A DNA stretch of 64,000 bases, from positions 45,375-109,374 of the forward strand of contig CACXMA010000004.1 in assembly GCA_902768665.1 (NCBI GenBank). The letters run 5' to 3'. This document shows, one piece after another, positions 1 through 64,000 of the stretch. This DNA comes from an uncultured Bacteroidia bacterium (GTDB lineage Bacteria; Bacteroidota; Bacteroidia; Bacteroidales; UBA932). Each line of letters starts with the position of its first letter. The first letter of the stretch is position 1. The position numbers and the translations under genes are program-made. The notes beneath the pieces are model-generated. The model was given only the letters and a program-made list of their open reading frames with translations. It made no database searches and was not told the DNA's origin.

Positions 1-696
1 GCTGCCCTGGAGATTATGTCCGGCCTGCTCCCAGACCTCCGGAATGCCCGGCCATTTGGCGAAGAGGCAGGCGCCGAGGGCGACGGCCATGAACAGCAGC
101 GAAATGGCGAAAAGCGGGTAGATCCGGCCGATGATCTTGTCTACCGGCAGGAGCGTCGCGACGATATAGTAAATAAGGATGACCCCGACCCAGAACATCT
201 TCGAGCCGAAGACCGAGCCGCCGAACCAGCCCTCCGTCATGCCGCCGAGAATCTCCGCCGGCGAATAGACGAACACCGCGCCGACCATCAGCAGAAGCAG
301 CACGCTGAAGGCCAGCATGACCTTTTTGGTGCCGCCGCCGAGATACTTGCCGACGATCTCCGGGAAGCCCACGCCGTCGTGGCGCACTGAGAGCATGCCC
401 GTGAAATAGTCGTGCACCGCCCCGCCGAAGATGCAGCCGAAAACAATCCAGAGGTAGGACGCCGGACCGAACATCGCGCCCATGATGGCACCGAAGATCG
501 GGCCCGTGCCGGCGATGTTCAGGAACTGGATCATGAACACCTTCCAGGTCGGAAGGGGGATGAAATCCACGCCGTCGGGGTGCGCGACGGCCGGGGTCGC
601 CTTGCGGCTGTCGGCGCCGAAAACGCGCTCGACAAAGCTGCCGTAGAGGAAAAAGCCCAGCAGCAGGGCTGCCAGGGCGATGACAAAGGAAATCAT
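1..696 (-). CDS. cstA: CstA-family carbon starvation / peptide transporter, N-terminal part (cut by window edge)
   Basis: This minus-strand frame stays open from an ATG at 694-696 to the window edge: 232 codons, C-terminal part missing. The protein is strongly hydrophobic with several membrane segments. It carries the CstA-type N-terminal signatures NIAGTGPIFGAIMGAMFG and GGAVHDYFTGMLSVRHDG. CstA proteins are inner-membrane transporters linked to peptide or pyruvate uptake under carbon limitation. The start overlaps the pnuC stop by ATGA (693-696), so the gene is the third member of a HAD-pnuC-cstA operon. Family assignment is firm; the substrate is not visible from sequence. Confidence 0.88.
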   Translation of the reverse strand, partial: MISFVIALAALLLGFFLYGSFVERVFGADSRKATPAVAHPDGVDFIPLPTWKVFMIQFLNIAGTGPIFGAIMGAMFGPASYLWIVFGCIFGGAVHDYFTGMLSVRHDGVGFPEIVGKYLGGGTKKVMLAFSVLLLLMVGAVFVYSPAEILGGMTEGWFGGSVFGSKMFWVGVILIYYIVATLLPVDKIIGRIYPLFAISLLFMAVALGACLFAKWPGIPEVWEQAGHNLQGS

Positions 697-1262
697 ATCT
701 TTTTGCCTTTTTTAATCCAGTGGATATAGCCGTAGACGGCCGAGAGGGTGTAGGCGGCGTAGAGTACGGTCAGAAGCCGGCTCCCGAGGACCACGCAGAG
801 GGCCGTCGTCAGCGTGTCGGCCACGATCCACAGCAGCCACTGCTGGGGGTAGGCCCGGGCCAGCCACCAGGTGCCGACGGCGCTCAGCAGAAAAACGACC
901 GCGTCCAGCCACGGCGCCGGGTCGCCGCCGAGCCGCAGGACCCGGGCCAGCAGGGGAGTGCCGAGGACCAGAATGGCCGCCGAGGCCGCTGCAACGGGCC
1001 ATGTCAGCTGCCGCAGATGGATCCCTTCGCCCTCGGATGCGTCGTCCCGCCTCCACTGGATGAGCCCCCAGACGGACATGCCGACATAGTATAGGTTGAG
1101 GCCCATCGAGGCCCAGGCGTGCTGCCAGCCGAAGGAAAACGCACAGGCCGCGCCGGTAAAGATGCCGATCACCCACATCGCATTCCGCTGCCCGATTTCG
1201 AGCAGGATATAGGCGATGCCGGTGACGAGGCAGATCCAGTCTATGAGCTCGATCCAGCTCAT
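693..1262 (-). CDS. pnuC: Nicotinamide riboside transporter PnuC
   Basis: A 189-residue, almost entirely hydrophobic protein of PnuC size. It has about seven membrane segments and the PnuC-like stretches GIAYILLEIGQRNAMWVIGI and a W-G-x-x-Q-W-R-R motif after the second or third helix. PnuC channels nicotinamide riboside across the inner membrane for NAD salvage. Its start codon overlaps the stop of the upstream HAD gene (ATGA at 1259-1262) and its stop overlaps the cstA start, so translation is probably coupled. A nicotinamidase gene for a different salvage route lies at 53114-53722. The NR substrate is inferred from the family. Confidence 0.9.
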   Translation of the reverse strand: MSWIELIDWICLVTGIAYILLEIGQRNAMWVIGIFTGAACAFSFGWQHAWASMGLNLYYVGMSVWGLIQWRRDDASEGEGIHLRQLTWPVAAASAAILVLGTPLLARVLRLGGDPAPWLDAVVFLLSAVGTWWLARAYPQQWLLWIVADTLTTALCVVLGSRLLTVLYAAYTLSAVYGYIHWIKKGKKI

Positions 1263-2098
1263 CTATAGCGGGCGAGGCACTTCAGCTCGTGGTCGGCCTT
1301 GATCTTGTCGATGATGGAGCAGACGAGGCGGAAGGTGCGGGAGTCCCTGGTGTAGTTGGCAGGGGAGATGAAGGACGCGCGGCCCTGGCGCTGGAGCTTC
1401 CGGGCGCTGGCGCGTTTGGCGGGGTTGGCGGGGTCGAAAACGGCCACCGTGTGCCCGCCGAACATGGAAACCACTTTCATTGACGGGACATCCGTCTCGC
1501 CGTCGCCGAAGTAGATCATGTTGGAGAAGGGGATGCGCTTGTTCTCCTCGGCCATGGATTCGTTGACGCGCTTGGCGTCGCGGGAGGAGAAGATGCCCTT
1601 CTGGATTTTGAACAGGTACTGGGTCTTGGCGGTGTAGTCCACGGCGATGCCGGGCCATTCCGCCTCGCCGGCCTCGTTGTAGATGTAGCTGCCGGCGAAG
1701 ATGTGCTTGAACTCGCGGGCGATGGGGGAGCCTTCGATGATCTCCTTGAGGCCGGAGGAGTTGATGTAGTGTTCGATGATGACGCCTCTGTCGCGGCCGT
1801 AGCGGTTGACGTTCTGGAACCACTCCCGGACGCCTTCGTAGAGCTTGATGTCGGCGCCGAAGCGGCGGAAGTTCTCCCGGGTCAGGCGGATGCCGAGCTT
1901 TTCGGCCTCGTCCTTCATCAGCTTCATGTAGGCGAGGATGTTGGAGGCGTCCTGGCCGATGGCGATACCGTCGGACATTTTCCAGAATTCCTCGGGCGTG
2001 CGGCCGATGGCCTGGATGAACCCGAACTCCTGCATGTTGCCGGGGGAGAGGGTCCCGTCGAAGTCGTAAATGAGTGCTGCTATCGGTTTTCTTTTCAT
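1259..2098 (-). CDS. HAD-superfamily phosphatase (phosphoserine-phosphatase-like)
   Basis: About 279 residues from the ATG at 2096-2098. Motif I is DFDGTLSPGN near the N-terminus (nucleophile in YDFDGT), motif II is the INSSG segment, and motif III is GDGETDVPSM with two acidic residues. That is a complete HAD hydrolase active site, with a helical cap between motifs I and II. A longer frame runs up to 2173, but the TAACTTTG promoter word at 2120-2127 would lie inside it, so the 2098 start is preferred. It heads the pnuC-cstA operon, which invites a role on a nicotinamide nucleotide, but nothing in the protein proves the substrate. Confidence 0.8.
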   Translation of the reverse strand: MKRKPIAALIYDFDGTLSPGNMQEFGFIQAIGRTPEEFWKMSDGIAIGQDASNILAYMKLMKDEAEKLGIRLTRENFRRFGADIKLYEGVREWFQNVNRYGRDRGVIIEHYINSSGLKEIIEGSPIAREFKHIFAGSYIYNEAGEAEWPGIAVDYTAKTQYLFKIQKGIFSSRDAKRVNESMAEENKRIPFSNMIYFGDGETDVPSMKVVSMFGGHTVAVFDPANPAKRASARKLQRQGRASFISPANYTRDSRTFRLVCSIIDKIKADHELKCLARYR

Positions 2099-2119
2099 AC
2101 GCTCTGGCTTAATCTGGCA

Positions 2120-2127
2120 CAAAGTTA
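2120..2127 (-). promoter_or_regulatory. Bacteroidota promoter -7 box for the HAD-pnuC-cstA operon
   Basis: The minus strand reads TAACTTTG, a full match to TAnnTTTG, 22 bases before the HAD start at 2098. It is back to back with the plus-strand box at 2139-2146, so this short gap is a divergent promoter region. Confidence 0.65.
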
Positions 2128-2138
2128 CAAATAATTTG

Positions 2139-2146
2139 TATATTTG
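2139..2146 (+). promoter_or_regulatory. Bacteroidota promoter -7 box for the acyl-CoA synthetase
   Basis: TATATTTG matches TAnnTTTG, 26 bases before the ATG at 2173. No clear TTTG at the expected -33 position. Confidence 0.6.
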
Positions 2147-2172
2147 TCCTCTGGAACAATGTATTAAAACCA

Positions 2173-3789
2173 ATGGAACATTATCTTTTGAGGCTCCAGA
2201 ACGCGACCCGGAAGTATTGGGAAAAGGCCGCGCTCAATTCACTCGGCGGAGAATCCTTTACCTACGGACAGATGGCTACCCAGGTGGAGAAATTCCACCT
2301 CGCCTTCGAGGCCCTCGGCCTCAAAAAAGGTGACAAGATCGCCCTCTGCGCGCGCAACGGCGCCCGTTTCGGCATGGTCTACATGTCCGTCGTTACCTAT
2401 GGAACCGTCATCGTCCCGATTCTCGCGGATTTCCTGCCGGAGAACGTCGTCCACCTGACGGACCATTCCGACGCCCTCATCCTTTTCACCAACCGGGACA
2501 AGTTCGAGAAGATGGACCCGAAAGGGATGCCGAAAGTGCGGCTGGTCATCGATGTCGATTCCTGGGGTGTGCTCTACGCCGCCGACAAGGAGACGGAGGC
2601 CGCCTACGGCACCATGGAGGCCCTTTTTGCGAAGAAATACCCCGGCGGTTTCGGCCCGGAGGACGTCAATTACCCGACCGACAACCTCGACGAACTTTCG
2701 ACCATCAACTATACTTCCGGCTCGACGGGCGACCCGAAGGGCGTCATGCTGACCCATCGCAATTTCAACACCGTCGTCGATTATAGCCAGCGCCACATGC
2801 CCGCCGGCGACAAGATCGTTTCGATGCTTCCGATGGCCCACATGTACGGCCTCGTCATCGAGTTCATCTATCCGCTGTGCAACGGCACCGCCATCTACTG
2901 GCTCGGCAAGGCACCGACCCCGGCGACCCTGCTGAAGGCTTTCGCCGACGTCAAGCCCTATCTGCTCGTGACGGTTCCGCTGGTGATGGAGAAGATCTAC
3001 AAGTCCAAGATCAAGCCCGCCGTGGACAAGCCTTCGGTGAAGTTCCTGATGCATGTCCCCGGTGTAAACAAGCTTATATTTAAGAAGATCCGCACCGGCC
3101 TCGAGCAGGCGTTCGGCGGGAAGGTCCGTGAGTTTATCATGGGCGGCGCCGCGCTCAACCCCGAAGTGGAAAAGATCCTCAGCAAGATCCATTTCCCGTA
3201 TGTGGTGGGCTACGGCATGACGGAGGCCTGTCCGCTGCTGGCCTATGAGGGATGGCGCAAATTCGTCCCCGGCTCCTGCGGAAAGGCCCTGGATTGTGTC
3301 GAGGTGCGCATCGATTCCGCCGACCCTGTCAACACCGTCGGCGAGATCCAGGCCCGCGGCGACAGCATCATGATCGGCTACTACAAGAATCCGGACGCCA
3401 CGAAAGCGGCCTTCACGGAGGACGGCTGGCTCCGCACCGGCGACCTCGGCGTCGTCGACAAAGAGGGCAACATCTTTATCCGCGGCCGCTCCAAGAACAT
3501 GATTCTCAGCGCTTCCGGGCAGAATATCTATCCCGAGGAGGTTGAGGCCGTGGTGAACAATCAGCCCTATGTCGTCGAGTCGGTCGTCGTCGAGCGCGAA
3601 GGCAAACTCGTCGCCCTGGTCTACATCGACGCGAGCTACGTCGCCGACCCCGAGGAACTGGCCGAGCAGATCCGCATCGAGTCCAACAAGCACCTGCCTC
3701 CTTACAGCCTGATCTCCAAGGTCGAGCTCCAGCAGGAGCCCTTCGAGAAGACCCCGAAGATGTCCATCAAGCGCTTCCTGTATAAATAA
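2173..3789 (+). CDS. AMP-forming acyl-CoA synthetase (long-chain fatty acid-CoA ligase family)
   Basis: A 538-residue adenylate-forming enzyme. Visible core motifs, in order, are YTSGSTGDPKGVMLTH (P-loop, about residues 180-195), GYGMTEACPLL (A5), GWLRTGDLG (A7), and RGRSKNMILSASGQNIYPEE with the hinge. The C-terminal catalytic lysine motif is KTPKMSIKRFLYK. It activates a carboxylic acid, probably a fatty acid, to the acyl-AMP and then the CoA thioester in the cytoplasm. It is monocistronic, with its own promoter at 2139 and a new promoter directly after its stop. Chain-length preference cannot be read from sequence. Confidence 0.88.
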   Translation: MEHYLLRLQNATRKYWEKAALNSLGGESFTYGQMATQVEKFHLAFEALGLKKGDKIALCARNGARFGMVYMSVVTYGTVIVPILADFLPENVVHLTDHSDALILFTNRDKFEKMDPKGMPKVRLVIDVDSWGVLYAADKETEAAYGTMEALFAKKYPGGFGPEDVNYPTDNLDELSTINYTSGSTGDPKGVMLTHRNFNTVVDYSQRHMPAGDKIVSMLPMAHMYGLVIEFIYPLCNGTAIYWLGKAPTPATLLKAFADVKPYLLVTVPLVMEKIYKSKIKPAVDKPSVKFLMHVPGVNKLIFKKIRTGLEQAFGGKVREFIMGGAALNPEVEKILSKIHFPYVVGYGMTEACPLLAYEGWRKFVPGSCGKALDCVEVRIDSADPVNTVGEIQARGDSIMIGYYKNPDATKAAFTEDGWLRTGDLGVVDKEGNIFIRGRSKNMILSASGQNIYPEEVEAVVNNQPYVVESVVVEREGKLVALVYIDASYVADPEELAEQIRIESNKHLPPYSLISKVELQQEPFEKTPKMSIKRFLYK

Positions 3790-3791
3790 GG

Positions 3792-3822
3792 TTTGATTAA
3801 TACTGAATATTTTATACCTTTG
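3792..3822 (+). promoter_or_regulatory. Promoter of the barrel-potABCD operon
   Basis: TTTG at 3792-3795 and TACCTTTG at 3815-3822 with 19 bases between them: a full Bacteroidota promoter. It begins only three bases after the upstream stop codon and serves the operon starting at 3888. Confidence 0.75.
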
Positions 3823-3824
3823 CA

Positions 3825-3848
3825 CCGGGTTTCCCGTAGGGAGCCCGG
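3825..3848 (+). promoter_or_regulatory. GC-rich hairpin in the 5' leader of the barrel-pot operon
   Basis: A 24-base hairpin starting with CCGGG and ending with CCCGG has a stem of about 10 pairs (two G-T wobbles) and a CGTA loop. It covers the predicted transcription start, about 7 bases after the -7 box, and lies 39 bases before the ATG at 3888. It could stabilise the 5' end, act as an operator, or terminate read-through from the acyl-CoA synthetase. No long T run follows it. Confidence 0.45.
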
Positions 3849-3887
3849 TTATTTGTATCACCAAACCCTTTTTTATGCGGTTTTATA

Positions 3888-4913
3888 ATGAAGAAAATCC
3901 TGGTTGTATGCGCAGCAATGTTGATGCTGCCCTGCTTGCCTCTTCGCGCACAAGAGGCTGAGGACACCGGAACCGGTGTCAGTTTGTCCGTAATCCCGAG
4001 ATTGGACATCACTCCCGAATTCAATGACGGATCGGGCGAATTTACATTCGGCTATTCTTCGCTATATACCCTTTTCGAAGGAAACATCACGGAAAACCTT
4101 TCGTTCAGTGTCATGAACCACTGGGCCTCGCTTTGGGGCACCGATCCTTTCGGTCAGGAAACGAAAGACCTCTACAACAAGACCTTCTGGCACAGCGACA
4201 CCAACAACTGGCTCGACTGGGCTTATCTTACCTATGAGACCGGTGACTGGAGCTTTACCCTCGGTAAGGACGGTCTCCTTGTCGGCGGCATCGAGTTCGA
4301 CGACTATGATTTCGAGGTCCATCCCGCCACGGCTACGACCCTCTGGAACGTCCTTCCCTCCTATCAGTGGGGCGGCAAGATCGGCTATGCCCTCGGCGAG
4401 CAGACCCTCCTCCTGCAGGTGACCGCTTCCCCTTACGGCGAGCGCCCGTTCTCCAGCGGCCTCTACAGCTTCGGCCTCGGCTGGAACGGCAGCGCCGGCA
4501 ATTTCGAGTGGATCAACGCTTTCACCCTCATGCAGACCGGCATCGACGGCGAAAAGACGCAGCCTGTGCTGTCGCTCGGCGGCCGCTGGACCCCTTCCGA
4601 TGCCCTGGAAGTGCGTCTGGACCTGTCCAACCGCGTCGGCGACTATGTCTTCCTCCTCTCAAAGGGTTTCATGGCTCATCCGACTGTCACCTGGTCGTTC
4701 TCCGAGAAATTTGACCTTGTCGGCACCTGCGTCTTCGAGGCGAACACCCGTCCCGACGACGCCGTCTATACCTGGATGCCCGGTGCGGCACTCCACTGGT
4801 ATCCTTTCGGAGAGGACCGCAACCTCCGCGTCCATGCCACGGCCGCATACAACTCCACTTTCGAGTTGACCACCCTCAGCCTCGGCGTCCTGTACAACCT
4901 TAACCTTCTCTAA
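3888..4913 (+). CDS. Outer-membrane beta-barrel protein heading the polyamine-transport operon
   Basis: A 341-residue protein with signal peptide MKKILVVCAAMLMLPCLPLRA (cleavage near AQE). It is followed by many short alternating aromatic/polar strands and ends in ...SLGVLYNLNLL, as expected of an outer-membrane barrel. No named porin family could be assigned. The stop codon is three bases before potA and there is no promoter between them, so it should be co-transcribed with potABCD. That context suggests an outer-membrane pore or sensor for polyamines, which is inference only. Confidence 0.7.
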   Translation: MKKILVVCAAMLMLPCLPLRAQEAEDTGTGVSLSVIPRLDITPEFNDGSGEFTFGYSSLYTLFEGNITENLSFSVMNHWASLWGTDPFGQETKDLYNKTFWHSDTNNWLDWAYLTYETGDWSFTLGKDGLLVGGIEFDDYDFEVHPATATTLWNVLPSYQWGGKIGYALGEQTLLLQVTASPYGERPFSSGLYSFGLGWNGSAGNFEWINAFTLMQTGIDGEKTQPVLSLGGRWTPSDALEVRLDLSNRVGDYVFLLSKGFMAHPTVTWSFSEKFDLVGTCVFEANTRPDDAVYTWMPGAALHWYPFGEDRNLRVHATAAYNSTFELTTLSLGVLYNLNLL

Positions 4914-4916
4914 AAG

Positions 4917-6293
4917 ATGAGCGAACACATCATTGAAGTGCAGCACCTCTCGAAGTCATTCGGCAACAAGAAGGTGCTGGAGGATATTTCATTCTATATC
5001 AAAAAAGGTGAGTTCATCACCTTCCTCGGCCCCTCCGGCTGCGGCAAGACGACCCTCCTGCGGATGATCGCCGGTTTCCTGCAGCCCGACGAGGGCACCA
5101 TCCTCATGGACGGCAAGGACATCGCCGCCCTCCCGCCGCACAAGCGCGAGCTCAACACCGTGTTCCAGCGCTATGCCCTGTTCCCGCATCTCGACGTCTA
5201 CGAGAACATCGCCTTCGGCCTCAAGCTCAAGGGCGTCCCCGAGAAGGAGATCGACCAGCGCGTCCGCAAGGTGCTCAAGCTTGTGGCCATGTCCGACTAT
5301 GAGGACCGCGACATCGAGACCCTCTCCGGCGGCCAGCAGCAGCGTATCGCCATCGCCCGCGCCATTGTCAACCAGCCGAAGATCCTGCTGCTCGACGAGC
5401 CGCTCGCCGCGCTGGACCTCAAGATGCGCAAGGACATGCAGATCGAGCTCAAGGAGATGCACCGCAAGCTCGGCATCACCTTTATCTACGTCACCCACGA
5501 CCAGGAAGAGGCGCTGACCCTGTCCGACACCATCGTCGTCATGAACGAAGGCCGGATCCAGCAGATCGGCACCCCGACCGACATCTACAACGAGCCCGTC
5601 AACTGCTTCGTGGCCGACTTCATCGGTGAGAGCAACATCCTCAAGGGCCAGATGATCCGCGACCGCCGCGTCGCCTTCATCAAGCACGAGTTCGACTGCG
5701 TCGACGAAGGCTTCGGCGAGGACGTCCCGGTCGACGTCGTCGTGCGTCCGGAGGACATCTATTTCACCACCGACCCCGCCAAGTGCCAGTTCAAGGCCAA
5801 GGTCAGCTCCTGCATCTTCAAGGGCGTCCACTACGAAATGTGGGTGGATACCGATTCGGGCTTCGAGCTGATGATCCAGGACTACGACCCTTATCCCGTC
5901 GGCAGCGAGGTGATGCTCTACATCGACCCGGATGACATCCAGGTCATGAAGAAGGAGCGCACGGCCAATGTCTTCGACGGTGTGGTCAAATCCGCGGAGG
6001 CGGTGACCATCTTCGGCGAGGACTTCCCGCTCGCAACCGATCTGGAGCCAGGCACGGAGGTGAGAGTCGAGGTCCCGTTCACGGGCATCGACCTGATGGA
6101 CAACCTCGATGACGGCGTCGTCGACGGCGAGGTCCACTTCATCCTCTACATGGGCAACCACTACCACCTCCAGGTCCGCACCGAGAAGGGCGAATCCGTC
6201 TGGGTGGACACGAACGACATCTGGGACAAGGGCGACCTCGTCGGTATCGTCATCAAGCCCGGGACCGCAAAGATCACTCCGAAAAATGAGTAG
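4917..6293 (+). CDS. potA: Spermidine/putrescine ABC transporter ATP-binding protein PotA
   Basis: 458 residues. Walker A is GPSGCGKTT (about 38-46), the signature LSGGQQQR (about 135-142), and Walker [13 protein letters not shown] with the switch histidine in YVTHDQEEA. The long C-terminal half contains TOBE-like regulatory domains and is longer than in E. coli PotA. The nucleotide-binding domain is of the PotA/CysA type. It powers polyamine import with PotB, PotC and PotD encoded next; its stop overlaps the potB start by eight bases. Substrate is assigned from the whole operon. Confidence 0.93.
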
Positions 6294-7068
6294 GCTGATT
6301 TCCAAACGGAGCAACTGGAGCCTCCCTTACGCGATCTTCCTGATCTTTTTCGTCGCGCTGCCGCTGGTGCTGGTGGCGATGTACGCATTCCAGGACGCGG
6401 ACGGGCGCTTCTCGCTCGAAGGTTTCGGGAAGTTCTTCCATGACCCCGATGCCCTGAAGACCTTCGCCGTCTCGCTGGAAGTTGCCATTGAGACGACGCT
6501 CCTGTGCATCCTGATCGGTTACCCGGCGGCCTGGATCCTTGCCAGCAAGAAGTACAACCGCAGCGCGGTGACCATCATTCTCTTCATCATGCCGATGTGG
6601 GTCAACGCCCTCATGCGCACCCTCGCCACGGCCCAGCTCTTCATGATGCTGGACGTGCCGCTGGGCAAGGGAACGCTCCTGTTCGGTATGGTCTACGATT
6701 TTCTCCCGTTCATGATCTATCCGATCTACAACGTCCTGTCGAAGATGGACAAGAGCTACGCGGAAGCGGCCCAGGACCTCGGCGCAAGCCCGGCCACGGT
6801 GTTCCGCAAGGTGACCCTGCCCCTGTCGATGCCCGGCGTGTGGAGCGGCATCCTGATGGTGTTCATGCCGACGGTCTCGACCTTCGCCATCTCCGAATTC
6901 CTCACGAACAACAAGTTCAAGCTCTTCGGTACCATCATCCAGGACAATATCAACAACGGTATGTGGAACTACGGCGCCGTCCTGTCCCTGATCATGCTCG
7001 TGATCATCGGCATCACCACGCTCCTGTCCAAGGACAAGGGCGCTTCGGCGGAGGAAGGTTTAATATAG
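6286..7068 (+). CDS. potB: Spermidine/putrescine ABC transporter permease PotB
   Basis: 260 residues from the ATG at 6286 (MSRLISKR...), overlapping the potA stop by eight bases. An in-frame extension to 6109 is rejected because it runs through potA. About six membrane helices are visible. The permease-ATPase coupling (EAA) motif reads [22 protein letters not shown]. Inner-membrane half of the channel with PotC. Confidence 0.92.
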
Positions 7069-7080
7069 AAGGAAGGAAAG

Positions 7081-7896
7081 ATGAAAAAGTTTTTGGCCAA
7101 ATCCTATATCTGGATCCTCCTCGTCGTGATGTACGCCCCGCTGGTGTTCATCGCCATCTTCTCCTTCACGGAAAGCCGCGTGCTCGGCGAGTGGTCCGGT
7201 TTCTCCACCAGCCTCTACGGCAACCTGCTCGGCGGCCGGATGGAGGGTGCCTCCTCGCTGGTTGACGCCGTCCGCAACACGATCGTCATCGCGGTGGTCG
7301 CCGCCACGGTCGCGACCCTTCTCGGGACGCTGGCCGCCGTCGGCATCCACAACATGCGCGGCCGCAAGCGGGATGCGCTGACCTTCCTCAACAATGTCCC
7401 GATGGTCAATCCGGACATCATCACCGGTGTGTCGCTCTTCCTGCTGTTCGTCTTCCTCGGCGTCGCGCAGGGCTACACGTCCGTGATTCTCGCGCACATC
7501 ACCTTCTGCACCCCTTACGTGGTGCTGAGCGTGCTGCCGAAGCTCCAGCAGATGAATCCGAACATCTACGAGGCGGCCCTCGACCTCGGCGCAACGCCCG
7601 GCCAGGCCTTCCGCAAGGTGCTCGTCCCGGTGCTCAAGCCGGGCATGATCTCCGGATTCATCCTCGCCTTCACGATGTCTCTCGACGACTTCGCCGTGAC
7701 CTTCTTCACCCGCGGTACGGAAGGCCTGGAGACGCTCTCTACCTACATCTACGCCGACGCGCGCAAGGGCGGTCTGACCCCCGAGCTGCGTCCGCTGATG
7801 ACCCTGATTTTCCTGATCGTACTGGTCCTTCTCTTTGTCATCAACGTCCGTCAGGGACGCCTGGCAAAGAAAAACGGTGCCTCCAAAGAACTGTAG
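7081..7896 (+). CDS. potC: Spermidine/putrescine ABC transporter permease PotC
   Basis: 271 residues with six predicted membrane segments, an N-terminal basic start (MKKFLAKSYIW) and the EAA coupling motif YEAALDLGATPGQAFRKVLVP. The segment LDDFAVTFFTRGTEG is typical of PotC-type permeases. It starts 12 bases after potB and ends four bases before potD. Confidence 0.92.
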   Translation: MKKFLAKSYIWILLVVMYAPLVFIAIFSFTESRVLGEWSGFSTSLYGNLLGGRMEGASSLVDAVRNTIVIAVVAATVATLLGTLAAVGIHNMRGRKRDALTFLNNVPMVNPDIITGVSLFLLFVFLGVAQGYTSVILAHITFCTPYVVLSVLPKLQQMNPNIYEAALDLGATPGQAFRKVLVPVLKPGMISGFILAFTMSLDDFAVTFFTRGTEGLETLSTYIYADARKGGLTPELRPLMTLIFLIVLVLLFVINVRQGRLAKKNGASKEL

Positions 7897-7900
7897 CCCT

Positions 7901-9379
7901 ATGAAGAAGTTTGTATTCGCCCTTATCGGAGCCGCGCTGCTTCTGCAGGGCTGCGGCCGTCCCCGCGAGCAGGTGCTCAAGGTCTACAACTGGTCCGACT
8001 ACATCGACGAGTCGGTGATCGAGGATTTCGAGGCTTGGTATGAGGAGCAGACCGGCGAGCCTGTCAAGGTCATCTACCAGACCTTCGACATCAACGAGAC
8101 CATGCTCTCGAAGATCAAGATGGGCAAGGAAGACTTCGACGTCGTCTGCCCGTCCGACTATATCATCGAGCAGATGCTGCAGGAGGACCTGCTGATTCCG
8201 CTCGAGATCGATGAGACTTTCCCGGACAGCCTCAACTATGTCAGCCAGTACCTTTCCCCGTACATCCGCTCGATGTTCGACAAGTTCGAAGGCGGCGGCA
8301 AGAACGCCAACGACTATGCCGTGAGCTATATGTGGGGCACGACCGGTATCCTTTATAATGCCCATTATGTCTCTGACGAGGAGGCTGCCAGCTGGGATGT
8401 CATCCGCAACCCCAAGTTCCGCAACCGCATCTTCATCAAGGACTCCGCCCGCGACGTCTATTCGCAGATCATCCTGAAGGTCAAGGAAGAGGAACTCTCC
8501 GCCATCGAGGATCCGGCTGCCCGCCAGGCCGCGATGGACAGCCTGATGAACTACACGTCCGACGCCGACCTGGAGGCCGTGGCCGCTTACCTTCGCGAGG
8601 TCAAGCAGTATGTCGCCGGCTGGGAGGCCGATTTCGGCAAGGACCAGATGGTCCAGGAAATCGGCTGGATCGACCTGACCTGGAGCGGTGACGCCGTCTG
8701 GGCCATCGAGGAGGCCGCCGAGGCCAATCCCCGCGTCGATCTCCGCTGGGCCCTCCCCGAGGAAGGCTTCACCGTCTGGTTCGACGGCTGGGTGATTCCG
8801 AAGTACGCCAAGAACGTCAAGGCAGCCCGCTACTGGATCAACTTCATGAGCCGGCCCGACGTGGTCATCCGCAACGTGGATGCGACGGGATACGTTTCCT
8901 CCAGCGCCGCCCCCGAGGTGATGGAGTACTTCCGCCTCGATGTTGAGGAGGAAGAGGAGGAGGAAGAGGATTCCACGGACGAGCCGTGGAATGACGAAGG
9001 GGAAGAGACCCCCGTTGAGGTCGGGGATGGCGATGATGTCATTCCGAGCGAAGCCGAGGAATCTGAAGAAGAAGAGGAGGAATACGAGTATATCGACGTG
9101 TCGTATTTCTTCACGCCGGCCGACACCGCCGTCGCCCTCGATCCGGTGCTCTATCCGCGCCGCGAGGACATCGAGCGTTCGACCCTCGAGCACTTCTGGG
9201 GCCCGAAGACGAAGGATCTCATCGAGATGTGGAGCCGTGTCAAGGGCGACAATGTCAGCCCGACGACCTGGATCGTCATCGGTCTCACGGCCCTTGTCTT
9301 CATCTTCTTCAAGGCCGCCGACCTCAGCCGCAAGGCCCGTCGCCGCCGCTTCTACCAAGAGCGCAACAAGAAGGCGTAA
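7901..9379 (+). CDS. potD: Polyamine-binding lipoprotein PotD with acidic insertion and C-terminal membrane helix
   Basis: 492 residues from the ATG at 7901. A lipobox LLLQGC (Cys18) predicts a lipoprotein. LKVYNWSDYIDESVIEDFE is the classic PotD start, and the periplasmic-binding fold follows. It is much longer than E. coli PotD for two reasons. First, residues about 347-396 are a run of Glu/Asp encoded by a repeat-rich stretch (see 8970-9062). Second, the C-terminus has a hydrophobic helix (TWIVIGLTALVFIFF) followed by a basic tail, so the protein may be anchored at both ends. It is the last gene of the pot operon and converges on htpG. Polyamine binding is inferred from family and operon. 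Confidence 0.9.
   Translation: MKKFVFALIGAALLLQGCGRPREQVLKVYNWSDYIDESVIEDFEAWYEEQTGEPVKVIYQTFDINETMLSKIKMGKEDFDVVCPSDYIIEQMLQEDLLIPLEIDETFPDSLNYVSQYLSPYIRSMFDKFEGGGKNANDYAVSYMWGTTGILYNAHYVSDEEAASWDVIRNPKFRNRIFIKDSARDVYSQIILKVKEEELSAIEDPAARQAAMDSLMNYTSDADLEAVAAYLREVKQYVAGWEADFGKDQMVQEIGWIDLTWSGDAVWAIEEAAEANPRVDLRWALPEEGFTVWFDGWVIPKYAKNVKAARYWINFMSRPDVVIRNVDATGYVSSSAAPEVMEYFRLDVEEEEEEEEDSTDEPWNDEGEETPVEVGDGDDVIPSEAEESEEEEEEYEYIDVSYFFTPADTAVALDPVLYPRREDIERSTLEHFWGPKTKDLIEMWSRVKGDNVSPTTWIVIGLTALVFIFFKAADLSRKARRRRFYQERNKKA
8970..9062 (+). repeat. Mosaic of three palindromic repeats inside potD
   Basis: There are three consecutive inverted repeats. ATTCCACGG (8970-8978) pairs with CCGTGGAAT (8984-8992) around a 5-base loop. 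CCCCG (9010-9014) pairs with CGGGG (9022-9026). ATTCC (9041-9045) pairs with GGAAT (9058-9062) around GAGCGAAGCCGA. They are flanked on both sides by GAA/GAG-rich tracts. The word CATTCCGAGCGAAGC resembles intergenic repeats that, from memory, are dispersed in many bacterial genomes. Here the repeat is translated in frame and yields the acidic insertion of PotD. Confidence 0.7.
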
Positions 9380-9393
9380 TATAGTATACAAGG

Positions 9394-9502
9394 CGTTGAA
9401 TGTAACTCATTGAATCGCCGTTAAATAAGCAAATTGCTCCCCTCTGAAAAAGAGGGGAGCAATTTGTCTAAAATAGTGCTAATGAGCCGATTACATTCAA
9501 CG
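9394..9502. terminator. Nested inverted repeat / bidirectional terminator between potD and htpG
   Basis: The outer arms are CGTTGAATGTAA (9394-9405) and TTACATTCAACG (9491-9502), 12 of 12 paired. The next arms are CTCATT (9406-9411) and AATGAG (9481-9486). Inside lies a perfect 14-bp stem, AAATTGCTCCCCTC (9431-9444) with its complement at 9452-9465, around loop TGAAAAA. The stem ends are A/T runs on both strands, so it can terminate both convergent genes. Confidence 0.75.
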
Positions 9503-9504
9503 GG

Positions 9505-11517
9505 CTATTTCGCGTAACGGTCGCGGATGACTTTCTGGCTGCGCTCGATGAACGCGGCGAGGTCCTTGCCCTTCAGCATACCGTTGGCGAGCAGGGCCAG
9601 ATCGGCGATCTGGTGCAGCAGGTCGTTGCCGCCGGCGAACGCCTCGATATCGGAGCGGTGGGCGGTCCTCACGGCCTCGCGGGCCTCACGGGCGGCCTTC
9701 TTCTCCTCCTCGGAAGCCTTCTCGTCGGCCTCGGGCGGAAGCTCGCCCTGCGGGGCTACCTGCGCGGCCTCGTCGGAGAGGATCTTCTCCACGAGCGGGT
9801 TGTCGAGGTTGACGGTGATGTTGTAGCTCGGCGGCATCTCGCCGTAGAAATTCATGCCGCCGCCGAGGGCTGACATGTCGCGGTAACGGCGCATGAACTC
9901 GTTCTGCGTCACCAGGATCGGGGCGGCCTCGCTGCCGAGCCTGTCGCCGGTGACATAGTAGTCGTTGCCCTTCGGCAGGACGGCCTTGAAGAGGTTCTCG
10001 AGGTCGTAGCGCTCGTCCTCCTTCATCTCGGGGGCCTTGTGGTCCTCCTTGGGGATGAGACGGTCGATGGCGTCGGAATCCACGCGGGCGAAACGGGTAT
10101 CCGCCAGCTTCTGTTCCAGCAGGTTGACGAAGTGGGCGTCGAGCTCGCAGTCGAGGTGGAGGACGTCATAGCCCTTGTTCTTCGCGGCTTCGATGAAGCT
10201 GTACTGCTTCTCCGTGTCGGTGGCATAGAGGTAGACCAGCTTCTTGTCCTTGTCGGTCTGCACGGGCTCGACGGCCGTCTTGTACTCGTCGAGGCTGAAG
10301 TACTTGCCGTCGGTGTTCTTGAGGAGAACGAACTTCAGGGCGCGCTCGCAGAACTTCTCGTCGGAGAGCATGCCGTACTCGATGAAGAGTTTGAGGTTGT
10401 CCCACTTGCTGTTGAGCGCCTCGCGCTCGTTCTTGAAGATGTCCTCGAGCCGGTCCGCGACCTTCTTGGTGATGTAGGTTGAGATCTTCTTGACGTTGGC
10501 GTCGCTCTGAAGATAGCTGCGGGAGACGTTCAGCGGGATATCCGGGGAGTCGATGACGCCGTGCAGCAGCGTCAGGAAGTCCGGGACGATGTTGTCGACA
10601 TGATCCGTGACGAACATCTGGTTGCAGTAGAGGGAGATCTTGTTGCGGTCGATGGCCATCCGTTCCTTGATCTTGGGGAAATAGAGGATGCCGGTGAGGT
10701 TGAACGGATAGTCGACGTTGAGGTGGATCCAGAAGAGCGGATCCTCGTTCATCGGATAGAGGGCCTTGTAGAAGGAGAGGTACTCCTCGTCCTTGATCTC
10801 GGAGGGTGTCCTGGACCACAGCGGCTCGACGCTGTTGATGACCTTGTCGCGGTCGGTATCGACCCACTTGCCGTCCTTCCACTCCTGCTCCTTGCCGAAA
10901 ACGACCGGAACGGGCATGAACTTGCAGTATTTCTGCAGCAGGGACTCGATGCGGCCCTTCTCGGCGTATTCTTTCGAATCGTCGTCGAGGTAGAGCGTAA
11001 TGACGGTGCCGCGGTCGGCCTTGTCGCTTTCGCCGAGCTCATACTCCGGAGAGCCGTCGCAGCTCCATTTCACCGCCTTGGCGCCCTCCTGCCAGGAGAG
11101 GGTATCGATGGTGACCTTCTTCGACACCATGAAGGCGCTGTAGAAGCCGAGGCCGAAGTGGCCGATGATGCTGCCGATCTGGTCCTTGTACTTCTCGAGG
11201 AACTCGCCGGCGCTGGAGAAGGCAATCTGGTTGATGTACTTGTCAACCTCCTCTTCCGTCATGCCGATGCCCTCGTCAATGACCTGGAGGGTCTTTTTCT
11301 TCTCGTCCAGAACGATGCGGACCTTGAGGTCGCCGAGTTCCTGCTTGCATTCGCCGCTGGCGGCAAGGGCTTTCAGCTTCTTGGTCGCGTCGACGGCGTT
11401 CGCCACGAGCTCGCGCAGGAAGATTTCATGATCGCTGTAAAGGAACTGCTTGATGACCGGAAAGATATTTTCGGTAGTGACGCCGATCCGGCCGCCGCTG
11501 ATTTTCTTCTTTGCCAT
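9505..11517 (-). CDS. htpG: Molecular chaperone HtpG (Hsp90)
   Basis: 670 residues. The N-terminal GHKL ATPase domain shows REL(V)ANAVDA, a Bacteroidota-style variant of RELISNASDA, with DEGIGMTEEE and GHFGLGFYSAFMV. The middle domain includes LPLNVSRSYLQ-like DIPLNVSRSYLQSD, followed by a dimerisation domain. It is cytosolic and folds or remodels client proteins using ATP. It lies 88 bases downstream of the sugar-phosphate transferase on the same strand. No TAnnTTTG box was found in that gap, so it may be read from upstream or from a stress promoter I cannot recognise. Confidence 0.95.
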   Translation of the reverse strand: MAKKKISGGRIGVTTENIFPVIKQFLYSDHEIFLRELVANAVDATKKLKALAASGECKQELGDLKVRIVLDEKKKTLQVIDEGIGMTEEEVDKYINQIAFSSAGEFLEKYKDQIGSIIGHFGLGFYSAFMVSKKVTIDTLSWQEGAKAVKWSCDGSPEYELGESDKADRGTVITLYLDDDSKEYAEKGRIESLLQKYCKFMPVPVVFGKEQEWKDGKWVDTDRDKVINSVEPLWSRTPSEIKDEEYLSFYKALYPMNEDPLFWIHLNVDYPFNLTGILYFPKIKERMAIDRNKISLYCNQMFVTDHVDNIVPDFLTLLHGVIDSPDIPLNVSRSYLQSDANVKKISTYITKKVADRLEDIFKNEREALNSKWDNLKLFIEYGMLSDEKFCERALKFVLLKNTDGKYFSLDEYKTAVEPVQTDKDKKLVYLYATDTEKQYSFIEAAKNKGYDVLHLDCELDAHFVNLLEQKLADTRFARVDSDAIDRLIPKEDHKAPEMKEDERYDLENLFKAVLPKGNDYYVTGDRLGSEAAPILVTQNEFMRRYRDMSALGGGMNFYGEMPPSYNITVNLDNPLVEKILSDEAAQVAPQGELPPEADEKASEEEKKAAREAREAVRTAHRSDIEAFAGGNDLLHQIADLALLANGMLKGKDLAAFIERSQKVIRDRYAK

Positions 11518-11605
11518 ATATGTCGTATTTAAAAATTTCCGCCCCTGGAAAAATCAAATTGCATTCCAAAGGCGGCATTGTGACAAAATGGCAGAGCGCG
11601 GCGCG

Positions 11606-12712
11606 TCAGCGGGCCTGACGCCGTGCCAGGCGCCCCCGCAGCAGGTCGATGACGGCGACAAAAAGGAGGTAGACAGAGGCGTCGATCAGGACAATCCAGC
11701 CGATGTTCATGTGACCGGCGAGCAGCCAGTTCAGCAGTAGGAAAAGGGCCGTCACCCCGAGAATCGTGCCGCGGATCTGCCAGGGCTGGAAGCCCAGGTC
11801 CATCAGTTTGTGGTGGATGTGGTTCTTGTCCGGGACGAAGAAGCCGATGCCGTGGAATTTGCGCCACAGGCCGACGCGCGGGAGGTCCAGCAGCGGCACG
11901 ATGACGGTCGTGAAACCGAGCAGCGAGAAGTGCTGGCCGGGGGTCCTGGGCGAGAGATTGTTGAGGTGGATGATCAGGAACAGGATGATGATTCCGAGGG
12001 TCCAGCATCCCGTATCGCCCATGAAGATGCGCTGGTGGAGCTTGCGGTCGCCGTGGGTGTTCCACCAGCGGAATCCCAGCAGGACGCTGATCGCGGCGAT
12101 GGCGAGGAAGGTGAAAAGGATGTGGCGCTCCAAATACTCCATGACGGCCAGGACCGAGAGCGAGAAGATGCAGATGTCGGTCGACAGGCCGTTGACCCCG
12201 TCGATGAGGTTGATGGCGTTGAGGAAATGGATGAAGGCGGCATAGGTCACGAGCATCCACACCCAGTCGGGAAGGCTCTCGATGCCGAAAATGTTTCCGG
12301 AATAGCTGAAACGCAGGCCGAAAGCGATGAACACGACGGCCGCGACCGTGTAGAAGATGAATTTATAGAGGGAGCGCACCCCGCCGCGCAGGTCCTCGTT
12401 TATGCCGAGGATATAGAGCACCAGCAGGGAGCAGCCGAGGCCGATGAGCTGGCTGCTTTCCGCCCAGGGCGAGATCCATCGCTCCTTCCATTCGGGCACG
12501 AGCAGCAGGCAGGATACGGCCATGACAAGGGTGATGAGCGGGAAAATGCTCAGGCCGCCGAGGCGGGGGACCGGGTCGCTGTGGATCTTCCGTCCGCCGT
12601 CGGGCTCGTCGAAAAGACGTTTCTTGTAACTCAGGCGCATGATGGTCCGGATGATCAGCCAGCCGATCGGCAGGATGATCAGGGTGTTCAGGATGAATGC
12701 GGCCAGAATCAT
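11606..12712 (-). CDS. WecA/MraY-family undecaprenyl-phosphate sugar-1-phosphate transferase
   Basis: 368 residues from the ATG at 12712. A longer frame to 12751 would contain the promoter box at 12740-12747 and is rejected. It is polytopic, with about ten helices. Family motifs visible are DEPDGGRKIHSDPVPRLGG (first cytoplasmic loop), NAINLIDGVNGLSTD (Mg-binding Asp residues), GDTGCWTLG and HIHHKLMDLG. These enzymes transfer a HexNAc-1-phosphate or similar sugar phosphate to undecaprenyl phosphate to start cell-surface polysaccharide synthesis. No glycan cluster surrounds it, so WecA-like use is likelier than a capsule-specific role; MraY itself normally sits in the mur cluster. Confidence 0.85.
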   Translation of the reverse strand: MILAAFILNTLIILPIGWLIIRTIMRLSYKKRLFDEPDGGRKIHSDPVPRLGGLSIFPLITLVMAVSCLLLVPEWKERWISPWAESSQLIGLGCSLLVLYILGINEDLRGGVRSLYKFIFYTVAAVVFIAFGLRFSYSGNIFGIESLPDWVWMLVTYAAFIHFLNAINLIDGVNGLSTDICIFSLSVLAVMEYLERHILFTFLAIAAISVLLGFRWWNTHGDRKLHQRIFMGDTGCWTLGIIILFLIIHLNNLSPRTPGQHFSLLGFTTVIVPLLDLPRVGLWRKFHGIGFFVPDKNHIHHKLMDLGFQPWQIRGTILGVTALFLLLNWLLAGHMNIGWIVLIDASVYLLFVAVIDLLRGRLARRQAR

Positions 12713-12739
12713 GATTCTTTCTTGTGCGGATAGGGATTG

Positions 12740-12747
12740 CAAAGATA
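12740..12747 (-). promoter_or_regulatory. Promoter -7 box of the sugar-phosphate transferase
   Basis: The minus strand reads TATCTTTG, a full TAnnTTTG match 28 bases before the ATG at 12712. It fixes the start at 12712 rather than 12751. Confidence 0.65.
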
Positions 12748-12759
12748 ACAATTTATTGA

Positions 12760-12767
12760 TAAATTTG
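12760..12767 (+). promoter_or_regulatory. Promoter -7 box of the 12810 operon
   Basis: TAAATTTG matches TAnnTTTG, 43 bases before the ATG at 12810. It is divergent from the minus-strand box at 12740, 13 bases away. Confidence 0.6.
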
Positions 12768-12809
12768 CATCTTGTATAGCCCGTTGGCTAAGAAGTCAAT
12801 AGATAACCC

Positions 12810-13388
12810 ATGAGAATAAGAATCATTTGCCTGATGATGCTTCTGCCCATTTGCGGACTTTTTGGCCCGGCGGCAGCAGCGCAGGAATCCCAGACGGAAA
12901 AAAATCCATCCTTCCGGATTCTGGCCATGCCGGTCGTCGGTATCGGCACGGAAGGGACCCTCTCCTTCGGCGCTCGGATCGGTGCGAGGTGGTCGGAGAG
13001 TCAGAACGTTTATATCCAGTTCAAGTCCGCTTTTTCGTCGCAGAAGACGGCATTCTCCTGTGACGGGGACGGCTTTGTCGACGGGCATGCCGTCAAACCC
13101 TGGTACACGGGAGATGATAAGAAGAGCCGCTGGTCCGTGACGGCCGGATATGGGTACGGATTCCTTCCCTGGCTGACAGCTTATGCCGGCCTGGGCTATG
13201 GGCAGAGGGCCTTGTACTGGGAAAGCTTCGAAGGGGATTGGGCCCGGGTCGAGCCTTCGTCTTTCTCCGGCGCCGAAATGGAGGCCGGCGTGATGGCGAG
13301 TTTCGGACAGTTCGCCGTCAGTGCGGGTGTTCAGACCTGCATGTTCAAGTTCACGGAAATCAATCTGGGAATCGGATTCCTGTTCTAG
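12810..13388 (+). CDS. Small secreted / outer-membrane barrel-like protein of unknown function
   Basis: 192 residues. Signal peptide MRIRIICLMMLLPICG..., cleaved near AAAAQES. The mature part has alternating aromatic strands (VTAGYGYGFLPWLTAYAGLG) and ends in ...INLGIGFLF with a C-terminal Phe. This fits a small eight-strand outer-membrane barrel. No family recognised. It is 12 bases upstream of the BspA-like lipoprotein gene, so the two are probably co-expressed and surface-located. Confidence 0.65.
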   Translation: MRIRIICLMMLLPICGLFGPAAAAQESQTEKNPSFRILAMPVVGIGTEGTLSFGARIGARWSESQNVYIQFKSAFSSQKTAFSCDGDGFVDGHAVKPWYTGDDKKSRWSVTAGYGYGFLPWLTAYAGLGYGQRALYWESFEGDWARVEPSSFSGAEMEAGVMASFGQFAVSAGVQTCMFKFTEINLGIGFLF

Positions 13389-13400
13389 AAGATCTTAGCC

Positions 13401-16193
13401 ATGAAGAAGTTCGCTTTATTATGTTTGGCGCTGGCCGGTTTGGCCGCCTGTGTACAGGATCCGGAGATCGAGAGCAATGTCCCCGTCTTTTCTGATGAGA
13501 GTCTCTCCGCCACCCCTCAGACCCATAGTGTGACACTTTCCGCAGTTTATTCGGGTTCGGATGCCTCTTCCATCCACGGATGTGGATTCAAACTGGGACG
13601 CGATGTCTCCCTGTCGGATGGGAAGGAGTACCTTTCCCCGGAACTGGCCAATCATACCCTCCAGGTCGAAATCCCCGGCCTGGATGCGGATCAGACGTAT
13701 TACTATCAAGCATTCGCCAAGAATGGCTCCAGTATGGTCTGCTCGTCTGTCCGGTCCTTCAAAACCCTTGCGGAGGCGCTTCCTCCCGTTCCCGGCGAGA
13801 AGCCTTCATTCCTCTATCTGGTCAATTCCCGCAATGAGGTCCAGGATGTCGCTTTTAAGGCGAAACTCAAAACGACAGAAGGATACGATATCCTGAAGGT
13901 GGGTTTATGCTACAACAAGACGGGCCAGCCGACCACCTCGGATTTGAACGTGGTTGCGGCTTTGGATGAAGAACAGGTGATGACGGTCCAGCTGACTACG
14001 CTGGATCCCGAGACGCAATACACTTTCCGGGCTTATGCGGAGATCTTCTCCGATACTGCAGGAAAAGAAACCGTCTACAGCGATCCGGAGACCCTGACGA
14101 CGCTGGCCACTCCGCCGGTCAATCCGACCGATTGGATCAATTTCGTGGATCCGTATGCACGGCTCGCCTGCGTTGCTCGCTTTGACCTCAACGGAGATGG
14201 CGGTGTCTCTTATCAGGAGGCCGCCCAGGCCGAATCGCTGGACAATCTCTTCAGTGATTACACGTCCGTAGCGAGTTTTGACGAAATCCAGTATTTTACT
14301 GGTGCGACCTCTATCGTGCAGGCTTTCAAGAATTGTACGCACCTGAGTTCCATTACCATTCCGGATAACTTCACCAACCTGGGCAGCGGTATTTACGGAG
14401 GCATTTTCAGCGGCTGCACGTCTCTGGAATCCGTAAAGCTGCCTGCCAATGTCACAAAACTTGGCTATTCCGCTTTCTTCAATTGTACATCATTGCAATC
14501 CATTGACCTGCCGGCCTCGTTGACGACGATTGAAAACTATGCTTTCTCTGGTTGCTCCGCACTTAAGCAGGTCAATTCAATGGACCAGTTGATGTCCATC
14601 GGCAGTCAGGCTTTTATGAACTGTGTGATGCTGTCTTCGGTAAGTTTTGCTGAGGGGGTTACCATCGGTTCCGAGGCATTTGCCAATTGTTCCGGGCTGA
14701 AGACAATTCACTTGAAATCCGCCCAGGTCGAAAAGAAGGCTTTCGCAAACTGTGCCAATGTTGAGACGATTCTTCTCGACGGGGTTGTTACCGGTGTTTA
14801 TTCCGGAGATACAGATGGTCCATTTAACGGTACCGGCGGTGCCGTGGAGGCCAGAGCTTCTGTCGCAAGCCGATTGTTCTGCAACTCGAATATCTCTTCG
14901 GTCGTATTCGGCCCGGCCTGCGAGTCCATTGGCTCCTATGCCTTCTATAAAGCCAATCTGCTTTCGGGCACGCTCGATCTTACTCCGGTCCATTCGATAG
15001 AGGATTACGCTTTTTATCAGTCTCCCGTCAGTGGCGTTGTTTTCTCCGATCAATTGACGGCTATCGGGGAGTATGCCTTCAGCGGTTCTTCCCTGACCTC
15101 TGTCCAGCTTCCCGGAAGTCTTGGAAAGGGCATTGAGTGGTATGCATTCTATGCTTGTCCGGCCCTTAAGACAATTGTGGCGGAAGAGGGTATTACGGAG
15201 CTGACGGTCCATGTGTTCCGCGAATGCCCTCAGGTTGAGACGATTTCCTTGCCAAAGACATTGCAGAGGGTGGATGGTTCAACATTCCGGGGAACCGGTG
15301 GTGTCCTGACGCTCCGAAGCGATCTGTCGAGTGGAAATTTCTCCAGCGCAGACTTCCGATCCGTCATTGTGGAGGAGGGGGTTACTACATTGCCCCAATA
15401 CGCCTTCAGCGACTGCTCTGAGTTGACCTCCGTCACGCTTCCGTCCTCGCTGACGACTATCAGCGCCTGGGCATTCCAGAATACCGTTAAAATGCATTCT
15501 TTCGTGATCCCCGAAACCGTGACGCATATCGGGGGTGCCAGTTTCGTTGCCTGCGGAAAGGATGATCCCGAGAGCCATCTGGAGATTCGCTGCAATATTC
15601 CTGCAGTTTATTCGACCAGTTATATCATATTCAAGGATGCTTTCCACGAAATTGATGTGGCAGAAGGTGTTACGAGCCTTGGTTGGATAGCGCTTTCCAA
15701 TACGGGCGCAAGGGTGATCCGGCTCCCTTCCACTCTGACGACAATCGGTGACAACGCCCTGTCCGGGAACATTCATCTCCAGTCGGTAATCCTTCCCTCC
15801 GGCATGACAACTATCCCGGAGTATTTCCTTTCGGGGTGTTCGGCTTTGACGCAAGTGAACCTGCCTTCCACCCTGACTACAATCAGCCGATATGCATTCC
15901 AGGGTTGCAGCTCCCTTTCTCAGATTGCTTTCCCTTCTGGCCTTTCTTATATCGGTGATTATGCATTTTCAGCAACGGGGCTTCAGGAGGTAAGTCTGCC
16001 GGCATCCGTCTCCGTTCTGTCATCACAGGCCCTGCCGACCGTCTCTGTCGTCCACATGAAGGGAACGACGCCGCCAAACCATAACGGCCCCTTCGATAAG
16101 GCCGTGCTTCAGCATATTTATGTGCCGACCTCTGCCGTGGCTACCTATAAGAGCAGTTGGAGCATCTATAAAGATTATATTTCAGGAGAATAG
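13401..16193 (+). CDS. BspA-like leucine-rich-repeat surface lipoprotein
   Basis: 930 residues. A lipobox signal peptide (MKKFALLCLALAGLAAC, Cys17) is followed by two Fn3-like stretches in the first 230 residues (LDADQTYYYQAFAKNGSSM; LDPETQYTFRAYAEIFSDT). A long array of LRR_5/BspA repeats follows, with units such as LPSTLTTIGDNALSG, LPASLTTIENYAFSGCSAL and FAEGVTIGSEAFANC. The C-terminal cap is typical (HIYVPTSAVATYKSSW). Such proteins are surface adhesins or binding proteins in gut and oral Bacteroidota. Codon usage is visibly more A/T-rich than the neighbouring genes, which could mean transfer or just relaxed repeat composition. Ligand unknown. Confidence 0.88.
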   Translation: MKKFALLCLALAGLAACVQDPEIESNVPVFSDESLSATPQTHSVTLSAVYSGSDASSIHGCGFKLGRDVSLSDGKEYLSPELANHTLQVEIPGLDADQTYYYQAFAKNGSSMVCSSVRSFKTLAEALPPVPGEKPSFLYLVNSRNEVQDVAFKAKLKTTEGYDILKVGLCYNKTGQPTTSDLNVVAALDEEQVMTVQLTTLDPETQYTFRAYAEIFSDTAGKETVYSDPETLTTLATPPVNPTDWINFVDPYARLACVARFDLNGDGGVSYQEAAQAESLDNLFSDYTSVASFDEIQYFTGATSIVQAFKNCTHLSSITIPDNFTNLGSGIYGGIFSGCTSLESVKLPANVTKLGYSAFFNCTSLQSIDLPASLTTIENYAFSGCSALKQVNSMDQLMSIGSQAFMNCVMLSSVSFAEGVTIGSEAFANCSGLKTIHLKSAQVEKKAFANCANVETILLDGVVTGVYSGDTDGPFNGTGGAVEARASVASRLFCNSNISSVVFGPACESIGSYAFYKANLLSGTLDLTPVHSIEDYAFYQSPVSGVVFSDQLTAIGEYAFSGSSLTSVQLPGSLGKGIEWYAFYACPALKTIVAEEGITELTVHVFRECPQVETISLPKTLQRVDGSTFRGTGGVLTLRSDLSSGNFSSADFRSVIVEEGVTTLPQYAFSDCSELTSVTLPSSLTTISAWAFQNTVKMHSFVIPETVTHIGGASFVACGKDDPESHLEIRCNIPAVYSTSYIIFKDAFHEIDVAEGVTSLGWIALSNTGARVIRLPSTLTTIGDNALSGNIHLQSVILPSGMTTIPEYFLSGCSALTQVNLPSTLTTISRYAFQGCSSLSQIAFPSGLSYIGDYAFSATGLQEVSLPASVSVLSSQALPTVSVVHMKGTTPPNHNGPFDKAVLQHIYVPTSAVATYKSSWSIYKDYISGE

Positions 16194-16202
16194 TTTTTCG
16201 AT

Positions 16203-19124
16203 ATGATCTCAAAAAAAACAATGTGGATCGTGCTGGCCGTGATTGCGGTCCTGGGTACGGTCTGGGCGGTGTCGAACACCGGTAAAAAGGAAACGAAGTA
16301 CGAAACGGTCGCGGGCGACCCGCTGGAGGCCCGGATCTATACGCTGGACAACGGCCTGAAGGTCTATATGACCGTCAACAAGGATGAGCCGCGCATCCAG
16401 ACCTATATCGCCGTCCGCGCTGGCGGCAAGAACGACCCGGCGGACAATACCGGCCTGGCCCACTACCTTGAGCACATGATGTTCAAGGGCAGCGAGCTTT
16501 TCGGCACGCAGGATTACGAGGCCGAGAAGCCCCTGCTGGCCAAGATCGACTCGCTCTACGAGGTCTACCGGACGCTGACCGACCCGCAGGAGCGGCTGGA
16601 CCTCTACAAGGAGATCGACGCCGTCAGCTACGAGGCCTCGAAGATCGCCATCCCGAACGAATACGACAAACTCATGGCCCTGATCGGCTCCGAGGGCTCC
16701 AACGCCTATACGTCCAACGACGTGACCTGCTATGTGGAGGAAATCCCTTCCAACCAGCTCGAGAACTGGGCCCGGATCGAGGCCGACCGCTTTGAGAATT
16801 GCGTTTTCCGCGGATTCCACACCGAGCTGGAGGCTGTCTATGAAGAGAAGAACCAGAGCCTGACGGACGACGGCGAGAAGGCCATGGACGCCCTTGCGCT
16901 CATGCTCTTCCCGACGCACCCCTATGGCACGCAGACCGTCATCGGCACGCAGGACCACCTCAAGAACCCTTCCCTGAAGGCCATTCGCTACCAGAAGGAT
17001 ACCTATTACGTACCGAACAACGTCGCCATCTGCCTCTCCGGCGATTTCGATCCGGACGAGACCATCGCCGTCATCGAGAAGTATTTCGGCGGGTGGAAGG
17101 CCAATCCGGATCTCCCGGTCTATGAAAGCGAGGAGCAGCCGGCGCTGACCGCCCCGCTGGAGGAAAGCGTCTATGGCAACGACGCCGAATTCGTTCTGCT
17201 CGGCTGGCGTACGCCGGGCCTGAGCACCCGTGAGAGCGAGATTTCCGACATCGTCGCCTCCGTGCTTTTCAACGGGCAGGCCGGTCTTGTGGACCTCGAT
17301 ATCCTGCAGAGCCAGAAGGTCCTCGGCGGCTATATCTTCCCCTACAACCGCGCCGACTACGGCCTGTTCATGGTCGAGGCCATGCCGAAGGAGGGCCAGA
17401 CCCTCGCCGAGGTGAAGGACCTTTTCCTCGCCGAGTTCGAGCGTCTTCGCGCGGGCGATTTCCCGGAGGATCTCGTCGAGGCCGCCAAGGCCAACTGGAA
17501 GCTGCGTGACATGCAGGGACTCGTGCTGAACCGCAGCCGCGCCGACCGTTTTGTCGACGCCTTCATCAACGGCGTCAGCTGGGAGGAGACCGTCTCCCGT
17601 CCCGGCCGCATCGCCGCCATTACCAAGCAGGATGTCGTCGACTGGGCGAACCGCTACCTGGCTCCCGATCAGTATGCCGTCGTCTACAAGCACATCGGCG
17701 AGGATCCGTCCATCAAGAAGATCGACGCCCCGAAGATTACCCCGATCGTGACCAACCGCGACAAGCAGAGCGCCTTCCTCCAGGAAATCGCCGCTTCGGA
17801 GCCCGCCCCGATCGAGCCCGTGTTCGTGGACTTTGAGAAGGACCTTTCCGTTCTCGACTGCAACGGTCTCGAACTGCTCTACAAGGAGAACGAGAAGAAC
17901 GATATCGCGACCCTCACTTTCCGCTATGACCGCGGTTCCGACGACTTCCCGGAGCTGTCCGTCGCCGCGGATTACGTCAGCTATCTCGGTACAGAAAGCC
18001 GTAGCGCGGAGGATATCGCCACGACTCTCTACGGCCTGGCCTGCAGCTTCAGCGTCCGCGTCGGCGGGAATACGACCATTGTGATGCTGAATGGCCTCAG
18101 CGAGAATATCGGCAAGGCCCTTCCCGTCGTGGAAGACCTGCTGGAGCATGCCGTAGGGGATGAAGCCATCCTCGCCGAGCTCCGTGCGGACCAGTTCCGC
18201 AGCCGCGCCGACGCCAAGAAGAACCAGCGCGCCTGCAACGGCGCTCTCCGCAACTACGTCATGTACGGCCCCGAGTATGTCAAGGCCCGTACGCTGACGA
18301 ACGCCCAGCTCGCCTCCGTCACTTCGAGTCAGCTTCTTGCGAGCCTCCACGATGTCCTCGGCACCCGTCCGACGATCCTCTATTACGGCCCTGCAGCGGC
18401 GGAGGATGTCCTCGGCCTGCTAGGTGAGCGCTACGATGCCGCCCGCCTCGCCGCCGTCAAAAAGACTTACCCCGTCAAGCGCCTGACCCCGCAGGCGGCC
18501 GTCATCGTCGCCCCGTATGAGGCCCGCCAGTTCAACTACTTCCAGTACTCCGACCGCGGCGAGACCCTCGACCTGTCGCAGGATCCGGCCGTGGAACTCT
18601 TCAACGAGTATTACGGCGGCGGCATGAACGCCATCGTTTTCCAGGAGATGCGCGAGTCCCGCGCCCTGGCCTACAGCGCCGGCGCCCGCCTGACCGATCC
18701 TGAGTATCCGGGCGACACCTACGCCTTCTATGCCTCCATCAACTCGCAGAACGACAAGCTGCGCCAGGCCGTCGAAGCCTTCGACCTGATCGTCGAGGAT
18801 ATCCCGCAGGCCCCTGAGAATCTGGAGATTGCGAAGGCCGCCATCCTCGGCAAGCTCCGCACCCAGCGCGTCACCGGCCAGGCCGTGCTCTATGCCTACC
18901 TGATCGCCGAAGAGCTCGGTCTCAAGGAGCCCCGCGAGAAGCAGATCTTCGAGAAGGTCGGTGCCATGACCATGGACGACCTCCTCGCCACCCACGCCAA
19001 ATGGATCAAGGGTCGTACCTACCTCTACACGATCCTCGGCGACCCGAAGGATCTCGACATGGACTTCCTTCGGACGCTCGGTCCGGTGAAGGTCGTCTCG
19101 CTGGAGGAAATTTTCGGCTATTGA
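16203..19124 (+). CDS. M16-family zinc metalloprotease (insulinase-like), full length
   Basis: 973 residues. The N-terminus has a membrane anchor or signal (TMWIVLAVIAVLGTVWAV) without lipobox Cys. The inverted zinc motif HYLEH is at 87-91 with the downstream acid in ELEAVYEEKNQ. Two M16 plus M16_C units fill the length; only the first carries the zinc motif, as in PqqL/pitrilysin-type enzymes. It probably acts in the periplasm on peptides. It follows the BspA-like gene by nine bases. A second, divergent M16 gene of almost equal size is at 24834-27749. Confidence 0.9.
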   Translation: MISKKTMWIVLAVIAVLGTVWAVSNTGKKETKYETVAGDPLEARIYTLDNGLKVYMTVNKDEPRIQTYIAVRAGGKNDPADNTGLAHYLEHMMFKGSELFGTQDYEAEKPLLAKIDSLYEVYRTLTDPQERLDLYKEIDAVSYEASKIAIPNEYDKLMALIGSEGSNAYTSNDVTCYVEEIPSNQLENWARIEADRFENCVFRGFHTELEAVYEEKNQSLTDDGEKAMDALALMLFPTHPYGTQTVIGTQDHLKNPSLKAIRYQKDTYYVPNNVAICLSGDFDPDETIAVIEKYFGGWKANPDLPVYESEEQPALTAPLEESVYGNDAEFVLLGWRTPGLSTRESEISDIVASVLFNGQAGLVDLDILQSQKVLGGYIFPYNRADYGLFMVEAMPKEGQTLAEVKDLFLAEFERLRAGDFPEDLVEAAKANWKLRDMQGLVLNRSRADRFVDAFINGVSWEETVSRPGRIAAITKQDVVDWANRYLAPDQYAVVYKHIGEDPSIKKIDAPKITPIVTNRDKQSAFLQEIAASEPAPIEPVFVDFEKDLSVLDCNGLELLYKENEKNDIATLTFRYDRGSDDFPELSVAADYVSYLGTESRSAEDIATTLYGLACSFSVRVGGNTTIVMLNGLSENIGKALPVVEDLLEHAVGDEAILAELRADQFRSRADAKKNQRACNGALRNYVMYGPEYVKARTLTNAQLASVTSSQLLASLHDVLGTRPTILYYGPAAAEDVLGLLGERYDAARLAAVKKTYPVKRLTPQAAVIVAPYEARQFNYFQYSDRGETLDLSQDPAVELFNEYYGGGMNAIVFQEMRESRALAYSAGARLTDPEYPGDTYAFYASINSQNDKLRQAVEAFDLIVEDIPQAPENLEIAKAAILGKLRTQRVTGQAVLYAYLIAEELGLKEPREKQIFEKVGAMTMDDLLATHAKWIKGRTYLYTILGDPKDLDMDFLRTLGPVKVVSLEEIFGY

Positions 19125-19149
19125 TACGCAGAACTAACTACAGAAATCC

Positions 19150-20292
19150 ATGAAAAAACCGCGTCGTACTACTGTCGAGGCCCTGATTTTCCTCACGGTC
19201 CTCATTGTCGCTTTCGGTCTTCTGGGCTCCCGCATGGGCGGGGGCAACATGCTCAAGACCATCATGAACACGGCCCACGACCTGCTGCTCAATACGGTCT
19301 TCTACTTGATGGGCATCACGGTCCTGACCGGTGCGCTCAGTAAGCTGATGGCCGAATTCGGCGTCGTGACGCTGCTGGAGCGCCTGCTCCACCCGCTGAT
19401 GAAGCCGCTCTACAACCTCCCCGGTGTCGCTGCCCTTGGCGGAGTGATGACCTTCCTGTCTGACAATCCCGCCATCATCGCCCTTTCCAAGGACAAGACT
19501 TTTGCCGGCTACTTCAAGAAGTACCAGCTGATTTCCCTGACGAATTTCGGCACGGCCTTCGGAATGGGCTTTGTCGTCATCATCACGATGATCGGCTACG
19601 GCCAGCTGACCGGGGCGTTCGTCGGCCTGTTCGGGGCTTTCTGCGGCTCGATCATTTCCACCCGCCTGATGCAGCGCAGCTGCCTCAGGGCCTATCCCGA
19701 GCTGGATGCCCCGGTGTATGACAAGATTCAGGAGGGGGGAGAGGTAGAGCAGGTCCGGGAGGAGAGTGAGAGCAGCGTGTTCATGCGTTTTCTCAACGCC
19801 ATCCTCGACGGCGGCAAAAACGGTGTCGAGCTCGGCCTGCAGATCATTCCGGGCGTGCTGATCATCACGACCGCGGTCATCATGATCACCTTCGGCCCCG
19901 GTGCGGAGGGCGTCTATACCGGCGCTTCGTCCGAGGGCGTGCCCGTCCTGCCCTGGCTGGCCGGCAAGGTCCACTGGATCTTCGAATGGCTCTTCGGCTT
20001 CGGCGTCATGGCCCTGATCGCCTTCCCGATGACGGCCCTCGGCGCTGTCGGTGCAGCCCTCGGTCTGCTCCCGACCTTTGCGGCGGCCGGCATCCTCGAC
20101 GGCAACGCCATCGCCGTGTTCACGGCCATGGGTATGTGCTGGAGCGGTTTCCTTTCCACCCACACTGCCATGCTCGATTCCCTGGGCTACCGCAAGGTCA
20201 TTTCCAAAGCCATCGGCGCCCACGCCATCGCCGGTCTGTGCGCCGGCATCATCGCGCACTTCACCTATCTGCTCTTTACGGCCGTACTATAG
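19150..20292 (+). CDS. Nucleoside-recognition (Gate) domain inner-membrane protein
   Basis: 380 residues and strongly hydrophobic. Two Gate-like segments are visible: MNTAHDLLLNTVFYLMGITV near the N-terminus and NGVELGLQIIPGVLIITTAV in the second half. The overall pattern resembles the CD0519/CD1768-type membrane proteins related to SpmA/SpmB and nucleoside transporters. Substrate unknown. Its last six bases overlap the end of the convergent methyltransferase gene (stops at 20287-20289 and 20290-20292), so there is no room for a terminator. Confidence 0.75.
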   Translation: MKKPRRTTVEALIFLTVLIVAFGLLGSRMGGGNMLKTIMNTAHDLLLNTVFYLMGITVLTGALSKLMAEFGVVTLLERLLHPLMKPLYNLPGVAALGGVMTFLSDNPAIIALSKDKTFAGYFKKYQLISLTNFGTAFGMGFVVIITMIGYGQLTGAFVGLFGAFCGSIISTRLMQRSCLRAYPELDAPVYDKIQEGGEVEQVREESESSVFMRFLNAILDGGKNGVELGLQIIPGVLIITTAVIMITFGPGAEGVYTGASSEGVPVLPWLAGKVHWIFEWLFGFGVMALIAFPMTALGAVGAALGLLPTFAAAGILDGNAIAVFTAMGMCWSGFLSTHTAMLDSLGYRKVISKAIGAHAIAGLCAGIIAHFTYLLFTAVL

Positions 20293-21672
20293 CGGGGTAG
20301 TGACCAGAAGGAGATTGCCGGAGGGGGTGCGGAGGCCGAAAAGGTGCTTCGTGCCGCCGGAGGCGATGCCTAGCTTGCGGCGAAGGGCGTCGGAGGTCAG
20401 CGGCAGGTTGCGGGCGGTGATTTCTGCCGCGGGGATGCGTTTGCGAAGACTGCGGTAGGTTTCATTGCCAAGGGGCAGAACTTCCTCGATCTGAAAGACT
20501 TTCCCGAAAGGAAGAAGCGCCTTCGGGATGCTTTCGGCGAAGTAGAGATGGGTTGAGGAGTCGGCCTGCGCGAGGCCAAAACGGGAGGCCAGCTGCCGGA
20601 ATACGCCGGCCTTCGCCAGGGCCTTCCCCGGCTCGAACAGCAACCGCTGCGATGGAGCAGCGCTTGCAGAAGTATCTTCCCGGAACAGGGTCGCCACAAG
20701 GCGATTTGCCTGAGCGAGCGTTTCTCCGAAGCAGCCCCTGTCATCGGCATCGAAGGAAAGTGTCGCGCCGTTTTCCATTACCGTCAGCGCATAGGGACCG
20801 TTATAATCCCTTCGGATATGGAGCAGGAGTTCCTTGCACTCGCCGCCGGCGCCGACGACGGTCACGGCCCTGAGGCCCGGCAGCTCCCGCGAGAGCTGCG
20901 TGATATCGGCCATGGGGGAGAGTTTCAGCAGCAGATCCGGGCAGGCGTCCATGAGCTCAGGCAGCAGCGTCAGCACATCCGGCTGACAGTCCGCCAGGCG
21001 GAAGACCTTCCGGCCGTCCTCGGCTCGCCGCGCCGGGTCCAGGAAGATGAGATCGGGGCGGAAATCGCCGAGTATTTCTATGAGATTGCCCGGCACCAGC
21101 TGCCGGCAGCTGAACCGCACGTTCGTGACGCCGAGCTTCCCGAGGTTCTCCTGCGTCGCCTCAGCCAGCGCCGGCTGCATCTCGTTGTACAGCACCTCGC
21201 CGAACAGCCGGCTGAATGCCCAGCTGTCCACTCCCATTCCGCCTGTCAGATCCGCTATCTTCATCGACCTGTCCATAAAAAGGGCCTTATTTGTGGACGG
21301 GTCGCCCAAAACGGAGGGGCTGTCCATAAAAACGGCCCTTTTTATGGACGGCTCGCCATTCTGCATTCCGTCGCACTCGGAACTATGGAGGAAGGCGGTT
21401 TGCAACCTACTGCTTCCCGCAGCAATGGAGTGGGCGACACGGGCCTTTCCAAGGGCGGTTTCTTCGGAGGAACACTGCTCGGCGGCGAGGCGGCTGGGGA
21501 AGCGGAGGGAGGGGACGGCGTACCAGGAAGGGGCCTTCCTCCGGAGACGCCGGCGGCACTCGATCGTCGTTACGGCGAGATCGATGTCGATATCCGGAAA
21601 ACGATGACGCGCCAGCAGCAGCGCTGACGTGTCATCATTTTCGTGTTCCAGTATGAACTCGTCGAGCGTCAA
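20287..21672 (-). CDS. Class I SAM-dependent methyltransferase (THUMP-like family) carrying two in-frame repeat insertions
   Basis: 461 residues. The SAM-binding motif IADLTGGMGVDSWAFSRLF (about 136-154) and the downstream LIFLDPARRAEDGRKVF with the catalytic D-P-A-R are typical of a Bacteroidota methyltransferase family, probably RNA-directed. The N-terminal AEQCSSEETA is also conserved in my memory of the family. Between that and motif I lies a long non-conserved stretch. It includes PSIKRAVFMD and PSTNKALFMD at a 17-residue spacing, encoded by the palindromic element at 21271-21349. A second repeat (20679-20713) encodes ANRLVATLFRE upstream of LLFEPGKALAKAG. The ATG is three bases after the phosphohexomutase stop. 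Function is probably retained; the repeats fall between core motifs. Confidence 0.8.
   Translation of the reverse strand: MTLDEFILEHENDDTSALLLARHRFPDIDIDLAVTTIECRRRLRRKAPSWYAVPSLRFPSRLAAEQCSSEETALGKARVAHSIAAGSSRLQTAFLHSSECDGMQNGEPSIKRAVFMDSPSVLGDPSTNKALFMDRSMKIADLTGGMGVDSWAFSRLFGEVLYNEMQPALAEATQENLGKLGVTNVRFSCRQLVPGNLIEILGDFRPDLIFLDPARRAEDGRKVFRLADCQPDVLTLLPELMDACPDLLLKLSPMADITQLSRELPGLRAVTVVGAGGECKELLLHIRRDYNGPYALTVMENGATLSFDADDRGCFGETLAQANRLVATLFREDTSASAAPSQRLLFEPGKALAKAGVFRQLASRFGLAQADSSTHLYFAESIPKALLPFGKVFQIEEVLPLGNETYRSLRKRIPAAEITARNLPLTSDALRRKLGIASGGTKHLFGLRTPSGNLLLVTTPL
20679..20713. repeat. Dispersed repeat copy inside the methyltransferase gene
   Basis: 35 bases beginning CCCGGAAC and ending GATTTGCCTGA, with inner hairpin TCGCC-ACAA-GGCGA. 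It matches 55183-55218 at 33 of 36 aligned columns (two substitutions, one single-base gap). Here it is translated, on the minus strand, as part of the methyltransferase. Confidence 0.75.
21271..21349. repeat. Two-hairpin palindromic element, in-frame copy in the methyltransferase
   Basis: There are two 28-base palindromes, 21271-21298 and 21322-21349, starting exactly 51 bases apart. The second has perfect 11-base arms, GTCCATAAAAA and TTTTTATGGAC, around CGGCCC. The first is imperfect. The 28-base unit length and the 51-base period are the same as in 57354-57432. Translated on the minus strand, the TCC and ATG-GAC triplets are codons. Confidence 0.8.
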
Positions 21673-21674
21673 AG

Positions 21675-23339
21675 CTAGCTGACGAACTGGGCCTTGAGGG
21701 TCTCGATCTTGGCGGGGGCGTCCGCGCCGGTCGCGCCGAAGTAGAACTTGATCTTCGGCTCGGTGCCGGAAGGCCGTACGGTCACGACGTCGCCGTCTTC
21801 GTTGAAGAACTGCAGCACGTTGGACTTCGGAAGGCCGGTCTCCTCGGGCTTCAGGTAGTCGATGACCTTGACGAGCTTCTTGCCGGCGATGACCTGCGGC
21901 GGCGTGGCGCGGTAGTCGGCCATGATCTTCTGAATCTCCTCGGCGCCGGTCTTGCCCTTGCGGACGATGTAGACCATCTTCTCGACATAGAGGCCGTACT
22001 CATCGTAGACTTTCTGGAGCAGCTGCCACAGGGTCATGCCCTTGTCGGCGGCCCAGGCGGCGCACTCGGCGACCATCACGCCCGCGATCTGGGCGCACTT
22101 GTCACGGACGAAGGAACCGAGGTTAAAGCCGTAGCTCTCCTCGCCGCCGCAGACGAACTCCGTCTTGCCTTCCTGCTGTTTCTGGACCTCGGCGATGTAC
22201 TTGAAGCCCGTAAGGACGTTGTAGCACTTGACGCCGAAACTCTTGCAGATCGCGGCGATAAGCTCGCTGGTGACGATGGTCTTGACGCAGTACTGCTTGC
22301 CGTTGAGCTTGCCGAGCTCTTTCCAGCGGGTAAGGATATAATAGGTGAGGAAGCTCCAGGTCTGGTTGCCGGTGAGCTGGACCATCTTTCCTTCGTCGTT
22401 CCGGACGGCGATGCCGAGACGGTCGGCGTCCGGGTCGGTCGCGAGGACGAGGTCGGCGCCGGTCTCATCGGCCTTGGCGAGGGCCATGGCCATGGCGGCG
22501 GGCTCTTCCGGGTTCGGGGAGGCGACGGTCGGGAAGTTGCCGTCCGGGACTTCCTGCTCGGGGACATGGATGATATTGGTGAATCCGACGCGCTTCAGGG
22601 CCTCGGGCATCAGGCGGACGCCGCAGCCGTGGAGGGGCGTATAGACGATCTTGATGTCGGCGTGCCTGCGGACGGCCTCGGGGGAGAGCGTCAGGGAAAG
22701 CTGGTCGCGGAGATAGCATTCGTCCTCCTCCTTGCCCATGGTCTCGATCGGGGCCTTCGCCTCGCCGGGAACGGGCTGGAAGCGGACCTCGGCCGGGTCT
22801 TCGATCTTGCCGACCTCGGCGACGATGTCCTTGTCCACGGGCGCGGTGATCTGGCCGCCGTCGCACCAGAAGACCTTGTAGCCGTTGTATTCCTTGGGGT
22901 TGTGGCTGGCGGTCACCATGATGCCGGCCGTGGCCTTCTTGAGGCGGATGGAGTAGCTGAGCTCCGGCGTCGGGCGCAGGTCCTCGAAGAGATAGACCTT
23001 GATGCCGTTGTTGCTCAGGACCTCGGCGCTGATCTCGGCGAAGAGGCGGGAGTTGTTGCGGCTGTCATGGGCGATGCAGACGCTGCGGGGGCCTTCGACG
23101 TGGGCCTTGATGTAGTTGGCGAGACCCTGCGTGGCCATACCGACCGTGTATTTGTTCATGCGGTTCGTGCCGACGCCCATCGTGCCGCGAAGGCCGCCGG
23201 TGCCGAACTCGAGGTTGCGGTAAAAAGCGTCCTCCAGGCCGACCGGGTCGGTCTCCATGAGTTGCTTGACTTCGGCCTTGGTCGCGGCGTCGAAATTGCC
23301 GTCCAGCCAGCTCTGGGCGATTTGCTTGTAATCTTTCAT
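21675..23339 (-). CDS. Phosphoglucomutase / phosphomannomutase (alpha-D-phosphohexomutase)
   Basis: 554 residues with all four phosphohexomutase motifs. These are the phosphoserine loop MVTASHNPKEYNG, the metal loop ATDPDADRLG, the sugar loop CGGEESYG, and the phosphate loop RPSGTEPKIKF near the C-terminus. The N-terminal FGTGGLRGTMG is typical of the PGM2-like branch. It interconverts hexose 1- and 6-phosphates. It is transcribed divergently from pgi across 142 bases, joining glycogen/sugar-nucleotide and glycolytic pools at one control region. The methyltransferase follows three bases later. Confidence 0.9.
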   Translation of the reverse strand: MKDYKQIAQSWLDGNFDAATKAEVKQLMETDPVGLEDAFYRNLEFGTGGLRGTMGVGTNRMNKYTVGMATQGLANYIKAHVEGPRSVCIAHDSRNNSRLFAEISAEVLSNNGIKVYLFEDLRPTPELSYSIRLKKATAGIMVTASHNPKEYNGYKVFWCDGGQITAPVDKDIVAEVGKIEDPAEVRFQPVPGEAKAPIETMGKEEDECYLRDQLSLTLSPEAVRRHADIKIVYTPLHGCGVRLMPEALKRVGFTNIIHVPEQEVPDGNFPTVASPNPEEPAAMAMALAKADETGADLVLATDPDADRLGIAVRNDEGKMVQLTGNQTWSFLTYYILTRWKELGKLNGKQYCVKTIVTSELIAAICKSFGVKCYNVLTGFKYIAEVQKQQEGKTEFVCGGEESYGFNLGSFVRDKCAQIAGVMVAECAAWAADKGMTLWQLLQKVYDEYGLYVEKMVYIVRKGKTGAEEIQKIMADYRATPPQVIAGKKLVKVIDYLKPEETGLPKSNVLQFFNEDGDVVTVRPSGTEPKIKFYFGATGADAPAKIETLKAQFVS

Positions 23340-23373
23340 CGTATCAGTGTTTAGTGTTTGTCGGTCAATCGTA

Positions 23374-23381
23374 CAAAAATA
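23374..23381 (-). promoter_or_regulatory. Promoter -7 box of the phosphohexomutase operon
   Basis: The minus strand reads TATTTTTG (TAnnTTTG), 34 bases before the ATG at 23339. Confidence 0.6.
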
Positions 23382-23408
23382 AGGATAATTGCATAATAAT
23401 CCAATGAA

Positions 23409-23424
23409 AAAAGCGGCCGCTTTT
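23409..23424. promoter_or_regulatory. 16-base perfect palindrome between divergent pgm and pgi promoters
   Basis: AAAAGCGGCCGCTTTT is its own reverse complement. It is centred 22 bases before the pgi -7 box and 36 bases before the pgm -7 box on the other strand. Position and symmetry fit an operator for a dimeric regulator of both genes; no regulator is identified. Confidence 0.45.
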
Positions 23425-23438
23425 CAGTAAAAAATTAG

Positions 23439-23446
23439 TATATTTG
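23439..23446 (+). promoter_or_regulatory. Promoter -7 box of pgi
   Basis: TATATTTG matches TAnnTTTG, 35 bases before the ATG at 23482. Confidence 0.65.
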
Positions 23447-23481
23447 TAAGTTTTAAAGAAATAACTAAAAACAGGATAATT

Positions 23482-24825
23482 ATGGTAAAAGTCAATGTGA
23501 GCGGTTGCGCTTCCTTCGCGGATGCGGCCAAGTATCAGCAGTATGTAGCGAAAGCCATCAAGGCACAGCAGGTGCTCAAGGCCGGAAACGGCGCGGGCAA
23601 TGATTTCCTCGGCTGGAGGGTCCTGCCTTCCGGCACGCCCGAGTCCCTCGTCGCCGCCTGCGAGGCGGTCCGCGACGACTGGGCCGGCAGGGGAGTCGAC
23701 CTGGTGATTGCCGTCGGTATCGGCGGGAGCTACCTCGGTGCGAAATGCGTCATCGAGGCTCTGAGCCACAATTTTGCCAAACAGCTCCGCACCCGGAAGG
23801 CCGCCGAGGTCGTCTTCGCCGGCAACAACCTCTCCGAGGACTATCTCTCTGAGCTGATGGATCTCGCCGCCGAACGCAACGTCGCCTGCATCGTCATCTC
23901 CAAGTCCGGCACCACGACCGAGCCGGCCGTCGCCTTCCGCCTGATCAAGCAGTACCTCGAGCAGCGCTACGGCAAGGCCGAGGCCGCCGCCCGCATCGTC
24001 GCCATCACCGACGCGAAAAAGGGCGCCCTCAAGACCCTCTCCACGCAGGAAGGCTACCGCAGCTTCATCGTCCCGGACAACGTAGGCGGCCGTTTCTCCG
24101 TCCTGACCCCGGTCGGCCTGCTGCCGATCGTCGCCGCCGGCTTTGACATCCGCGCCCTGCTGAAGGGGGCCCTCGAGATGGAGAAGGCGCTCGCGGACGA
24201 GAAGGAGGACAACCCCGCCATCGTCTATGCCGCCATGCGCAACCTCCTCTACGCCGAACTCGGCAAAAAGGTCGAAATCCTCGTCAACTACAACCCCAAG
24301 CTGACCTATGTCGCCGAATGGTGGAAGCAGCTCTACGGCGAGTCCGAGGGCAAGGACGGCAAGGGCATCTTCCCGGCCAGCGTCAACAACACCGCCGATC
24401 TCCACTCCATGGGCCAGTTCATCCAGGAGGGTGAGCGCGTCATGTTCGAGACCGTCATCAGCGTCGACGAGGCGGACCGCAAGGTCGTCATCGGCACCGA
24501 CCCCGAGAACCTCGACGGCCTGAATTTCCTCGCCGGCAAACGTGTGGAGGAGTGCAACCGCATGGCCCAGCTTGGTACGAAGCTTGCCCATATCGACGGT
24601 GGCGTGCCCCAGCTCGAGGTCAGCATCCCGAAGCTCGACGCCTACAATCTCGGTTCCCTGCTCTACTTCTTCGAGTGGGCCTGCGGCGTAAGCGCCTACA
24701 CGCTGGGGGTCAACCCGTTCAACCAGCCGGGTGTCGAGGCCTACAAGAAGAACATGTTCGCCCTGCTCGAAAAGCCCGGCTACGAAGAGGCCACCAAGGC
24801 CATCAAGCAGCGACTGGCAGAATAA
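23482..24825 (+). CDS. pgi: Glucose-6-phosphate isomerase
   Basis: 447 residues, the short bacterial PGI form. Visible motifs are AVGIGGSYLGAK, ISKSGTTTEPA (phosphate-binding SIS fold), LHSMGQFIQEG (catalytic region) and the C-terminal VNPFNQPGVEAYKKNMF. It interconverts glucose 6-phosphate and fructose 6-phosphate in the cytoplasm. It is divergent from the phosphohexomutase gene and eight bases upstream of an M16 protease gene. Confidence 0.95.
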   Translation: MVKVNVSGCASFADAAKYQQYVAKAIKAQQVLKAGNGAGNDFLGWRVLPSGTPESLVAACEAVRDDWAGRGVDLVIAVGIGGSYLGAKCVIEALSHNFAKQLRTRKAAEVVFAGNNLSEDYLSELMDLAAERNVACIVISKSGTTTEPAVAFRLIKQYLEQRYGKAEAAARIVAITDAKKGALKTLSTQEGYRSFIVPDNVGGRFSVLTPVGLLPIVAAGFDIRALLKGALEMEKALADEKEDNPAIVYAAMRNLLYAELGKKVEILVNYNPKLTYVAEWWKQLYGESEGKDGKGIFPASVNNTADLHSMGQFIQEGERVMFETVISVDEADRKVVIGTDPENLDGLNFLAGKRVEECNRMAQLGTKLAHIDGGVPQLEVSIPKLDAYNLGSLLYFFEWACGVSAYTLGVNPFNQPGVEAYKKNMFALLEKPGYEEATKAIKQRLAE

Positions 24826-24833
24826 GCTGAAAG

Positions 24834-27749
24834 ATGAAAAAAGGACTCCTCCTTTCCCTTGCGGTGCTCGCCCTTGCGACGGCACCGCTCTTCGGACAAA
24901 GCCTGTCCGAAGGCCCCCTGGCCGTGCGCCAGCTGACCCTGTCCAACGGCATGAAGGTATGCCTCAATGAAGACCACGGCCAGCCGATTGTCTATGGCGC
25001 TGTCGTCGTCGGGGCCGGAGCGGTGGACTGCCCGGACACCGGTATCGCCCACTACTTCGAGCACATCATGTTCAAGGGAACGGACTGCATCGGCACCGTC
25101 GACTATGCGGCCGAGAAGGTCTATCTCGACAGCATCGAGACCCTCTACAGCCGCCTTGCCGCGACCAAGGAACAGGCCGGGCGCGACGCCATCCAGAAGG
25201 AGATCAACCGCATCAGCCTCGCCGCGGCCGACTTCGCCATCCCGAACGAATTCACGACCCTGATCACCCAGTACGGCGGCACCGGCCTGAACGCCGGCAC
25301 CTCCTACGATTTCACGGTCTACTACAACAGTTTCGACTCCCGCTATCTCGAGCCTTGGCTCCTCGTCGGCAGCCAGCGCTTCCTAAGTCCGGTCTTCCGC
25401 CTGTTCCAGGGCGAGCTCGAGACCGTCTATGAGGAGAAGAACATGGGCTCCGACGGTCTCGGGGACGGCCTCATCGAGCATGCCATCGCCGCTTTTGCCG
25501 GCAAGGACAACCCTTACGCCTTCCCGGTCATCGGCAGCACCGAGAACCTCAAGAATCCGGACCAGGCCGCGATGAAGGCCTTCTATGAGAAGTATTACAT
25601 CGCCCCGAACATGACCCTCCTGCTGGTCGGCGATTTCGATGCCGACGCGGTCGTCCCGCAGCTGGAGGCAAGCTTCGGCCGGATCCGCGGCGGCCGGATG
25701 CCGGAGCGCCTGAGCGGCCGGGAAAAGCCGCTGGAAGGTGTTACCGAGGCGCAGCTCAAGATCGGGATTCCGATCATCAAGGCTTCTGCCCTGGCCTTCA
25801 ACGGTCCGCTCTACGGCGATCCTCAGGAGATGGCCTTCCAGGTCGGCACCTCCCTGCTTTCCAGCAGCGCCGGGACGGGCTATCTCGACTCGCTGATGAC
25901 GAGCCACAAGCTGCTGGCGACCGCTGCTACGGCCCTTCAGTTCAACCATCTCAGCGCCGCTGTCCTGCTCAATATCCCGAAGATCCCCTTCGGCTCGCTG
26001 AAAAAGGCGGAAAAACGGATTCTCGAACAGGTCGTGCGCATCCAGGAAGGCGATTTCTCGGACGAAGCCCTGGCAAGGGCCAAGCGCGATCTCCGCAAGG
26101 ATCTCCTCCAGTCGCTGGAAACGATCGAGGACCGCAGCCAGGTCATGATGATGGTCCTGACCCAGGGCCGTGACTGGGACGATTATCTCGCGCAGGTAGA
26201 GTCCGTCGACGGCATTACCCGCGAGCAGGTCATGGCCGCGATGAAGAAGTATTACGACACGTCGAACTACCTGCGTGTCCGCAAGAAATACGGTTCCTAC
26301 CCCAAGGACGAGGCTTCCAAGCCGGATTACAAGCCGGTCGTGCCGTCGCACCGCAACGAAGAATCGGCCTTCGCCAAGGACATGGCCGCGCGCTTCGGCC
26401 AGGGCTTCGGCGATCCGAAGCTGGTCGATCCGGCGACGGCGCCCGTCCGGCGTATTCCGCTGAATGCCGGCTCGGTCCTCTATGCCGGAGACAACCCGGT
26501 GAACGATCTTTTCGAGCTGACGCTCCGCTACAATGTCGGCTCGGGCAATGACGAGAAGCTGTATCTGCTTGCCGGCCTTCTGCCCAAGATCGGCACCGAT
26601 TCGCTGTCGGTGCAGGAGCTTTCAAGGGCCTGGCAGCGCATCGGAACGACCTGGACGGTCGATGCGGCGGCGGATGGATTCGCCTTCAAGCTGAAGGGTT
26701 TCGATGCCTCGCTGGAGGAGTCCGTGGCGCTGCTTCGACACATGCTGGAGGATTTTGATGCCGACAAGGACGCCCTTTCGGATGCGATCTCCGAGTATAA
26801 TCAGGAAAGCATGCTGGCCTTTGTCGGCGGCACGTCCGCCAAGTTCTCCGCCCTGCTGCAGAAAACGATGCTTGGGGAGAACGCCCCGCTGATGCGGCGC
26901 CTGACCTCGAAGGAGCTGAAGCCCTACAAGAAGGGCGACGGGCTGCTGGACCTGCTGGAGGACGAGGTCCTGCAGACCCGCTGCGACGTGATCTACACCG
27001 GTCGCCGCGACGCGGAAGAGGTGGCGGCGCTCGTCCGCAGCCAGCTGCCCATCGGCACGAGGAAGGTGGAGCGGGCCATTACGCCTGTCCAGTCCTACAA
27101 CAAGCCGCAGGTGCTGTTTCTCCATGCATCCGGTTCCCGTCAGACCTATATCGCCGCTTATGTGACCGATCCCGCCTGCGGCATGGATCCCGACCGCCAG
27201 GCCCGGCTGAAACTCTGGGCGAATTACTTCGGCGGCGGCATGTCCTCGGTCCTGTTCCAGGAAATCCGCGAGTTCCGCGCCTATGCCTATTCCGCCTTTG
27301 CCATGGCCCGCGTGCCGGACGTTGAATCGGTCCGCAAGGGAGATATGGGTATGTGCGTCGGCTATCTGGCGACGCAGGCCGACAAGGCTTCCGAAGCGAT
27401 GGCGCTGATGGATTCCCTCTACCGGAATCTCCCCGTGTCGCCGGTGATGGCCCGCACGGCCAAGCAGGATGTCATCAACGGCATCAACAACGCCATCCCC
27501 GATTTCCGCAGCCTGCCGGGCTATATCGCCGCCCTGGAGCGCCGCGGCCTGACGGAGGATCCGGACAAGGCCCTCTATGAGGCTCTGGTCCCGCTGGAGA
27601 TGGATGACATCGCCGCCTACGCCGGGGAAGTGGCCGCGCGGCCGTTTACCTGGATCGTCGTCGGCGACAAGAAGAAGATGGACATGGAGAAGCTGGCGGA
27701 GTATGGCGAAATCGTCTATATCAAGAAAAAGGATCTGATTCGGAAATAA
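24834..27749 (+). CDS. M16-family zinc metalloprotease (second copy)
   Basis: 971 residues with signal peptide MKKGLLLSLAVLALATAPLFG. Zinc motif HYFEH (73-77) and the downstream ELETVYEEKNMG. Two M16/M16_C repeats, the second without a zinc site but with the conserved YFGGGMSSVLFQEIRE. Periplasmic protease. Its organisation matches the gene at 16203-19124 but the sequences are clearly diverged, so this is an old paralogue pair rather than a recent duplication. It starts eight bases after pgi and ends six bases before ftsE. Confidence 0.9.
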   Translation: MKKGLLLSLAVLALATAPLFGQSLSEGPLAVRQLTLSNGMKVCLNEDHGQPIVYGAVVVGAGAVDCPDTGIAHYFEHIMFKGTDCIGTVDYAAEKVYLDSIETLYSRLAATKEQAGRDAIQKEINRISLAAADFAIPNEFTTLITQYGGTGLNAGTSYDFTVYYNSFDSRYLEPWLLVGSQRFLSPVFRLFQGELETVYEEKNMGSDGLGDGLIEHAIAAFAGKDNPYAFPVIGSTENLKNPDQAAMKAFYEKYYIAPNMTLLLVGDFDADAVVPQLEASFGRIRGGRMPERLSGREKPLEGVTEAQLKIGIPIIKASALAFNGPLYGDPQEMAFQVGTSLLSSSAGTGYLDSLMTSHKLLATAATALQFNHLSAAVLLNIPKIPFGSLKKAEKRILEQVVRIQEGDFSDEALARAKRDLRKDLLQSLETIEDRSQVMMMVLTQGRDWDDYLAQVESVDGITREQVMAAMKKYYDTSNYLRVRKKYGSYPKDEASKPDYKPVVPSHRNEESAFAKDMAARFGQGFGDPKLVDPATAPVRRIPLNAGSVLYAGDNPVNDLFELTLRYNVGSGNDEKLYLLAGLLPKIGTDSLSVQELSRAWQRIGTTWTVDAAADGFAFKLKGFDASLEESVALLRHMLEDFDADKDALSDAISEYNQESMLAFVGGTSAKFSALLQKTMLGENAPLMRRLTSKELKPYKKGDGLLDLLEDEVLQTRCDVIYTGRRDAEEVAALVRSQLPIGTRKVERAITPVQSYNKPQVLFLHASGSRQTYIAAYVTDPACGMDPDRQARLKLWANYFGGGMSSVLFQEIREFRAYAYSAFAMARVPDVESVRKGDMGMCVGYLATQADKASEAMALMDSLYRNLPVSPVMARTAKQDVINGINNAIPDFRSLPGYIAALERRGLTEDPDKALYEALVPLEMDDIAAYAGEVAARPFTWIVVGDKKKMDMEKLAEYGEIVYIKKKDLIRK

Positions 27750-27755
27750 AAGAAT

Positions 27756-28457
27756 ATGGAGAATAAGGAGGATATCCTGGTGCGCCTCAGGGGCGCTGAC
27801 ATCACGGGCGGCGAACAGGTTGTCGTCTATGGCGTGGACATGAGCATCGCCCGCGGCGAGGTCGTCTATCTCGTCGGAAAGGTAGGCTCCGGCAAGACGT
27901 CCATCATCCGCGCACTGACGGCGGAGAATCCGCTGCGGCGGGGGAGCGGCGAGGTCTGCGGCTTCCGGCTCGACGGCATCCGCCAGCGGGACATCCCGAA
28001 GCTGCGCCGGCGTCTCGGCGTGGTGTTCCAGGATTTCCAGCTCCTGACGGACCGCACGGTGGAAGAGAACCTCGATTTCGTGCTCCGCTCGACCGGCTGC
28101 AGGAAGGTGGAGGACCGCGACAGGCGCATCGCCGAGGTGCTCGAGGCCGTCGGCATGTCGACGAAGGCGCACCGCTGGCCCCACGAACTCTCCGGCGGCG
28201 AGCAGCAGCGCATCGCCATCGCCCGCGCCCTGCTGAACCGCCCCGACGTCATCCTCGCCGACGAGCCGACCGGCAACCTCGACCCGGAGACCGCCGACGG
28301 CATCCTCCAGCTCCTCCAGCGCATCAACCGGGAGCGGGGGACGGCCATCATCATGGTGACGCACAATCCCCGCGTATACGAGAAGTACCCCGGGCGCATC
28401 TTCGTGTGCGAGAATGAGGAATGCCTCGAGAGAACACCCGACCCCGCACAGGTATGA
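27756..28457 (+). CDS. ftsE: FtsE-like ABC ATPase
   Basis: 233 residues. Walker A is GKVGSGKTS (41-49), the Q-loop FQDFQLL, signature [14 protein letters not shown], Walker [13 protein letters not shown] and H-loop VTHN. FQDFQLL and DEPTGNLD are typical of FtsE, the ATPase that with FtsX controls peptidoglycan hydrolases at the septum. FtsX is not in this window; the next gene is nth, overlapping by ATGA. A lipoprotein-release (LolD-like) ATPase is the alternative reading. Confidence 0.82.
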
Positions 28458-29110
28458 ACCGGAAGGACCGTTACTACCACATTATCAACTGGTTCCGCGA
28501 GAACCGCCCGGAAGTGGCGTCGGAGCTCCATTTCGAGAGCCCGTTCCAGCTGCTTGTCGCCGTGATGCTTTCCGCCCAGTGCACGGACCGGCGCGTCAAC
28601 ATGGTCACCCCCGCGCTTTTCGAGGCCTTCCCGACACCGGAAAAGCTCGCTGCCGCTGACTTCGACACGGTCTTCCCCTATATCCGGTCCGTCTCCTATC
28701 CCAACAGCAAGTGTACGCATCTTGTCGCCGCTGCAAAAATGCTGGTGGCTGATTTCGGCGGGCAGGTGCCCGCCTCGGTCGAGGAGCTGATGCGTCTTCC
28801 CGGCGTCGGCCGCAAGACGGCCAATGTCGTTGCCAGCATCGTCTGGGACGAGCCCGTCATCGCCGTGGACACCCACGTCTTCCGCGTGTCGCGCCGGCTC
28901 GGCCTTTCGGATGGGAAGACGGTGGAGGCGGTGGAGCGCGACCTCGAGCGCCATATCCCCGCGGAGTATCGTTCCACGGCCCATCACTGGCTCATTCTCC
29001 ACGGACGCTACGTGTGCGTGGCGCGCCGTCCCCGCTGCGAAGCCTGTGGACTGGCCGGGTGGTGCCGTGAATTCGCCGCCAAGGGCGTTTCTTTGCCCGG
29101 GAAAGCATAG
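28454..29110 (+). CDS. nth: Endonuclease III (DNA glycosylase / AP lyase)
   Basis: 218 residues from the ATG at 28454, which overlaps the ftsE stop. The helix-hairpin-helix [12 protein letters not shown] contains the catalytic Lys121, and the catalytic Asp139 is in IAVDTHVFR. The [4Fe-4S] ligands follow the exact C-X6-C-X2-C-X5-C pattern (Cys188, 195, 198, 204). It removes oxidised pyrimidines and cuts the abasic strand. It is coupled to ftsE; the next gene has its own promoter. Confidence 0.95.
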
Positions 29111-29111
29111 G

Positions 29112-29128
29112 AATAATCGAAGATTATT
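29112..29128. promoter_or_regulatory. Inverted repeat upstream of the TPR gene promoter box
   Basis: AATAATC-GAA-GATTATT, seven perfect pairs, ends two bases before the -7 box at 29131. Possible operator, or the terminator stem of nth. Confidence 0.35.
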
Positions 29129-29130
29129 GT

Positions 29131-29138
29131 TACATTTG
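29131..29138 (+). promoter_or_regulatory. Promoter -7 box of the TPR-barrel operon
   Basis: TACATTTG matches TAnnTTTG, 15 bases before the ATG at 29153. It excludes the alternative GTG start at 29138. Confidence 0.6.
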
Positions 29139-29152
29139 TGAAATTTTGTCAA

Positions 29153-32122
29153 ATGATGAAGATTTCACATAGCTTGGCATGGCTCGCCCTCGCGGCGGCC
29201 GCCCTTTTCGCCGTCCCGGCCGGGGCCCAGGATGCCGAAACGTTCCGCCGCGCCCTCGAGCTCTACGACGGCGGCATGTACGCCGAGGCCCGGCAGGCCT
29301 TTTCCTCGATCCAGGACGATTATCTGGCCGAGGGCTATGCCGTCCTCTGCAGCGTCGCCCTCCGGGAAGGGGAGTCGGACTATCTGGCCGAAAAGTATTA
29401 CGAAAAGTATCCGTTCGCGACGGTGATGCCGCTGATTTTCTACCGGCAGGCACAGAACCGTTTCGACGACGGTGACTATCAGGGAGCCCGGATGATTCTC
29501 CGGGCCGTGGGCGAGAGCGAGCTCCCTTCCGGGGAGGTGGACGGCCTGCGTTTCCGCCGCGCTTTCTCCGCCTTCTCGATGGGGGACTACCAGGCCGCGG
29601 CGCCCGATTTTGTCAAGCTGTCCGAGGGACCGCTGACGGACTATACCGCCCCGTCCCGCTACTGCCTCGGCTACATCGCCTACAACGACCGTGACTTCCG
29701 CTCTGCCCGGCAGTGGTTCGAAGCCTCCGCCAAGGACCCGCGCTTTGCCGAGATCTCCAACTATTACCTGGTTGAATGCGCCTTCATGGACAAGGATTAC
29801 CGCTATGTCACCGAGCACGGCCCGCTCCTTGCCGAAAAGGCCCCGGAGGACCGCCAGATTGCGCTTTCCCGCCTGATCGCCGAGTCCTACCTCATCCTCG
29901 GGGACACCGAGGGCGCCGAGGCCTACTATCGCCGCTCGCTGGAGGGCCTGCCCTCCAAGGACCGCAGCGATTATTTCTTCGCCGGCTCGCTGCTCTATGC
30001 GCTGGGGGACTGGCGCGGCGCGGCGGACAATTATGAGAAAATGACCGAGCGGACGGATTCCCTCGGCCAGGTCGCGTCCTACCAGCTCGCCTACAGCTAT
30101 ATCAAGCTCAAGGACAAGGTCTCCGCCCTGGATGCCTTCCGCGAGGCTTCCGTCCCTGCCTTCTCCCCGAAGATCGCCGAGGACGCCTTCTTCAACTACG
30201 CCAAGCTCTCCTTCGACCTCAACCACAACCCCCGTCCCTTCGAGGAGTACCTCGAGCGCTATCCGGACAAGGAAAAGAGCGAGCAGATCTGGCAGTACAT
30301 CGCCCTCGCCGCCCTCTACAACAACGACTACCAGGGCGCCATCGAGGCCTATGACAACCTCGACGAGCTGGATGCCCGCACGAAGGTCAACTACGTCAAG
30401 GCCAATTATCTCCGGGCCCGTCAGCTGATTGCGGCAGGCGGATGGCGGCCGGCCGTGGCGAATCTCCGCGCCGTGGATTTCTATTCGGACCGCCGCGAGA
30501 GCATCAACCAGCTCGGCCGCTACTGGCTCTCCCAGGCCTACTACATGGACGGCCAGTACGACAAGGCCGCCAAGGAACTGACCTCCCTCTATGCCCTTTC
30601 CGCCCTGGACGGACAGACGGAAGGCGCGCAGATCCCCTATGACCTCGCCTATGTCTATTTCCGCGACGGCCGCTACGGCGATGCCGCCAAGTGGTTCGAC
30701 ACCTACCTCAAGGGCGCTTCGCCGCTGAGCCGCGAGGACGCCCTGATCCGCCGGGCGGACTGCGCTTTCTATGCCAAGGACTACAAAGGCGCCATCGCCC
30801 GCTATGACGAAATCATCGCCGCCGGCGTGTCGTCCGACAACATCTATCCTTACTACCAGGCCGCGATGGCCTGCGGCCTGACTGGGCAGAACGACAAGAA
30901 AATCAGCCTGCTGGAAAAGGTCTTCGACGCCGACCCGACTGCCGAGTACTACGACGAGGCCCTTTTCGAGCTCGGCTCGACGGCCTTTGAGAAGAAGGAA
31001 TACGACACGGCTGTCCGCGTGTTCAAGAAGCTCCGCTCCGAAAGCGGCGATCCCGCCGTCCAGGCCCGCGCCCTGCTGCAGCTCGGTATGGTCTACAACC
31101 GCCAGGAGGACGTCCGCAAGGCCCTGACCTCCTTCAAGGAAGTGGTCTCGATGCGCCCGGGTTCCGCCGAGGCGGAGAGTGCCCTGCTCGCCATCGAGTC
31201 CGTATACCGCGACCTCGGCCAGCCGGACCTCTACCTCGACTATGTGGCTTCGATCGGCCGTGCGCCCGAGATGAGCGCCTCCGAGAAGGAGGCCCTCTAC
31301 TTCCGCGGCGCCGAGCAGGTCTTCGAGACCGGCAACTATACGGGCGCCCTTTCTTCGCTGGAGAACTTCCTGAAGCGGTATCCCGAGGGTAAGTACAGCG
31401 GCCAGGTGCACTTCTACATGGCCGAATGCTACCGCAATACGGGCCGCTACGACCTCGCCCGCGACCTCTACTCCCAGTCCGTGGATGAAGGGAATGACGA
31501 GGAGTATGTAGTTGATGCCATGCGCCGCTACAGCGAGCTGTCCTACCGCCTCGAGCAGTACAAGGACGCCTATGACGGCTATCAGGCGCTCTTCGACCTC
31601 GGGGACGAGGAAGAGAATGCCGCCTATGCCCTCGGCATGCTCCGCAGCGCCTACCGCGCCCGCCGCTATGAGGACGCCGTCAAGGCCGCCGGCCTGCTGA
31701 AGGCCTGGCCGCAGGAGGATGCCGCCCTCTCCCGCGAAATCGCCTATACCGAGGCGAAGTCCCTGCTGGCGACGAGCCGCCGTGCCGAAGCCTTCAAGCT
31801 CTTCCGCACGCTGGCGGAGGATACCGTCTCCGCCGAGGGCGCCGAGGCCGCCTGCCTGCTGATCCAGGACACCTACGACAAGGGCCGCTTCTCCGAGGTC
31901 CCCGCCATGGTATTCAAGTACTTCTCCACGGGCGACGAGCCGGAATACTGGATGGCCCGCGCCTATATCATCCTCGCGGATTCCTACGCCGATCTCGACA
32001 ACTTCAAGCAGGCCCGCGTGACCTTCGAGAGCATCCGCGCCTCCTATTCCCCGAACGCCGGTGACGACATCCTCCCGACCGTGGAGGCCCGTCTGCGCCA
32101 GCTGGATGAAATGAATCAATAG
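29153..32122 (+). CDS. Periplasmic tetratricopeptide-repeat protein
   Basis: 989 residues from ATG 29153 (a second ATG follows at 29156). The signal peptide is ...[20 protein letters not shown]. The rest is a continuous array of TPR/Sel1-like helical repeats, for example [37 protein letters not shown] and [23 protein letters not shown] solenoids scaffold protein complexes. The downstream gene (eight bases away) encodes an outer-membrane barrel, so the pair may form one envelope complex. No enzymatic domain seen. Confidence 0.85.
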
Positions 32123-32129
32123 AAAGAAC

Positions 32130-33866
32130 ATGAAACAGACATCCCGCTATATCGCCCTTGCCGCCGGCCTTCTCGCCGGAGTTTCCGCCTGGGCACAGCA
32201 TGAAGTGATCGACGTGACGAGCACCTACGAGGCCGCCCCGCCGGAGGTGAAGAAGGCCGAGCTCCCCATGGCCGTGCCGGATTCGCTCCTGCGCTTCGAC
32301 CTCGACTACAACTATTCCGTCTTCGACAGCCCCTACCAGGGCTCTCGCAGCTTCAAGCCCTATTACATCGGCATCCAGCCCGTTGCCGCCCAGCAGCGGA
32401 AAGTGCTCTATGTCAAGGCCGGAGCGGGCTATACCCTCCGCCCGACGCTCGATGTCGTGTATACGCCCGAGTCCCGTTTCAATGTCGCCGTGACGGCCCG
32501 GCACGATTCCTATATCGGCCGCTGGAAGACCCTTGACGTCCTGGAGGAGGACGGCATTGTTACCGTCGGCCCCAACGGCGAGACCTACTGGGCCCGCGAC
32601 ATGGTCAATTCCCTCGGAGTCAGCGCTTCGCACAGCTCCGACGGCTGGTCGGCCCGTTTCGGCGCCGGCTATGACGGCATCTCCGCCAAGGACCAGTATC
32701 TGTCCCGGGACCTCCACAGCGGCTATCTGCGGGTGGATGCCGGGACGACCGAGCTGGATCCCCGGCTCTTCTGGAAGGCCGGGTTGGAATACCGCTTCTC
32801 CGCGGACGGCATGCGAAACGAGATGGCCCGCCGGCACATAACGGAGAACGCCGTCCGCGCCGCCTTCTCCTTCGGTCCGCAGATTGGATCCGGTCACCGC
32901 GCCCTGGTGGATCTCGACCTGGATGTGGCCGCTTACGGCGGGGAGATCCATTCCCTCGTCGGCATGCTGACCCTGACGCCGCACTATGATTTCGCGAACG
33001 AATTCTGGCGCTTCTCCCTCGGGGCGCGTTTCCCGATGATGATCCGCCGTCAGTGGTCGGACAACCTTCCTTTCCATCAGGGTGCGGAGGGAATGCACGT
33101 CGGCCGCTGGCGCCTGCCGATTCCGGTGGCATCTGTCGAATACATCGCCTACAGCGAGCTGCTTGTCCCTTACGTGGCCCTCGGCGGCGAGGTGACGACC
33201 CACCGCTGGAGTTCGCTTGTGGAGGGGAACCACTTCATCGATCCGCTGCTGGTCAGTTATGAGCAGGCCTCGATGGAGAATTCCTACGACCGCCTGCGCC
33301 TGCGCCTGGGCTTCCGCGGCCGCATCCGCCACACGGTCGCCTACGACCTCAGCGCCGGTTATGCTTCCGTCCACAACTGCCTGACCGACGCCCTGCAGTT
33401 CCCGGCGCCGGGCTATCTCGCTCCCATGCCCAAATACGCCTATGCCGATAACGGCATGGCCTTCGTCAAGGGGAAGTTCAACTACCGCGAGGACGGTTTC
33501 GAGATCTCCGGCGAAGCGATGTGGCGGAACGGCTTCTTCGACGACCGCGACGAGGCGGCGGCAAAGCGGCTCGTGCTGATCGCCCCGTCTCACTTTGCGG
33601 GTCTTTTCCAGTTCGGCTATGACTGGCACGGACGCCTCTACACGGGCTTCCGTTTCAGCTTCGAATCCGCGCGCAGCGGCGTCGGCGCGGCGGCTGTCCG
33701 CGTGCCCGGCTGGGTCGACCTCGGTCTGGACGCCCGCTACGTCATGAACCGTCGTCTGAGCCTGTGGGCGACGGCCGGCAATTTCCTCGGACAGACCATC
33801 CAGCGGACCTTTTTCCACGCTCCGAGCGGCGGCTTTGTGACGGCCGGCCTCATCTTTACGCTCTAA
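32130..33866 (+). CDS. Outer-membrane beta-barrel protein (TonB-receptor-like barrel)
   Basis: 578 residues. Signal peptide MKQTSRYIALAAGLLAGVSAWA-Q. A short N-terminal periplasmic part containing DLDYNYSVFDSPYQGSRSF is followed by a long run of amphipathic strands. The C-terminus (SGGFVTAGLIFTL) resembles a barrel-insertion signal. In my memory Bacteroidota often pair such a barrel with an upstream TPR protein. There is no obvious plug domain, so it is not a classic TonB-dependent receptor. Substrate unknown. Confidence 0.7.
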   Translation: MKQTSRYIALAAGLLAGVSAWAQHEVIDVTSTYEAAPPEVKKAELPMAVPDSLLRFDLDYNYSVFDSPYQGSRSFKPYYIGIQPVAAQQRKVLYVKAGAGYTLRPTLDVVYTPESRFNVAVTARHDSYIGRWKTLDVLEEDGIVTVGPNGETYWARDMVNSLGVSASHSSDGWSARFGAGYDGISAKDQYLSRDLHSGYLRVDAGTTELDPRLFWKAGLEYRFSADGMRNEMARRHITENAVRAAFSFGPQIGSGHRALVDLDLDVAAYGGEIHSLVGMLTLTPHYDFANEFWRFSLGARFPMMIRRQWSDNLPFHQGAEGMHVGRWRLPIPVASVEYIAYSELLVPYVALGGEVTTHRWSSLVEGNHFIDPLLVSYEQASMENSYDRLRLRLGFRGRIRHTVAYDLSAGYASVHNCLTDALQFPAPGYLAPMPKYAYADNGMAFVKGKFNYREDGFEISGEAMWRNGFFDDRDEAAAKRLVLIAPSHFAGLFQFGYDWHGRLYTGFRFSFESARSGVGAAAVRVPGWVDLGLDARYVMNRRLSLWATAGNFLGQTIQRTFFHAPSGGFVTAGLIFTL

Positions 33867-33888
33867 GCGGCGGAAAGCTCTCTCTACA

Positions 33889-33937
33889 AGCACTTTTTTG
33901 CGTAGCAAAACCCTTGCAAAAAACGCAAAAAAGTGCT
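33889..33937. promoter_or_regulatory. 15-base-arm inverted repeat overlapping the gyrB promoter
   Basis: The arms AGCACTTTTTTGCGT (33889-33903) and ACGCAAAAAAGTGCT (33923-33937) are perfectly complementary around a 19-base loop. The right arm runs up to and shares one base with the gyrB -7 box; the TTG of the -33 box is in the loop. As RNA it can be the terminator of the upstream barrel gene. As DNA it can extrude under supercoiling. Confidence 0.6.
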
Positions 33938-33944
33938 ATATTTG
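33914..33944 (+). promoter_or_regulatory. gyrB promoter
   Basis: TTG at 33914-33916 and TATATTTG at 33937-33944, 20 bases apart: a complete Bacteroidota promoter. The leader to the ATG at 34015 is about 64 bases. Confidence 0.7.
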
Positions 33945-33981
33945 TATGTTTATGTGCACGGGTTCGGCGTTTTGCCGATAA

Positions 33982-36024
<2,043 letters not shown>

Positions 36025-36051
36025 CAAAGAAAACCTAAACACTTTTATATT

Positions 36052-37320
36052 ATGATCTTAGACATTTTTGACAGGATTTCCCGCGACACCGGCGGCCCTA
36101 TCGGTCAGTACTATGAGCAGGGCTTCGGCTACTACATGTACCCGAAGCTTGAGGGCGAGCTCGGCCCGCACATGCGCTTCAACGGCATGGATGTGCTGAA
36201 CTGGTCCCTGAACAACTACCTCGGCCTCGCCAACCATCCGGAGATCCGCAAGGTGGAGACGCAGGCGACGGCCGACTGGGGCCTGTCCGCTCCGATGGGC
36301 AGCCGCATGCTCTCCGGTCATACCAAATACCACGAGCAGCTCGAGAAGATGTTCGCCGACTTCGAGAAGAAGGAAGACGCCTTCCTGTTCAACTTCGGCT
36401 ATCAGGGCATCGTCTCTACGATCGACTGCCTCACCGCCCGCCACGACGTCATCGTCTATGACAACGAGGCCCACGCCTGCCTGCTGGACGGCATCCGCCT
36501 CCACAGCGGCAGCAGCTACAAGTACCGCCACAACAACATGGCCGACTGCGAGAGGATCCTCGCCAAGGCCTGCGCCGAGGCCGACAAGAACGGCGGCGGC
36601 GTCCTGCTCATCACCGAAGGCGTCTACGGCATGACCGGCGCCCTCGGCAAGCTCGACGAGATCGTTGCCCTCAAGAAGAAGTATCCGTTCCGCATCCTTA
36701 TCGACGACGCCCACGGCTTCGGCCTGATGGGCGCTCACGGCCGCGGCACGTCCGAGCATTTCGGCGTGATGGACGAGGTCGACATCTACATCGGCGCCTT
36801 CGCCAAGTCGATGGCTTCCATCGGCGGTTTTGTCGCCGGTCCCCGGAAGATCATCAACTTCCTCCGCCTCAACATGCGCTCGCAGATGTACGCCAAGAGC
36901 CAGCCGCTGCCGTTTGTCATCAGCAACATCAAGCGTCTCGAGATCATCATGTCGCCGGAAGGTGACGAGCGCCGTAAAAAGTGCATGGAGATCACCCACG
37001 CCCTGCAGAAGGGCTTCCGCGAGCAGGGATTCGACATCGGCGAGGCCGAGGCCTGCGTCACCCCGATCCACATCGACGGCGGCGGCATCGCCCAGGCCAC
37101 CAAGATCGCGAAGGACCTCCGCGAGAACTACAAGATCTTCTGCTCCATGGTCATCTACCCGGTGATCCCCAAGGGCATGATCATCTTCCGCATCGTCTCC
37201 ACCGCCGCCCATACCATGGAGGACGTCAACTACACGCTGAACGCCTTCAAGGAGATCAAGCAGAAGCTGGATGCCGGCCTGTATGACGGAGATGATATCG
37301 CTGCGATGAAAGTTGAATAA
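36052..37320 (+). CDS. Alpha-oxoamine synthase family PLP enzyme, candidate serine palmitoyltransferase
   Basis: 422 residues of the KBL/BioF/SPT family. The PLP site is DDAHGFGLMGAHGRGT, with the Schiff-base Lys252 in IGAFAKSMASIGGFVAG. The substrate-side NEAHACLLDGIRL corresponds to the family's DHASIxDG. The segments KYRHNNMADCERIL, AKSMASIGGFVAG and LNMRSQMY resemble, from memory, sphingobacterial serine palmitoyltransferase more than BioF or KBL. SPT condenses serine with palmitoyl-CoA at the start of sphingolipid synthesis. The next gene is an SDR that could reduce the 3-keto product. KBL (aminoacetone/threonine) is the main alternative. Confidence 0.75.
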   Translation: MILDIFDRISRDTGGPIGQYYEQGFGYYMYPKLEGELGPHMRFNGMDVLNWSLNNYLGLANHPEIRKVETQATADWGLSAPMGSRMLSGHTKYHEQLEKMFADFEKKEDAFLFNFGYQGIVSTIDCLTARHDVIVYDNEAHACLLDGIRLHSGSSYKYRHNNMADCERILAKACAEADKNGGGVLLITEGVYGMTGALGKLDEIVALKKKYPFRILIDDAHGFGLMGAHGRGTSEHFGVMDEVDIYIGAFAKSMASIGGFVAGPRKIINFLRLNMRSQMYAKSQPLPFVISNIKRLEIIMSPEGDERRKKCMEITHALQKGFREQGFDIGEAEACVTPIHIDGGGIAQATKIAKDLRENYKIFCSMVIYPVIPKGMIIFRIVSTAAHTMEDVNYTLNAFKEIKQKLDAGLYDGDDIAAMKVE

Positions 37321-37374
37321 AATGCCTGCGGTAGTTGCTGTTTTCAAACCGTCGCTGCGCGACCCCTCCCATAA

Positions 37375-38190
37375 ATGAATAATCAGAAGTATTTCAAAGA
37401 CAAGGTCATCATCGTGACGGGGGCCAGCAGCGGTATCGGGCTGGCTGCCGCGAAGCTTTTCGGAAGCTGCGGGGCGAAGGTCGTGATGGCGGCCCGGTCG
37501 CTGGAGAAGATGGAGGCGATGGCGCCCGAGGTAGGGAAGGATGTTCTCTGCGTGAGGTGCGACGTGTCCGTCGAGGAGGACTGCAAGGCGCTCGTAGAGA
37601 AGACGGTGGAGCGTTTTGGCCGCATCGACATTCTCGTCAACAACGCCGGTCTTTCGATGCGGGCGATGTTCAAGGACCTCGATCTTGTCGTCATCAAAAG
37701 GCTGATGGACGTCAATTTCTGGGGCACGGTCTTCTGCACGAAGTATGCGCTGCCGTATCTGCTGGAAGCGAAAGGACAGGTGGTCGGGGTGATTTCCATC
37801 GCCGGCTACAGCGCCCTCCCGGCCCGCTGCGCCTATTCGTCCTCGAAATACGCCATCCGCGGCTTCCTCGACACGCTCCGCATCGAGCACCTCAAGGACG
37901 GACTCGGCGTGCTGGTTTTCGCGCCGGGCTATACCGAGTCGAACGTCCGTAACGCCGCGCTCGTGGCCGACGGCTCCGCCCAGGGCAAGACGCCGCTGGA
38001 GGAGGGCAAGCTGATGAGCGCCGAACGCTGTGCCGAGTACCTCGCCAAGGGCCTCCGCAAGCGCAGGAGCGAGATGATCCTTACCACGCTCGGCAAGGCG
38101 ACGGTGTGGATGCACCGCCGCTTCCCGCGTCTGACCGACAAGATGACCTACAGCTTTATCGCAAAGGAAGAAGACAGCCCTTTCAAATAG
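37375..38190 (+). CDS. Short-chain dehydrogenase/reductase, candidate 3-ketosphinganine reductase
   Basis: 271 residues. Rossmann motif GASSGIG near the N-terminus, NNAG, catalytic Ser in ISIAGYSALP and YSSSK (Tyr-x-x-x-Lys). The C-terminal tail WMHRRFPRLTDKMTY resembles membrane-associated SDRs of the DHRS7/KDSR type. The upstream gene (54 bases away) is a candidate serine palmitoyltransferase, so reduction of 3-ketosphinganine is a reasonable guess; a generic fatty-chain ketoreductase is possible. The SDR fold is certain. Confidence 0.75.
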   Translation: MNNQKYFKDKVIIVTGASSGIGLAAAKLFGSCGAKVVMAARSLEKMEAMAPEVGKDVLCVRCDVSVEEDCKALVEKTVERFGRIDILVNNAGLSMRAMFKDLDLVVIKRLMDVNFWGTVFCTKYALPYLLEAKGQVVGVISIAGYSALPARCAYSSSKYAIRGFLDTLRIEHLKDGLGVLVFAPGYTESNVRNAALVADGSAQGKTPLEEGKLMSAERCAEYLAKGLRKRRSEMILTTLGKATVWMHRRFPRLTDKMTYSFIAKEEDSPFK

Positions 38191-38199
38191 CTATCAGCC

Positions 38200-40287
38200 A
38201 TGCAATTCAGCTTCGACTTCAAACGCAATTTCCTTCCGCTGCTGGCTCTTTTCGTGCTCCTGCTGGTTCTCATGCCACGGGGCGCGAAATTCAATTACGA
38301 CTACCGCAAGGGAACGGCCTGGGAGTACGACGACCTCGTCGCCGAGTTCGACTTCCCGATCCTCAAGAGCCTGTCGGAGCTGCAGGCGGAAAGGTTGCGT
38401 CCCGCCGAAGAGGCGGTTCCCTATTTCGTCTGCGACCTCGAGGCCGAGCAGCGGCACATCGATTCGCTGGCCGCCCGCTGGCCTTTCCTGCTGTCCCGCA
38501 CGTTGAAGGAGGAGTTCCTGGGGCTGGTCTCGGCCGTCTACCGCAACGGCGTGGTCCCGGAGGATGCCTTTGACCCCGCGAAGCATCCGGTCATCTATGT
38601 CGAACGCAGCAAAAAATGGAAAGAGGCTTCCCTGGAGACGGCCCATTCGCCGCTCAAGCTCGCTTCCTCCAACGTCATGACGCCCGCCCAGGCCCGAAGC
38701 TACGTTCTCCGGCAGATAGAAATGCCGATCGAGGGCCTTGGCCTGGACAGCCTCTATGCCGTCATGGGGATTCCGGAGCTCATGACGCCGAACCTCCGGT
38801 ACGACGAGGTAATGACGGAACTGGTCCGCAGCGAGCAGTCCGGCGTCGTCTCGCCGACGCTCGGCATCGTCCATTTCGGCGACCGCATCGTCCAGCGCGG
38901 CGAGCTGATCACCGACGACGTCCTCCGTGTGCTGGATTCCTACCGGACTGAGTACGAGGCCCGGATGGGCGCCCTCGGCGGCGGCCGTCTCGAATGGGCC
39001 GGGCACGGCATCATGGCCCTGGCGCTGGTGGTTCTGTTCTATTTCAGCATCCTCTATTCCAATCCGAGGATTCTTCCGGAGTCGAACCGCTTCCTCTATC
39101 TCTGCCTGGTTTTCGCGATTGCGAGCGTGGCGACCTTCCTGATCGAGCGGCTGGATCCGGGCTATCTCTATCTCGTCCCGTTCACGCTGACGACGCTCTA
39201 CCTCGTGGCCTTCTTCAAGTGGCGCGTGGTCCTGCCGGTCTATGTCGTGTCGCTGCTGCCGCTGCTGATTTTCGCGCACGGCGGCATGGAGCTTTTCTTC
39301 ATGTTCCTGGTGGGCGGGGTCGTGACGATGTTCGCCTTCAAGTTCTTCAACCGGGGCTGGCAGCAGTTCCTGACCGCCTTCATCGCCTTCTGCGCGATGG
39401 CGCTGGTGTACCTGGGCTTCCGCCTTTTCCTCGGTGACGAGCAGAACATCTTCCGGGTGCTGCTGATGCTCTTTATCGGCAGTTTCCTCTCCGTCGCCGG
39501 TTATCCGCTCATCTATCTGTTCGAGGTGGTCTTCAACCTCGTGTCGGGCTCCCGGCTGATGGAACTCTGCGATACCAACAACAAGCTCCTTCGCGAGCTC
39601 TCGGAAAAGGCTCCGGGCACGTTCCAGCACAGTCTCCAGGTCATGAACATGGCCGACGCCGCCTGCCGCGAAATCGGGGCGGACGTGCTGCTGGTGCGCG
39701 CCGGCGCCCTCTACCACGACATCGGAAAGATGGCCAATCCCCGCTGTTTCATCGAGAACGAGGGGCAGTTCCCGGGCATGAAGCCCTATCATGAGGGCAT
39801 GGACCCGCACGACAGCGCCGTCCAGATCGTCCGCCACGTCCCCGACGGCCTCGTGATGGCCGAAAAGCACCATCTCCCGCGCATCGTGCGGGAATTCATC
39901 CGCACGCACCACGGCACCTCCTGCGCCCGTTACTTCTATACGCAGTACCTCAACGCCGGCGGCAGCCCGGACCGCGAGGCGGATTTCAGCTATGACGGGG
40001 CGAAGCCCTATACCCGCGAGCAGACGGTGCTGATGCTCTGCGACTCCGTGGAGGCCGCCTCCCGTACGATGAAGGAACATACGCCCGAGGCCTGCGACGA
40101 GCTCGTCCGGAAGATCGTCCAGGGCAAGATCACCGACGGTCAGCTGACGGATTCCGCCATCTCCATCAAGGATCTCGACACCGTCCAGCGCTTCCTCGGG
40201 AAATACCTCTCCCAGATGTATCACGGCCGCATCGAGTATCCGAAGCTGAACCGCAGCGTCGCCCGGGGCATTCCCCGCGGCCGCTAA
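38200..40287 (+). CDS. 7TM-HD phosphodiesterase (PgpH-type, c-di-AMP)
   Basis: 695 residues. An N-terminal membrane segment (FLPLLALFVLLLVLM) is followed by an extracytoplasmic 7TMR-HDED domain (to about 260), roughly seven membrane helices (about 270-460) and a cytoplasmic HD domain. The metal ligands are seen in FQHSLQVMNMADAA, LYHDIGKM, MAEKHHLP and RTHHGT. PgpH-type enzymes hydrolyse c-di-AMP. It is nine bases after the SDR gene. The next gene, tig, has its own promoter. Confidence 0.9.
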   Translation: MQFSFDFKRNFLPLLALFVLLLVLMPRGAKFNYDYRKGTAWEYDDLVAEFDFPILKSLSELQAERLRPAEEAVPYFVCDLEAEQRHIDSLAARWPFLLSRTLKEEFLGLVSAVYRNGVVPEDAFDPAKHPVIYVERSKKWKEASLETAHSPLKLASSNVMTPAQARSYVLRQIEMPIEGLGLDSLYAVMGIPELMTPNLRYDEVMTELVRSEQSGVVSPTLGIVHFGDRIVQRGELITDDVLRVLDSYRTEYEARMGALGGGRLEWAGHGIMALALVVLFYFSILYSNPRILPESNRFLYLCLVFAIASVATFLIERLDPGYLYLVPFTLTTLYLVAFFKWRVVLPVYVVSLLPLLIFAHGGMELFFMFLVGGVVTMFAFKFFNRGWQQFLTAFIAFCAMALVYLGFRLFLGDEQNIFRVLLMLFIGSFLSVAGYPLIYLFEVVFNLVSGSRLMELCDTNNKLLRELSEKAPGTFQHSLQVMNMADAACREIGADVLLVRAGALYHDIGKMANPRCFIENEGQFPGMKPYHEGMDPHDSAVQIVRHVPDGLVMAEKHHLPRIVREFIRTHHGTSCARYFYTQYLNAGGSPDREADFSYDGAKPYTREQTVLMLCDSVEAASRTMKEHTPEACDELVRKIVQGKITDGQLTDSAISIKDLDTVQRFLGKYLSQMYHGRIEYPKLNRSVARGIPRGR

Positions 40288-40318
40288 TTGGGAAATTCGC
40301 AAGAAATGACTATCTTTG
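40288..40318 (+). promoter_or_regulatory. Promoter of the tig-clpP-clpX operon
   Basis: TTG at 40288-40290, then TATCTTTG at 40311-40318 after 20 bases. ATG of tig at 40354. Confidence 0.75.
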
Positions 40319-40353
40319 CCGTCCTTTTTGAGAATATAATATAAGTACAGATA

Positions 40354-41673
40354 ATGAAAACCACGAAAAAACAGATTGACGATCTCAATGTCGAAGTGAC
40401 TGTCGTCATCACCCCCGAAGACTATTCCGCCGCTGAAAAGAAGAAACTCAACGAACGCAAGCGCAACGCCGAGTTCAAGGGCTTCCGCCGCGGCATGGCC
40501 CCTATGTCCCTGATCCAGAAGGTTTACGGCGAGCAGGCCCTCGCCCAGAGCGTAGACGACCTCCTCTCCGAGGCCCTCGACGCCTTCATCAAGAAGAACA
40601 AACTCCGCGTCCTCGGCCAGCCGCTTCCGAGCGAGAAGCAGGAGACCATCGAGTGGGTGTCCGGCAATACCTTCACCTTCCGCTACGACATCGCGACGAG
40701 CCCCGAGCTGACCTTCACCGTCAGCAAGGATGACAAGATCCCTTATTACAAGATCAACGTCACCAAGGAGGCCAAGGCCGAGATGAAGAAGAACATCCTC
40801 TCCCAGTACGGTGAGATGCAGGAAGGCGAGGCTACCAAGGAGAATGACTACATCATCGCCGACCTCGACAACGGTAACGGCGTGAAGGTGGAAGGCGTCT
40901 ATGTCGCCCTCCGCAGCGTCGCCGAAGGCAAGAAGGACGTTTTCCTCGCCCGCAAGGCAGGGGAGAGCTTCCAGGTCAATGTCAACGAGGCCTTCGAGAA
41001 CGAGACCGACCGCGCTTCCATGCTGAAGATCAAGAAGGAAGAGCTCGCCGGCATCAACCCTGAGTTCACCTTCACCGTCGTCAACGTCAAGACCTTCGTC
41101 CCCGCTCCGGATACCGTGGAGACCTGGAACAAGATCTATGGCGAGGGCAATGTCAAGACCGCCGAGGAGTTCGACGCCAAGATCGCCGAGCGCATCGCCT
41201 CCGAGAACGAGCAGCAGGCCAACTACCGCTTCGCCCGTGACGCCCGCGAGTACTTCGTCAAGAAGGCGGACATCGCCCTGCCCGAGGCTTTCCTCAAGCG
41301 CTGGCTCCACGCCGCCAACGAGGGCAAGTTCACGATGGAGGACATCGAGAAGGAATTCGACGCCTTCCTCCAGGACTTCCGCTGGCAGATGGTCCGCGGC
41401 CGCGTGATGGAGCTCTTCGGCCTCAAGGTTGAGGACAAGGACATCGAGCAGGCCGCCGAGAACTACGCAGCCTACCAGTACGCCATGTACGGCATGGGCA
41501 ACGTTCCCGAGGCCATGATCAAGGACTTCGCCAAGCGCATCCTCGCCGACGAGCGCCAGCTGCGCAACCTCGAGGAGCAGGTGGAGGACAACAAGACCTT
41601 CGCCGCCCTGCGCGAGAACGTCACCCTCGAGGAGAAGAAAATCTCCCAGGACAAATTCAACGCACTGGCCTAG
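40354..41673 (+). CDS. tig: Trigger factor
   Basis: 439 residues. The ribosome-binding N-terminal domain contains [19 protein letters not shown], the Bacteroidota form of the G-F-R-x-G-K-x-P signature. A PPIase-like middle part (degenerate) and a helical chaperone C-terminal domain follow. It binds the ribosome exit tunnel and protects nascent chains. It is first in the conserved tig-clpP-clpX order, which supports the call although trigger factor sequences are weakly conserved. Confidence 0.92.
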
Positions 41674-41705
41674 GCAATTGTCATTTCGAGCTTGTCATCA
41701 AATCT

Positions 41706-42368
41706 ATGAACGAATTTGAAAAATACGCAGTGAAGGACAGGGGCATCGGTTCGATGACCCTGCACCGTTATTCCTCCGCCTACATCAATCCGAGCATCAT
41801 TGAGGAGCGCAAGCTCAATGTGGCCTCGATGGATGTGTTCAGCCGCCTGATGATGGACCGCATCATCTTCCTCGGCGTGCCGATCGACGACGACGTCGCC
41901 AACATCGTCCAGGCCCAGCTCCTGTTCCTGGCCTCCCAGGACAGCGCCGATATCACCATGTACCTCAATACCCCCGGCGGACAGGTGTCTTCCGGTCTGG
42001 CGATCTACGACACCATGCAGCTGGTCGAGCCCGATGTGGCGACCATCTGCACGGGTATGGCCGCCTCGATGGGGTCGGTGCTCCTTTGCGCCGGCGCAAA
42101 AGGCAATCGCAGCGCCCTGCCGCACTCCCGCGTGCTGATCCACCAGCCCCTCGGCGGTGCCCAGGGACAGGCCTCGGATATCCTCATCGCCGCGAAGGAG
42201 ATCGAGAAGCTCCGCGAGGAGCTCTTCCGCATCATCGCCGAGCACACCGGACAGCCTTACAAGAAGGTGGCGGCGGACGGTGACCGTGACTACTGGATGA
42301 GCGCCGAGGAGGCCCTGGCTTACGGCATGGTCGACGAGGTGCTCGTCAAGCGCAGAAACCGCGGGTAG
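41706..42368 (+). CDS. clpP: ATP-dependent Clp protease proteolytic subunit
   Basis: 220 residues. Catalytic Ser121 in [11 protein letters not shown] and His146 in [10 protein letters not shown]; the Asp is in the [11 protein letters not shown] segment. [14 protein letters not shown] and [10 protein letters not shown] are classic ClpP. It forms the 14-mer chamber that works with ClpX, encoded three bases downstream. The N-terminus is slightly longer than in E. coli. Confidence 0.95.
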
Positions 42369-42371
42369 GCG

Positions 42372-43610
42372 ATGGCCGGCAAAAAGACCACACCCTCCGG
42401 CGGAAGCCACTACAACCACTGCTCGTTCTGCGGGCGGCGGGAGGACGAAGTCGCTCTCCTGCTGACCGGACAGGACGGCTATATCTGCTCGGACTGCGTC
42501 CGGACGGCCTATGGGATGATCCAGGATATCATGGAACCGTCGAAAAGCGGCGGTTCCCCCGTCCCGACGGCCGCCAAGGCGCCGAAGCCGAGGGAAATCA
42601 AGGCTTTCCTCGATCAGTACGTCATCGGCCAGGACCGCGCCAAGGTGGTCCTTTCCGTGGCGGTGTATAACCACTACAAGCGTCTGGAGAACAATCTTGC
42701 CCGGAAAGACGATGTCGAGCTGGAGAAGTCCAATGTCCTTCTCGTCGGTCCGACGGGAACGGGTAAGACTTTGATGGCCAAGACAATCGCCCGGATGCTC
42801 GATGTTCCGTTCACCATTGTGGACGCGACGGTGCTGACGGAGGCCGGCTATGTCGGCGAGGATGTCGAGAGCATCCTTACCCGCCTGCTGCAGGAAGCTG
42901 ATTACGACCAGGAGAAGGCCGAGCGCGGCATCGTCTTCATCGACGAAATCGACAAGATCGCCCGTAAGAGCGACAACCCTTCCATCACCCGCGACGTGTC
43001 GGGCGAGGGCGTCCAGCAGGCCATGCTCAAGCTCCTGGAAGGCAGCGTCGTCAACGTTCCGCCGAAGGGCGGCCGCAAGCATCCCGAGCAGGAATTCATC
43101 CACGTCAACACGCAGAACATCCTTTTCATCTGCGGCGGTGCCTTCGAGGGCATCGAGCGCCGTATCGCCCAGCGCCTCAACACGCAGGTGATCGGCTTCA
43201 ACGTCAAGTCGAAGAAGCAGGTGGACAAGGACAATCTGCTGCAGTATGTCGAGGCGCAGGACCTGCGCGGCTACGGTCTCATCCCCGAGATCATCGGCCG
43301 TCTGCCGGTCATCACCTGGCTGGACCAGCTCGACAGGGACTCGCTCAAGCGCATCCTGACCGAGCCGAAAAACGCCATTCTGCGGCAGTATGAGCGGCTT
43401 TTCGAGATCGACGGCATGAAACTCGAGATTGAAGACGGCGTGCTCGACCTCATCGTCGACACCGCCATCGAGAACAAGCTCGGCGCCCGCGGTCTCCGTT
43501 CCATCTGCGAGCGGGTGCTCAACGACGCCATGTTCGAGGCTCCGTCCTCGCGCAGGAAAACCTTCCGGCTGACGCTCGACTACGCAAAGCAAAGAATAAG
43601 CGCCCGGTAA
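42372..43610 (+). CDS. clpX: ATP-dependent Clp protease ATP-binding subunit ClpX
   Basis: 412 residues. N-terminal zinc-binding domain with C-x2-C in [10 protein letters not shown] and C-x2-C in YICSDCV. Walker A GPTGTGKT (about 126-133), Walker B IVFIDEID, and the pore and sensor segments [11 protein letters not shown] and [13 protein letters not shown]. It unfolds substrates and feeds ClpP. The stop codon lies in the loop of the terminator hairpin at 43598-43625. Confidence 0.96.
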
Positions 43611-43625
43611 CGAGCGCTTTTCTTT
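43598..43625 (+). terminator. Terminator of tig-clpP-clpX
   Basis: AAGCGC (43598-43603) pairs with GCGCTT (43614-43619), with extra CG/CG pairing inside. It is followed by TTTTCTTTT. The clpX TAA lies in the loop. Confidence 0.65.
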
Positions 43626-44254
43626 TAGATCAGCAGGTCATCGATCCCCAGCTTGGGGACATAATGGACACCGTCCTTGCGATAATACCGCAGGGACGCG
43701 TCTTTTTTTACGGGCATCAGAAAGATGCGTTCGATGCCTTTCCCGAAAGCCAGCACGGCCAGCGGCCGCAGCGGCAGTCCGAGGGCTTCCTGCAGCGCCT
43801 CTGGACGGAAATTGAGGATAAAGATGCCGTTGAGGCCCTTTTCGACCGCCCGCAGGAGCATGCTCTGCGCGGCGATGCCAAGGTCCATGTCGACGACACG
43901 GTCCTCCTCGCCGGTGGCTGAGATGACGATGTAGCCCTGCGGCTCCTCGCCGGGATGGGGGAGATGCTCCTCCGGCAGTGCGGCGCCGAGCCGGATGTGC
44001 GGCAGTACCAGCGAAGCCTCTTCCGAGGGAACAAGGCGGAAGCGGAGCCGCTGCGCGTTCATGCCGGAGGGGACCAGCGAGGCCACGGAGGCGATGTCCC
44101 GGAGCGTTTCGCGGCTCAGCCGGACGGCGGCATCGTAGCCGCGGAAGCTGCGGTTTCGCTTGAGAAGCGATTCCAGCGAAGGGTGCGTCCGCACGATTTT
44201 GGGACGTGGATGATTAAGCTCTTCGGCCTTCTTTTCCAAGTAGTTATCTGCCAT
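43625..44254 (-). CDS. Nitroreductase-family FMN oxidoreductase
   Basis: 209 residues from the ATG at 44254; a TTG six bases upstream is unlikely. The N-terminal RNRSFRGYDAAVRLSRETL is the FMN-binding R-R/N-S-x-R motif, followed by LVPSGMNAQRLRFRL. The C-terminal DLGIAAQSMLLRAVEKGLNG and GKGIERI complete the nitroreductase fold. Substrate not predictable. It starts two bases after the DPP-IV stop in the same direction and converges with clpX. Confidence 0.85.
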   Translation of the reverse strand: MADNYLEKKAEELNHPRPKIVRTHPSLESLLKRNRSFRGYDAAVRLSRETLRDIASVASLVPSGMNAQRLRFRLVPSEEASLVLPHIRLGAALPEEHLPHPGEEPQGYIVISATGEEDRVVDMDLGIAAQSMLLRAVEKGLNGIFILNFRPEALQEALGLPLRPLAVLAFGKGIERIFLMPVKKDASLRYYRKDGVHYVPKLGIDDLLI

Positions 44255-44256
44255 GA

Positions 44257-46257
44257 TCAAAGGTAATCCTCGAAGTAATCGGTGACCTTGTCCATCAGGT
44301 GGGCGCGATGCGGCCCGCGGACATTGTGCTCCGTGCGCGGGTAGGGGAAGTAATCCAGCTGGATATAGTGCTCGATGCAGGCCTGGACGAAGGACAGGCT
44401 GTGCTGCCAGACACAGGTGTTGTCGATGGCGCCCTGGCAGATGAGCAGTTTGCCCTTCAGGCGCGGGGCGGCGTTGATCAGGGAGGTCTCGGCGAAGCCT
44501 TCCGGGTTCGTCTCGGGATTGTCCATGTAGCGTTCGCCGTACATGACCTCATACCACTTCCAGTCGATGACCGGCCCGCCGGCGACCCCGACCTTGAAGA
44601 GTTCGGGATAGTGCGTCATCAGGGAGATGGTCATGAACCCGCCGTAGCTCCAGCCGTGGACGCCGATCCGGTCCGCATCGATCCAGGGCTGCTCGCACAG
44701 ACGCTTGATGCCCTCGACCTGGTCCGCCATCTCGGCCACGCCGCAGCGGCGGTTGATGGCTTTCTCGAAGACGGCGCCGCGGTTTTCCGTGCCGCGGTTG
44801 TCCTGGACGTAGACAACATAACCTTTCTGGGCCATCAGCATCTCCCAGAGGCGCATTTCGCCGAGCCAGGTGTCCTTGACGAGCTGGGAATGGGGGCCGC
44901 CGTAGACATAGACGATGAGCGGATATTTCTTCTCAGGGTCGAAGTTCAGCGGATAGGTCAGGCGGTAGTAGTTGTCGAACTGCCCGTCGGCGCTCGGGAC
45001 CTTGCCGAGCTCGATCTTGCACTGGGCGAAGCCGGCGATCGGGTTGGCGCTCTCGGCGATCGGAATCGCCTTTTTGCCGTCGGTGCTGCGAAGGACCGTC
45101 TTTCCGGGGAGGTTGAGGTTGCTCCAGGAGTCGAAATACCAGCCGGCGTCTCCGTTCATGGCGATATCGTGCCAGCCGCGTTCCGTGGTCAGCCTGACCG
45201 GCTTCCCGATGCGGGTGCCCCGGAGGGCGTTCCTGCCGGGTTTGGCGAGTTTGAGGTCCACGCGGAAGAGGTGGTTCTCGATCGGGGAGACCTCCGCGGA
45301 GGTATAGTAGACCGAGCCGGCGGTGTTCGCCACATAGGCGGCGTCGGCCGGGGCGGGGGTGAGACGGCGGGGAGTCGAGCCCAGCGTATCGACCAGATAC
45401 AGCGCGCGGTAGCCGTCGCGGTTGTCCGTGCGGTAGAAGAAGAGGTCATAGCGGTCGCCGGGGAACCATACCGGGTCCTGCGGCTCGATCCAGGCCTCGT
45501 TCTCCTCGGTCAGGAGCGTGCGGATGAAGGCGCCGGTGGCGGCGCTGTAGCTGTTGAGGTGCATCTCGTGCTGGCTCCGGGCCTCGACCTGGATCCAGAT
45601 CTGCTTCGAGTCCGGGGTCCACGTCACGTTCGTGAGGTAACGCTCCGGCGTGAAGTCCGTGACGTCCAGATAGATTGTCTTGCCGCTTTCGCTGTCATAG
45701 ACCCCGAGGGTGATCAGCTCGGACTCCATGCCGTTCATCGGGTAGCGGATTTCCTTGAGGGAGCCCGTGCGGGTCGTGATGTCGAGGAGCGGGAACTTCG
45801 TCACGCGGGTCTCGTCCTTGCGGTAGAAGGCGAGTTTCTTTCCGTCCGGGGAGGGGAACAGGCCGGCGTTGATGCCGAATTCGTTGCGGCTGACGATTTC
45901 GCCGTAGACGATGCCGTCGGAGCCTTCGGCGATGCACCTGTCGCCCCACCAGACGCTGCCGTCCACGCTCCGGTAGGCCGCTCGGGCGGGGTTGAGCGCC
46001 GACGGATCGCCCTCGGAGATAGTCCCGGCAGCCGGATCCAGGACCCGCATCTTCCAGCCACCTTCGCCGTAATAAGCGAAGCTGTCACCTTCGAGCCACT
46101 GCGGATAAGCGCCGGTGATGGAGTACTGGCTGGTATAATAGAGGTCGCTGTTTGCGAACAGCTTGCCCTCCGGATTCTGCGCGGGACGCTCGTCCAGCGT
46201 CTGTGCCTGCAGCGGCAGGGCCGCCGCGAGGAGAAGGTATGTGAGAATTCTTTTCAT
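44257..46257 (-). CDS. S9 prolyl peptidase (dipeptidyl-peptidase IV type)
   Basis: 666 residues. Signal peptide MKRILTYLLLAAALPLQA-Q. An eight-bladed propeller N-terminal domain is followed by the alpha/beta-hydrolase domain. The nucleophile is in GVHGWSYGGFM, the catalytic Asp in QGAIDNTCVWQHS and the His in TEHNVRGPHR. The DPP-IV type releases Xaa-Pro dipeptides, here in the periplasm. The upstream gap shows only a weak TATCTTG near 46279, not a full promoter box. Confidence 0.92.
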   Translation of the reverse strand: MKRILTYLLLAAALPLQAQTLDERPAQNPEGKLFANSDLYYTSQYSITGAYPQWLEGDSFAYYGEGGWKMRVLDPAAGTISEGDPSALNPARAAYRSVDGSVWWGDRCIAEGSDGIVYGEIVSRNEFGINAGLFPSPDGKKLAFYRKDETRVTKFPLLDITTRTGSLKEIRYPMNGMESELITLGVYDSESGKTIYLDVTDFTPERYLTNVTWTPDSKQIWIQVEARSQHEMHLNSYSAATGAFIRTLLTEENEAWIEPQDPVWFPGDRYDLFFYRTDNRDGYRALYLVDTLGSTPRRLTPAPADAAYVANTAGSVYYTSAEVSPIENHLFRVDLKLAKPGRNALRGTRIGKPVRLTTERGWHDIAMNGDAGWYFDSWSNLNLPGKTVLRSTDGKKAIPIAESANPIAGFAQCKIELGKVPSADGQFDNYYRLTYPLNFDPEKKYPLIVYVYGGPHSQLVKDTWLGEMRLWEMLMAQKGYVVYVQDNRGTENRGAVFEKAINRRCGVAEMADQVEGIKRLCEQPWIDADRIGVHGWSYGGFMTISLMTHYPELFKVGVAGGPVIDWKWYEVMYGERYMDNPETNPEGFAETSLINAAPRLKGKLLICQGAIDNTCVWQHSLSFVQACIEHYIQLDYFPYPRTEHNVRGPHRAHLMDKVTDYFEDYL

Positions 46258-46317
46258 GGCTTTTTCTGAATGCTGTGCAAGATAGCGAAAAATGCGCAGA
46301 CGCGCAAGCGGCCGGTC

Positions 46318-47244
46318 TTACAAACTGAGCCGCCGGAGCATCTGTTCCACGGCCTTTTTCTTCTCGTCGAGCCCGGGATGGACGTAGAGGTTGAGGGTGG
46401 TGGAGATGTTGCTGTGCCCGAGCAGGACGGAGACGGTCTTGTAGTCGCACCGGCTTTCGATGCAGCGGGTGGCGAAGGTGTGGCGCAGCGTATGGAAGCG
46501 GGTGACGGGAATGTCCAGCTGCCTGAGCAGACGGCGGTAGTGGTCGCGGAGGTATCGGGGTTCCATCGGTTTCTCGTCGTTGGAGACGATGAAATGCTGC
46601 TCCTGCATGATCTTTTTCAGCGGCCGGAGCAGCGCCGACAACTCCCGGGTGACGGGGACGTCGCGGACGCTGGTGGCCGTTTTCGGCCGGTCGATGGAAA
46701 GGCTGTAATCGTGGAAGCCGTCGTCGTGGATATAGATGCGCTGGACGGTCTTGGTGACATGGATGACCCCGGCGGCCACATCGAGGTCCCGCCACTGCAG
46801 GGCGCAGATTTCGCCGATGCGAAGGCCGCTGTGGAGGCAGATCAGAATGCCGAGATTGGGGAAGGAGAAATGCTCGCGGAGGTGGTTCAGGAGCTTGATC
46901 TGCTGGCTTCTGCTGAGTACGTCCGGAGCGTGTTTCTGCAGAAGGCGGGTGGGGAAGTGGACGGTATATTCGAGGCTGGGCCAGGCACCGAGCCGGCTGC
47001 CGAAACGGAGGATGTTCCGCAGCACGACCAGCGTGTCCTGGACGGTCTTGAGGCTGAGCCCCCGGCCGAGAAGGTCGTTGACAAAGGCCTGGATGGCGGC
47101 TTCGTCGGGGGACTGCCCGTCGCCGAAGCGGGGGAGGATGTAGTTGTTGGTGAGCTGGGTATAGGTGGCGTAGGTCGATTTCTTGACCCATTGCCGCTTG
47201 TCCGCTTTCCAGGCGGAGGCGACCTGATGGAATGTGTATGACAT
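46318..47244 (-). CDS. Orphan tyrosine recombinase / integrase
   Basis: 308 residues from the ATG at 47244; an upstream ATG at 47280 is possible. N-terminal SAM-like core-binding domain (about 1-95). The catalytic set is complete: Arg142 (SGLRIGEI), Lys188 (RPKTATSVRDVPV), His251 and Arg254 (HTLRHTFATR), His277 (LLGHSNI) and Tyr287 (NLYVHP). No excisionase, transfer or phage genes are nearby and no clear att repeats were seen. It may be a remnant of an element, a DNA-inverting recombinase acting elsewhere, or a Xer-like protein. The base composition is like that of its neighbours. Confidence 0.88.
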   Translation of the reverse strand: MSYTFHQVASAWKADKRQWVKKSTYATYTQLTNNYILPRFGDGQSPDEAAIQAFVNDLLGRGLSLKTVQDTLVVLRNILRFGSRLGAWPSLEYTVHFPTRLLQKHAPDVLSRSQQIKLLNHLREHFSFPNLGILICLHSGLRIGEICALQWRDLDVAAGVIHVTKTVQRIYIHDDGFHDYSLSIDRPKTATSVRDVPVTRELSALLRPLKKIMQEQHFIVSNDEKPMEPRYLRDHYRRLLRQLDIPVTRFHTLRHTFATRCIESRCDYKTVSVLLGHSNISTTLNLYVHPGLDEKKKAVEQMLRRLSL

Positions 47245-47306
47245 AGGACTAAAGGATTGGTTATGCCGACGGGGCTGCAAAAAGACGGCCCGGCGAAGGG
47301 AAGGGA

Positions 47307-47337
47307 TTGCCCTTTTTCCGAAAACTTTGTATCTTTA
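47307..47337 (+). promoter_or_regulatory. Probable promoter of the M64 peptidase gene
   Basis: TTG at 47307-47309 and TATCTTTA at 47330-47337 (one mismatch to TAnnTTTG), 20 bases apart, 23 bases before the ATG at 47360. Confidence 0.5.
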
Positions 47338-47359
47338 AGGCATAAAACCGATGTTGCCC

Positions 47360-48700
47360 ATGAAACGCCTCCTTCCGCTTCTCCTGTCTCTCTGCCTGCC
47401 CCTTTTCGCGCTTGCGCAGGAAGTCTCCTTCGACCGGTATTTCTCCGACGCCACGCTGCGGCTGGACTATGTCTTTTGCGGCGATGCGTCGCATCAGACC
47501 ATCTACCTCCAGGACATGGTGCGGACGGGTGACTGGGCCGGCCGGAGAAAGCACCTCGGCGAGCCGCTTCTTACCGGCAACGGGCAGATCCGCGTGCTGG
47601 AGCCCGAAACGGGCAGGGTGCTCTACGCCAGCAGTTTCTCGACGCTTTTCCAGGAATGGCAGGCGACGCCCGAGGCTGACCGGGTGCAGCGCGCCTTTGA
47701 GAACTGCTTCCAGGTCCCGTTCCCGAAGATCCCGGTGGAGGTCGAGATCTGCCTCATGGACATCCACAACAAGCCCTGTGCGACGCTCCGGCACCCCGTC
47801 CGTCCGGACGACATCCTGATCCGCCAGCAGCAGGACAACGGCTATCAGACCAAGGAACTCGCCTGGGGCGGCAGCCTCGAGGGTGCCGTCGACATCGTCA
47901 TTCTGTCGGAGGGCTACACCGCATCGCAGAGACGGAAGTTCTTTACCGACGCCGCCAGGGCCCGCGACGCCCTTTTTGCCCACGAACCTTTCGCTTCCCG
48001 GAAGGACGCCTTCAGCATCCGCGCCGTCTTCGCTCCGTCGCAGGAGTCCGGGCCGAGCCAGCCCCGCCTTAGGCAGTGGACCAACACCGCCGTCGGCAGC
48101 CACTTCGATACTTTCTATTCCGACCGTTACCTGACGACCTCCTCCATGCAGAAGGTTTATGACGCGATCGGGAACGTCCCCTTCGAGCACGTCATCGTGC
48201 TGGTGAATACGCCCGTGTACGGCGGGGGAGGCATCTACAACAACGTGACCATCATGGGCAGTGACCACGCCACCTTCGCTCCGGTGCTGGTTCATGAGTT
48301 TGGCCACGCCTTCGCCGGCCTCGCCGACGAATACGCCTATGACAGCGAGGGCAACGACAGCATCTATCCCGCCGATACGGAGCCCTGGGAGCCGAATATC
48401 ACCACGCTCCGCGACTTCGCCTCGAAGTGGCAGGACCTGCTGCCCGAGGGAACGCCCGTTCCGACGCCCGTCGACGCGATCGAGCTGCAGAAGGACGTGC
48501 GCCGCATCTGGCATACGCTGACCCCGGAGGTGAAGGCTTCCCTGAACCTGAAAATCGGTGTCTACGAAGGTGCCGGCTATCAGATGGAAGGCGTGTACAG
48601 GCCCGTACAGGAGTGCCGCATGCGCATCAACGAGTGTGAGGAGTTCTGCCCCGTCTGCACCCGCGCCATCAACGCCACGATTGATTATTATACCAAATAG
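47360..48700 (+). CDS. M64-family (IgA-peptidase-like) secreted zinc peptidase
   Basis: 446 residues from ATG 47360 (ATG 47351 also in frame). Signal peptide MKRLLPLLLSLCLPLFALA-Q. The N-terminal M64 domain (about 20-150) has beta-rich sequence. The catalytic domain contains VDIVILSEGYT and the zinc motif HEFGHAFAGLADEY (from about residue 312), the M64 signature HExxHxxxxxxDE. Bacteroidota M64 proteins are secreted peptidases related to the IgA protease of Clostridium ramosum; the substrate here is unknown. The esterase lipoprotein gene follows by one base. Confidence 0.9.
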   Translation: MKRLLPLLLSLCLPLFALAQEVSFDRYFSDATLRLDYVFCGDASHQTIYLQDMVRTGDWAGRRKHLGEPLLTGNGQIRVLEPETGRVLYASSFSTLFQEWQATPEADRVQRAFENCFQVPFPKIPVEVEICLMDIHNKPCATLRHPVRPDDILIRQQQDNGYQTKELAWGGSLEGAVDIVILSEGYTASQRRKFFTDAARARDALFAHEPFASRKDAFSIRAVFAPSQESGPSQPRLRQWTNTAVGSHFDTFYSDRYLTTSSMQKVYDAIGNVPFEHVIVLVNTPVYGGGGIYNNVTIMGSDHATFAPVLVHEFGHAFAGLADEYAYDSEGNDSIYPADTEPWEPNITTLRDFASKWQDLLPEGTPVPTPVDAIELQKDVRRIWHTLTPEVKASLNLKIGVYEGAGYQMEGVYRPVQECRMRINECEEFCPVCTRAINATIDYYTK

Positions 48701-48701
48701 C

Positions 48702-49946
48702 ATGAGAAGAAGAATCCTTTTGCCGCTGGCGGCCGCCTTGCTGCTGACCGCCTGCTCCCACAGCGAAAAGACCGCCCCGAAGCCGTCGACCGGCTACAGC
48801 GAGCCAGATCTCGGCTGGCTCTTCCTGGAGGACGGGCCCTATACCCTTTCCACGACCGTTTCGGCGGCGCCCGGTCCGGCGGATTTCGTCCTTGTTACCG
48901 ACCTCTCATTGATGGCTCCGGAGCAGGATACCGTCCTGACGGCGGATATCGTAGTCGGCGACGGGGGAGCGCTGGAGGTTCCGCTCGGCGATCTGGCCCC
49001 GGGATTCTATCAGGCGCGCCTTCGCGACACGCTACGCTGGAATATCGGCGTCCGTCCGGAAGATGTTGTGAGTGACCCCGATACGATAGACGACTTCGAG
49101 CTCTTCTGGAAGGATACCTATGCCGAGCTGGCCGGCGTCCCGATCGAGGCGGAAATGACCCCCGTCCCCGCGTGGAGCAACGACCTCCGGACCTGCTACG
49201 AGGTGCGCTACAAGAGCTTCGGCGGTGCCACTGCCGGCGGCATCATCTCCATCCCGAATGCCCCGGGCAAGTATCCCGCCCAGGTCCAGTATATGGGCTA
49301 TGGCGCCGAGCCTTTCTATTTCGATCCTTCGTCGGCGCCGGAGCGCATCGATTTTCTCGTGAGCGTGCGCGACCAGGGCATCTTCAAGGCCGGGCAGGAC
49401 CGCTGGATCGACCGCGGACTGTCGTCGAAAGAGACGTTCTACTACCGCGGCGCCTTCTGCGACGCCAAGCGGGCGCTGGATTTCCTCTTCTCGCTGGAGC
49501 AGGTGGATCCGGAGAGGGTCGTCGCGATGGGGGAGAGCCAGGGCGGTGCGCTGACGACCGTTGCCGCCGCATGGGATGACCGCCTCCAGGCCATCTCCAT
49601 CGCCGTTCCCTTCCTCGGGGACTATCCCGACTATGCCCGGATCGTCGAGTGGCCCGTCCACGAGGTCTGGGCGGCCGCCGACGCCGAGGGACTGGACCGC
49701 AGCCGGCTGATGGAGATGCTGCGCTATTTCGACATGAAGAATTTCGCCCCGCACGTCAAGTGCCCGGTCATCATGGCGTTCGGCCTCCAGGATCCGACCT
49801 GTCCGCCGCATACCAATTTCTCCATCTACAACAACCTCGGCACGGATGAGAAACGCTATCTCTGCATCCCGACCTGTGGCCACGCCATGTGGCTGGAGGC
49901 CGCCTGGCCTCCGGTGAGGGACGCTTTCCTGGCGCCTTGGCAGTGA
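48702..49946 (+). CDS. Acetyl-xylan-esterase-like (AXE1 family) lipoprotein
   Basis: 414 residues. Lipobox LLLTAC (Cys17 or so). An N-terminal beta domain to about residue 115 is followed by an AXE1/cephalosporin-deacetylase-like alpha/beta-hydrolase. The nucleophile is in AMGESQGGALT, the acid in FGLQDPTCPPHT and the His in CGHAMW. This family deacetylates sugars, often with oligosaccharide substrates. It is coupled to the M64 peptidase (1-base gap). No polysaccharide-utilisation genes lie beside it, so the substrate is open. Confidence 0.8.
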   Translation: MRRRILLPLAAALLLTACSHSEKTAPKPSTGYSEPDLGWLFLEDGPYTLSTTVSAAPGPADFVLVTDLSLMAPEQDTVLTADIVVGDGGALEVPLGDLAPGFYQARLRDTLRWNIGVRPEDVVSDPDTIDDFELFWKDTYAELAGVPIEAEMTPVPAWSNDLRTCYEVRYKSFGGATAGGIISIPNAPGKYPAQVQYMGYGAEPFYFDPSSAPERIDFLVSVRDQGIFKAGQDRWIDRGLSSKETFYYRGAFCDAKRALDFLFSLEQVDPERVVAMGESQGGALTTVAAAWDDRLQAISIAVPFLGDYPDYARIVEWPVHEVWAAADAEGLDRSRLMEMLRYFDMKNFAPHVKCPVIMAFGLQDPTCPPHTNFSIYNNLGTDEKRYLCIPTCGHAMWLEAAWPPVRDAFLAPWQ

Positions 49947-49989
49947 TTACAATCTGACAAGTTTTCTTTCTTTTTCCTTCCGGATTGCG

Positions 49990-49997
49990 TATATTTG
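49990..49997 (+). promoter_or_regulatory. Promoter -7 box of the arginine deiminase operon
   Basis: TATATTTG, full TAnnTTTG match, 26 bases before the ATG at 50024. It excludes a TTG start at 49985. Confidence 0.65.
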
Positions 49998-50023
49998 TAA
50001 GTCTAACCACAATGATTGAAAGA

Positions 50024-50935
50024 ATGGATCTCCATATTGTGAATGAAACCGCCCGGCTGCGGGAAGTCGTCCTCGGCTGGCCGGCCGGCAACGGCCCCGT
50101 GCCGACGCTGGAGGAAACCTTTGACAGCAAGTCCTATGAGTCCGTCAAGAACGGCGTCTACCCGACGGACGAGGCGATTATCCGCGAGATGGGTGCCTTC
50201 GAGGCCGTGCTGAAAAAGTACGGTGTCACGGTCTACCGCCCGAATCCCGTGGAGAACTGCAACCAGGTCTTCGCCCGCGACGTGGGTTTTGTTATCGATG
50301 ACAAGATCATCGTTTCGAATATCATCCCCGACCGTCAGGCCGAGATTGACGCATATGGCGACATCTACAGCCGGATCCACTACAAGCAGATCTACAACCT
50401 TCCCGAGGCCGTCCATGTTGAGGGCGGCGACGTGATCCCCTTCGGCAATCGCATCTTCGTCGGCCAGTACGACTTCCCGGACTATTCTTCCGTCAAGACA
50501 GCCCGCACGAACCGCCTCGCCATCGACTACCTCCGCATGATTTTCCCGGACAAGAAAATCATTCCGCTGAACCTCCGCAAGTCGGATACGGACCCTTACG
50601 AGGGCATCCTCCACCTCGACTGCACCTTCATGCCGGTCGGCCCCGATATGGCCATCATGTACCGCGAGGGCTTCATGAACCCCCGCGACGCCGACCATGT
50701 CGCCGACATCTTCGGCCGCGAAAACGTCTTCTACCTGACCCGCGAGGAGATGTACTGGATGAACTCCAACGTCTTCTCCATCGCCCCTGACGTCGTGGTC
50801 GTCGAGGAGCATTTCACCCGCCTCAAGGCCTGGCTCGAGAGCCGCGGCATGACGGTGGAGACGGTGCCTTACAGAGAAATTTCCAAGATGGGCGGCCTGC
50901 TGCGCTGCTCCACCTTACCTTTACGAAGAGACTAA
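50024..50935 (+). CDS. Amidinotransferase-fold deiminase, likely the arginine deiminase of the pathway
   Basis: 303 residues from ATG 50024 (ATG 50012 also in frame). The guanidino-modifying fold is shown by FARD (83-86), EGGDV (133-137), HLDC (His198) and the C-terminal nucleophile Cys295 in GGLLRCST. The size is that of dimethylarginine dimethylaminohydrolase or citrulline-type hydrolases, not of classical ArcA (about 400 residues with a helical insert). The next two genes are carbamate kinase and ornithine carbamoyltransferase, so arginine to citrulline is the likely reaction. A dimethylarginine or other guanidine substrate cannot be excluded. Confidence 0.78.
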   Translation: MDLHIVNETARLREVVLGWPAGNGPVPTLEETFDSKSYESVKNGVYPTDEAIIREMGAFEAVLKKYGVTVYRPNPVENCNQVFARDVGFVIDDKIIVSNIIPDRQAEIDAYGDIYSRIHYKQIYNLPEAVHVEGGDVIPFGNRIFVGQYDFPDYSSVKTARTNRLAIDYLRMIFPDKKIIPLNLRKSDTDPYEGILHLDCTFMPVGPDMAIMYREGFMNPRDADHVADIFGRENVFYLTREEMYWMNSNVFSIAPDVVVVEEHFTRLKAWLESRGMTVETVPYREISKMGGLLRCSTLPLRRD

Positions 50936-50949
50936 TCCTTTTTCTTCCT

Positions 50950-51873
50950 ATGAACCAGAAACTAGCCATGGTCGCCTTTGGCGGCAATGCGCTCCTCCGC
51001 GCCGGACAGAAGGGCACGTATGAGGAGCAGCTTGAGAATGTCGAACGCACCTGCGGACAGCTCCGCCACCTCATCGAGCGGGGCTACGACCTCGTTATCG
51101 GCCACGGCAACGGCCCCCAGGTCGGCAATGTCATGCTCCAGCACGAGGCCGGCCGCCAGCAGTTCGGCCTTCCCGCAATGCCGATGGATTTCTGCGGCGC
51201 GGAGACCCAGGGCTCCATCGCCTACATGATCGAGACCGGCCTGGAGAAAGTGCTCCGCAGCGCCGGCATCGACCGCCATGTCGTCTCCGTCGTGACCCGG
51301 GTCGAGGTGGCCGCCGACGATCCGATGTTCCGGAACCCGACCAAGTTCGTCGGCCCGTATTACCCGGAGGCTCCGAAGGACGGCGCCGTCTATAAGGAGG
51401 ACCCGCGCGGTCTCGGCTGGCGCAAGGTCGTCGCATCGCCTAAGCCGGTGAAAATCAGTAATATCGACATCGTCGAGCAGCTTGCCCGTGAGGGCCATGT
51501 CGTCATCACCGTCGGTGGCGGCGGCATCCCGGTAGTCGCAACGCCGGAGGGCCACCGCGGCGTCGAGGCCGTCATCGACAAGGACCTCGCCAGCGCCCTC
51601 GCGGCCGTGACCATGAAGGCCGACGAGTTCTATATCCTGACCGACGTCCCGAAGGTCTACATCAACTACCGCAAGGACAACCAGCAGGCGCTCGGCCTCA
51701 TGAGAGTCGCCGAGGCGAAGCAGTATCTCGCCGAGGGACAGTTCGCCGAGGGCTCGATGGCCCCGAAGGTCCGCGCCGGCATCGCCTTTGTCGAGGCGGG
51801 CGGCCGGGAGTGCATCATCACGGAAGCCGCCGCCCTGGACGACCCGACCTGCGGCACCCGCATCATCGCTTAA
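50950..51873 (+). CDS. arcC: Carbamate kinase
   Basis: 307 residues. [10 protein letters not shown] at the N-terminus, [20 protein letters not shown] and the C-terminal [17 protein letters not shown] are the carbamate kinase hallmarks within the amino-acid kinase fold. It makes ATP from carbamoyl phosphate and ADP. It lies 14 bases after the deiminase gene and 19 before the carbamoyltransferase gene, giving all three steps of arginine fermentation. Confidence 0.95.
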
Positions 51874-51892
51874 TCATTATACCTTAATACTT

Positions 51893-52894
51893 ATGCCTTA
51901 CAACCTCAGAAACCGCAGCTTCCTCAAGCTGCTGGACTTCAGCCCGAAGGAGATCCAGTTCCTGCTGGACCTCGCCCGCGATCTCAAACGCGCCAAGTAC
52001 ACCGGCACCGAGCAGCCGACCCTCAAGGGCAAGAACATCGCCCTGATTTTCGAAAAGACCTCCACGCGCACCCGCTGCGCCTTCGAGACGGCCGCCTATG
52101 ACCAGGGCGCCCACGTGACCTACCTCGGCCCGACGGGTTCCCAGATCGGCGTGAAGGAGTCCATGAAGGACACCGCCCGTGTCCTCGGCCGCATGTATGA
52201 CGGCATCGAATACCGCGGCTTCGCGCAGAAGACCGTCGAGGAGCTCGCCGCCTATGCCGGCGTGCCCGTCTGGAACGGTCTGACGAACGAATTCCATCCG
52301 ACGCAGATCCTCGCCGACTTCCTGACGATGTCCGAGCATGTCGACAAGCCGCTCAGCCAGGTGTCCTATGCCTACCTCGGCGACGCCCGTTTCAACATGG
52401 GCAACTCGCTCCTTGTCGGCGGTGCCAAGATGGGCATGGATGTCAGAATCGTGGCCCCGAAGGCCCTCCAGCCCGCCAAGGAACTGGTGGACGAGTGCAT
52501 GGCCATCGCCAAGGAGACCGGCGCCCGCATCACCATCACCGACGACCCCAAGGCCGGCGTCAAGGGTTGCGACTTCCTCTATACCGACGTCTGGGTTTCC
52601 ATGGGTGAGCCCGCCGAGGTCTGGGCCGAGCGCATCGCCATGCTGAAGCCTTACCAGGTCAACAAGGAGCTCATGGCCGCGACCGGCAACCCCAAGTGCA
52701 AGTTTATGCACTGCCTCCCGGCCTACCACAACCTCGAGACGCAGGTCGGCCGCGACGTCCACAAGCAGTTCGGCCTCGACGGCATCGAGGTCACGGAGGA
52801 CGTCTTCGAGAGCGAGAACAGCATCGTCTTCGACGAGGCCGAGAACCGCATGCACACCATCAAGGCCGTCATGGTCGCCACCCTTGGCGACTAA
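51893..52894 (+). CDS. argF: Ornithine carbamoyltransferase
   Basis: 333 residues from ATG 51893; an in-frame extension to 51788 would run through arcC and is rejected. The carbamoyl-phosphate loop is STRTR (57-61), ornithine site HCLPAYHN (about 272-279) and DVWVSMGEP. Standard OTCase length. In this operon it probably runs in the catabolic direction, splitting citrulline to ornithine and carbamoyl phosphate. No arginine/ornithine antiporter gene is in the window. Confidence 0.95.
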
Positions 52895-52918
52895 TTTTTA
52901 ACTGGAAGTGCAAAAAAA

Positions 52919-52949
52919 TTTGGAGATTCAAAAAAAATACGTACCTTTG
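52919..52949 (+). promoter_or_regulatory. Promoter of tRNA-Glu
   Basis: TTTG at 52919-52922 and TACCTTTG at 52942-52949 with 19 bases between, 11 bases before the mature tRNA: full consensus and a good reference promoter for this genome. Confidence 0.8.
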
Positions 52950-52960
52950 CACTCCCAACT

Positions 52961-53035
52961 GCTGGGTTCGTATAACGGTTAGTACTCGAGATTCTCAATC
53001 TCGCAATAGGAGTTCGATTCTCCTACCCAGTACCA
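52961..53035 (+). tRNA. tRNA-Glu (anticodon CTC), CCA encoded
   Basis: A 75-base cloverleaf. Acceptor GCTGGGT pairs with ACCCAGT (first pair G-T). D-loop GTATAACGGTTAGTAC. Anticodon arm CGAGA-TTCTCAA-TCTCG with anticodon CTC. T-arm TAGGAG-TTCGATT-CTCCTA type, then discriminator A and encoded CCA. It has its own promoter and terminator. Confidence 0.92.
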
Positions 53036-53069
53036 AAGAGACTTGCTGCAAGGCGAGTCTCTTTTTTTT
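53035..53069 (+). terminator. Rho-independent terminator of tRNA-Glu
   Basis: AAAGAGACTTGC (53035-53046) pairs with GCGAGTCTCTTT (53053-53064) with one G-T pair, loop TGCAAG, then a T tract of eight. Confidence 0.85.
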
Positions 53070-53084
53070 GTGCCAAATATTACG

Positions 53085-53092
53085 TATCTTCG
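53085..53092 (+). promoter_or_regulatory. Near-consensus promoter box of pncA
   Basis: TATCTTCG differs from TAnnTTTG at one position and lies 22 bases before the ATG at 53114, just after the tRNA terminator. Confidence 0.45.
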
Positions 53093-53113
53093 TACGATTA
53101 AAACCTTTCGCTT

Positions 53114-53722
53114 ATGAAGATGCCTAAAGATGCGGCCATCGTCGTGGTGGACATGCTCTACGACTTCATTGACGGATCGATGGCTTGCGCCCATGCCGAG
53201 CCGGCCGTCGCCAGGGCGCTCGAGCTCCTGCGGCAGAATTCCGCCGCTACGGAGGACGGTGACGCCGAGGAAATCATCCAGGGCGGGGGAAGTCTCCCCG
53301 TGCTTTTCGTCTGTGACTCCCATCCGGCCGACCACTGCTCTTTCGCGGAGCAGGGGGGACCGTGGCCGCCCCACTGCGTCAGCGGGACGCGCGGCGCCGA
53401 GATCCACGACGACCTCAAGCCTTTTGCCGACGAAGCCTGCATCTTCCGCAAAGGCTGCGACAAGACGCTCGAGCAGTACTCGGGCTTCGAAGGCCGCAAC
53501 GCCGCCGGCCAGTCCCTCGCCGAGGTGCTGGAAATCCTCGACGTGCGGAGCGTGCTGGTTGTCGGCATCGCGACGGAATTCTGTGTCCGCAACACGGCTG
53601 AGGACCTGTTGAAGGCCGGTTTCCCGGTCACGGTCCTGGAGGAGGCGCTCGCTTATGTCGATTACAAGGGACATCTCGAGGCCCTCGATGCCATGAAAGA
53701 AGAAGGAATCAAAATTCAATAG
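53114..53722 (+). CDS. pncA: Nicotinamidase (isochorismatase fold)
   Basis: 202 residues. The catalytic triad is Asp13 (VVDMLYDF), Lys113 (FRKGCDK) and Cys157 (GIATEFCVRNTA). Metal ligands Asp68, His70 and His74 are in CDSHPADH. This full set identifies nicotinamidase rather than a generic isochorismatase hydrolase. It converts nicotinamide to nicotinate for NAD salvage, complementing the PnuC route at the start of the window. glmM follows after three bases. Confidence 0.9.
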   Translation: MKMPKDAAIVVVDMLYDFIDGSMACAHAEPAVARALELLRQNSAATEDGDAEEIIQGGGSLPVLFVCDSHPADHCSFAEQGGPWPPHCVSGTRGAEIHDDLKPFADEACIFRKGCDKTLEQYSGFEGRNAAGQSLAEVLEILDVRSVLVVGIATEFCVRNTAEDLLKAGFPVTVLEEALAYVDYKGHLEALDAMKEEGIKIQ

Positions 53723-53725
53723 ACT

Positions 53726-55138
53726 ATGACGCTCATCAAATCCATTTCCGGTATCCGCGGCACCATCGGCGGCGCCCCCGGCAACGCACTGACCCCCATT
53801 GACATCGTCAAGTTTACCTATGCCTATGCGGCGACACTCCCGCAGCGCAAACCGACCCCGAACGGCGAGCGCTACAAGGTGGTCGTCGGCAAGGATGCGC
53901 GCCTGAGCGGCGACATGGTCGAGCAGCTTGTGGTCGGCACCCTGATCAGCTGCGGCATCGACGTCGTCAAATGCGGCTTCGCATCGACCCCTACGACCGA
54001 AATGGCCGTTCTCTTCGCCAAGGCCGACGGCGGCATCATCCTCACCGCCTCGCATAACCCGCGCCAGTGGAACGCCCTCAAGCTCCTCAACGACAAGGGC
54101 GAATTCCTCACCGCCGTGGAAGGCCAGGCCGTCCTGGACCTCGCCGCCAGCGAGAACTTCGACTTCGCGCCCGTCGAAGCCCTCGGCAACATCGAGGAGG
54201 AAGACTTCACGGACAAGCATCTCGACGCCGTCCTGGCGCTGGAGGCCGTTGACGTCCCCGCCATCAAGGCCGCGAACTTCAAGGTGGTCGTCGATGCGGT
54301 CAATTCCGTCGGCGGCATCATCATGCCCCGCCTCCTCGAGCGTCTCGGCGTGAAGTGCATCTGCCTCAACTGCGAGCCTACGGGCGAATTCGCCCACAAT
54401 CCCGAGCCGCTCCCGAAGAACCTCGTCGAGCTCAGCGAGACCGTCGTCCGCGAGAAGGCGGACCTCGGCGTCAGCGTCGACCCGGACGTGGACCGTCTCG
54501 CCTTCATCTGCGAGAACGGCGAAGCCTTCGTCGAGGAGTACACGCTCGTTTCCGTCGCGGACTACCTCTGCGAACTGGCCGAGAAGGCCGGCAAGCCCAT
54601 CGCCACCGTCTCCAACCTCAGCTCCAGCCGGGCCCTCCGCGATGTGACCGAGGCCCATGGCGGCAAGTATTACGCTTCCGCGGTCGGTGAGGTCAACGTC
54701 ACGACCCTCATGCACAAGGTCGGCGCCCTGATCGGCGGCGAAGGCAACGGCGGCGTCATCTATCCCGCGATCCATGCCGGTCGCGACGCCATGGTCGGCG
54801 TGGCGCTGTTCCTCAGCAACCTCGCCCACAAGAAGCTCTCCGTCAGCGAGCTGAAAAAGACCTATCCTCCGTATTTCATCGCCAAGAACAAGATCGAGCT
54901 CAGCGATTCCGCCCTCATCGACAAGATCCTCAGTGAGCTCAAGAGCATCTACGCCAAGGAAGACGTCAACACGATCGACGGCGTCAAGATCAGCTTCGAG
55001 GCCAGGAAAGAGTGGGTCCACCTCCGCAAGTCCAACACCGAGCCTATTATCCGCATCTACTCCGAGGCATCGACCATGGAGCGCGCCGAGGCCCTCGGCA
55101 ACGAGGTCATCGCCGTCGCCAAGAAGATTATTGGATAG
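53726..55138 (+). CDS. glmM: Phosphoglucosamine mutase
   Basis: 470 residues. N-terminal ISGIRGTIGG, phosphoserine loop LTASHNPRQWN (Ser about 109), metal loop SVDPDVDRLAF, sugar loop GGEGNGGVIYP and phosphate loop RKSNTEPIIRIYSEA. GEGNGG in place of GEESG is the GlmM/archaeal-like pattern seen in Bacteroidota. It makes glucosamine 1-phosphate for UDP-GlcNAc and the cell wall. It is co-directional with pncA and is followed by a large hairpin. Confidence 0.88.
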   Translation: MTLIKSISGIRGTIGGAPGNALTPIDIVKFTYAYAATLPQRKPTPNGERYKVVVGKDARLSGDMVEQLVVGTLISCGIDVVKCGFASTPTTEMAVLFAKADGGIILTASHNPRQWNALKLLNDKGEFLTAVEGQAVLDLAASENFDFAPVEALGNIEEEDFTDKHLDAVLALEAVDVPAIKAANFKVVVDAVNSVGGIIMPRLLERLGVKCICLNCEPTGEFAHNPEPLPKNLVELSETVVREKADLGVSVDPDVDRLAFICENGEAFVEEYTLVSVADYLCELAEKAGKPIATVSNLSSSRALRDVTEAHGGKYYASAVGEVNVTTLMHKVGALIGGEGNGGVIYPAIHAGRDAMVGVALFLSNLAHKKLSVSELKKTYPPYFIAKNKIELSDSALIDKILSELKSIYAKEDVNTIDGVKISFEARKEWVHLRKSNTEPIIRIYSEASTMERAEALGNEVIAVAKKIIG

Positions 55139-55152
55139 TATTTTGCTTCTGA

Positions 55153-55236
55153 GCGTCGGCTGGCTGCCGTGAAGGGCATTTGCCCGGAATAGGGTCGCCG
55201 CAAGGCGATTTGCCCTGAACGGCAGCCTGCCGACGC
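55153..55236. repeat. 84-base structured inverted repeat containing a dispersed repeat core
   Basis: The arms 55153-55170 and 55219-55236 (GCGTCGGC-T-GGCTGCCGT and its complement) pair at 17 of 18 positions, with one T-T mismatch. The interior forms two more hairpins: GGGC-ATTT-GCCC (55174-55185) and AGGG-TCGCC-GCAA-GGCGA-...-CCCT with a GNRA-type loop. The inner 55183-55218 matches 20679-20713 in the methyltransferase gene. The gap runs from glmM (55138) to the next start at 55249. It may act as a terminator, but there is no T run. Confidence 0.8.
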
Positions 55237-55248
55237 CTCTGTAAAGAT

Positions 55249-56316
55249 ATGTTTTCATTCCGAACCACACCCCTGGAGGACCAGCTGGACCGGGCGCTGA
55301 TGAGCGGCCGGGTCGGCTGTTTCTGCACGCAGAACTGCTGGGATACCGCCCGCGGAAGGTGGATGTATGACATCTTCCGCGAGCGGGGGAATCTCGAGGT
55401 CGTCTTCAGCCCGCGGGAGGCGGAGCTGACGCCCGGGACGAACCATATCGAGTTCGACCTCGAGCGCCTGCGCGGCCTCGATGCGGTCGTCGTGGAGATC
55501 CAGGATGTCGGCAGCCGCTACTTCAATTACACCAAGGACGTGATGCAGCTCATGGAGATGCTCTCGCTCCTTGGGGAAGAGGCGCCGGCGATGTATGTGG
55601 TCGACCATGTCAACGCCGCCGGACGCTATGTCGAGGGCACGATTCCCTCGGTCCGCTGTGAGATGGGCGTGCCGAAGGTGGCCCACCGCCACGGCCTGAC
55701 CCTCGGCGAACTCTGCAATCTTTACTACACCGAGATCGGCGCCCGTTTCGCCCTCCACATCATCTCCGCCGGCGCGACGCAGGCGAACCGTCTCCTGATG
55801 CCCTGGACCATCGCCCCGGCCTCGGACATCCCGGGCTTTTTCACCTGCGACCTCTATTCCGGCGGCGGTCTGTGGAACAACACGACCATCACTCCCGGCA
55901 TCGGCACTTCCAGGCCCTATGAGTATTTCGGAGCACCGTTCATCCGCCCCAATGTGGCCGACATCCTTCCGTCGCCGCAGGGGACGCTCCTGCGCCCGTG
56001 TTCCTTCACGCCTGCGACCGGCCGCTATGCCGGCGAGCGCTGCTTCGGCTACCAGATCCTCCTGACCCCCGGCGTGCCGTACCATTCCCTGCTGCATACG
56101 CTCCAACTGATGCGCTATTTCACGGAGCATTACTCCCAGTTCGAGATCGAGGACGCCTTCTGGATCAAGCTGGCGGACCCGGTGCTGGCCGATTATCTCG
56201 GCGGCGTGATCTCGTTCCAGGATGCTCGCGAGCACATCAAGCTCGAGGAGCAGAAATGGATCCGCAAGGCCAAACGCTTCACCCTCTACGACGATGAGCC
56301 CAGACGCATTAAATAG
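55249..56316 (+). CDS. DUF1343 protein, NamZ-like exo-beta-N-acetylmuramidase family
   Basis: 355 residues. Family motifs are VVVEIQDVGSRYFNYTKDV, YVVDHVNAAGRYVEGTIP, HRHGLTLGELCNLYYTEIG and GLWNNTTITPGIGTSRPYE. DUF1343/NamZ enzymes remove terminal MurNAc from peptidoglycan fragments and are common in Bacteroidota. There is no signal peptide at this start, so it may be cytoplasmic (muropeptide recycling, fitting its position after glmM) or the start may be further in. The end overlaps the next gene's likely start by 23 bases. Confidence 0.8.
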   Translation: MFSFRTTPLEDQLDRALMSGRVGCFCTQNCWDTARGRWMYDIFRERGNLEVVFSPREAELTPGTNHIEFDLERLRGLDAVVVEIQDVGSRYFNYTKDVMQLMEMLSLLGEEAPAMYVVDHVNAAGRYVEGTIPSVRCEMGVPKVAHRHGLTLGELCNLYYTEIGARFALHIISAGATQANRLLMPWTIAPASDIPGFFTCDLYSGGGLWNNTTITPGIGTSRPYEYFGAPFIRPNVADILPSPQGTLLRPCSFTPATGRYAGERCFGYQILLTPGVPYHSLLHTLQLMRYFTEHYSQFEIEDAFWIKLADPVLADYLGGVISFQDAREHIKLEEQKWIRKAKRFTLYDDEPRRIK

Positions 56317-56734
56317 AATCAAACGGATGGACAGCGGCAGCCTCTCCTTCGCTCCCGAATCGAAAGGGGATGCAAAAGAGTGGCTTGCCGGCTTCCTGCA
56401 GCAAAAGGGGGGACGCGTGTTCGAAAAGGACGGGGAGATCTGGTGGGAGCATTCGGATCTTCTTCATTATCAGCTCATCACGGCGAAGGTGGAGCCGAGC
56501 GGAGACCGCTCCGTGGCCTCCTGCAAGGAGGGGAGCGCGGCGACGCCGCTGCTTCGCTGGACGGCCTGGCTGCTGTTTCTGGCGCTGAGCGCCGGTTCTG
56601 TCTGGTGGCTCCGGAGCGGCTGGTGCGCGGCGATCATCTTCGTGCTGCTGCTCCTGACCCTCTGGGTGGTGCTCCGGCCCGCGCAGAAGTCCGTCCGGCG
56701 GATGCTTCGCCTGGCAGAGGAGCTGCACGCATGA
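56294..56734 (+). CDS. Small two-helix membrane protein, unknown function
   Basis: 146 residues from ATG 56294 (overlapping the previous gene), or 135 from ATG 56327. A soluble N-terminal part of about 85 residues is followed by two close hydrophobic helices (WTAWLLFLALSAGSVWWL and WCAAIIFVLLLLTLWVVL). A basic C-terminal tail follows. No family recognised. Its stop overlaps the start of the BtuF-like lipoprotein gene (ATGA at 56731), so translation is coupled. Confidence 0.6.
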   Translation: MSPDALNRIKRMDSGSLSFAPESKGDAKEWLAGFLQQKGGRVFEKDGEIWWEHSDLLHYQLITAKVEPSGDRSVASCKEGSAATPLLRWTAWLLFLALSAGSVWWLRSGWCAAIIFVLLLLTLWVVLRPAQKSVRRMLRLAEELHA

Positions 56735-57858
56735 TGAAAGCCTTTCGGCATATTGCCTTTCTGGCCGTCCTCGGGGCGGCTTTTCTCTCGTCCTGCCGCG
56801 GCCGTCAGCGGATAGTCGTGCCCGAGACTTCGGGTTATGCCGACTATGCGGAGTACTTCGATCTGCTGCCGGAAGGGGAGGGCTGGGCTGTCGTGTCGCT
56901 GAGTCCCTATGACGGCTCGGCGGATACGCTGCGGATCACCGAGCCGCTGCAGCGGATTGTCTGTATGTCCACGTCCCATGTCGGCTTTCTCGACGCCATC
57001 GGCGCCGCGGATGCCGTTGCGGCTGTCTCAGGCTGCGATTTTGTCAGCAGTCCGCGTGTGCGGGAGCGCATCGCGGAGGGCCTTGTCGCCGAGGCCGGCT
57101 ATGATGCCGCGCCGGCTTTTGAGACGCTCTACCGGCTCCGGCCGGACGTCGTCCTGAGCTATTCCCTCGGCGGAGAATCGGCGATGGACGAGCGCCTGAG
57201 GGAACTCGGTATCCGTGTCTTCACGCTCTACGAGCACCTCGAGTCCCATCCGCTCGCCCGGGCGGAATATGTCCGTCTCTTCGGTGCCCTGACCGGCCGC
57301 ATGGCCGCTGCCGACAGCCTCTTTGCCCTCGTTCGCGATGGATATCAGGCGTCGTCCATCTATGGGCCTGAAAAAATGGACGAGTGCCCTGAAAAAGGCC
57401 AGTCATCCATAAATTGCGGTCAAATAATGGACGGGCGGAAGGTCCTTGTCAATCTGCCCTATGCCGGGGTGTGGTATGTCCCGGGGGCGGAAAGTTATAT
57501 GGCGCGGCTGATCCGAGACGCCGGGGGAGAGGTGCTGGGCGCGGAACAGGGAACCGCGCAGTCGGGGATGATTTCCCTGGAGCGCGCATACGAACTCTCC
57601 TGCGAGGCAGACTTCTGGCTGAATGCCGGCAATGTCCGGTCCCTGGATGAACTCCGGCGGGAAAATGCCGCCTTCGCCTCCTTCCCGGTCGCCGCTCCGG
57701 GGCGCGTCTATACGAACAACCGCCGCGCGGAAACCGGCGGCGGCAATGATTTCTGGGAGTCCGGCGCCGTCCGCCCGGATCTCATACTGAAAGACCTCCG
57801 GACGATCTTCGCCGGAGGCCCAGAGGATTCCTTATATTATTATCGCGCAGTCCTTTAG
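56731..57858 (+). CDS. BtuF-like ABC-transporter substrate-binding lipoprotein with an in-frame repeat insertion
   Basis: 375 residues from ATG 56731; longer in-frame extensions run through the upstream gene. Lipobox LSSC near residue 22. The class III binding fold contains RIVCMSTSHVGFLDAIGAADAV, LRPDVVLSYS and NLPYAGVWYVPGAESYMARL, typical of cobalamin or iron-chelate binding proteins. Residues about 209-234 are encoded by the palindromic element at 57354-57432. They show the repeated peptides SSIYGPEKMD and SSINCGQIMD at a 17-residue spacing, in the segment between the helical backbone and the second lobe. No permease or ATPase gene is adjacent. The ligand is not determinable. Confidence 0.8.
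   Translation: MMKAFRHIAFLAVLGAAFLSSCRGRQRIVVPETSGYADYAEYFDLLPEGEGWAVVSLSPYDGSADTLRITEPLQRIVCMSTSHVGFLDAIGAADAVAAVSGCDFVSSPRVRERIAEGLVAEAGYDAAPAFETLYRLRPDVVLSYSLGGESAMDERLRELGIRVFTLYEHLESHPLARAEYVRLFGALTGRMAAADSLFALVRDGYQASSIYGPEKMDECPEKGQSSINCGQIMDGRKVLVNLPYAGVWYVPGAESYMARLIRDAGGEVLGAEQGTAQSGMISLERAYELSCEADFWLNAGNVRSLDELRRENAAFASFPVAAPGRVYTNNRRAETGGGNDFWESGAVRPDLILKDLRTIFAGGPEDSLYYYRAVL
57354..57432. repeat. Two-hairpin palindromic element, in-frame copy in the BtuF-like gene
   Basis: There are two 28-base palindromic units, 57354-57381 and 57405-57432, starting 51 bases apart. Both begin TCCAT after their first base and end ATGGAC. The second unit (ATCCATAAA...ATAATGGAC) is closest to the units at 21271-21349. 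Here the plus strand is translated; TCC and ATG-GAC are codons, the same phase as in the methyltransferase. Confidence 0.8.
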
Positions 57859-58829
57859 AACAGCCGGCCATTGAACTTCTCGGCGAGGCCGGAAAGCTCG
57901 GCGTCGGTCGCGGGGCGGTCGAGCTCGGCGTTGCGTTTGGCGCGGGCGGCGGCATCCTCCGCTTCGAACTGCTGCTTGAGCAGGGCGAACTGGCGCTTGG
58001 TGTCGAGGGTGAACTCGCCGCTGTCGATCCAGGCAAAGTAGGCGTGCTCCTTCTTCCATACCTCGCGGGCGGTGCGACCCTTGTGCTTGCCGAAGGAGAT
58101 CGTGGGCTCGCCGTTCTCGCCGCGGATGAGGCGACCGGCGAAGTCGATGGCCTTGGGGCGGCCGCCGATGGTGGCCAGGGCGGCGACGTCGTTCGGCAGT
58201 TTGTCGCCGTACATCTCGAGCTGGCCCTTCAGGACCTCGTAGGTCGCGACCGTGTCGGCTTCGGCCGTGTGGGCGTTGTCGAAGTCCTCGCCGCCGCAGT
58301 AGAAGCGGTAGGCGGCCTTGAGGTTGCGGGGCTCGAAGGTGTGGTAGATTGTCTGGACGTCGACCATCTTGCAGTCGTGGAGATCCACGGTGTCAATGGC
58401 GGCGAGCATCTCGCGGGCCTTGGCCTTGTTTTCCTCCCTGACGGAGAGGTCGGCGAGGCGTTCGTTGCAGTAGGCGCGGACACGCTCGATCTCCTCGGCG
58501 AGCATCGGAAGGTCGAACTTGGCGGAGTTGAAACCGGCCAGGTCGCTGCCGCGGAGCCATTCCAGCACCTCGGGGAGGACCTCGATGAACTTCGGGCAGT
58601 CGGTCAGGTCCTCGTCGTGGACGCCGTTGACCTTGGAGGCCTCCTCGGCGATGTGGATCTGCTTGCGAAGGGCATAGTCCCAGGGCTTGATCTTCCACGT
58701 CTTGATCCGGGTCTCGCCGCCCGGAAGGGCCTTGACGAAACTCAGCTCGATGATGCCGTCGGAGGCAATATTAAGACCGGTGCTCTCAATGTCGAAAAAG
58801 AGCAGCGGTCTTTCCAGATTCAGTTCCAT
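57855..58829 (-). CDS. DnaQ-like 3'-5' exonuclease with an added C-terminal domain
   Basis: 324 residues. DEDDh exonuclease motifs are LLFFDIESTGLN (Asp13, Glu15), the central LAGFNSAKFDLPML and NAHTAEADT. The extra C-terminal domain FGKHKGRTAREVWKKEHAYFAWI resembles the small domain at the end of exodeoxyribonuclease-X-type proteins. It lies nine bases downstream of dnaN on the same strand, so a role in replication proofreading or repair with the clamp is plausible. The stop overlaps the BtuF-like stop by four bases. Confidence 0.85.
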   Translation of the reverse strand: MELNLERPLLFFDIESTGLNIASDGIIELSFVKALPGGETRIKTWKIKPWDYALRKQIHIAEEASKVNGVHDEDLTDCPKFIEVLPEVLEWLRGSDLAGFNSAKFDLPMLAEEIERVRAYCNERLADLSVREENKAKAREMLAAIDTVDLHDCKMVDVQTIYHTFEPRNLKAAYRFYCGGEDFDNAHTAEADTVATYEVLKGQLEMYGDKLPNDVAALATIGGRPKAIDFAGRLIRGENGEPTISFGKHKGRTAREVWKKEHAYFAWIDSGEFTLDTKRQFALLKQQFEAEDAAARAKRNAELDRPATDAELSGLAEKFNGRLF

Positions 58830-58838
58830 ATCAGAGGC

Positions 58839-59960
58839 TTATGAAATCATGATCGGCATGATGATGCCGCAGATCTTCTCGCTGGCGGCCTCTTCCTCGG
58901 ACGGGAGGATCAGGGCGGCCCGGCGGGCGTCCATAAACTTCATCACGAGGGTGTTGCAGGCCATGTTGCTGAGGATTTCCGTGAGGAAGGTGGACTTGAA
59001 GCCGATCGTCAGGTCGTCGCCGGCATAGTCGCAGCTGACCTTTTCGTAGGCGGCGAGGGCGAAGCCGAGATCCTGTGCGGAGATCTCCAGCTGGCCGGCC
59101 TTAAGGTCGAACTTGATGTGGTTCGAGGCTTTGTTGGCGCAGACGGCGACGCGGCGGACGGTGTTCAGGAGCAGCGTCCTGTCGATCTTGAGGACGTTGC
59201 TGTTGTTCTGCGGGATGACGTCGCGGTACTTGGGGTATTTGCCGACAATCAGGCGGCAGATCATCGTCGTCCCGCCGAAGCTGAAGACGACGTTGGAGGC
59301 GTCGAAGGCGACCTTGACGGTCTCGACATCCTTGCCGATGATCGAACGGAGCACGTTCGCCGGGCGCTTGTGGAGGATGAAGGATGCCTTCTCGGCGGCC
59401 TTCACGTCGGTCGTGGTATAGCAGATCAGCTTGTGGGAATCCGAGGCGACGAGGGTCGTGGACTCGACGTCGATGTCGAAGAAGATACCGTTCATCGCGG
59501 GGCGGATCTCGTCGTCGGCCGTGGCGTAGACCGTGCCGGCGATGCCGTCGACGAGGCTGGCGGCCGGAAACTCAACCACCTGTGCGTCCTCACCGCAGCC
59601 CTTGATGTCCGGGTAGTCGTCCGCCGGGAAATAGGGGAGGACGGAGTTACCGCTGGCCCAGCTGCACTCGAAAGAACTGTCGCTGATGGTCTTGATCTGG
59701 ATCGGCTGGTCCGGGAGTTCCTTGAGGAGGTCGATGATGTGGCGGGCGGGGATGGCGATGCTGCCTTCCTCCTCTACCTTGTCGGCCTCGATGGAGGTCC
59801 TCAGGGTCAGTTCGCTGTCCGAAGCCGTCACTTCTAGGGTGTTGCCCCTCAGGACGACGAGGAAGTTCTCCAGGATCTGGAGCGTGGTCTTGGACGGGAT
59901 AGCCTTGGAGACATCGAGAAGGCCCTTGAGCAGCGTTGCGCTGGAAATGCTGAGTTTCAT
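58839..59960 (-). CDS. dnaN: DNA polymerase III sliding clamp (beta subunit)
   Basis: 373 residues with the three-domain clamp pattern. The N-terminus is MKLSISSATLLKGLLDVSKAI; IPARHIIDLLKELPD and DSHKLICYT are conserved clamp segments; the C-terminus ends in CGIIMPIMIS, matching the family's ...MPM(R)xx ending. It tethers polymerases to DNA. Here it is not next to dnaA but heads an operon with the DnaQ-like exonuclease, and it has its own promoter. Confidence 0.95.
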   Translation of the reverse strand: MKLSISSATLLKGLLDVSKAIPSKTTLQILENFLVVLRGNTLEVTASDSELTLRTSIEADKVEEEGSIAIPARHIIDLLKELPDQPIQIKTISDSSFECSWASGNSVLPYFPADDYPDIKGCGEDAQVVEFPAASLVDGIAGTVYATADDEIRPAMNGIFFDIDVESTTLVASDSHKLICYTTTDVKAAEKASFILHKRPANVLRSIIGKDVETVKVAFDASNVVFSFGGTTMICRLIVGKYPKYRDVIPQNNSNVLKIDRTLLLNTVRRVAVCANKASNHIKFDLKAGQLEISAQDLGFALAAYEKVSCDYAGDDLTIGFKSTFLTEILSNMACNTLVMKFMDARRAALILPSEEEAASEKICGIIMPIMIS

Positions 59961-59983
59961 ATCACGATCATTTTTACGGATTT

Positions 59984-59991
59984 CAAAGATA
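59984..59991 (-). promoter_or_regulatory. dnaN promoter -7 box
   Basis: The minus strand reads TATCTTTG, a full TAnnTTTG match 24 bases before the ATG at 59960. Confidence 0.65.
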
Positions 59992-60077
59992 GCAAATTAT
60001 TTCAGAATTTGAAACTCCGATGGCATATAATTTGAAAAATGTACGTGCCGGACAAATTGAAATCAAATGCTGTATAT

Positions 60078-61223
60078 ATGAAACAATCCCTTGCCACCAT
60101 CCTTCTGTCGGTCCTTGTCAGCGCCGTCGTTTCCTGCGGCGTGCTGGTCGGAGACCGCTATATCAATCAAAAGACGGAAACGGCTCCCGAGGCCGCTCCG
60201 GCCGCTGCCGTCCGCCCGAATATCCAGATCCAGCCGGGTACGTATCCCGACTTCGTTTATGCCGCCGAGACTGCCGTCGAGGCGGTCGTCTATGTCAAAG
60301 TGACAGTCCGCACCGGCGCCTATGGCTATTACGGCTCCGACGACCCGCTCTTCGACTTCTTCTTCGGCCCGCGGTACGGCTACAAGGAGTATGAGGCCCA
60401 GGGCAGCGGTTCCGGTGTCATCATCTCCCCGGACGGCTACATCGTGACGAACAACCACGTCATCGAGCACGCCCGCCGGATCGAGGTCACCCTCAATGAC
60501 AACCGCTGCTACGAGGCCACCCTCGTCGGCACAGACCCGGCTACGGATATCGCCCTGCTCAAGGTCGACGCCAGCGGCCTGCCGTCCGTCCCTGTCGGCG
60601 ATTCCGACGCGCTCCGCCTCGGCGAATGGGTCATCGCGATCGGCTCGCCCTTCGACCTGCGCTCCACCATCACCGCCGGCATCGTCAGCGCCAAGGGCCG
60701 CACCATGCCGAACTACGACGGCCGGTTCCGCGTCGAGTCCTTCATCCAGACCGATGCCGCCGTCAACCCCGGCAACAGCGGCGGCGCCCTCGTCAATACG
60801 GCCGGCGAGCTTGTCGGTATCAACACCTCCATCGTGTCCAATACAGGCTCCTACATGGGCTATTCCTTCGCGGTCCCGGCGAAGATTGTCAGCCGCATCG
60901 TTTCCGACCTGATCACCGACGGCCGGGTCCACCGTCCCTCGCTCGGTATCAGCATGATGCAACTAAATGAAAATATTCGTCAGGAATTGAAACTTTCTTC
61001 GGAATCCGGCGTATTAATATACGAGACTGTTTCCGGCAGCGGGGCCCAGGAGGCCGGGCTGCAGCGCGGAGACCTGATCCTCAAGTTCGACGGGACGTCC
61101 GTCAGCGATCCCTCCGCCCTCCGGGTGCTGCTGAATGAAAGACGCCCCGGTGAAGTAGTCGCCATCGAATTTGAGCGCTCCGGCAAGGTGGAAACCGTCG
61201 ATGTCACGCTGAAGGAATTATAA
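60078..61223 (+). CDS. HtrA/DegP-type serine protease with one PDZ domain
   Basis: 381 residues from ATG 60078. N-terminal signal/anchor (TILLSVLVSAVVSC, possible lipidated Cys). The trypsin-like triad is His127 (TNNHVIEH), Asp in DPATDIALLK and Ser in NPGNSGGALV. One PDZ domain is at the C-terminus (SGVLIYETVSGSGAQEAGLQ), where DegP has two, so it is closer to DegS/HtrA short forms. Periplasmic quality control. No clean TAnnTTTG box upstream; only a 9-base TATAATTTG at 60026. rpoD follows nine bases later. Confidence 0.9.
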   Translation: MKQSLATILLSVLVSAVVSCGVLVGDRYINQKTETAPEAAPAAAVRPNIQIQPGTYPDFVYAAETAVEAVVYVKVTVRTGAYGYYGSDDPLFDFFFGPRYGYKEYEAQGSGSGVIISPDGYIVTNNHVIEHARRIEVTLNDNRCYEATLVGTDPATDIALLKVDASGLPSVPVGDSDALRLGEWVIAIGSPFDLRSTITAGIVSAKGRTMPNYDGRFRVESFIQTDAAVNPGNSGGALVNTAGELVGINTSIVSNTGSYMGYSFAVPAKIVSRIVSDLITDGRVHRPSLGISMMQLNENIRQELKLSSESGVLIYETVSGSGAQEAGLQRGDLILKFDGTSVSDPSALRVLLNERRPGEVVAIEFERSGKVETVDVTLKEL

Positions 61224-61232
61224 CAAACTAGA

Positions 61233-62093
61233 ATGAGACAACTGAAGATTACCAAATCGATTACCAACAGGGAAAGTGCCTCGCTGGACAAGTACCTGCA
61301 GGAAATCGGTCGTGAGGAGCTCGTCTCCCCGGAAGAAGAAGTGGAACTCGCCCAGCGCATCCGCAAAGGCGATCAGGAAGCCCTCGAAAAACTCACCCGT
61401 GCCAACCTCCGTTTCGTCGTTTCCGTCGCGAAACAGTATCAGAACCAGGGCCTCAGCCTGCCCGACCTGATCAATGAAGGCAACCTCGGCCTGATCAAGG
61501 CCGCCGAAAAGTTCGACGAGACCCGCGGCTTCAAGTTCATTTCCTACGCCGTTTGGTGGATCCGTCAGTCCATTCTCCAGGCCCTGGCCGAGCAGAGCCG
61601 TATCGTCCGCCTCCCGCTGAACCAGGTCGGCGCCCTCAACAAGATCAACAAAGCCCTCTCGAAGTTCGAGCAGGAGAACGAGCGCCAGCCTTCCAACGAG
61701 GAACTCTCCGAGATGATCGACGTCTCCACGGACAAGATCTCCGACACGCTCCGCTCCAGCGGCCGCCACGTCAGCGTCGACGCCCCGTTCGTCGAGGGCG
61801 AGGACAACAGCCTTCTCGACGTGCTGCCGAACGACGACTCTCCGATGGCCGACCGCGGCCTCGTCAACGAGTCCCTCAACACCGAGATCGAGCGCGCCCT
61901 GTCGACCCTTACCGAGCGCGAGCGCGAAATCATCAAGTCCTTCTTCGGCATCGGCTGCCAGGAAATGACCCTCGAGGAGATCGGCGAGCGCTTCGGCCTG
62001 ACCCGTGAGCGCGTCCGCCAGATCAAGGAAAAGGCCATCCGCCGCCTCAAGACCCCGAACCGTTCGAAGATTCTTAAAGGTTATTTAGGATGA
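61233..62093 (+). CDS. rpoD: Primary RNA polymerase sigma factor (Bacteroidota sigma-ABfr type)
   Basis: 286 residues, short because region 1.1 is absent. It begins [20 protein letters not shown], the hallmark of Bacteroidota primary sigma. Region 2 shows [40 protein letters not shown] and [13 protein letters not shown]; region 4 has LTEREREII and [19 protein letters not shown]. This factor recognises the TTG/TAnnTTTG promoters found through the window. It sits between the HtrA gene and argS, overlapping argS by ATGA. Confidence 0.97.
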
Positions 62094-63883
62094 TGACTCC
62101 CGAACTGTTTATCCAGGAAAGGGCCGCCGCAGCAATGGAGGCCCTTTATGGTGCCAAGGTGGACCCTTCCGTCCTCCAGGTCCAGGTCACCCGCAAGGAA
62201 TTCGAGGGTGACTATACGCTCGTGTGTTTCCCGCTCCTGAAGATCTCCCATGCGGCACCGGATGCGACCGGCAACGCCCTCGGACAGTGGCTTGTTGCCA
62301 ATGTCCCCGAAATCGCCGCCTACAACAGCGTCAAGGGCTTCCTGAACCTTCTCTTCTCCCCGGTCTACTGGGACGAGATGTTCGCCGCCATCGCCGCGGA
62401 CCCGGACTTCGGGCAGCTCCCGTCGACCGGCCGCCGCATCATGGTGGAGTTCTCCTCGCCGAACACCAACAAACCGCTCCACCTCGGCCATATCCGCAAC
62501 AACCTCCTCGGTGACAGCGTCTCCCGCCTCCTCAAGGCCGGCGGCAACGAGGTCATCAAGTCCACGATCGTCAACGACCGCGGCGTCCACATCTGCAAGT
62601 CGATGCTCGCCTGGCAGAAGGAGTTCCAGGGCAAGACCCCGGAATCCACCGGCATCAAGGGCGACCACCTTGTCGGCGACTGCTATGTCGCCTTCGACAA
62701 GATGTACAAGGCCGAAGTCGCCGGGCTCGTCGCCGGCGGCATGAGCGAGGAAGAGGCCAAGAAGAAGGCCCCGAGCCTTGTGGAGGCCCACGACATGCTC
62801 GTCAAGTGGGAGCAGAACGACCCGGAGGTCCGCGGCCTGTGGTCGATGATGAACGGATGGGTCTACAAGGGCTTCGACGAGACCTACGCCGCCCTCGGCA
62901 TCAGCTTCGATCAGGTGGACCATGAGTCCGAGACCTATCTTCTCGGCAAGGAACTGGTGCAGAAGGGCCTGCAGACGGGCGTCTTCGAGAAGGAAGCCGA
63001 CGGCTCGGTCTGGTGCGACCTCACGGCCGACGGGCTCGACCGCAAGCTCGTCCTTCGCGGCGACGGCACCTCCGTCTACATCACGCAGGACCTCGGCACG
63101 GCCGAGCGCCGCTTCGACACCTACAAGCTGGACTCCCACGTGTATGTCGTCGGCAACGAGCAGGACTACCACTTCCAGGTGCTCAAGCTGATCCTCAAGA
63201 AGCTCGGCTTCGGCTGGGCGGACCAGATCTACCACCTCAGCTACGGCATGGTGGAGCTTCCGGAAGGCAAGATGAAATCCCGCGAGGGGACCGTCGTCGA
63301 CGCCGACGACCTCATCCAGAGCATGTACGAAGAGGCGAAGAAGACCTCCGAGGAAAGCGGCAAGCTCGCCGATCTTTCTGACAAGGAGAAAGACGCTCTG
63401 TATCACATGATTGGACTCGGTGCCCTGAAGTACTTCATCATCAAGGTCGACCCCAAAAAGACGATGCTCTTCAACCCGAAGGAATCCATCGACTTCAACG
63501 GCAACACCGGTCCCTTCATCCAGTATACGCACGCCCGCATCCGCTCGATCCTGCGCAAGGCCGGCGAGCAGGGCATCGCCTTCGGTCCCGCCGACGTCAC
63601 GACCGCCCTCGAGCCTTCCGCCAAGGAGATCCGCCTCGTCAAGCTCCTCGGCCTCTACCCGGCCAAGGTCGCCGAGGCGAATGCCGCCCTCAGCCCGGCG
63701 GTCATCGCCAACTACGCCTATGACCTTGCCAAGGAGTTCAACCAGTACTACCACGACACGCCCGTCCTCAAGGAAGAGGACGCGGCCGTGCTCCGTTTCC
63801 GTCTCGTACTGATCGACACGCTGGCCCGTACGCTCCGTAGCGCCATGGCTTTGTTGGGAATACAACTACCAGACAGAATGTAA
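62090..63883 (+). CDS. argS: Arginyl-tRNA synthetase
   Basis: 597 residues. The N-terminal Add-1 domain is followed by the HIGH motif as HLGH (131-134) in [12 protein letters not shown], then class I Rossmann halves with the ArgRS segment [21 protein letters not shown] stands in the KMSKS position. The DALR anticodon-binding domain ends the protein. It charges tRNA-Arg. Translation is coupled to rpoD by the ATGA overlap. Confidence 0.96.
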
Positions 63884-63941
63884 AAAAAGCCTGCACGAAA
63901 CGGAGGGCACTGAAAAAGTCCCTTTAGAGGCTTGCTAAATC

Positions 63942-63986
63942 AATCGAGGAAATGTTCAATTTATTTGGATATTTCCTCGATTTTTC
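63942..63986 (+). terminator. Terminator downstream of argS
   Basis: AATCGAGGAAAT (63942-63953) pairs perfectly with ATTTCCTCGATT (63971-63982), followed by TTTT(C). The loop of 17 bases is A/T-rich. Confidence 0.65.
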
Positions 63987-64000
63987 GTAACTTAACCTTT

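Follow-up and report, generated by a model that had tools for sequence, protein, structure and literature searches.

How did double palindromes of one kind come to lie in frame in two unrelated genes of one bacterium? The window analyzed here, a 64,000-nucleotide stretch of DNA from an uncultured Bacteroidia bacterium, carries these features:

21271..21349, minus strand: double palindrome 1, units 21271-21298 and 21322-21349, 51 bp apart, in frame in a methyltransferase gene.
20287..21672, minus strand: host gene 1, a PG_1098-type methyltransferase with a THUMP-like C terminus (PF18096, PF22013).
57354..57432, plus strand: double palindrome 2, units 57354-57381 and 57405-57432, 51 bp apart, in frame in a BtuF-like gene.
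56734..57858, plus strand: host gene 2, a periplasmic binding protein of the BtuF type (PF01497; 374 amino acids from the ATG at 56734).

The original prediction had described both elements as pairs of 28-nt palindromic units with starts 51 nt apart, and this is what we find at these positions. All four units begin with TCCAT and end with TGGAC. The predicted peptides of the type [PS]S[IT]-x6-MD are encoded on the minus strand for the methyltransferase (PSIKRAVFMDSPSVLGDPSTNKALFMD) and on the plus strand for the BtuF-like protein (SSIYGPEKMDECPEKGQSSINCGQIMD). The pattern TCCATAN{6,20}TGGACG, which describes three of the four units, matches the window 3 times where 0.06 matches are expected, and three or more matches were reached in 0 of 100 shuffles. 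We consider it highly probable that these double palindromes are mobile, non-autonomous members of a divergent REP/RAYT-like (REPtron-like) system, in which an HUH/Y1 transposase is the cognate enzyme. The same high confidence covers, jointly with this explanation, a transposase that is divergent, is related to RAYT/TnpAREP, and recognizes its own palindrome type.

The window belongs to a gut-type Bacteroidales genome of 2.03 Mb that is 88% complete. Copies were sought throughout this genome with the doublet pattern TCCAT-N17-TGGAY-N24-TCCAT-N17-TGGAY, allowing up to three mismatches. Seven loci were found, and none with the reversed pattern used as the control, so that the family exceeds two chance copies. 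Three of the seven loci lie in frame within genes, namely those of the PG_1098-type methyltransferase, the BtuF-like protein, and TruB. The others are:

C6:9853 and C6:10859: TCCAT doublets on either side of one HUH/Y1 transposase-like gene of ~305 amino acids.
C6:63517: TCCAT doublet between ORFs.
C9:22953-23082: three-unit tandem TCCAT array between ORFs.

A second family, CGGGCAC-N16-GTGCCCG, is represented in the same genome by 26 units, compared with 1 for the reversed control (one-unit pattern). These units make up 14 loci (L395-L407 and C1:111463-111543): a solitary unit and 13 doublets at exactly 51 bp, of which one has its second unit degenerate. Four of the 14 loci are intragenic and in frame, in the AroD-AroA linker, MsrA, RibF, and an RsmF-like methyltransferase; the remaining loci were placed outside genes by reading frames only. 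The repeat is thus dispersed, with 7 loci in the TCCAT family and 14 in the CGGGCAC family, and 14 of these 21 lie outside genes as judged from reading frames. The beginning of the AroA (EPSP synthase) domain carries elements of two palindrome families in two species (L401 and L111), and the L401 element lies in the linker after an AroD domain.

The gene between C6:9853 and C6:10859 is 23% identical (BLASTP 4e-29) to a doublet-flanked gene of another genus (G034), and in both genomes palindromes flank the gene on both sides. The CGGGCAC doublet at G000:C1:111463-111543 adjoins one side of a second transposase gene (C1:111557), and a third homologue (L384, G000:C5:20610-21419) is flanked to either side by CTACCCTCC..GGAGGGTAG doublets, spaced ~53 bp by manual count. 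Of 249 sampled genomes of the family, 123 contain a homologue of the transposase. The catalytic residues are conserved, each of the 73 unique homologues having H74, H76, Y132, R135, and N136. Y132 is the probable catalytic Tyr, and the combination of an HUH motif with one Tyr is a feature of RAYT/TnpAREP proteins. An AlphaFold2 model (pLDDT 73.5) resembles Y1 transposases in its fold, and a RAYT in complex with its REP is among the matches, in a list from which the absence of a family carries no meaning. Scores against PF01797 (Y1_Tnp) and NF047646 (REP_Tyr_transpos) were weak, obtained for single members, and below the curated cut-offs. The class 2 motif Y-x-x-N-P, as given in PMC6006769, was not found, the transposase reading YxxRN in 73 of 73 sequences; two other homologues in the genome of the window read YILRNP and YISRNP. 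The protein also has an extra C-terminal region. In a phylum sample of 395 genomes, matches occurred in 10 of the 394 others and covered the core only (profile positions 12-173 of 323), in ORFs of 178-254 amino acids except for one of 553, and no full-length relative was detected among these 394 genomes.

Palindromes accompany this gene well beyond the genome of the window. We examined 70 transposase loci, 30 returned by a homologue search and 40 chosen by hand from its list, and at 41 of them found palindromes paired at a spacing of 50-52 bp and no more than 700 bp away, with a spacing of 51 at 34 loci and pairs on both sides at 22. By strength of the homologue, the fractions were 24/30, 14/20, and 3/20. 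Shuffled flanks yielded no pairs, and around unrelated genes of the same genus a pair occurred at 1 of 141 loci, counted over partly non-independent rows. The arms vary between transposase loci, for example CTGTCCAAG..CTTGGACAG, CGGGCAC..GTGCCCG, and GAGCAAA..TTTGCTC, and the spacing stays constant; an A-rich, G+C, T-rich core is retained in many of the palindromes but not in every one.

By analogy with TnpAREP, as described in PMC8266576, PMC2817692, PMC6006769, and PMC3116915, folded single-stranded DNA would be the substrate that the transposase cuts. On the single strand, the two ~28-nt palindromes, fixed 51 nt apart, would fold as hairpins, and a transposase dimer would grip both; the fixed 51-nt spacing suggests that it binds the two hairpins simultaneously. 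Cuts at the element edges would then be made by the HxH metal site and the single Tyr, and a unit of ~78 nt would be moved or copied to a new site. Copies arriving in suitable protein loops could persist as 26-residue in-frame inserts, presumably translated, because 78 nt correspond to 26 codons, which leaves the frame unchanged, and because the sequence contains few stop codons. Intergenic copies would persist as well, sometimes growing into tandem arrays with a 51-bp period.

Alternatively, the elements could be MITEs or Rickettsia-type palindromic elements moved by an unrelated (DDE) transposase, with the adjoining HUH gene as a bystander. They are indeed small, inverted-repeat, dispersed, and partly in frame, as Rickettsia elements and MITEs are, and an HUH gene directly adjoins just 3 of the 21 loci of both families. 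However, the close two-sided flanking of the HUH gene here and in another genus, the excess of palindrome pairs at transposase loci over unrelated loci, and a spacing that holds while the palindrome type changes from one transposase locus to another make this explanation very unlikely.

The in-frame copies bear on whether the elements move at all. Alignment with homologues agrees with the original prediction of a spreading repeat, in that the inserted segments are missing from orthologues. The unit peptides of the methyltransferase, TruB, and RibF are each absent from the 29 other aligned rows, and the BtuF-like insert is missing in the 10 other rows whose alignment spans its position, two further misread rows being left out of this count. 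In MsrA the insertion is clean: of the 29 orthologue rows, 26 show a gap of exactly 26 residues, against 25 in two rows and 28 in one, where the rows of these alignments are not all independent and one gene is counted twice in the MsrA set. The net insert is thus 78 nt, or 26 codons, and two 27-nt cores at a spacing of 51 give exactly 78 nt. The insertion site is a loop that varies among orthologues in the methyltransferase, the BtuF-like protein, TruB, and RibF; the MsrA loop has a nearly constant length among orthologues. In relatives, the RibF loop contains other repeat-like peptides, CHSERSEES and VIPSKAKESF (L439, L442, L463), which are perhaps in-frame copies of a different repeat, and this loop may be an insertion hot spot. 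At the DNA level, an all-against-all comparison of the collected loci gave filled orthologous pairs and differences in array length, and no exact empty site. One orthologous intergenic site has three units in L059 (G228) and six in L091 (G202), so that array length varies between species.

Fixed regulatory or structural DNA sites without mobility, such as terminators or protein-binding arrays, would fit the many copies that lie between ORFs and the tandem arrays that some of them form. Such sites would not account for the clean 26-codon presence or absence in MsrA, for copies within coding sequence, or for the patchy occurrence of this TCCAT palindrome type, which was found in 12 of the 249 sampled genomes at up to one mismatch, and we regard this alternative as scarcely probable.

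A relaxed doublet pattern was run over a collection of genome contigs and returned at least 118 stretches. Among the 80 rows listed, 75 are Bacteroidales or Bacteroidota and 5 are non-Bacteroidales; two of the listed rows are named Candidatus Cryptobacteroides faecigallinarum. These stretches yielded at least 109 arrays with 288 units, and 83 of 109 are exact doublets. This array set consists of plus-strand matches, leaves out 14 of the at least 118 loci that matched on the minus strand only, includes at least four chance arrays outside Bacteroidales (L131, L138, L141, and L150), and, having been retrieved by a search for two units, holds no single ones. In doublets from other species, mostly outside recognizable genes, paired positions at the palindrome edges covary, and since these edge positions change together the conserved element measures ~85 bp. 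Arrays in other species are covered by 40 ORFs; 14 of these were inspected, and most are seemingly spurious frames between genes. The Chloroflexota/Dehalococcoidia matches L131, L138, and L150 were rejected as one common conserved stretch that fits the pattern by chance, and so was L177. A Lachnospiraceae match was rejected as a family member, the locus being made of TTATCCACA boxes; the genes adjoining these boxes we take to encode dnaA/dnaN proteins. CRISPR arrays were also rejected, as two units are the rule here and spacers recur within the inspected arrays. Short tandem repeats of TCGCTCGAAATGACAGTGTG, a different repeat family, adjoin an element at L126:6040-6120.

All seven intragenic copies in the genome of the window are read in one register, as S-I-K-x-x-x-F-M-D or G-T-K-x-P-x-F-V-P plus variants. 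Within the TCCAT family, the common phase is a consequence of stop codons, which in all three genes leave a single coding-strand phase open. Among 12 doublets of the GGGCAC family, 65 of 72 combinations of frame and element are open, and four of four intragenic copies of this family share one phase; the corresponding chance of (1/3)^3, ~0.04, is post hoc, and MsrA has one of its three phases closed, so that the agreement is only suggestive. An element in a MetH-like gene of another species stands in a different phase, and phase is therefore not a rule. The same coding phase that had been predicted from the window thus extends to all seven intragenic copies of this genome, but not to the MetH-like copy. 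The earlier idea of an element shaped to survive inside ORFs is weakened, both by the loci outside genes and by stop codons alone explaining the TCCAT phase. A more far-reaching proposal is that a new HUH clade measuring 51 nt moves a 78-nt stop-poor module whose coding phase is held over unrelated palindrome types, which would make it a portable 26-residue insert decorating core enzymes; we think this rather doubtful. A protein-level repeat, that is, a 17-residue unit under peptide selection (compare PARCELs) with the palindrome as a by-product, could explain why PSIKTALYMD, GTKKPVFVP, and similar peptides recur in seven unrelated genes, but it is largely contradicted by the intergenic copies, disagrees with edge covariation mostly outside recognizable genes and with the lack of the peptides in orthologues, and is extremely improbable.

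The preferred reading, mobile double palindromes with a cognate HUH/Y1 transposase, has to be placed among known systems. REPs, RAYTs, and REPINs are established, and PMC6006769 describes a Bacteroidetes TnpAREP subclass 2.6 with a median length of 179 amino acids and atypical flanking structures. As in RAYT/TnpAREP REPtrons, and in subclass 2.6 especially, an HUH-Y1 gene is flanked by palindromes that are dispersed mostly as doublets, and the palindrome type varies with the transposase. By contrast with subclass 2.6 as presented there, the protein here has ~300 amino acids and reads YxxRN rather than YIH[QN]NP. Further differences from RAYT/TnpAREP systems are the lack of a GTAG foot, a spacing of ~51 (50-53) bp over many palindrome types, and scores below curated cut-offs. 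A GTRG foot occurred in at most 7 of 564 cases at any offset from -20 to -5 (282 units of the TCCAY type, the only type covered, on both strands). With neither the GTAG foot nor profile scores above cut-off, the elements are not REPs in the strict sense. REPINs likewise have two units as a rule, comparable to the doublets at 13 of 14 CGGGCAC loci (one-unit pattern), whereas each unit here is a near-complete palindrome, so that the units are direct and inverted at once. The relation to the IS200/IS605 family, which also has the Y1 HUH fold and the HxH/Tyr motif, is one of fold and motif only.

In-frame palindromic repeats are themselves already known as Rickettsia palindromic elements and intragenic REPs, in unrelated genes, according to PMC3733652. 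The originally proposed likeness to the Rickettsia elements is borne out by the in-frame position within genes; here the host phylum is another and there is a candidate transposase, in a comparison made by description. PARCELs are likewise coding repeats with dyad symmetry, but PMC2996958 gives them as 25-residue repeats in variable-number tandem arrays, unlike the two-unit insert with a 17-residue period found here. That no such family was described in Bacteroidota, as the original prediction had it, is too broad given subclass 2.6 (PMC6006769); for this lineage it may hold, and the ~300-amino-acid proteins, 51-bp doublets, and 26-codon inserts were not found in a literature search that took in a minority of subscription papers and very few preprints.

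With these elements, a largely uncultured family of Bacteroidales gains a REPtron-like system with many natural transposase/palindrome pairs and one spacing, which are good material for studying how HUH transposases read hairpins and distance. MsrA, TruB, and RibF offer clean cases for testing how proteins put up with mobile inserts that keep the reading frame, a problem already posed by the Rickettsia elements. Separately, the window contains two copies of a GTATATTTGTAAGT-like 33-mer, at 23438-23470 and 49989-50021, which are 73% identical and possibly lie in promoter regions.
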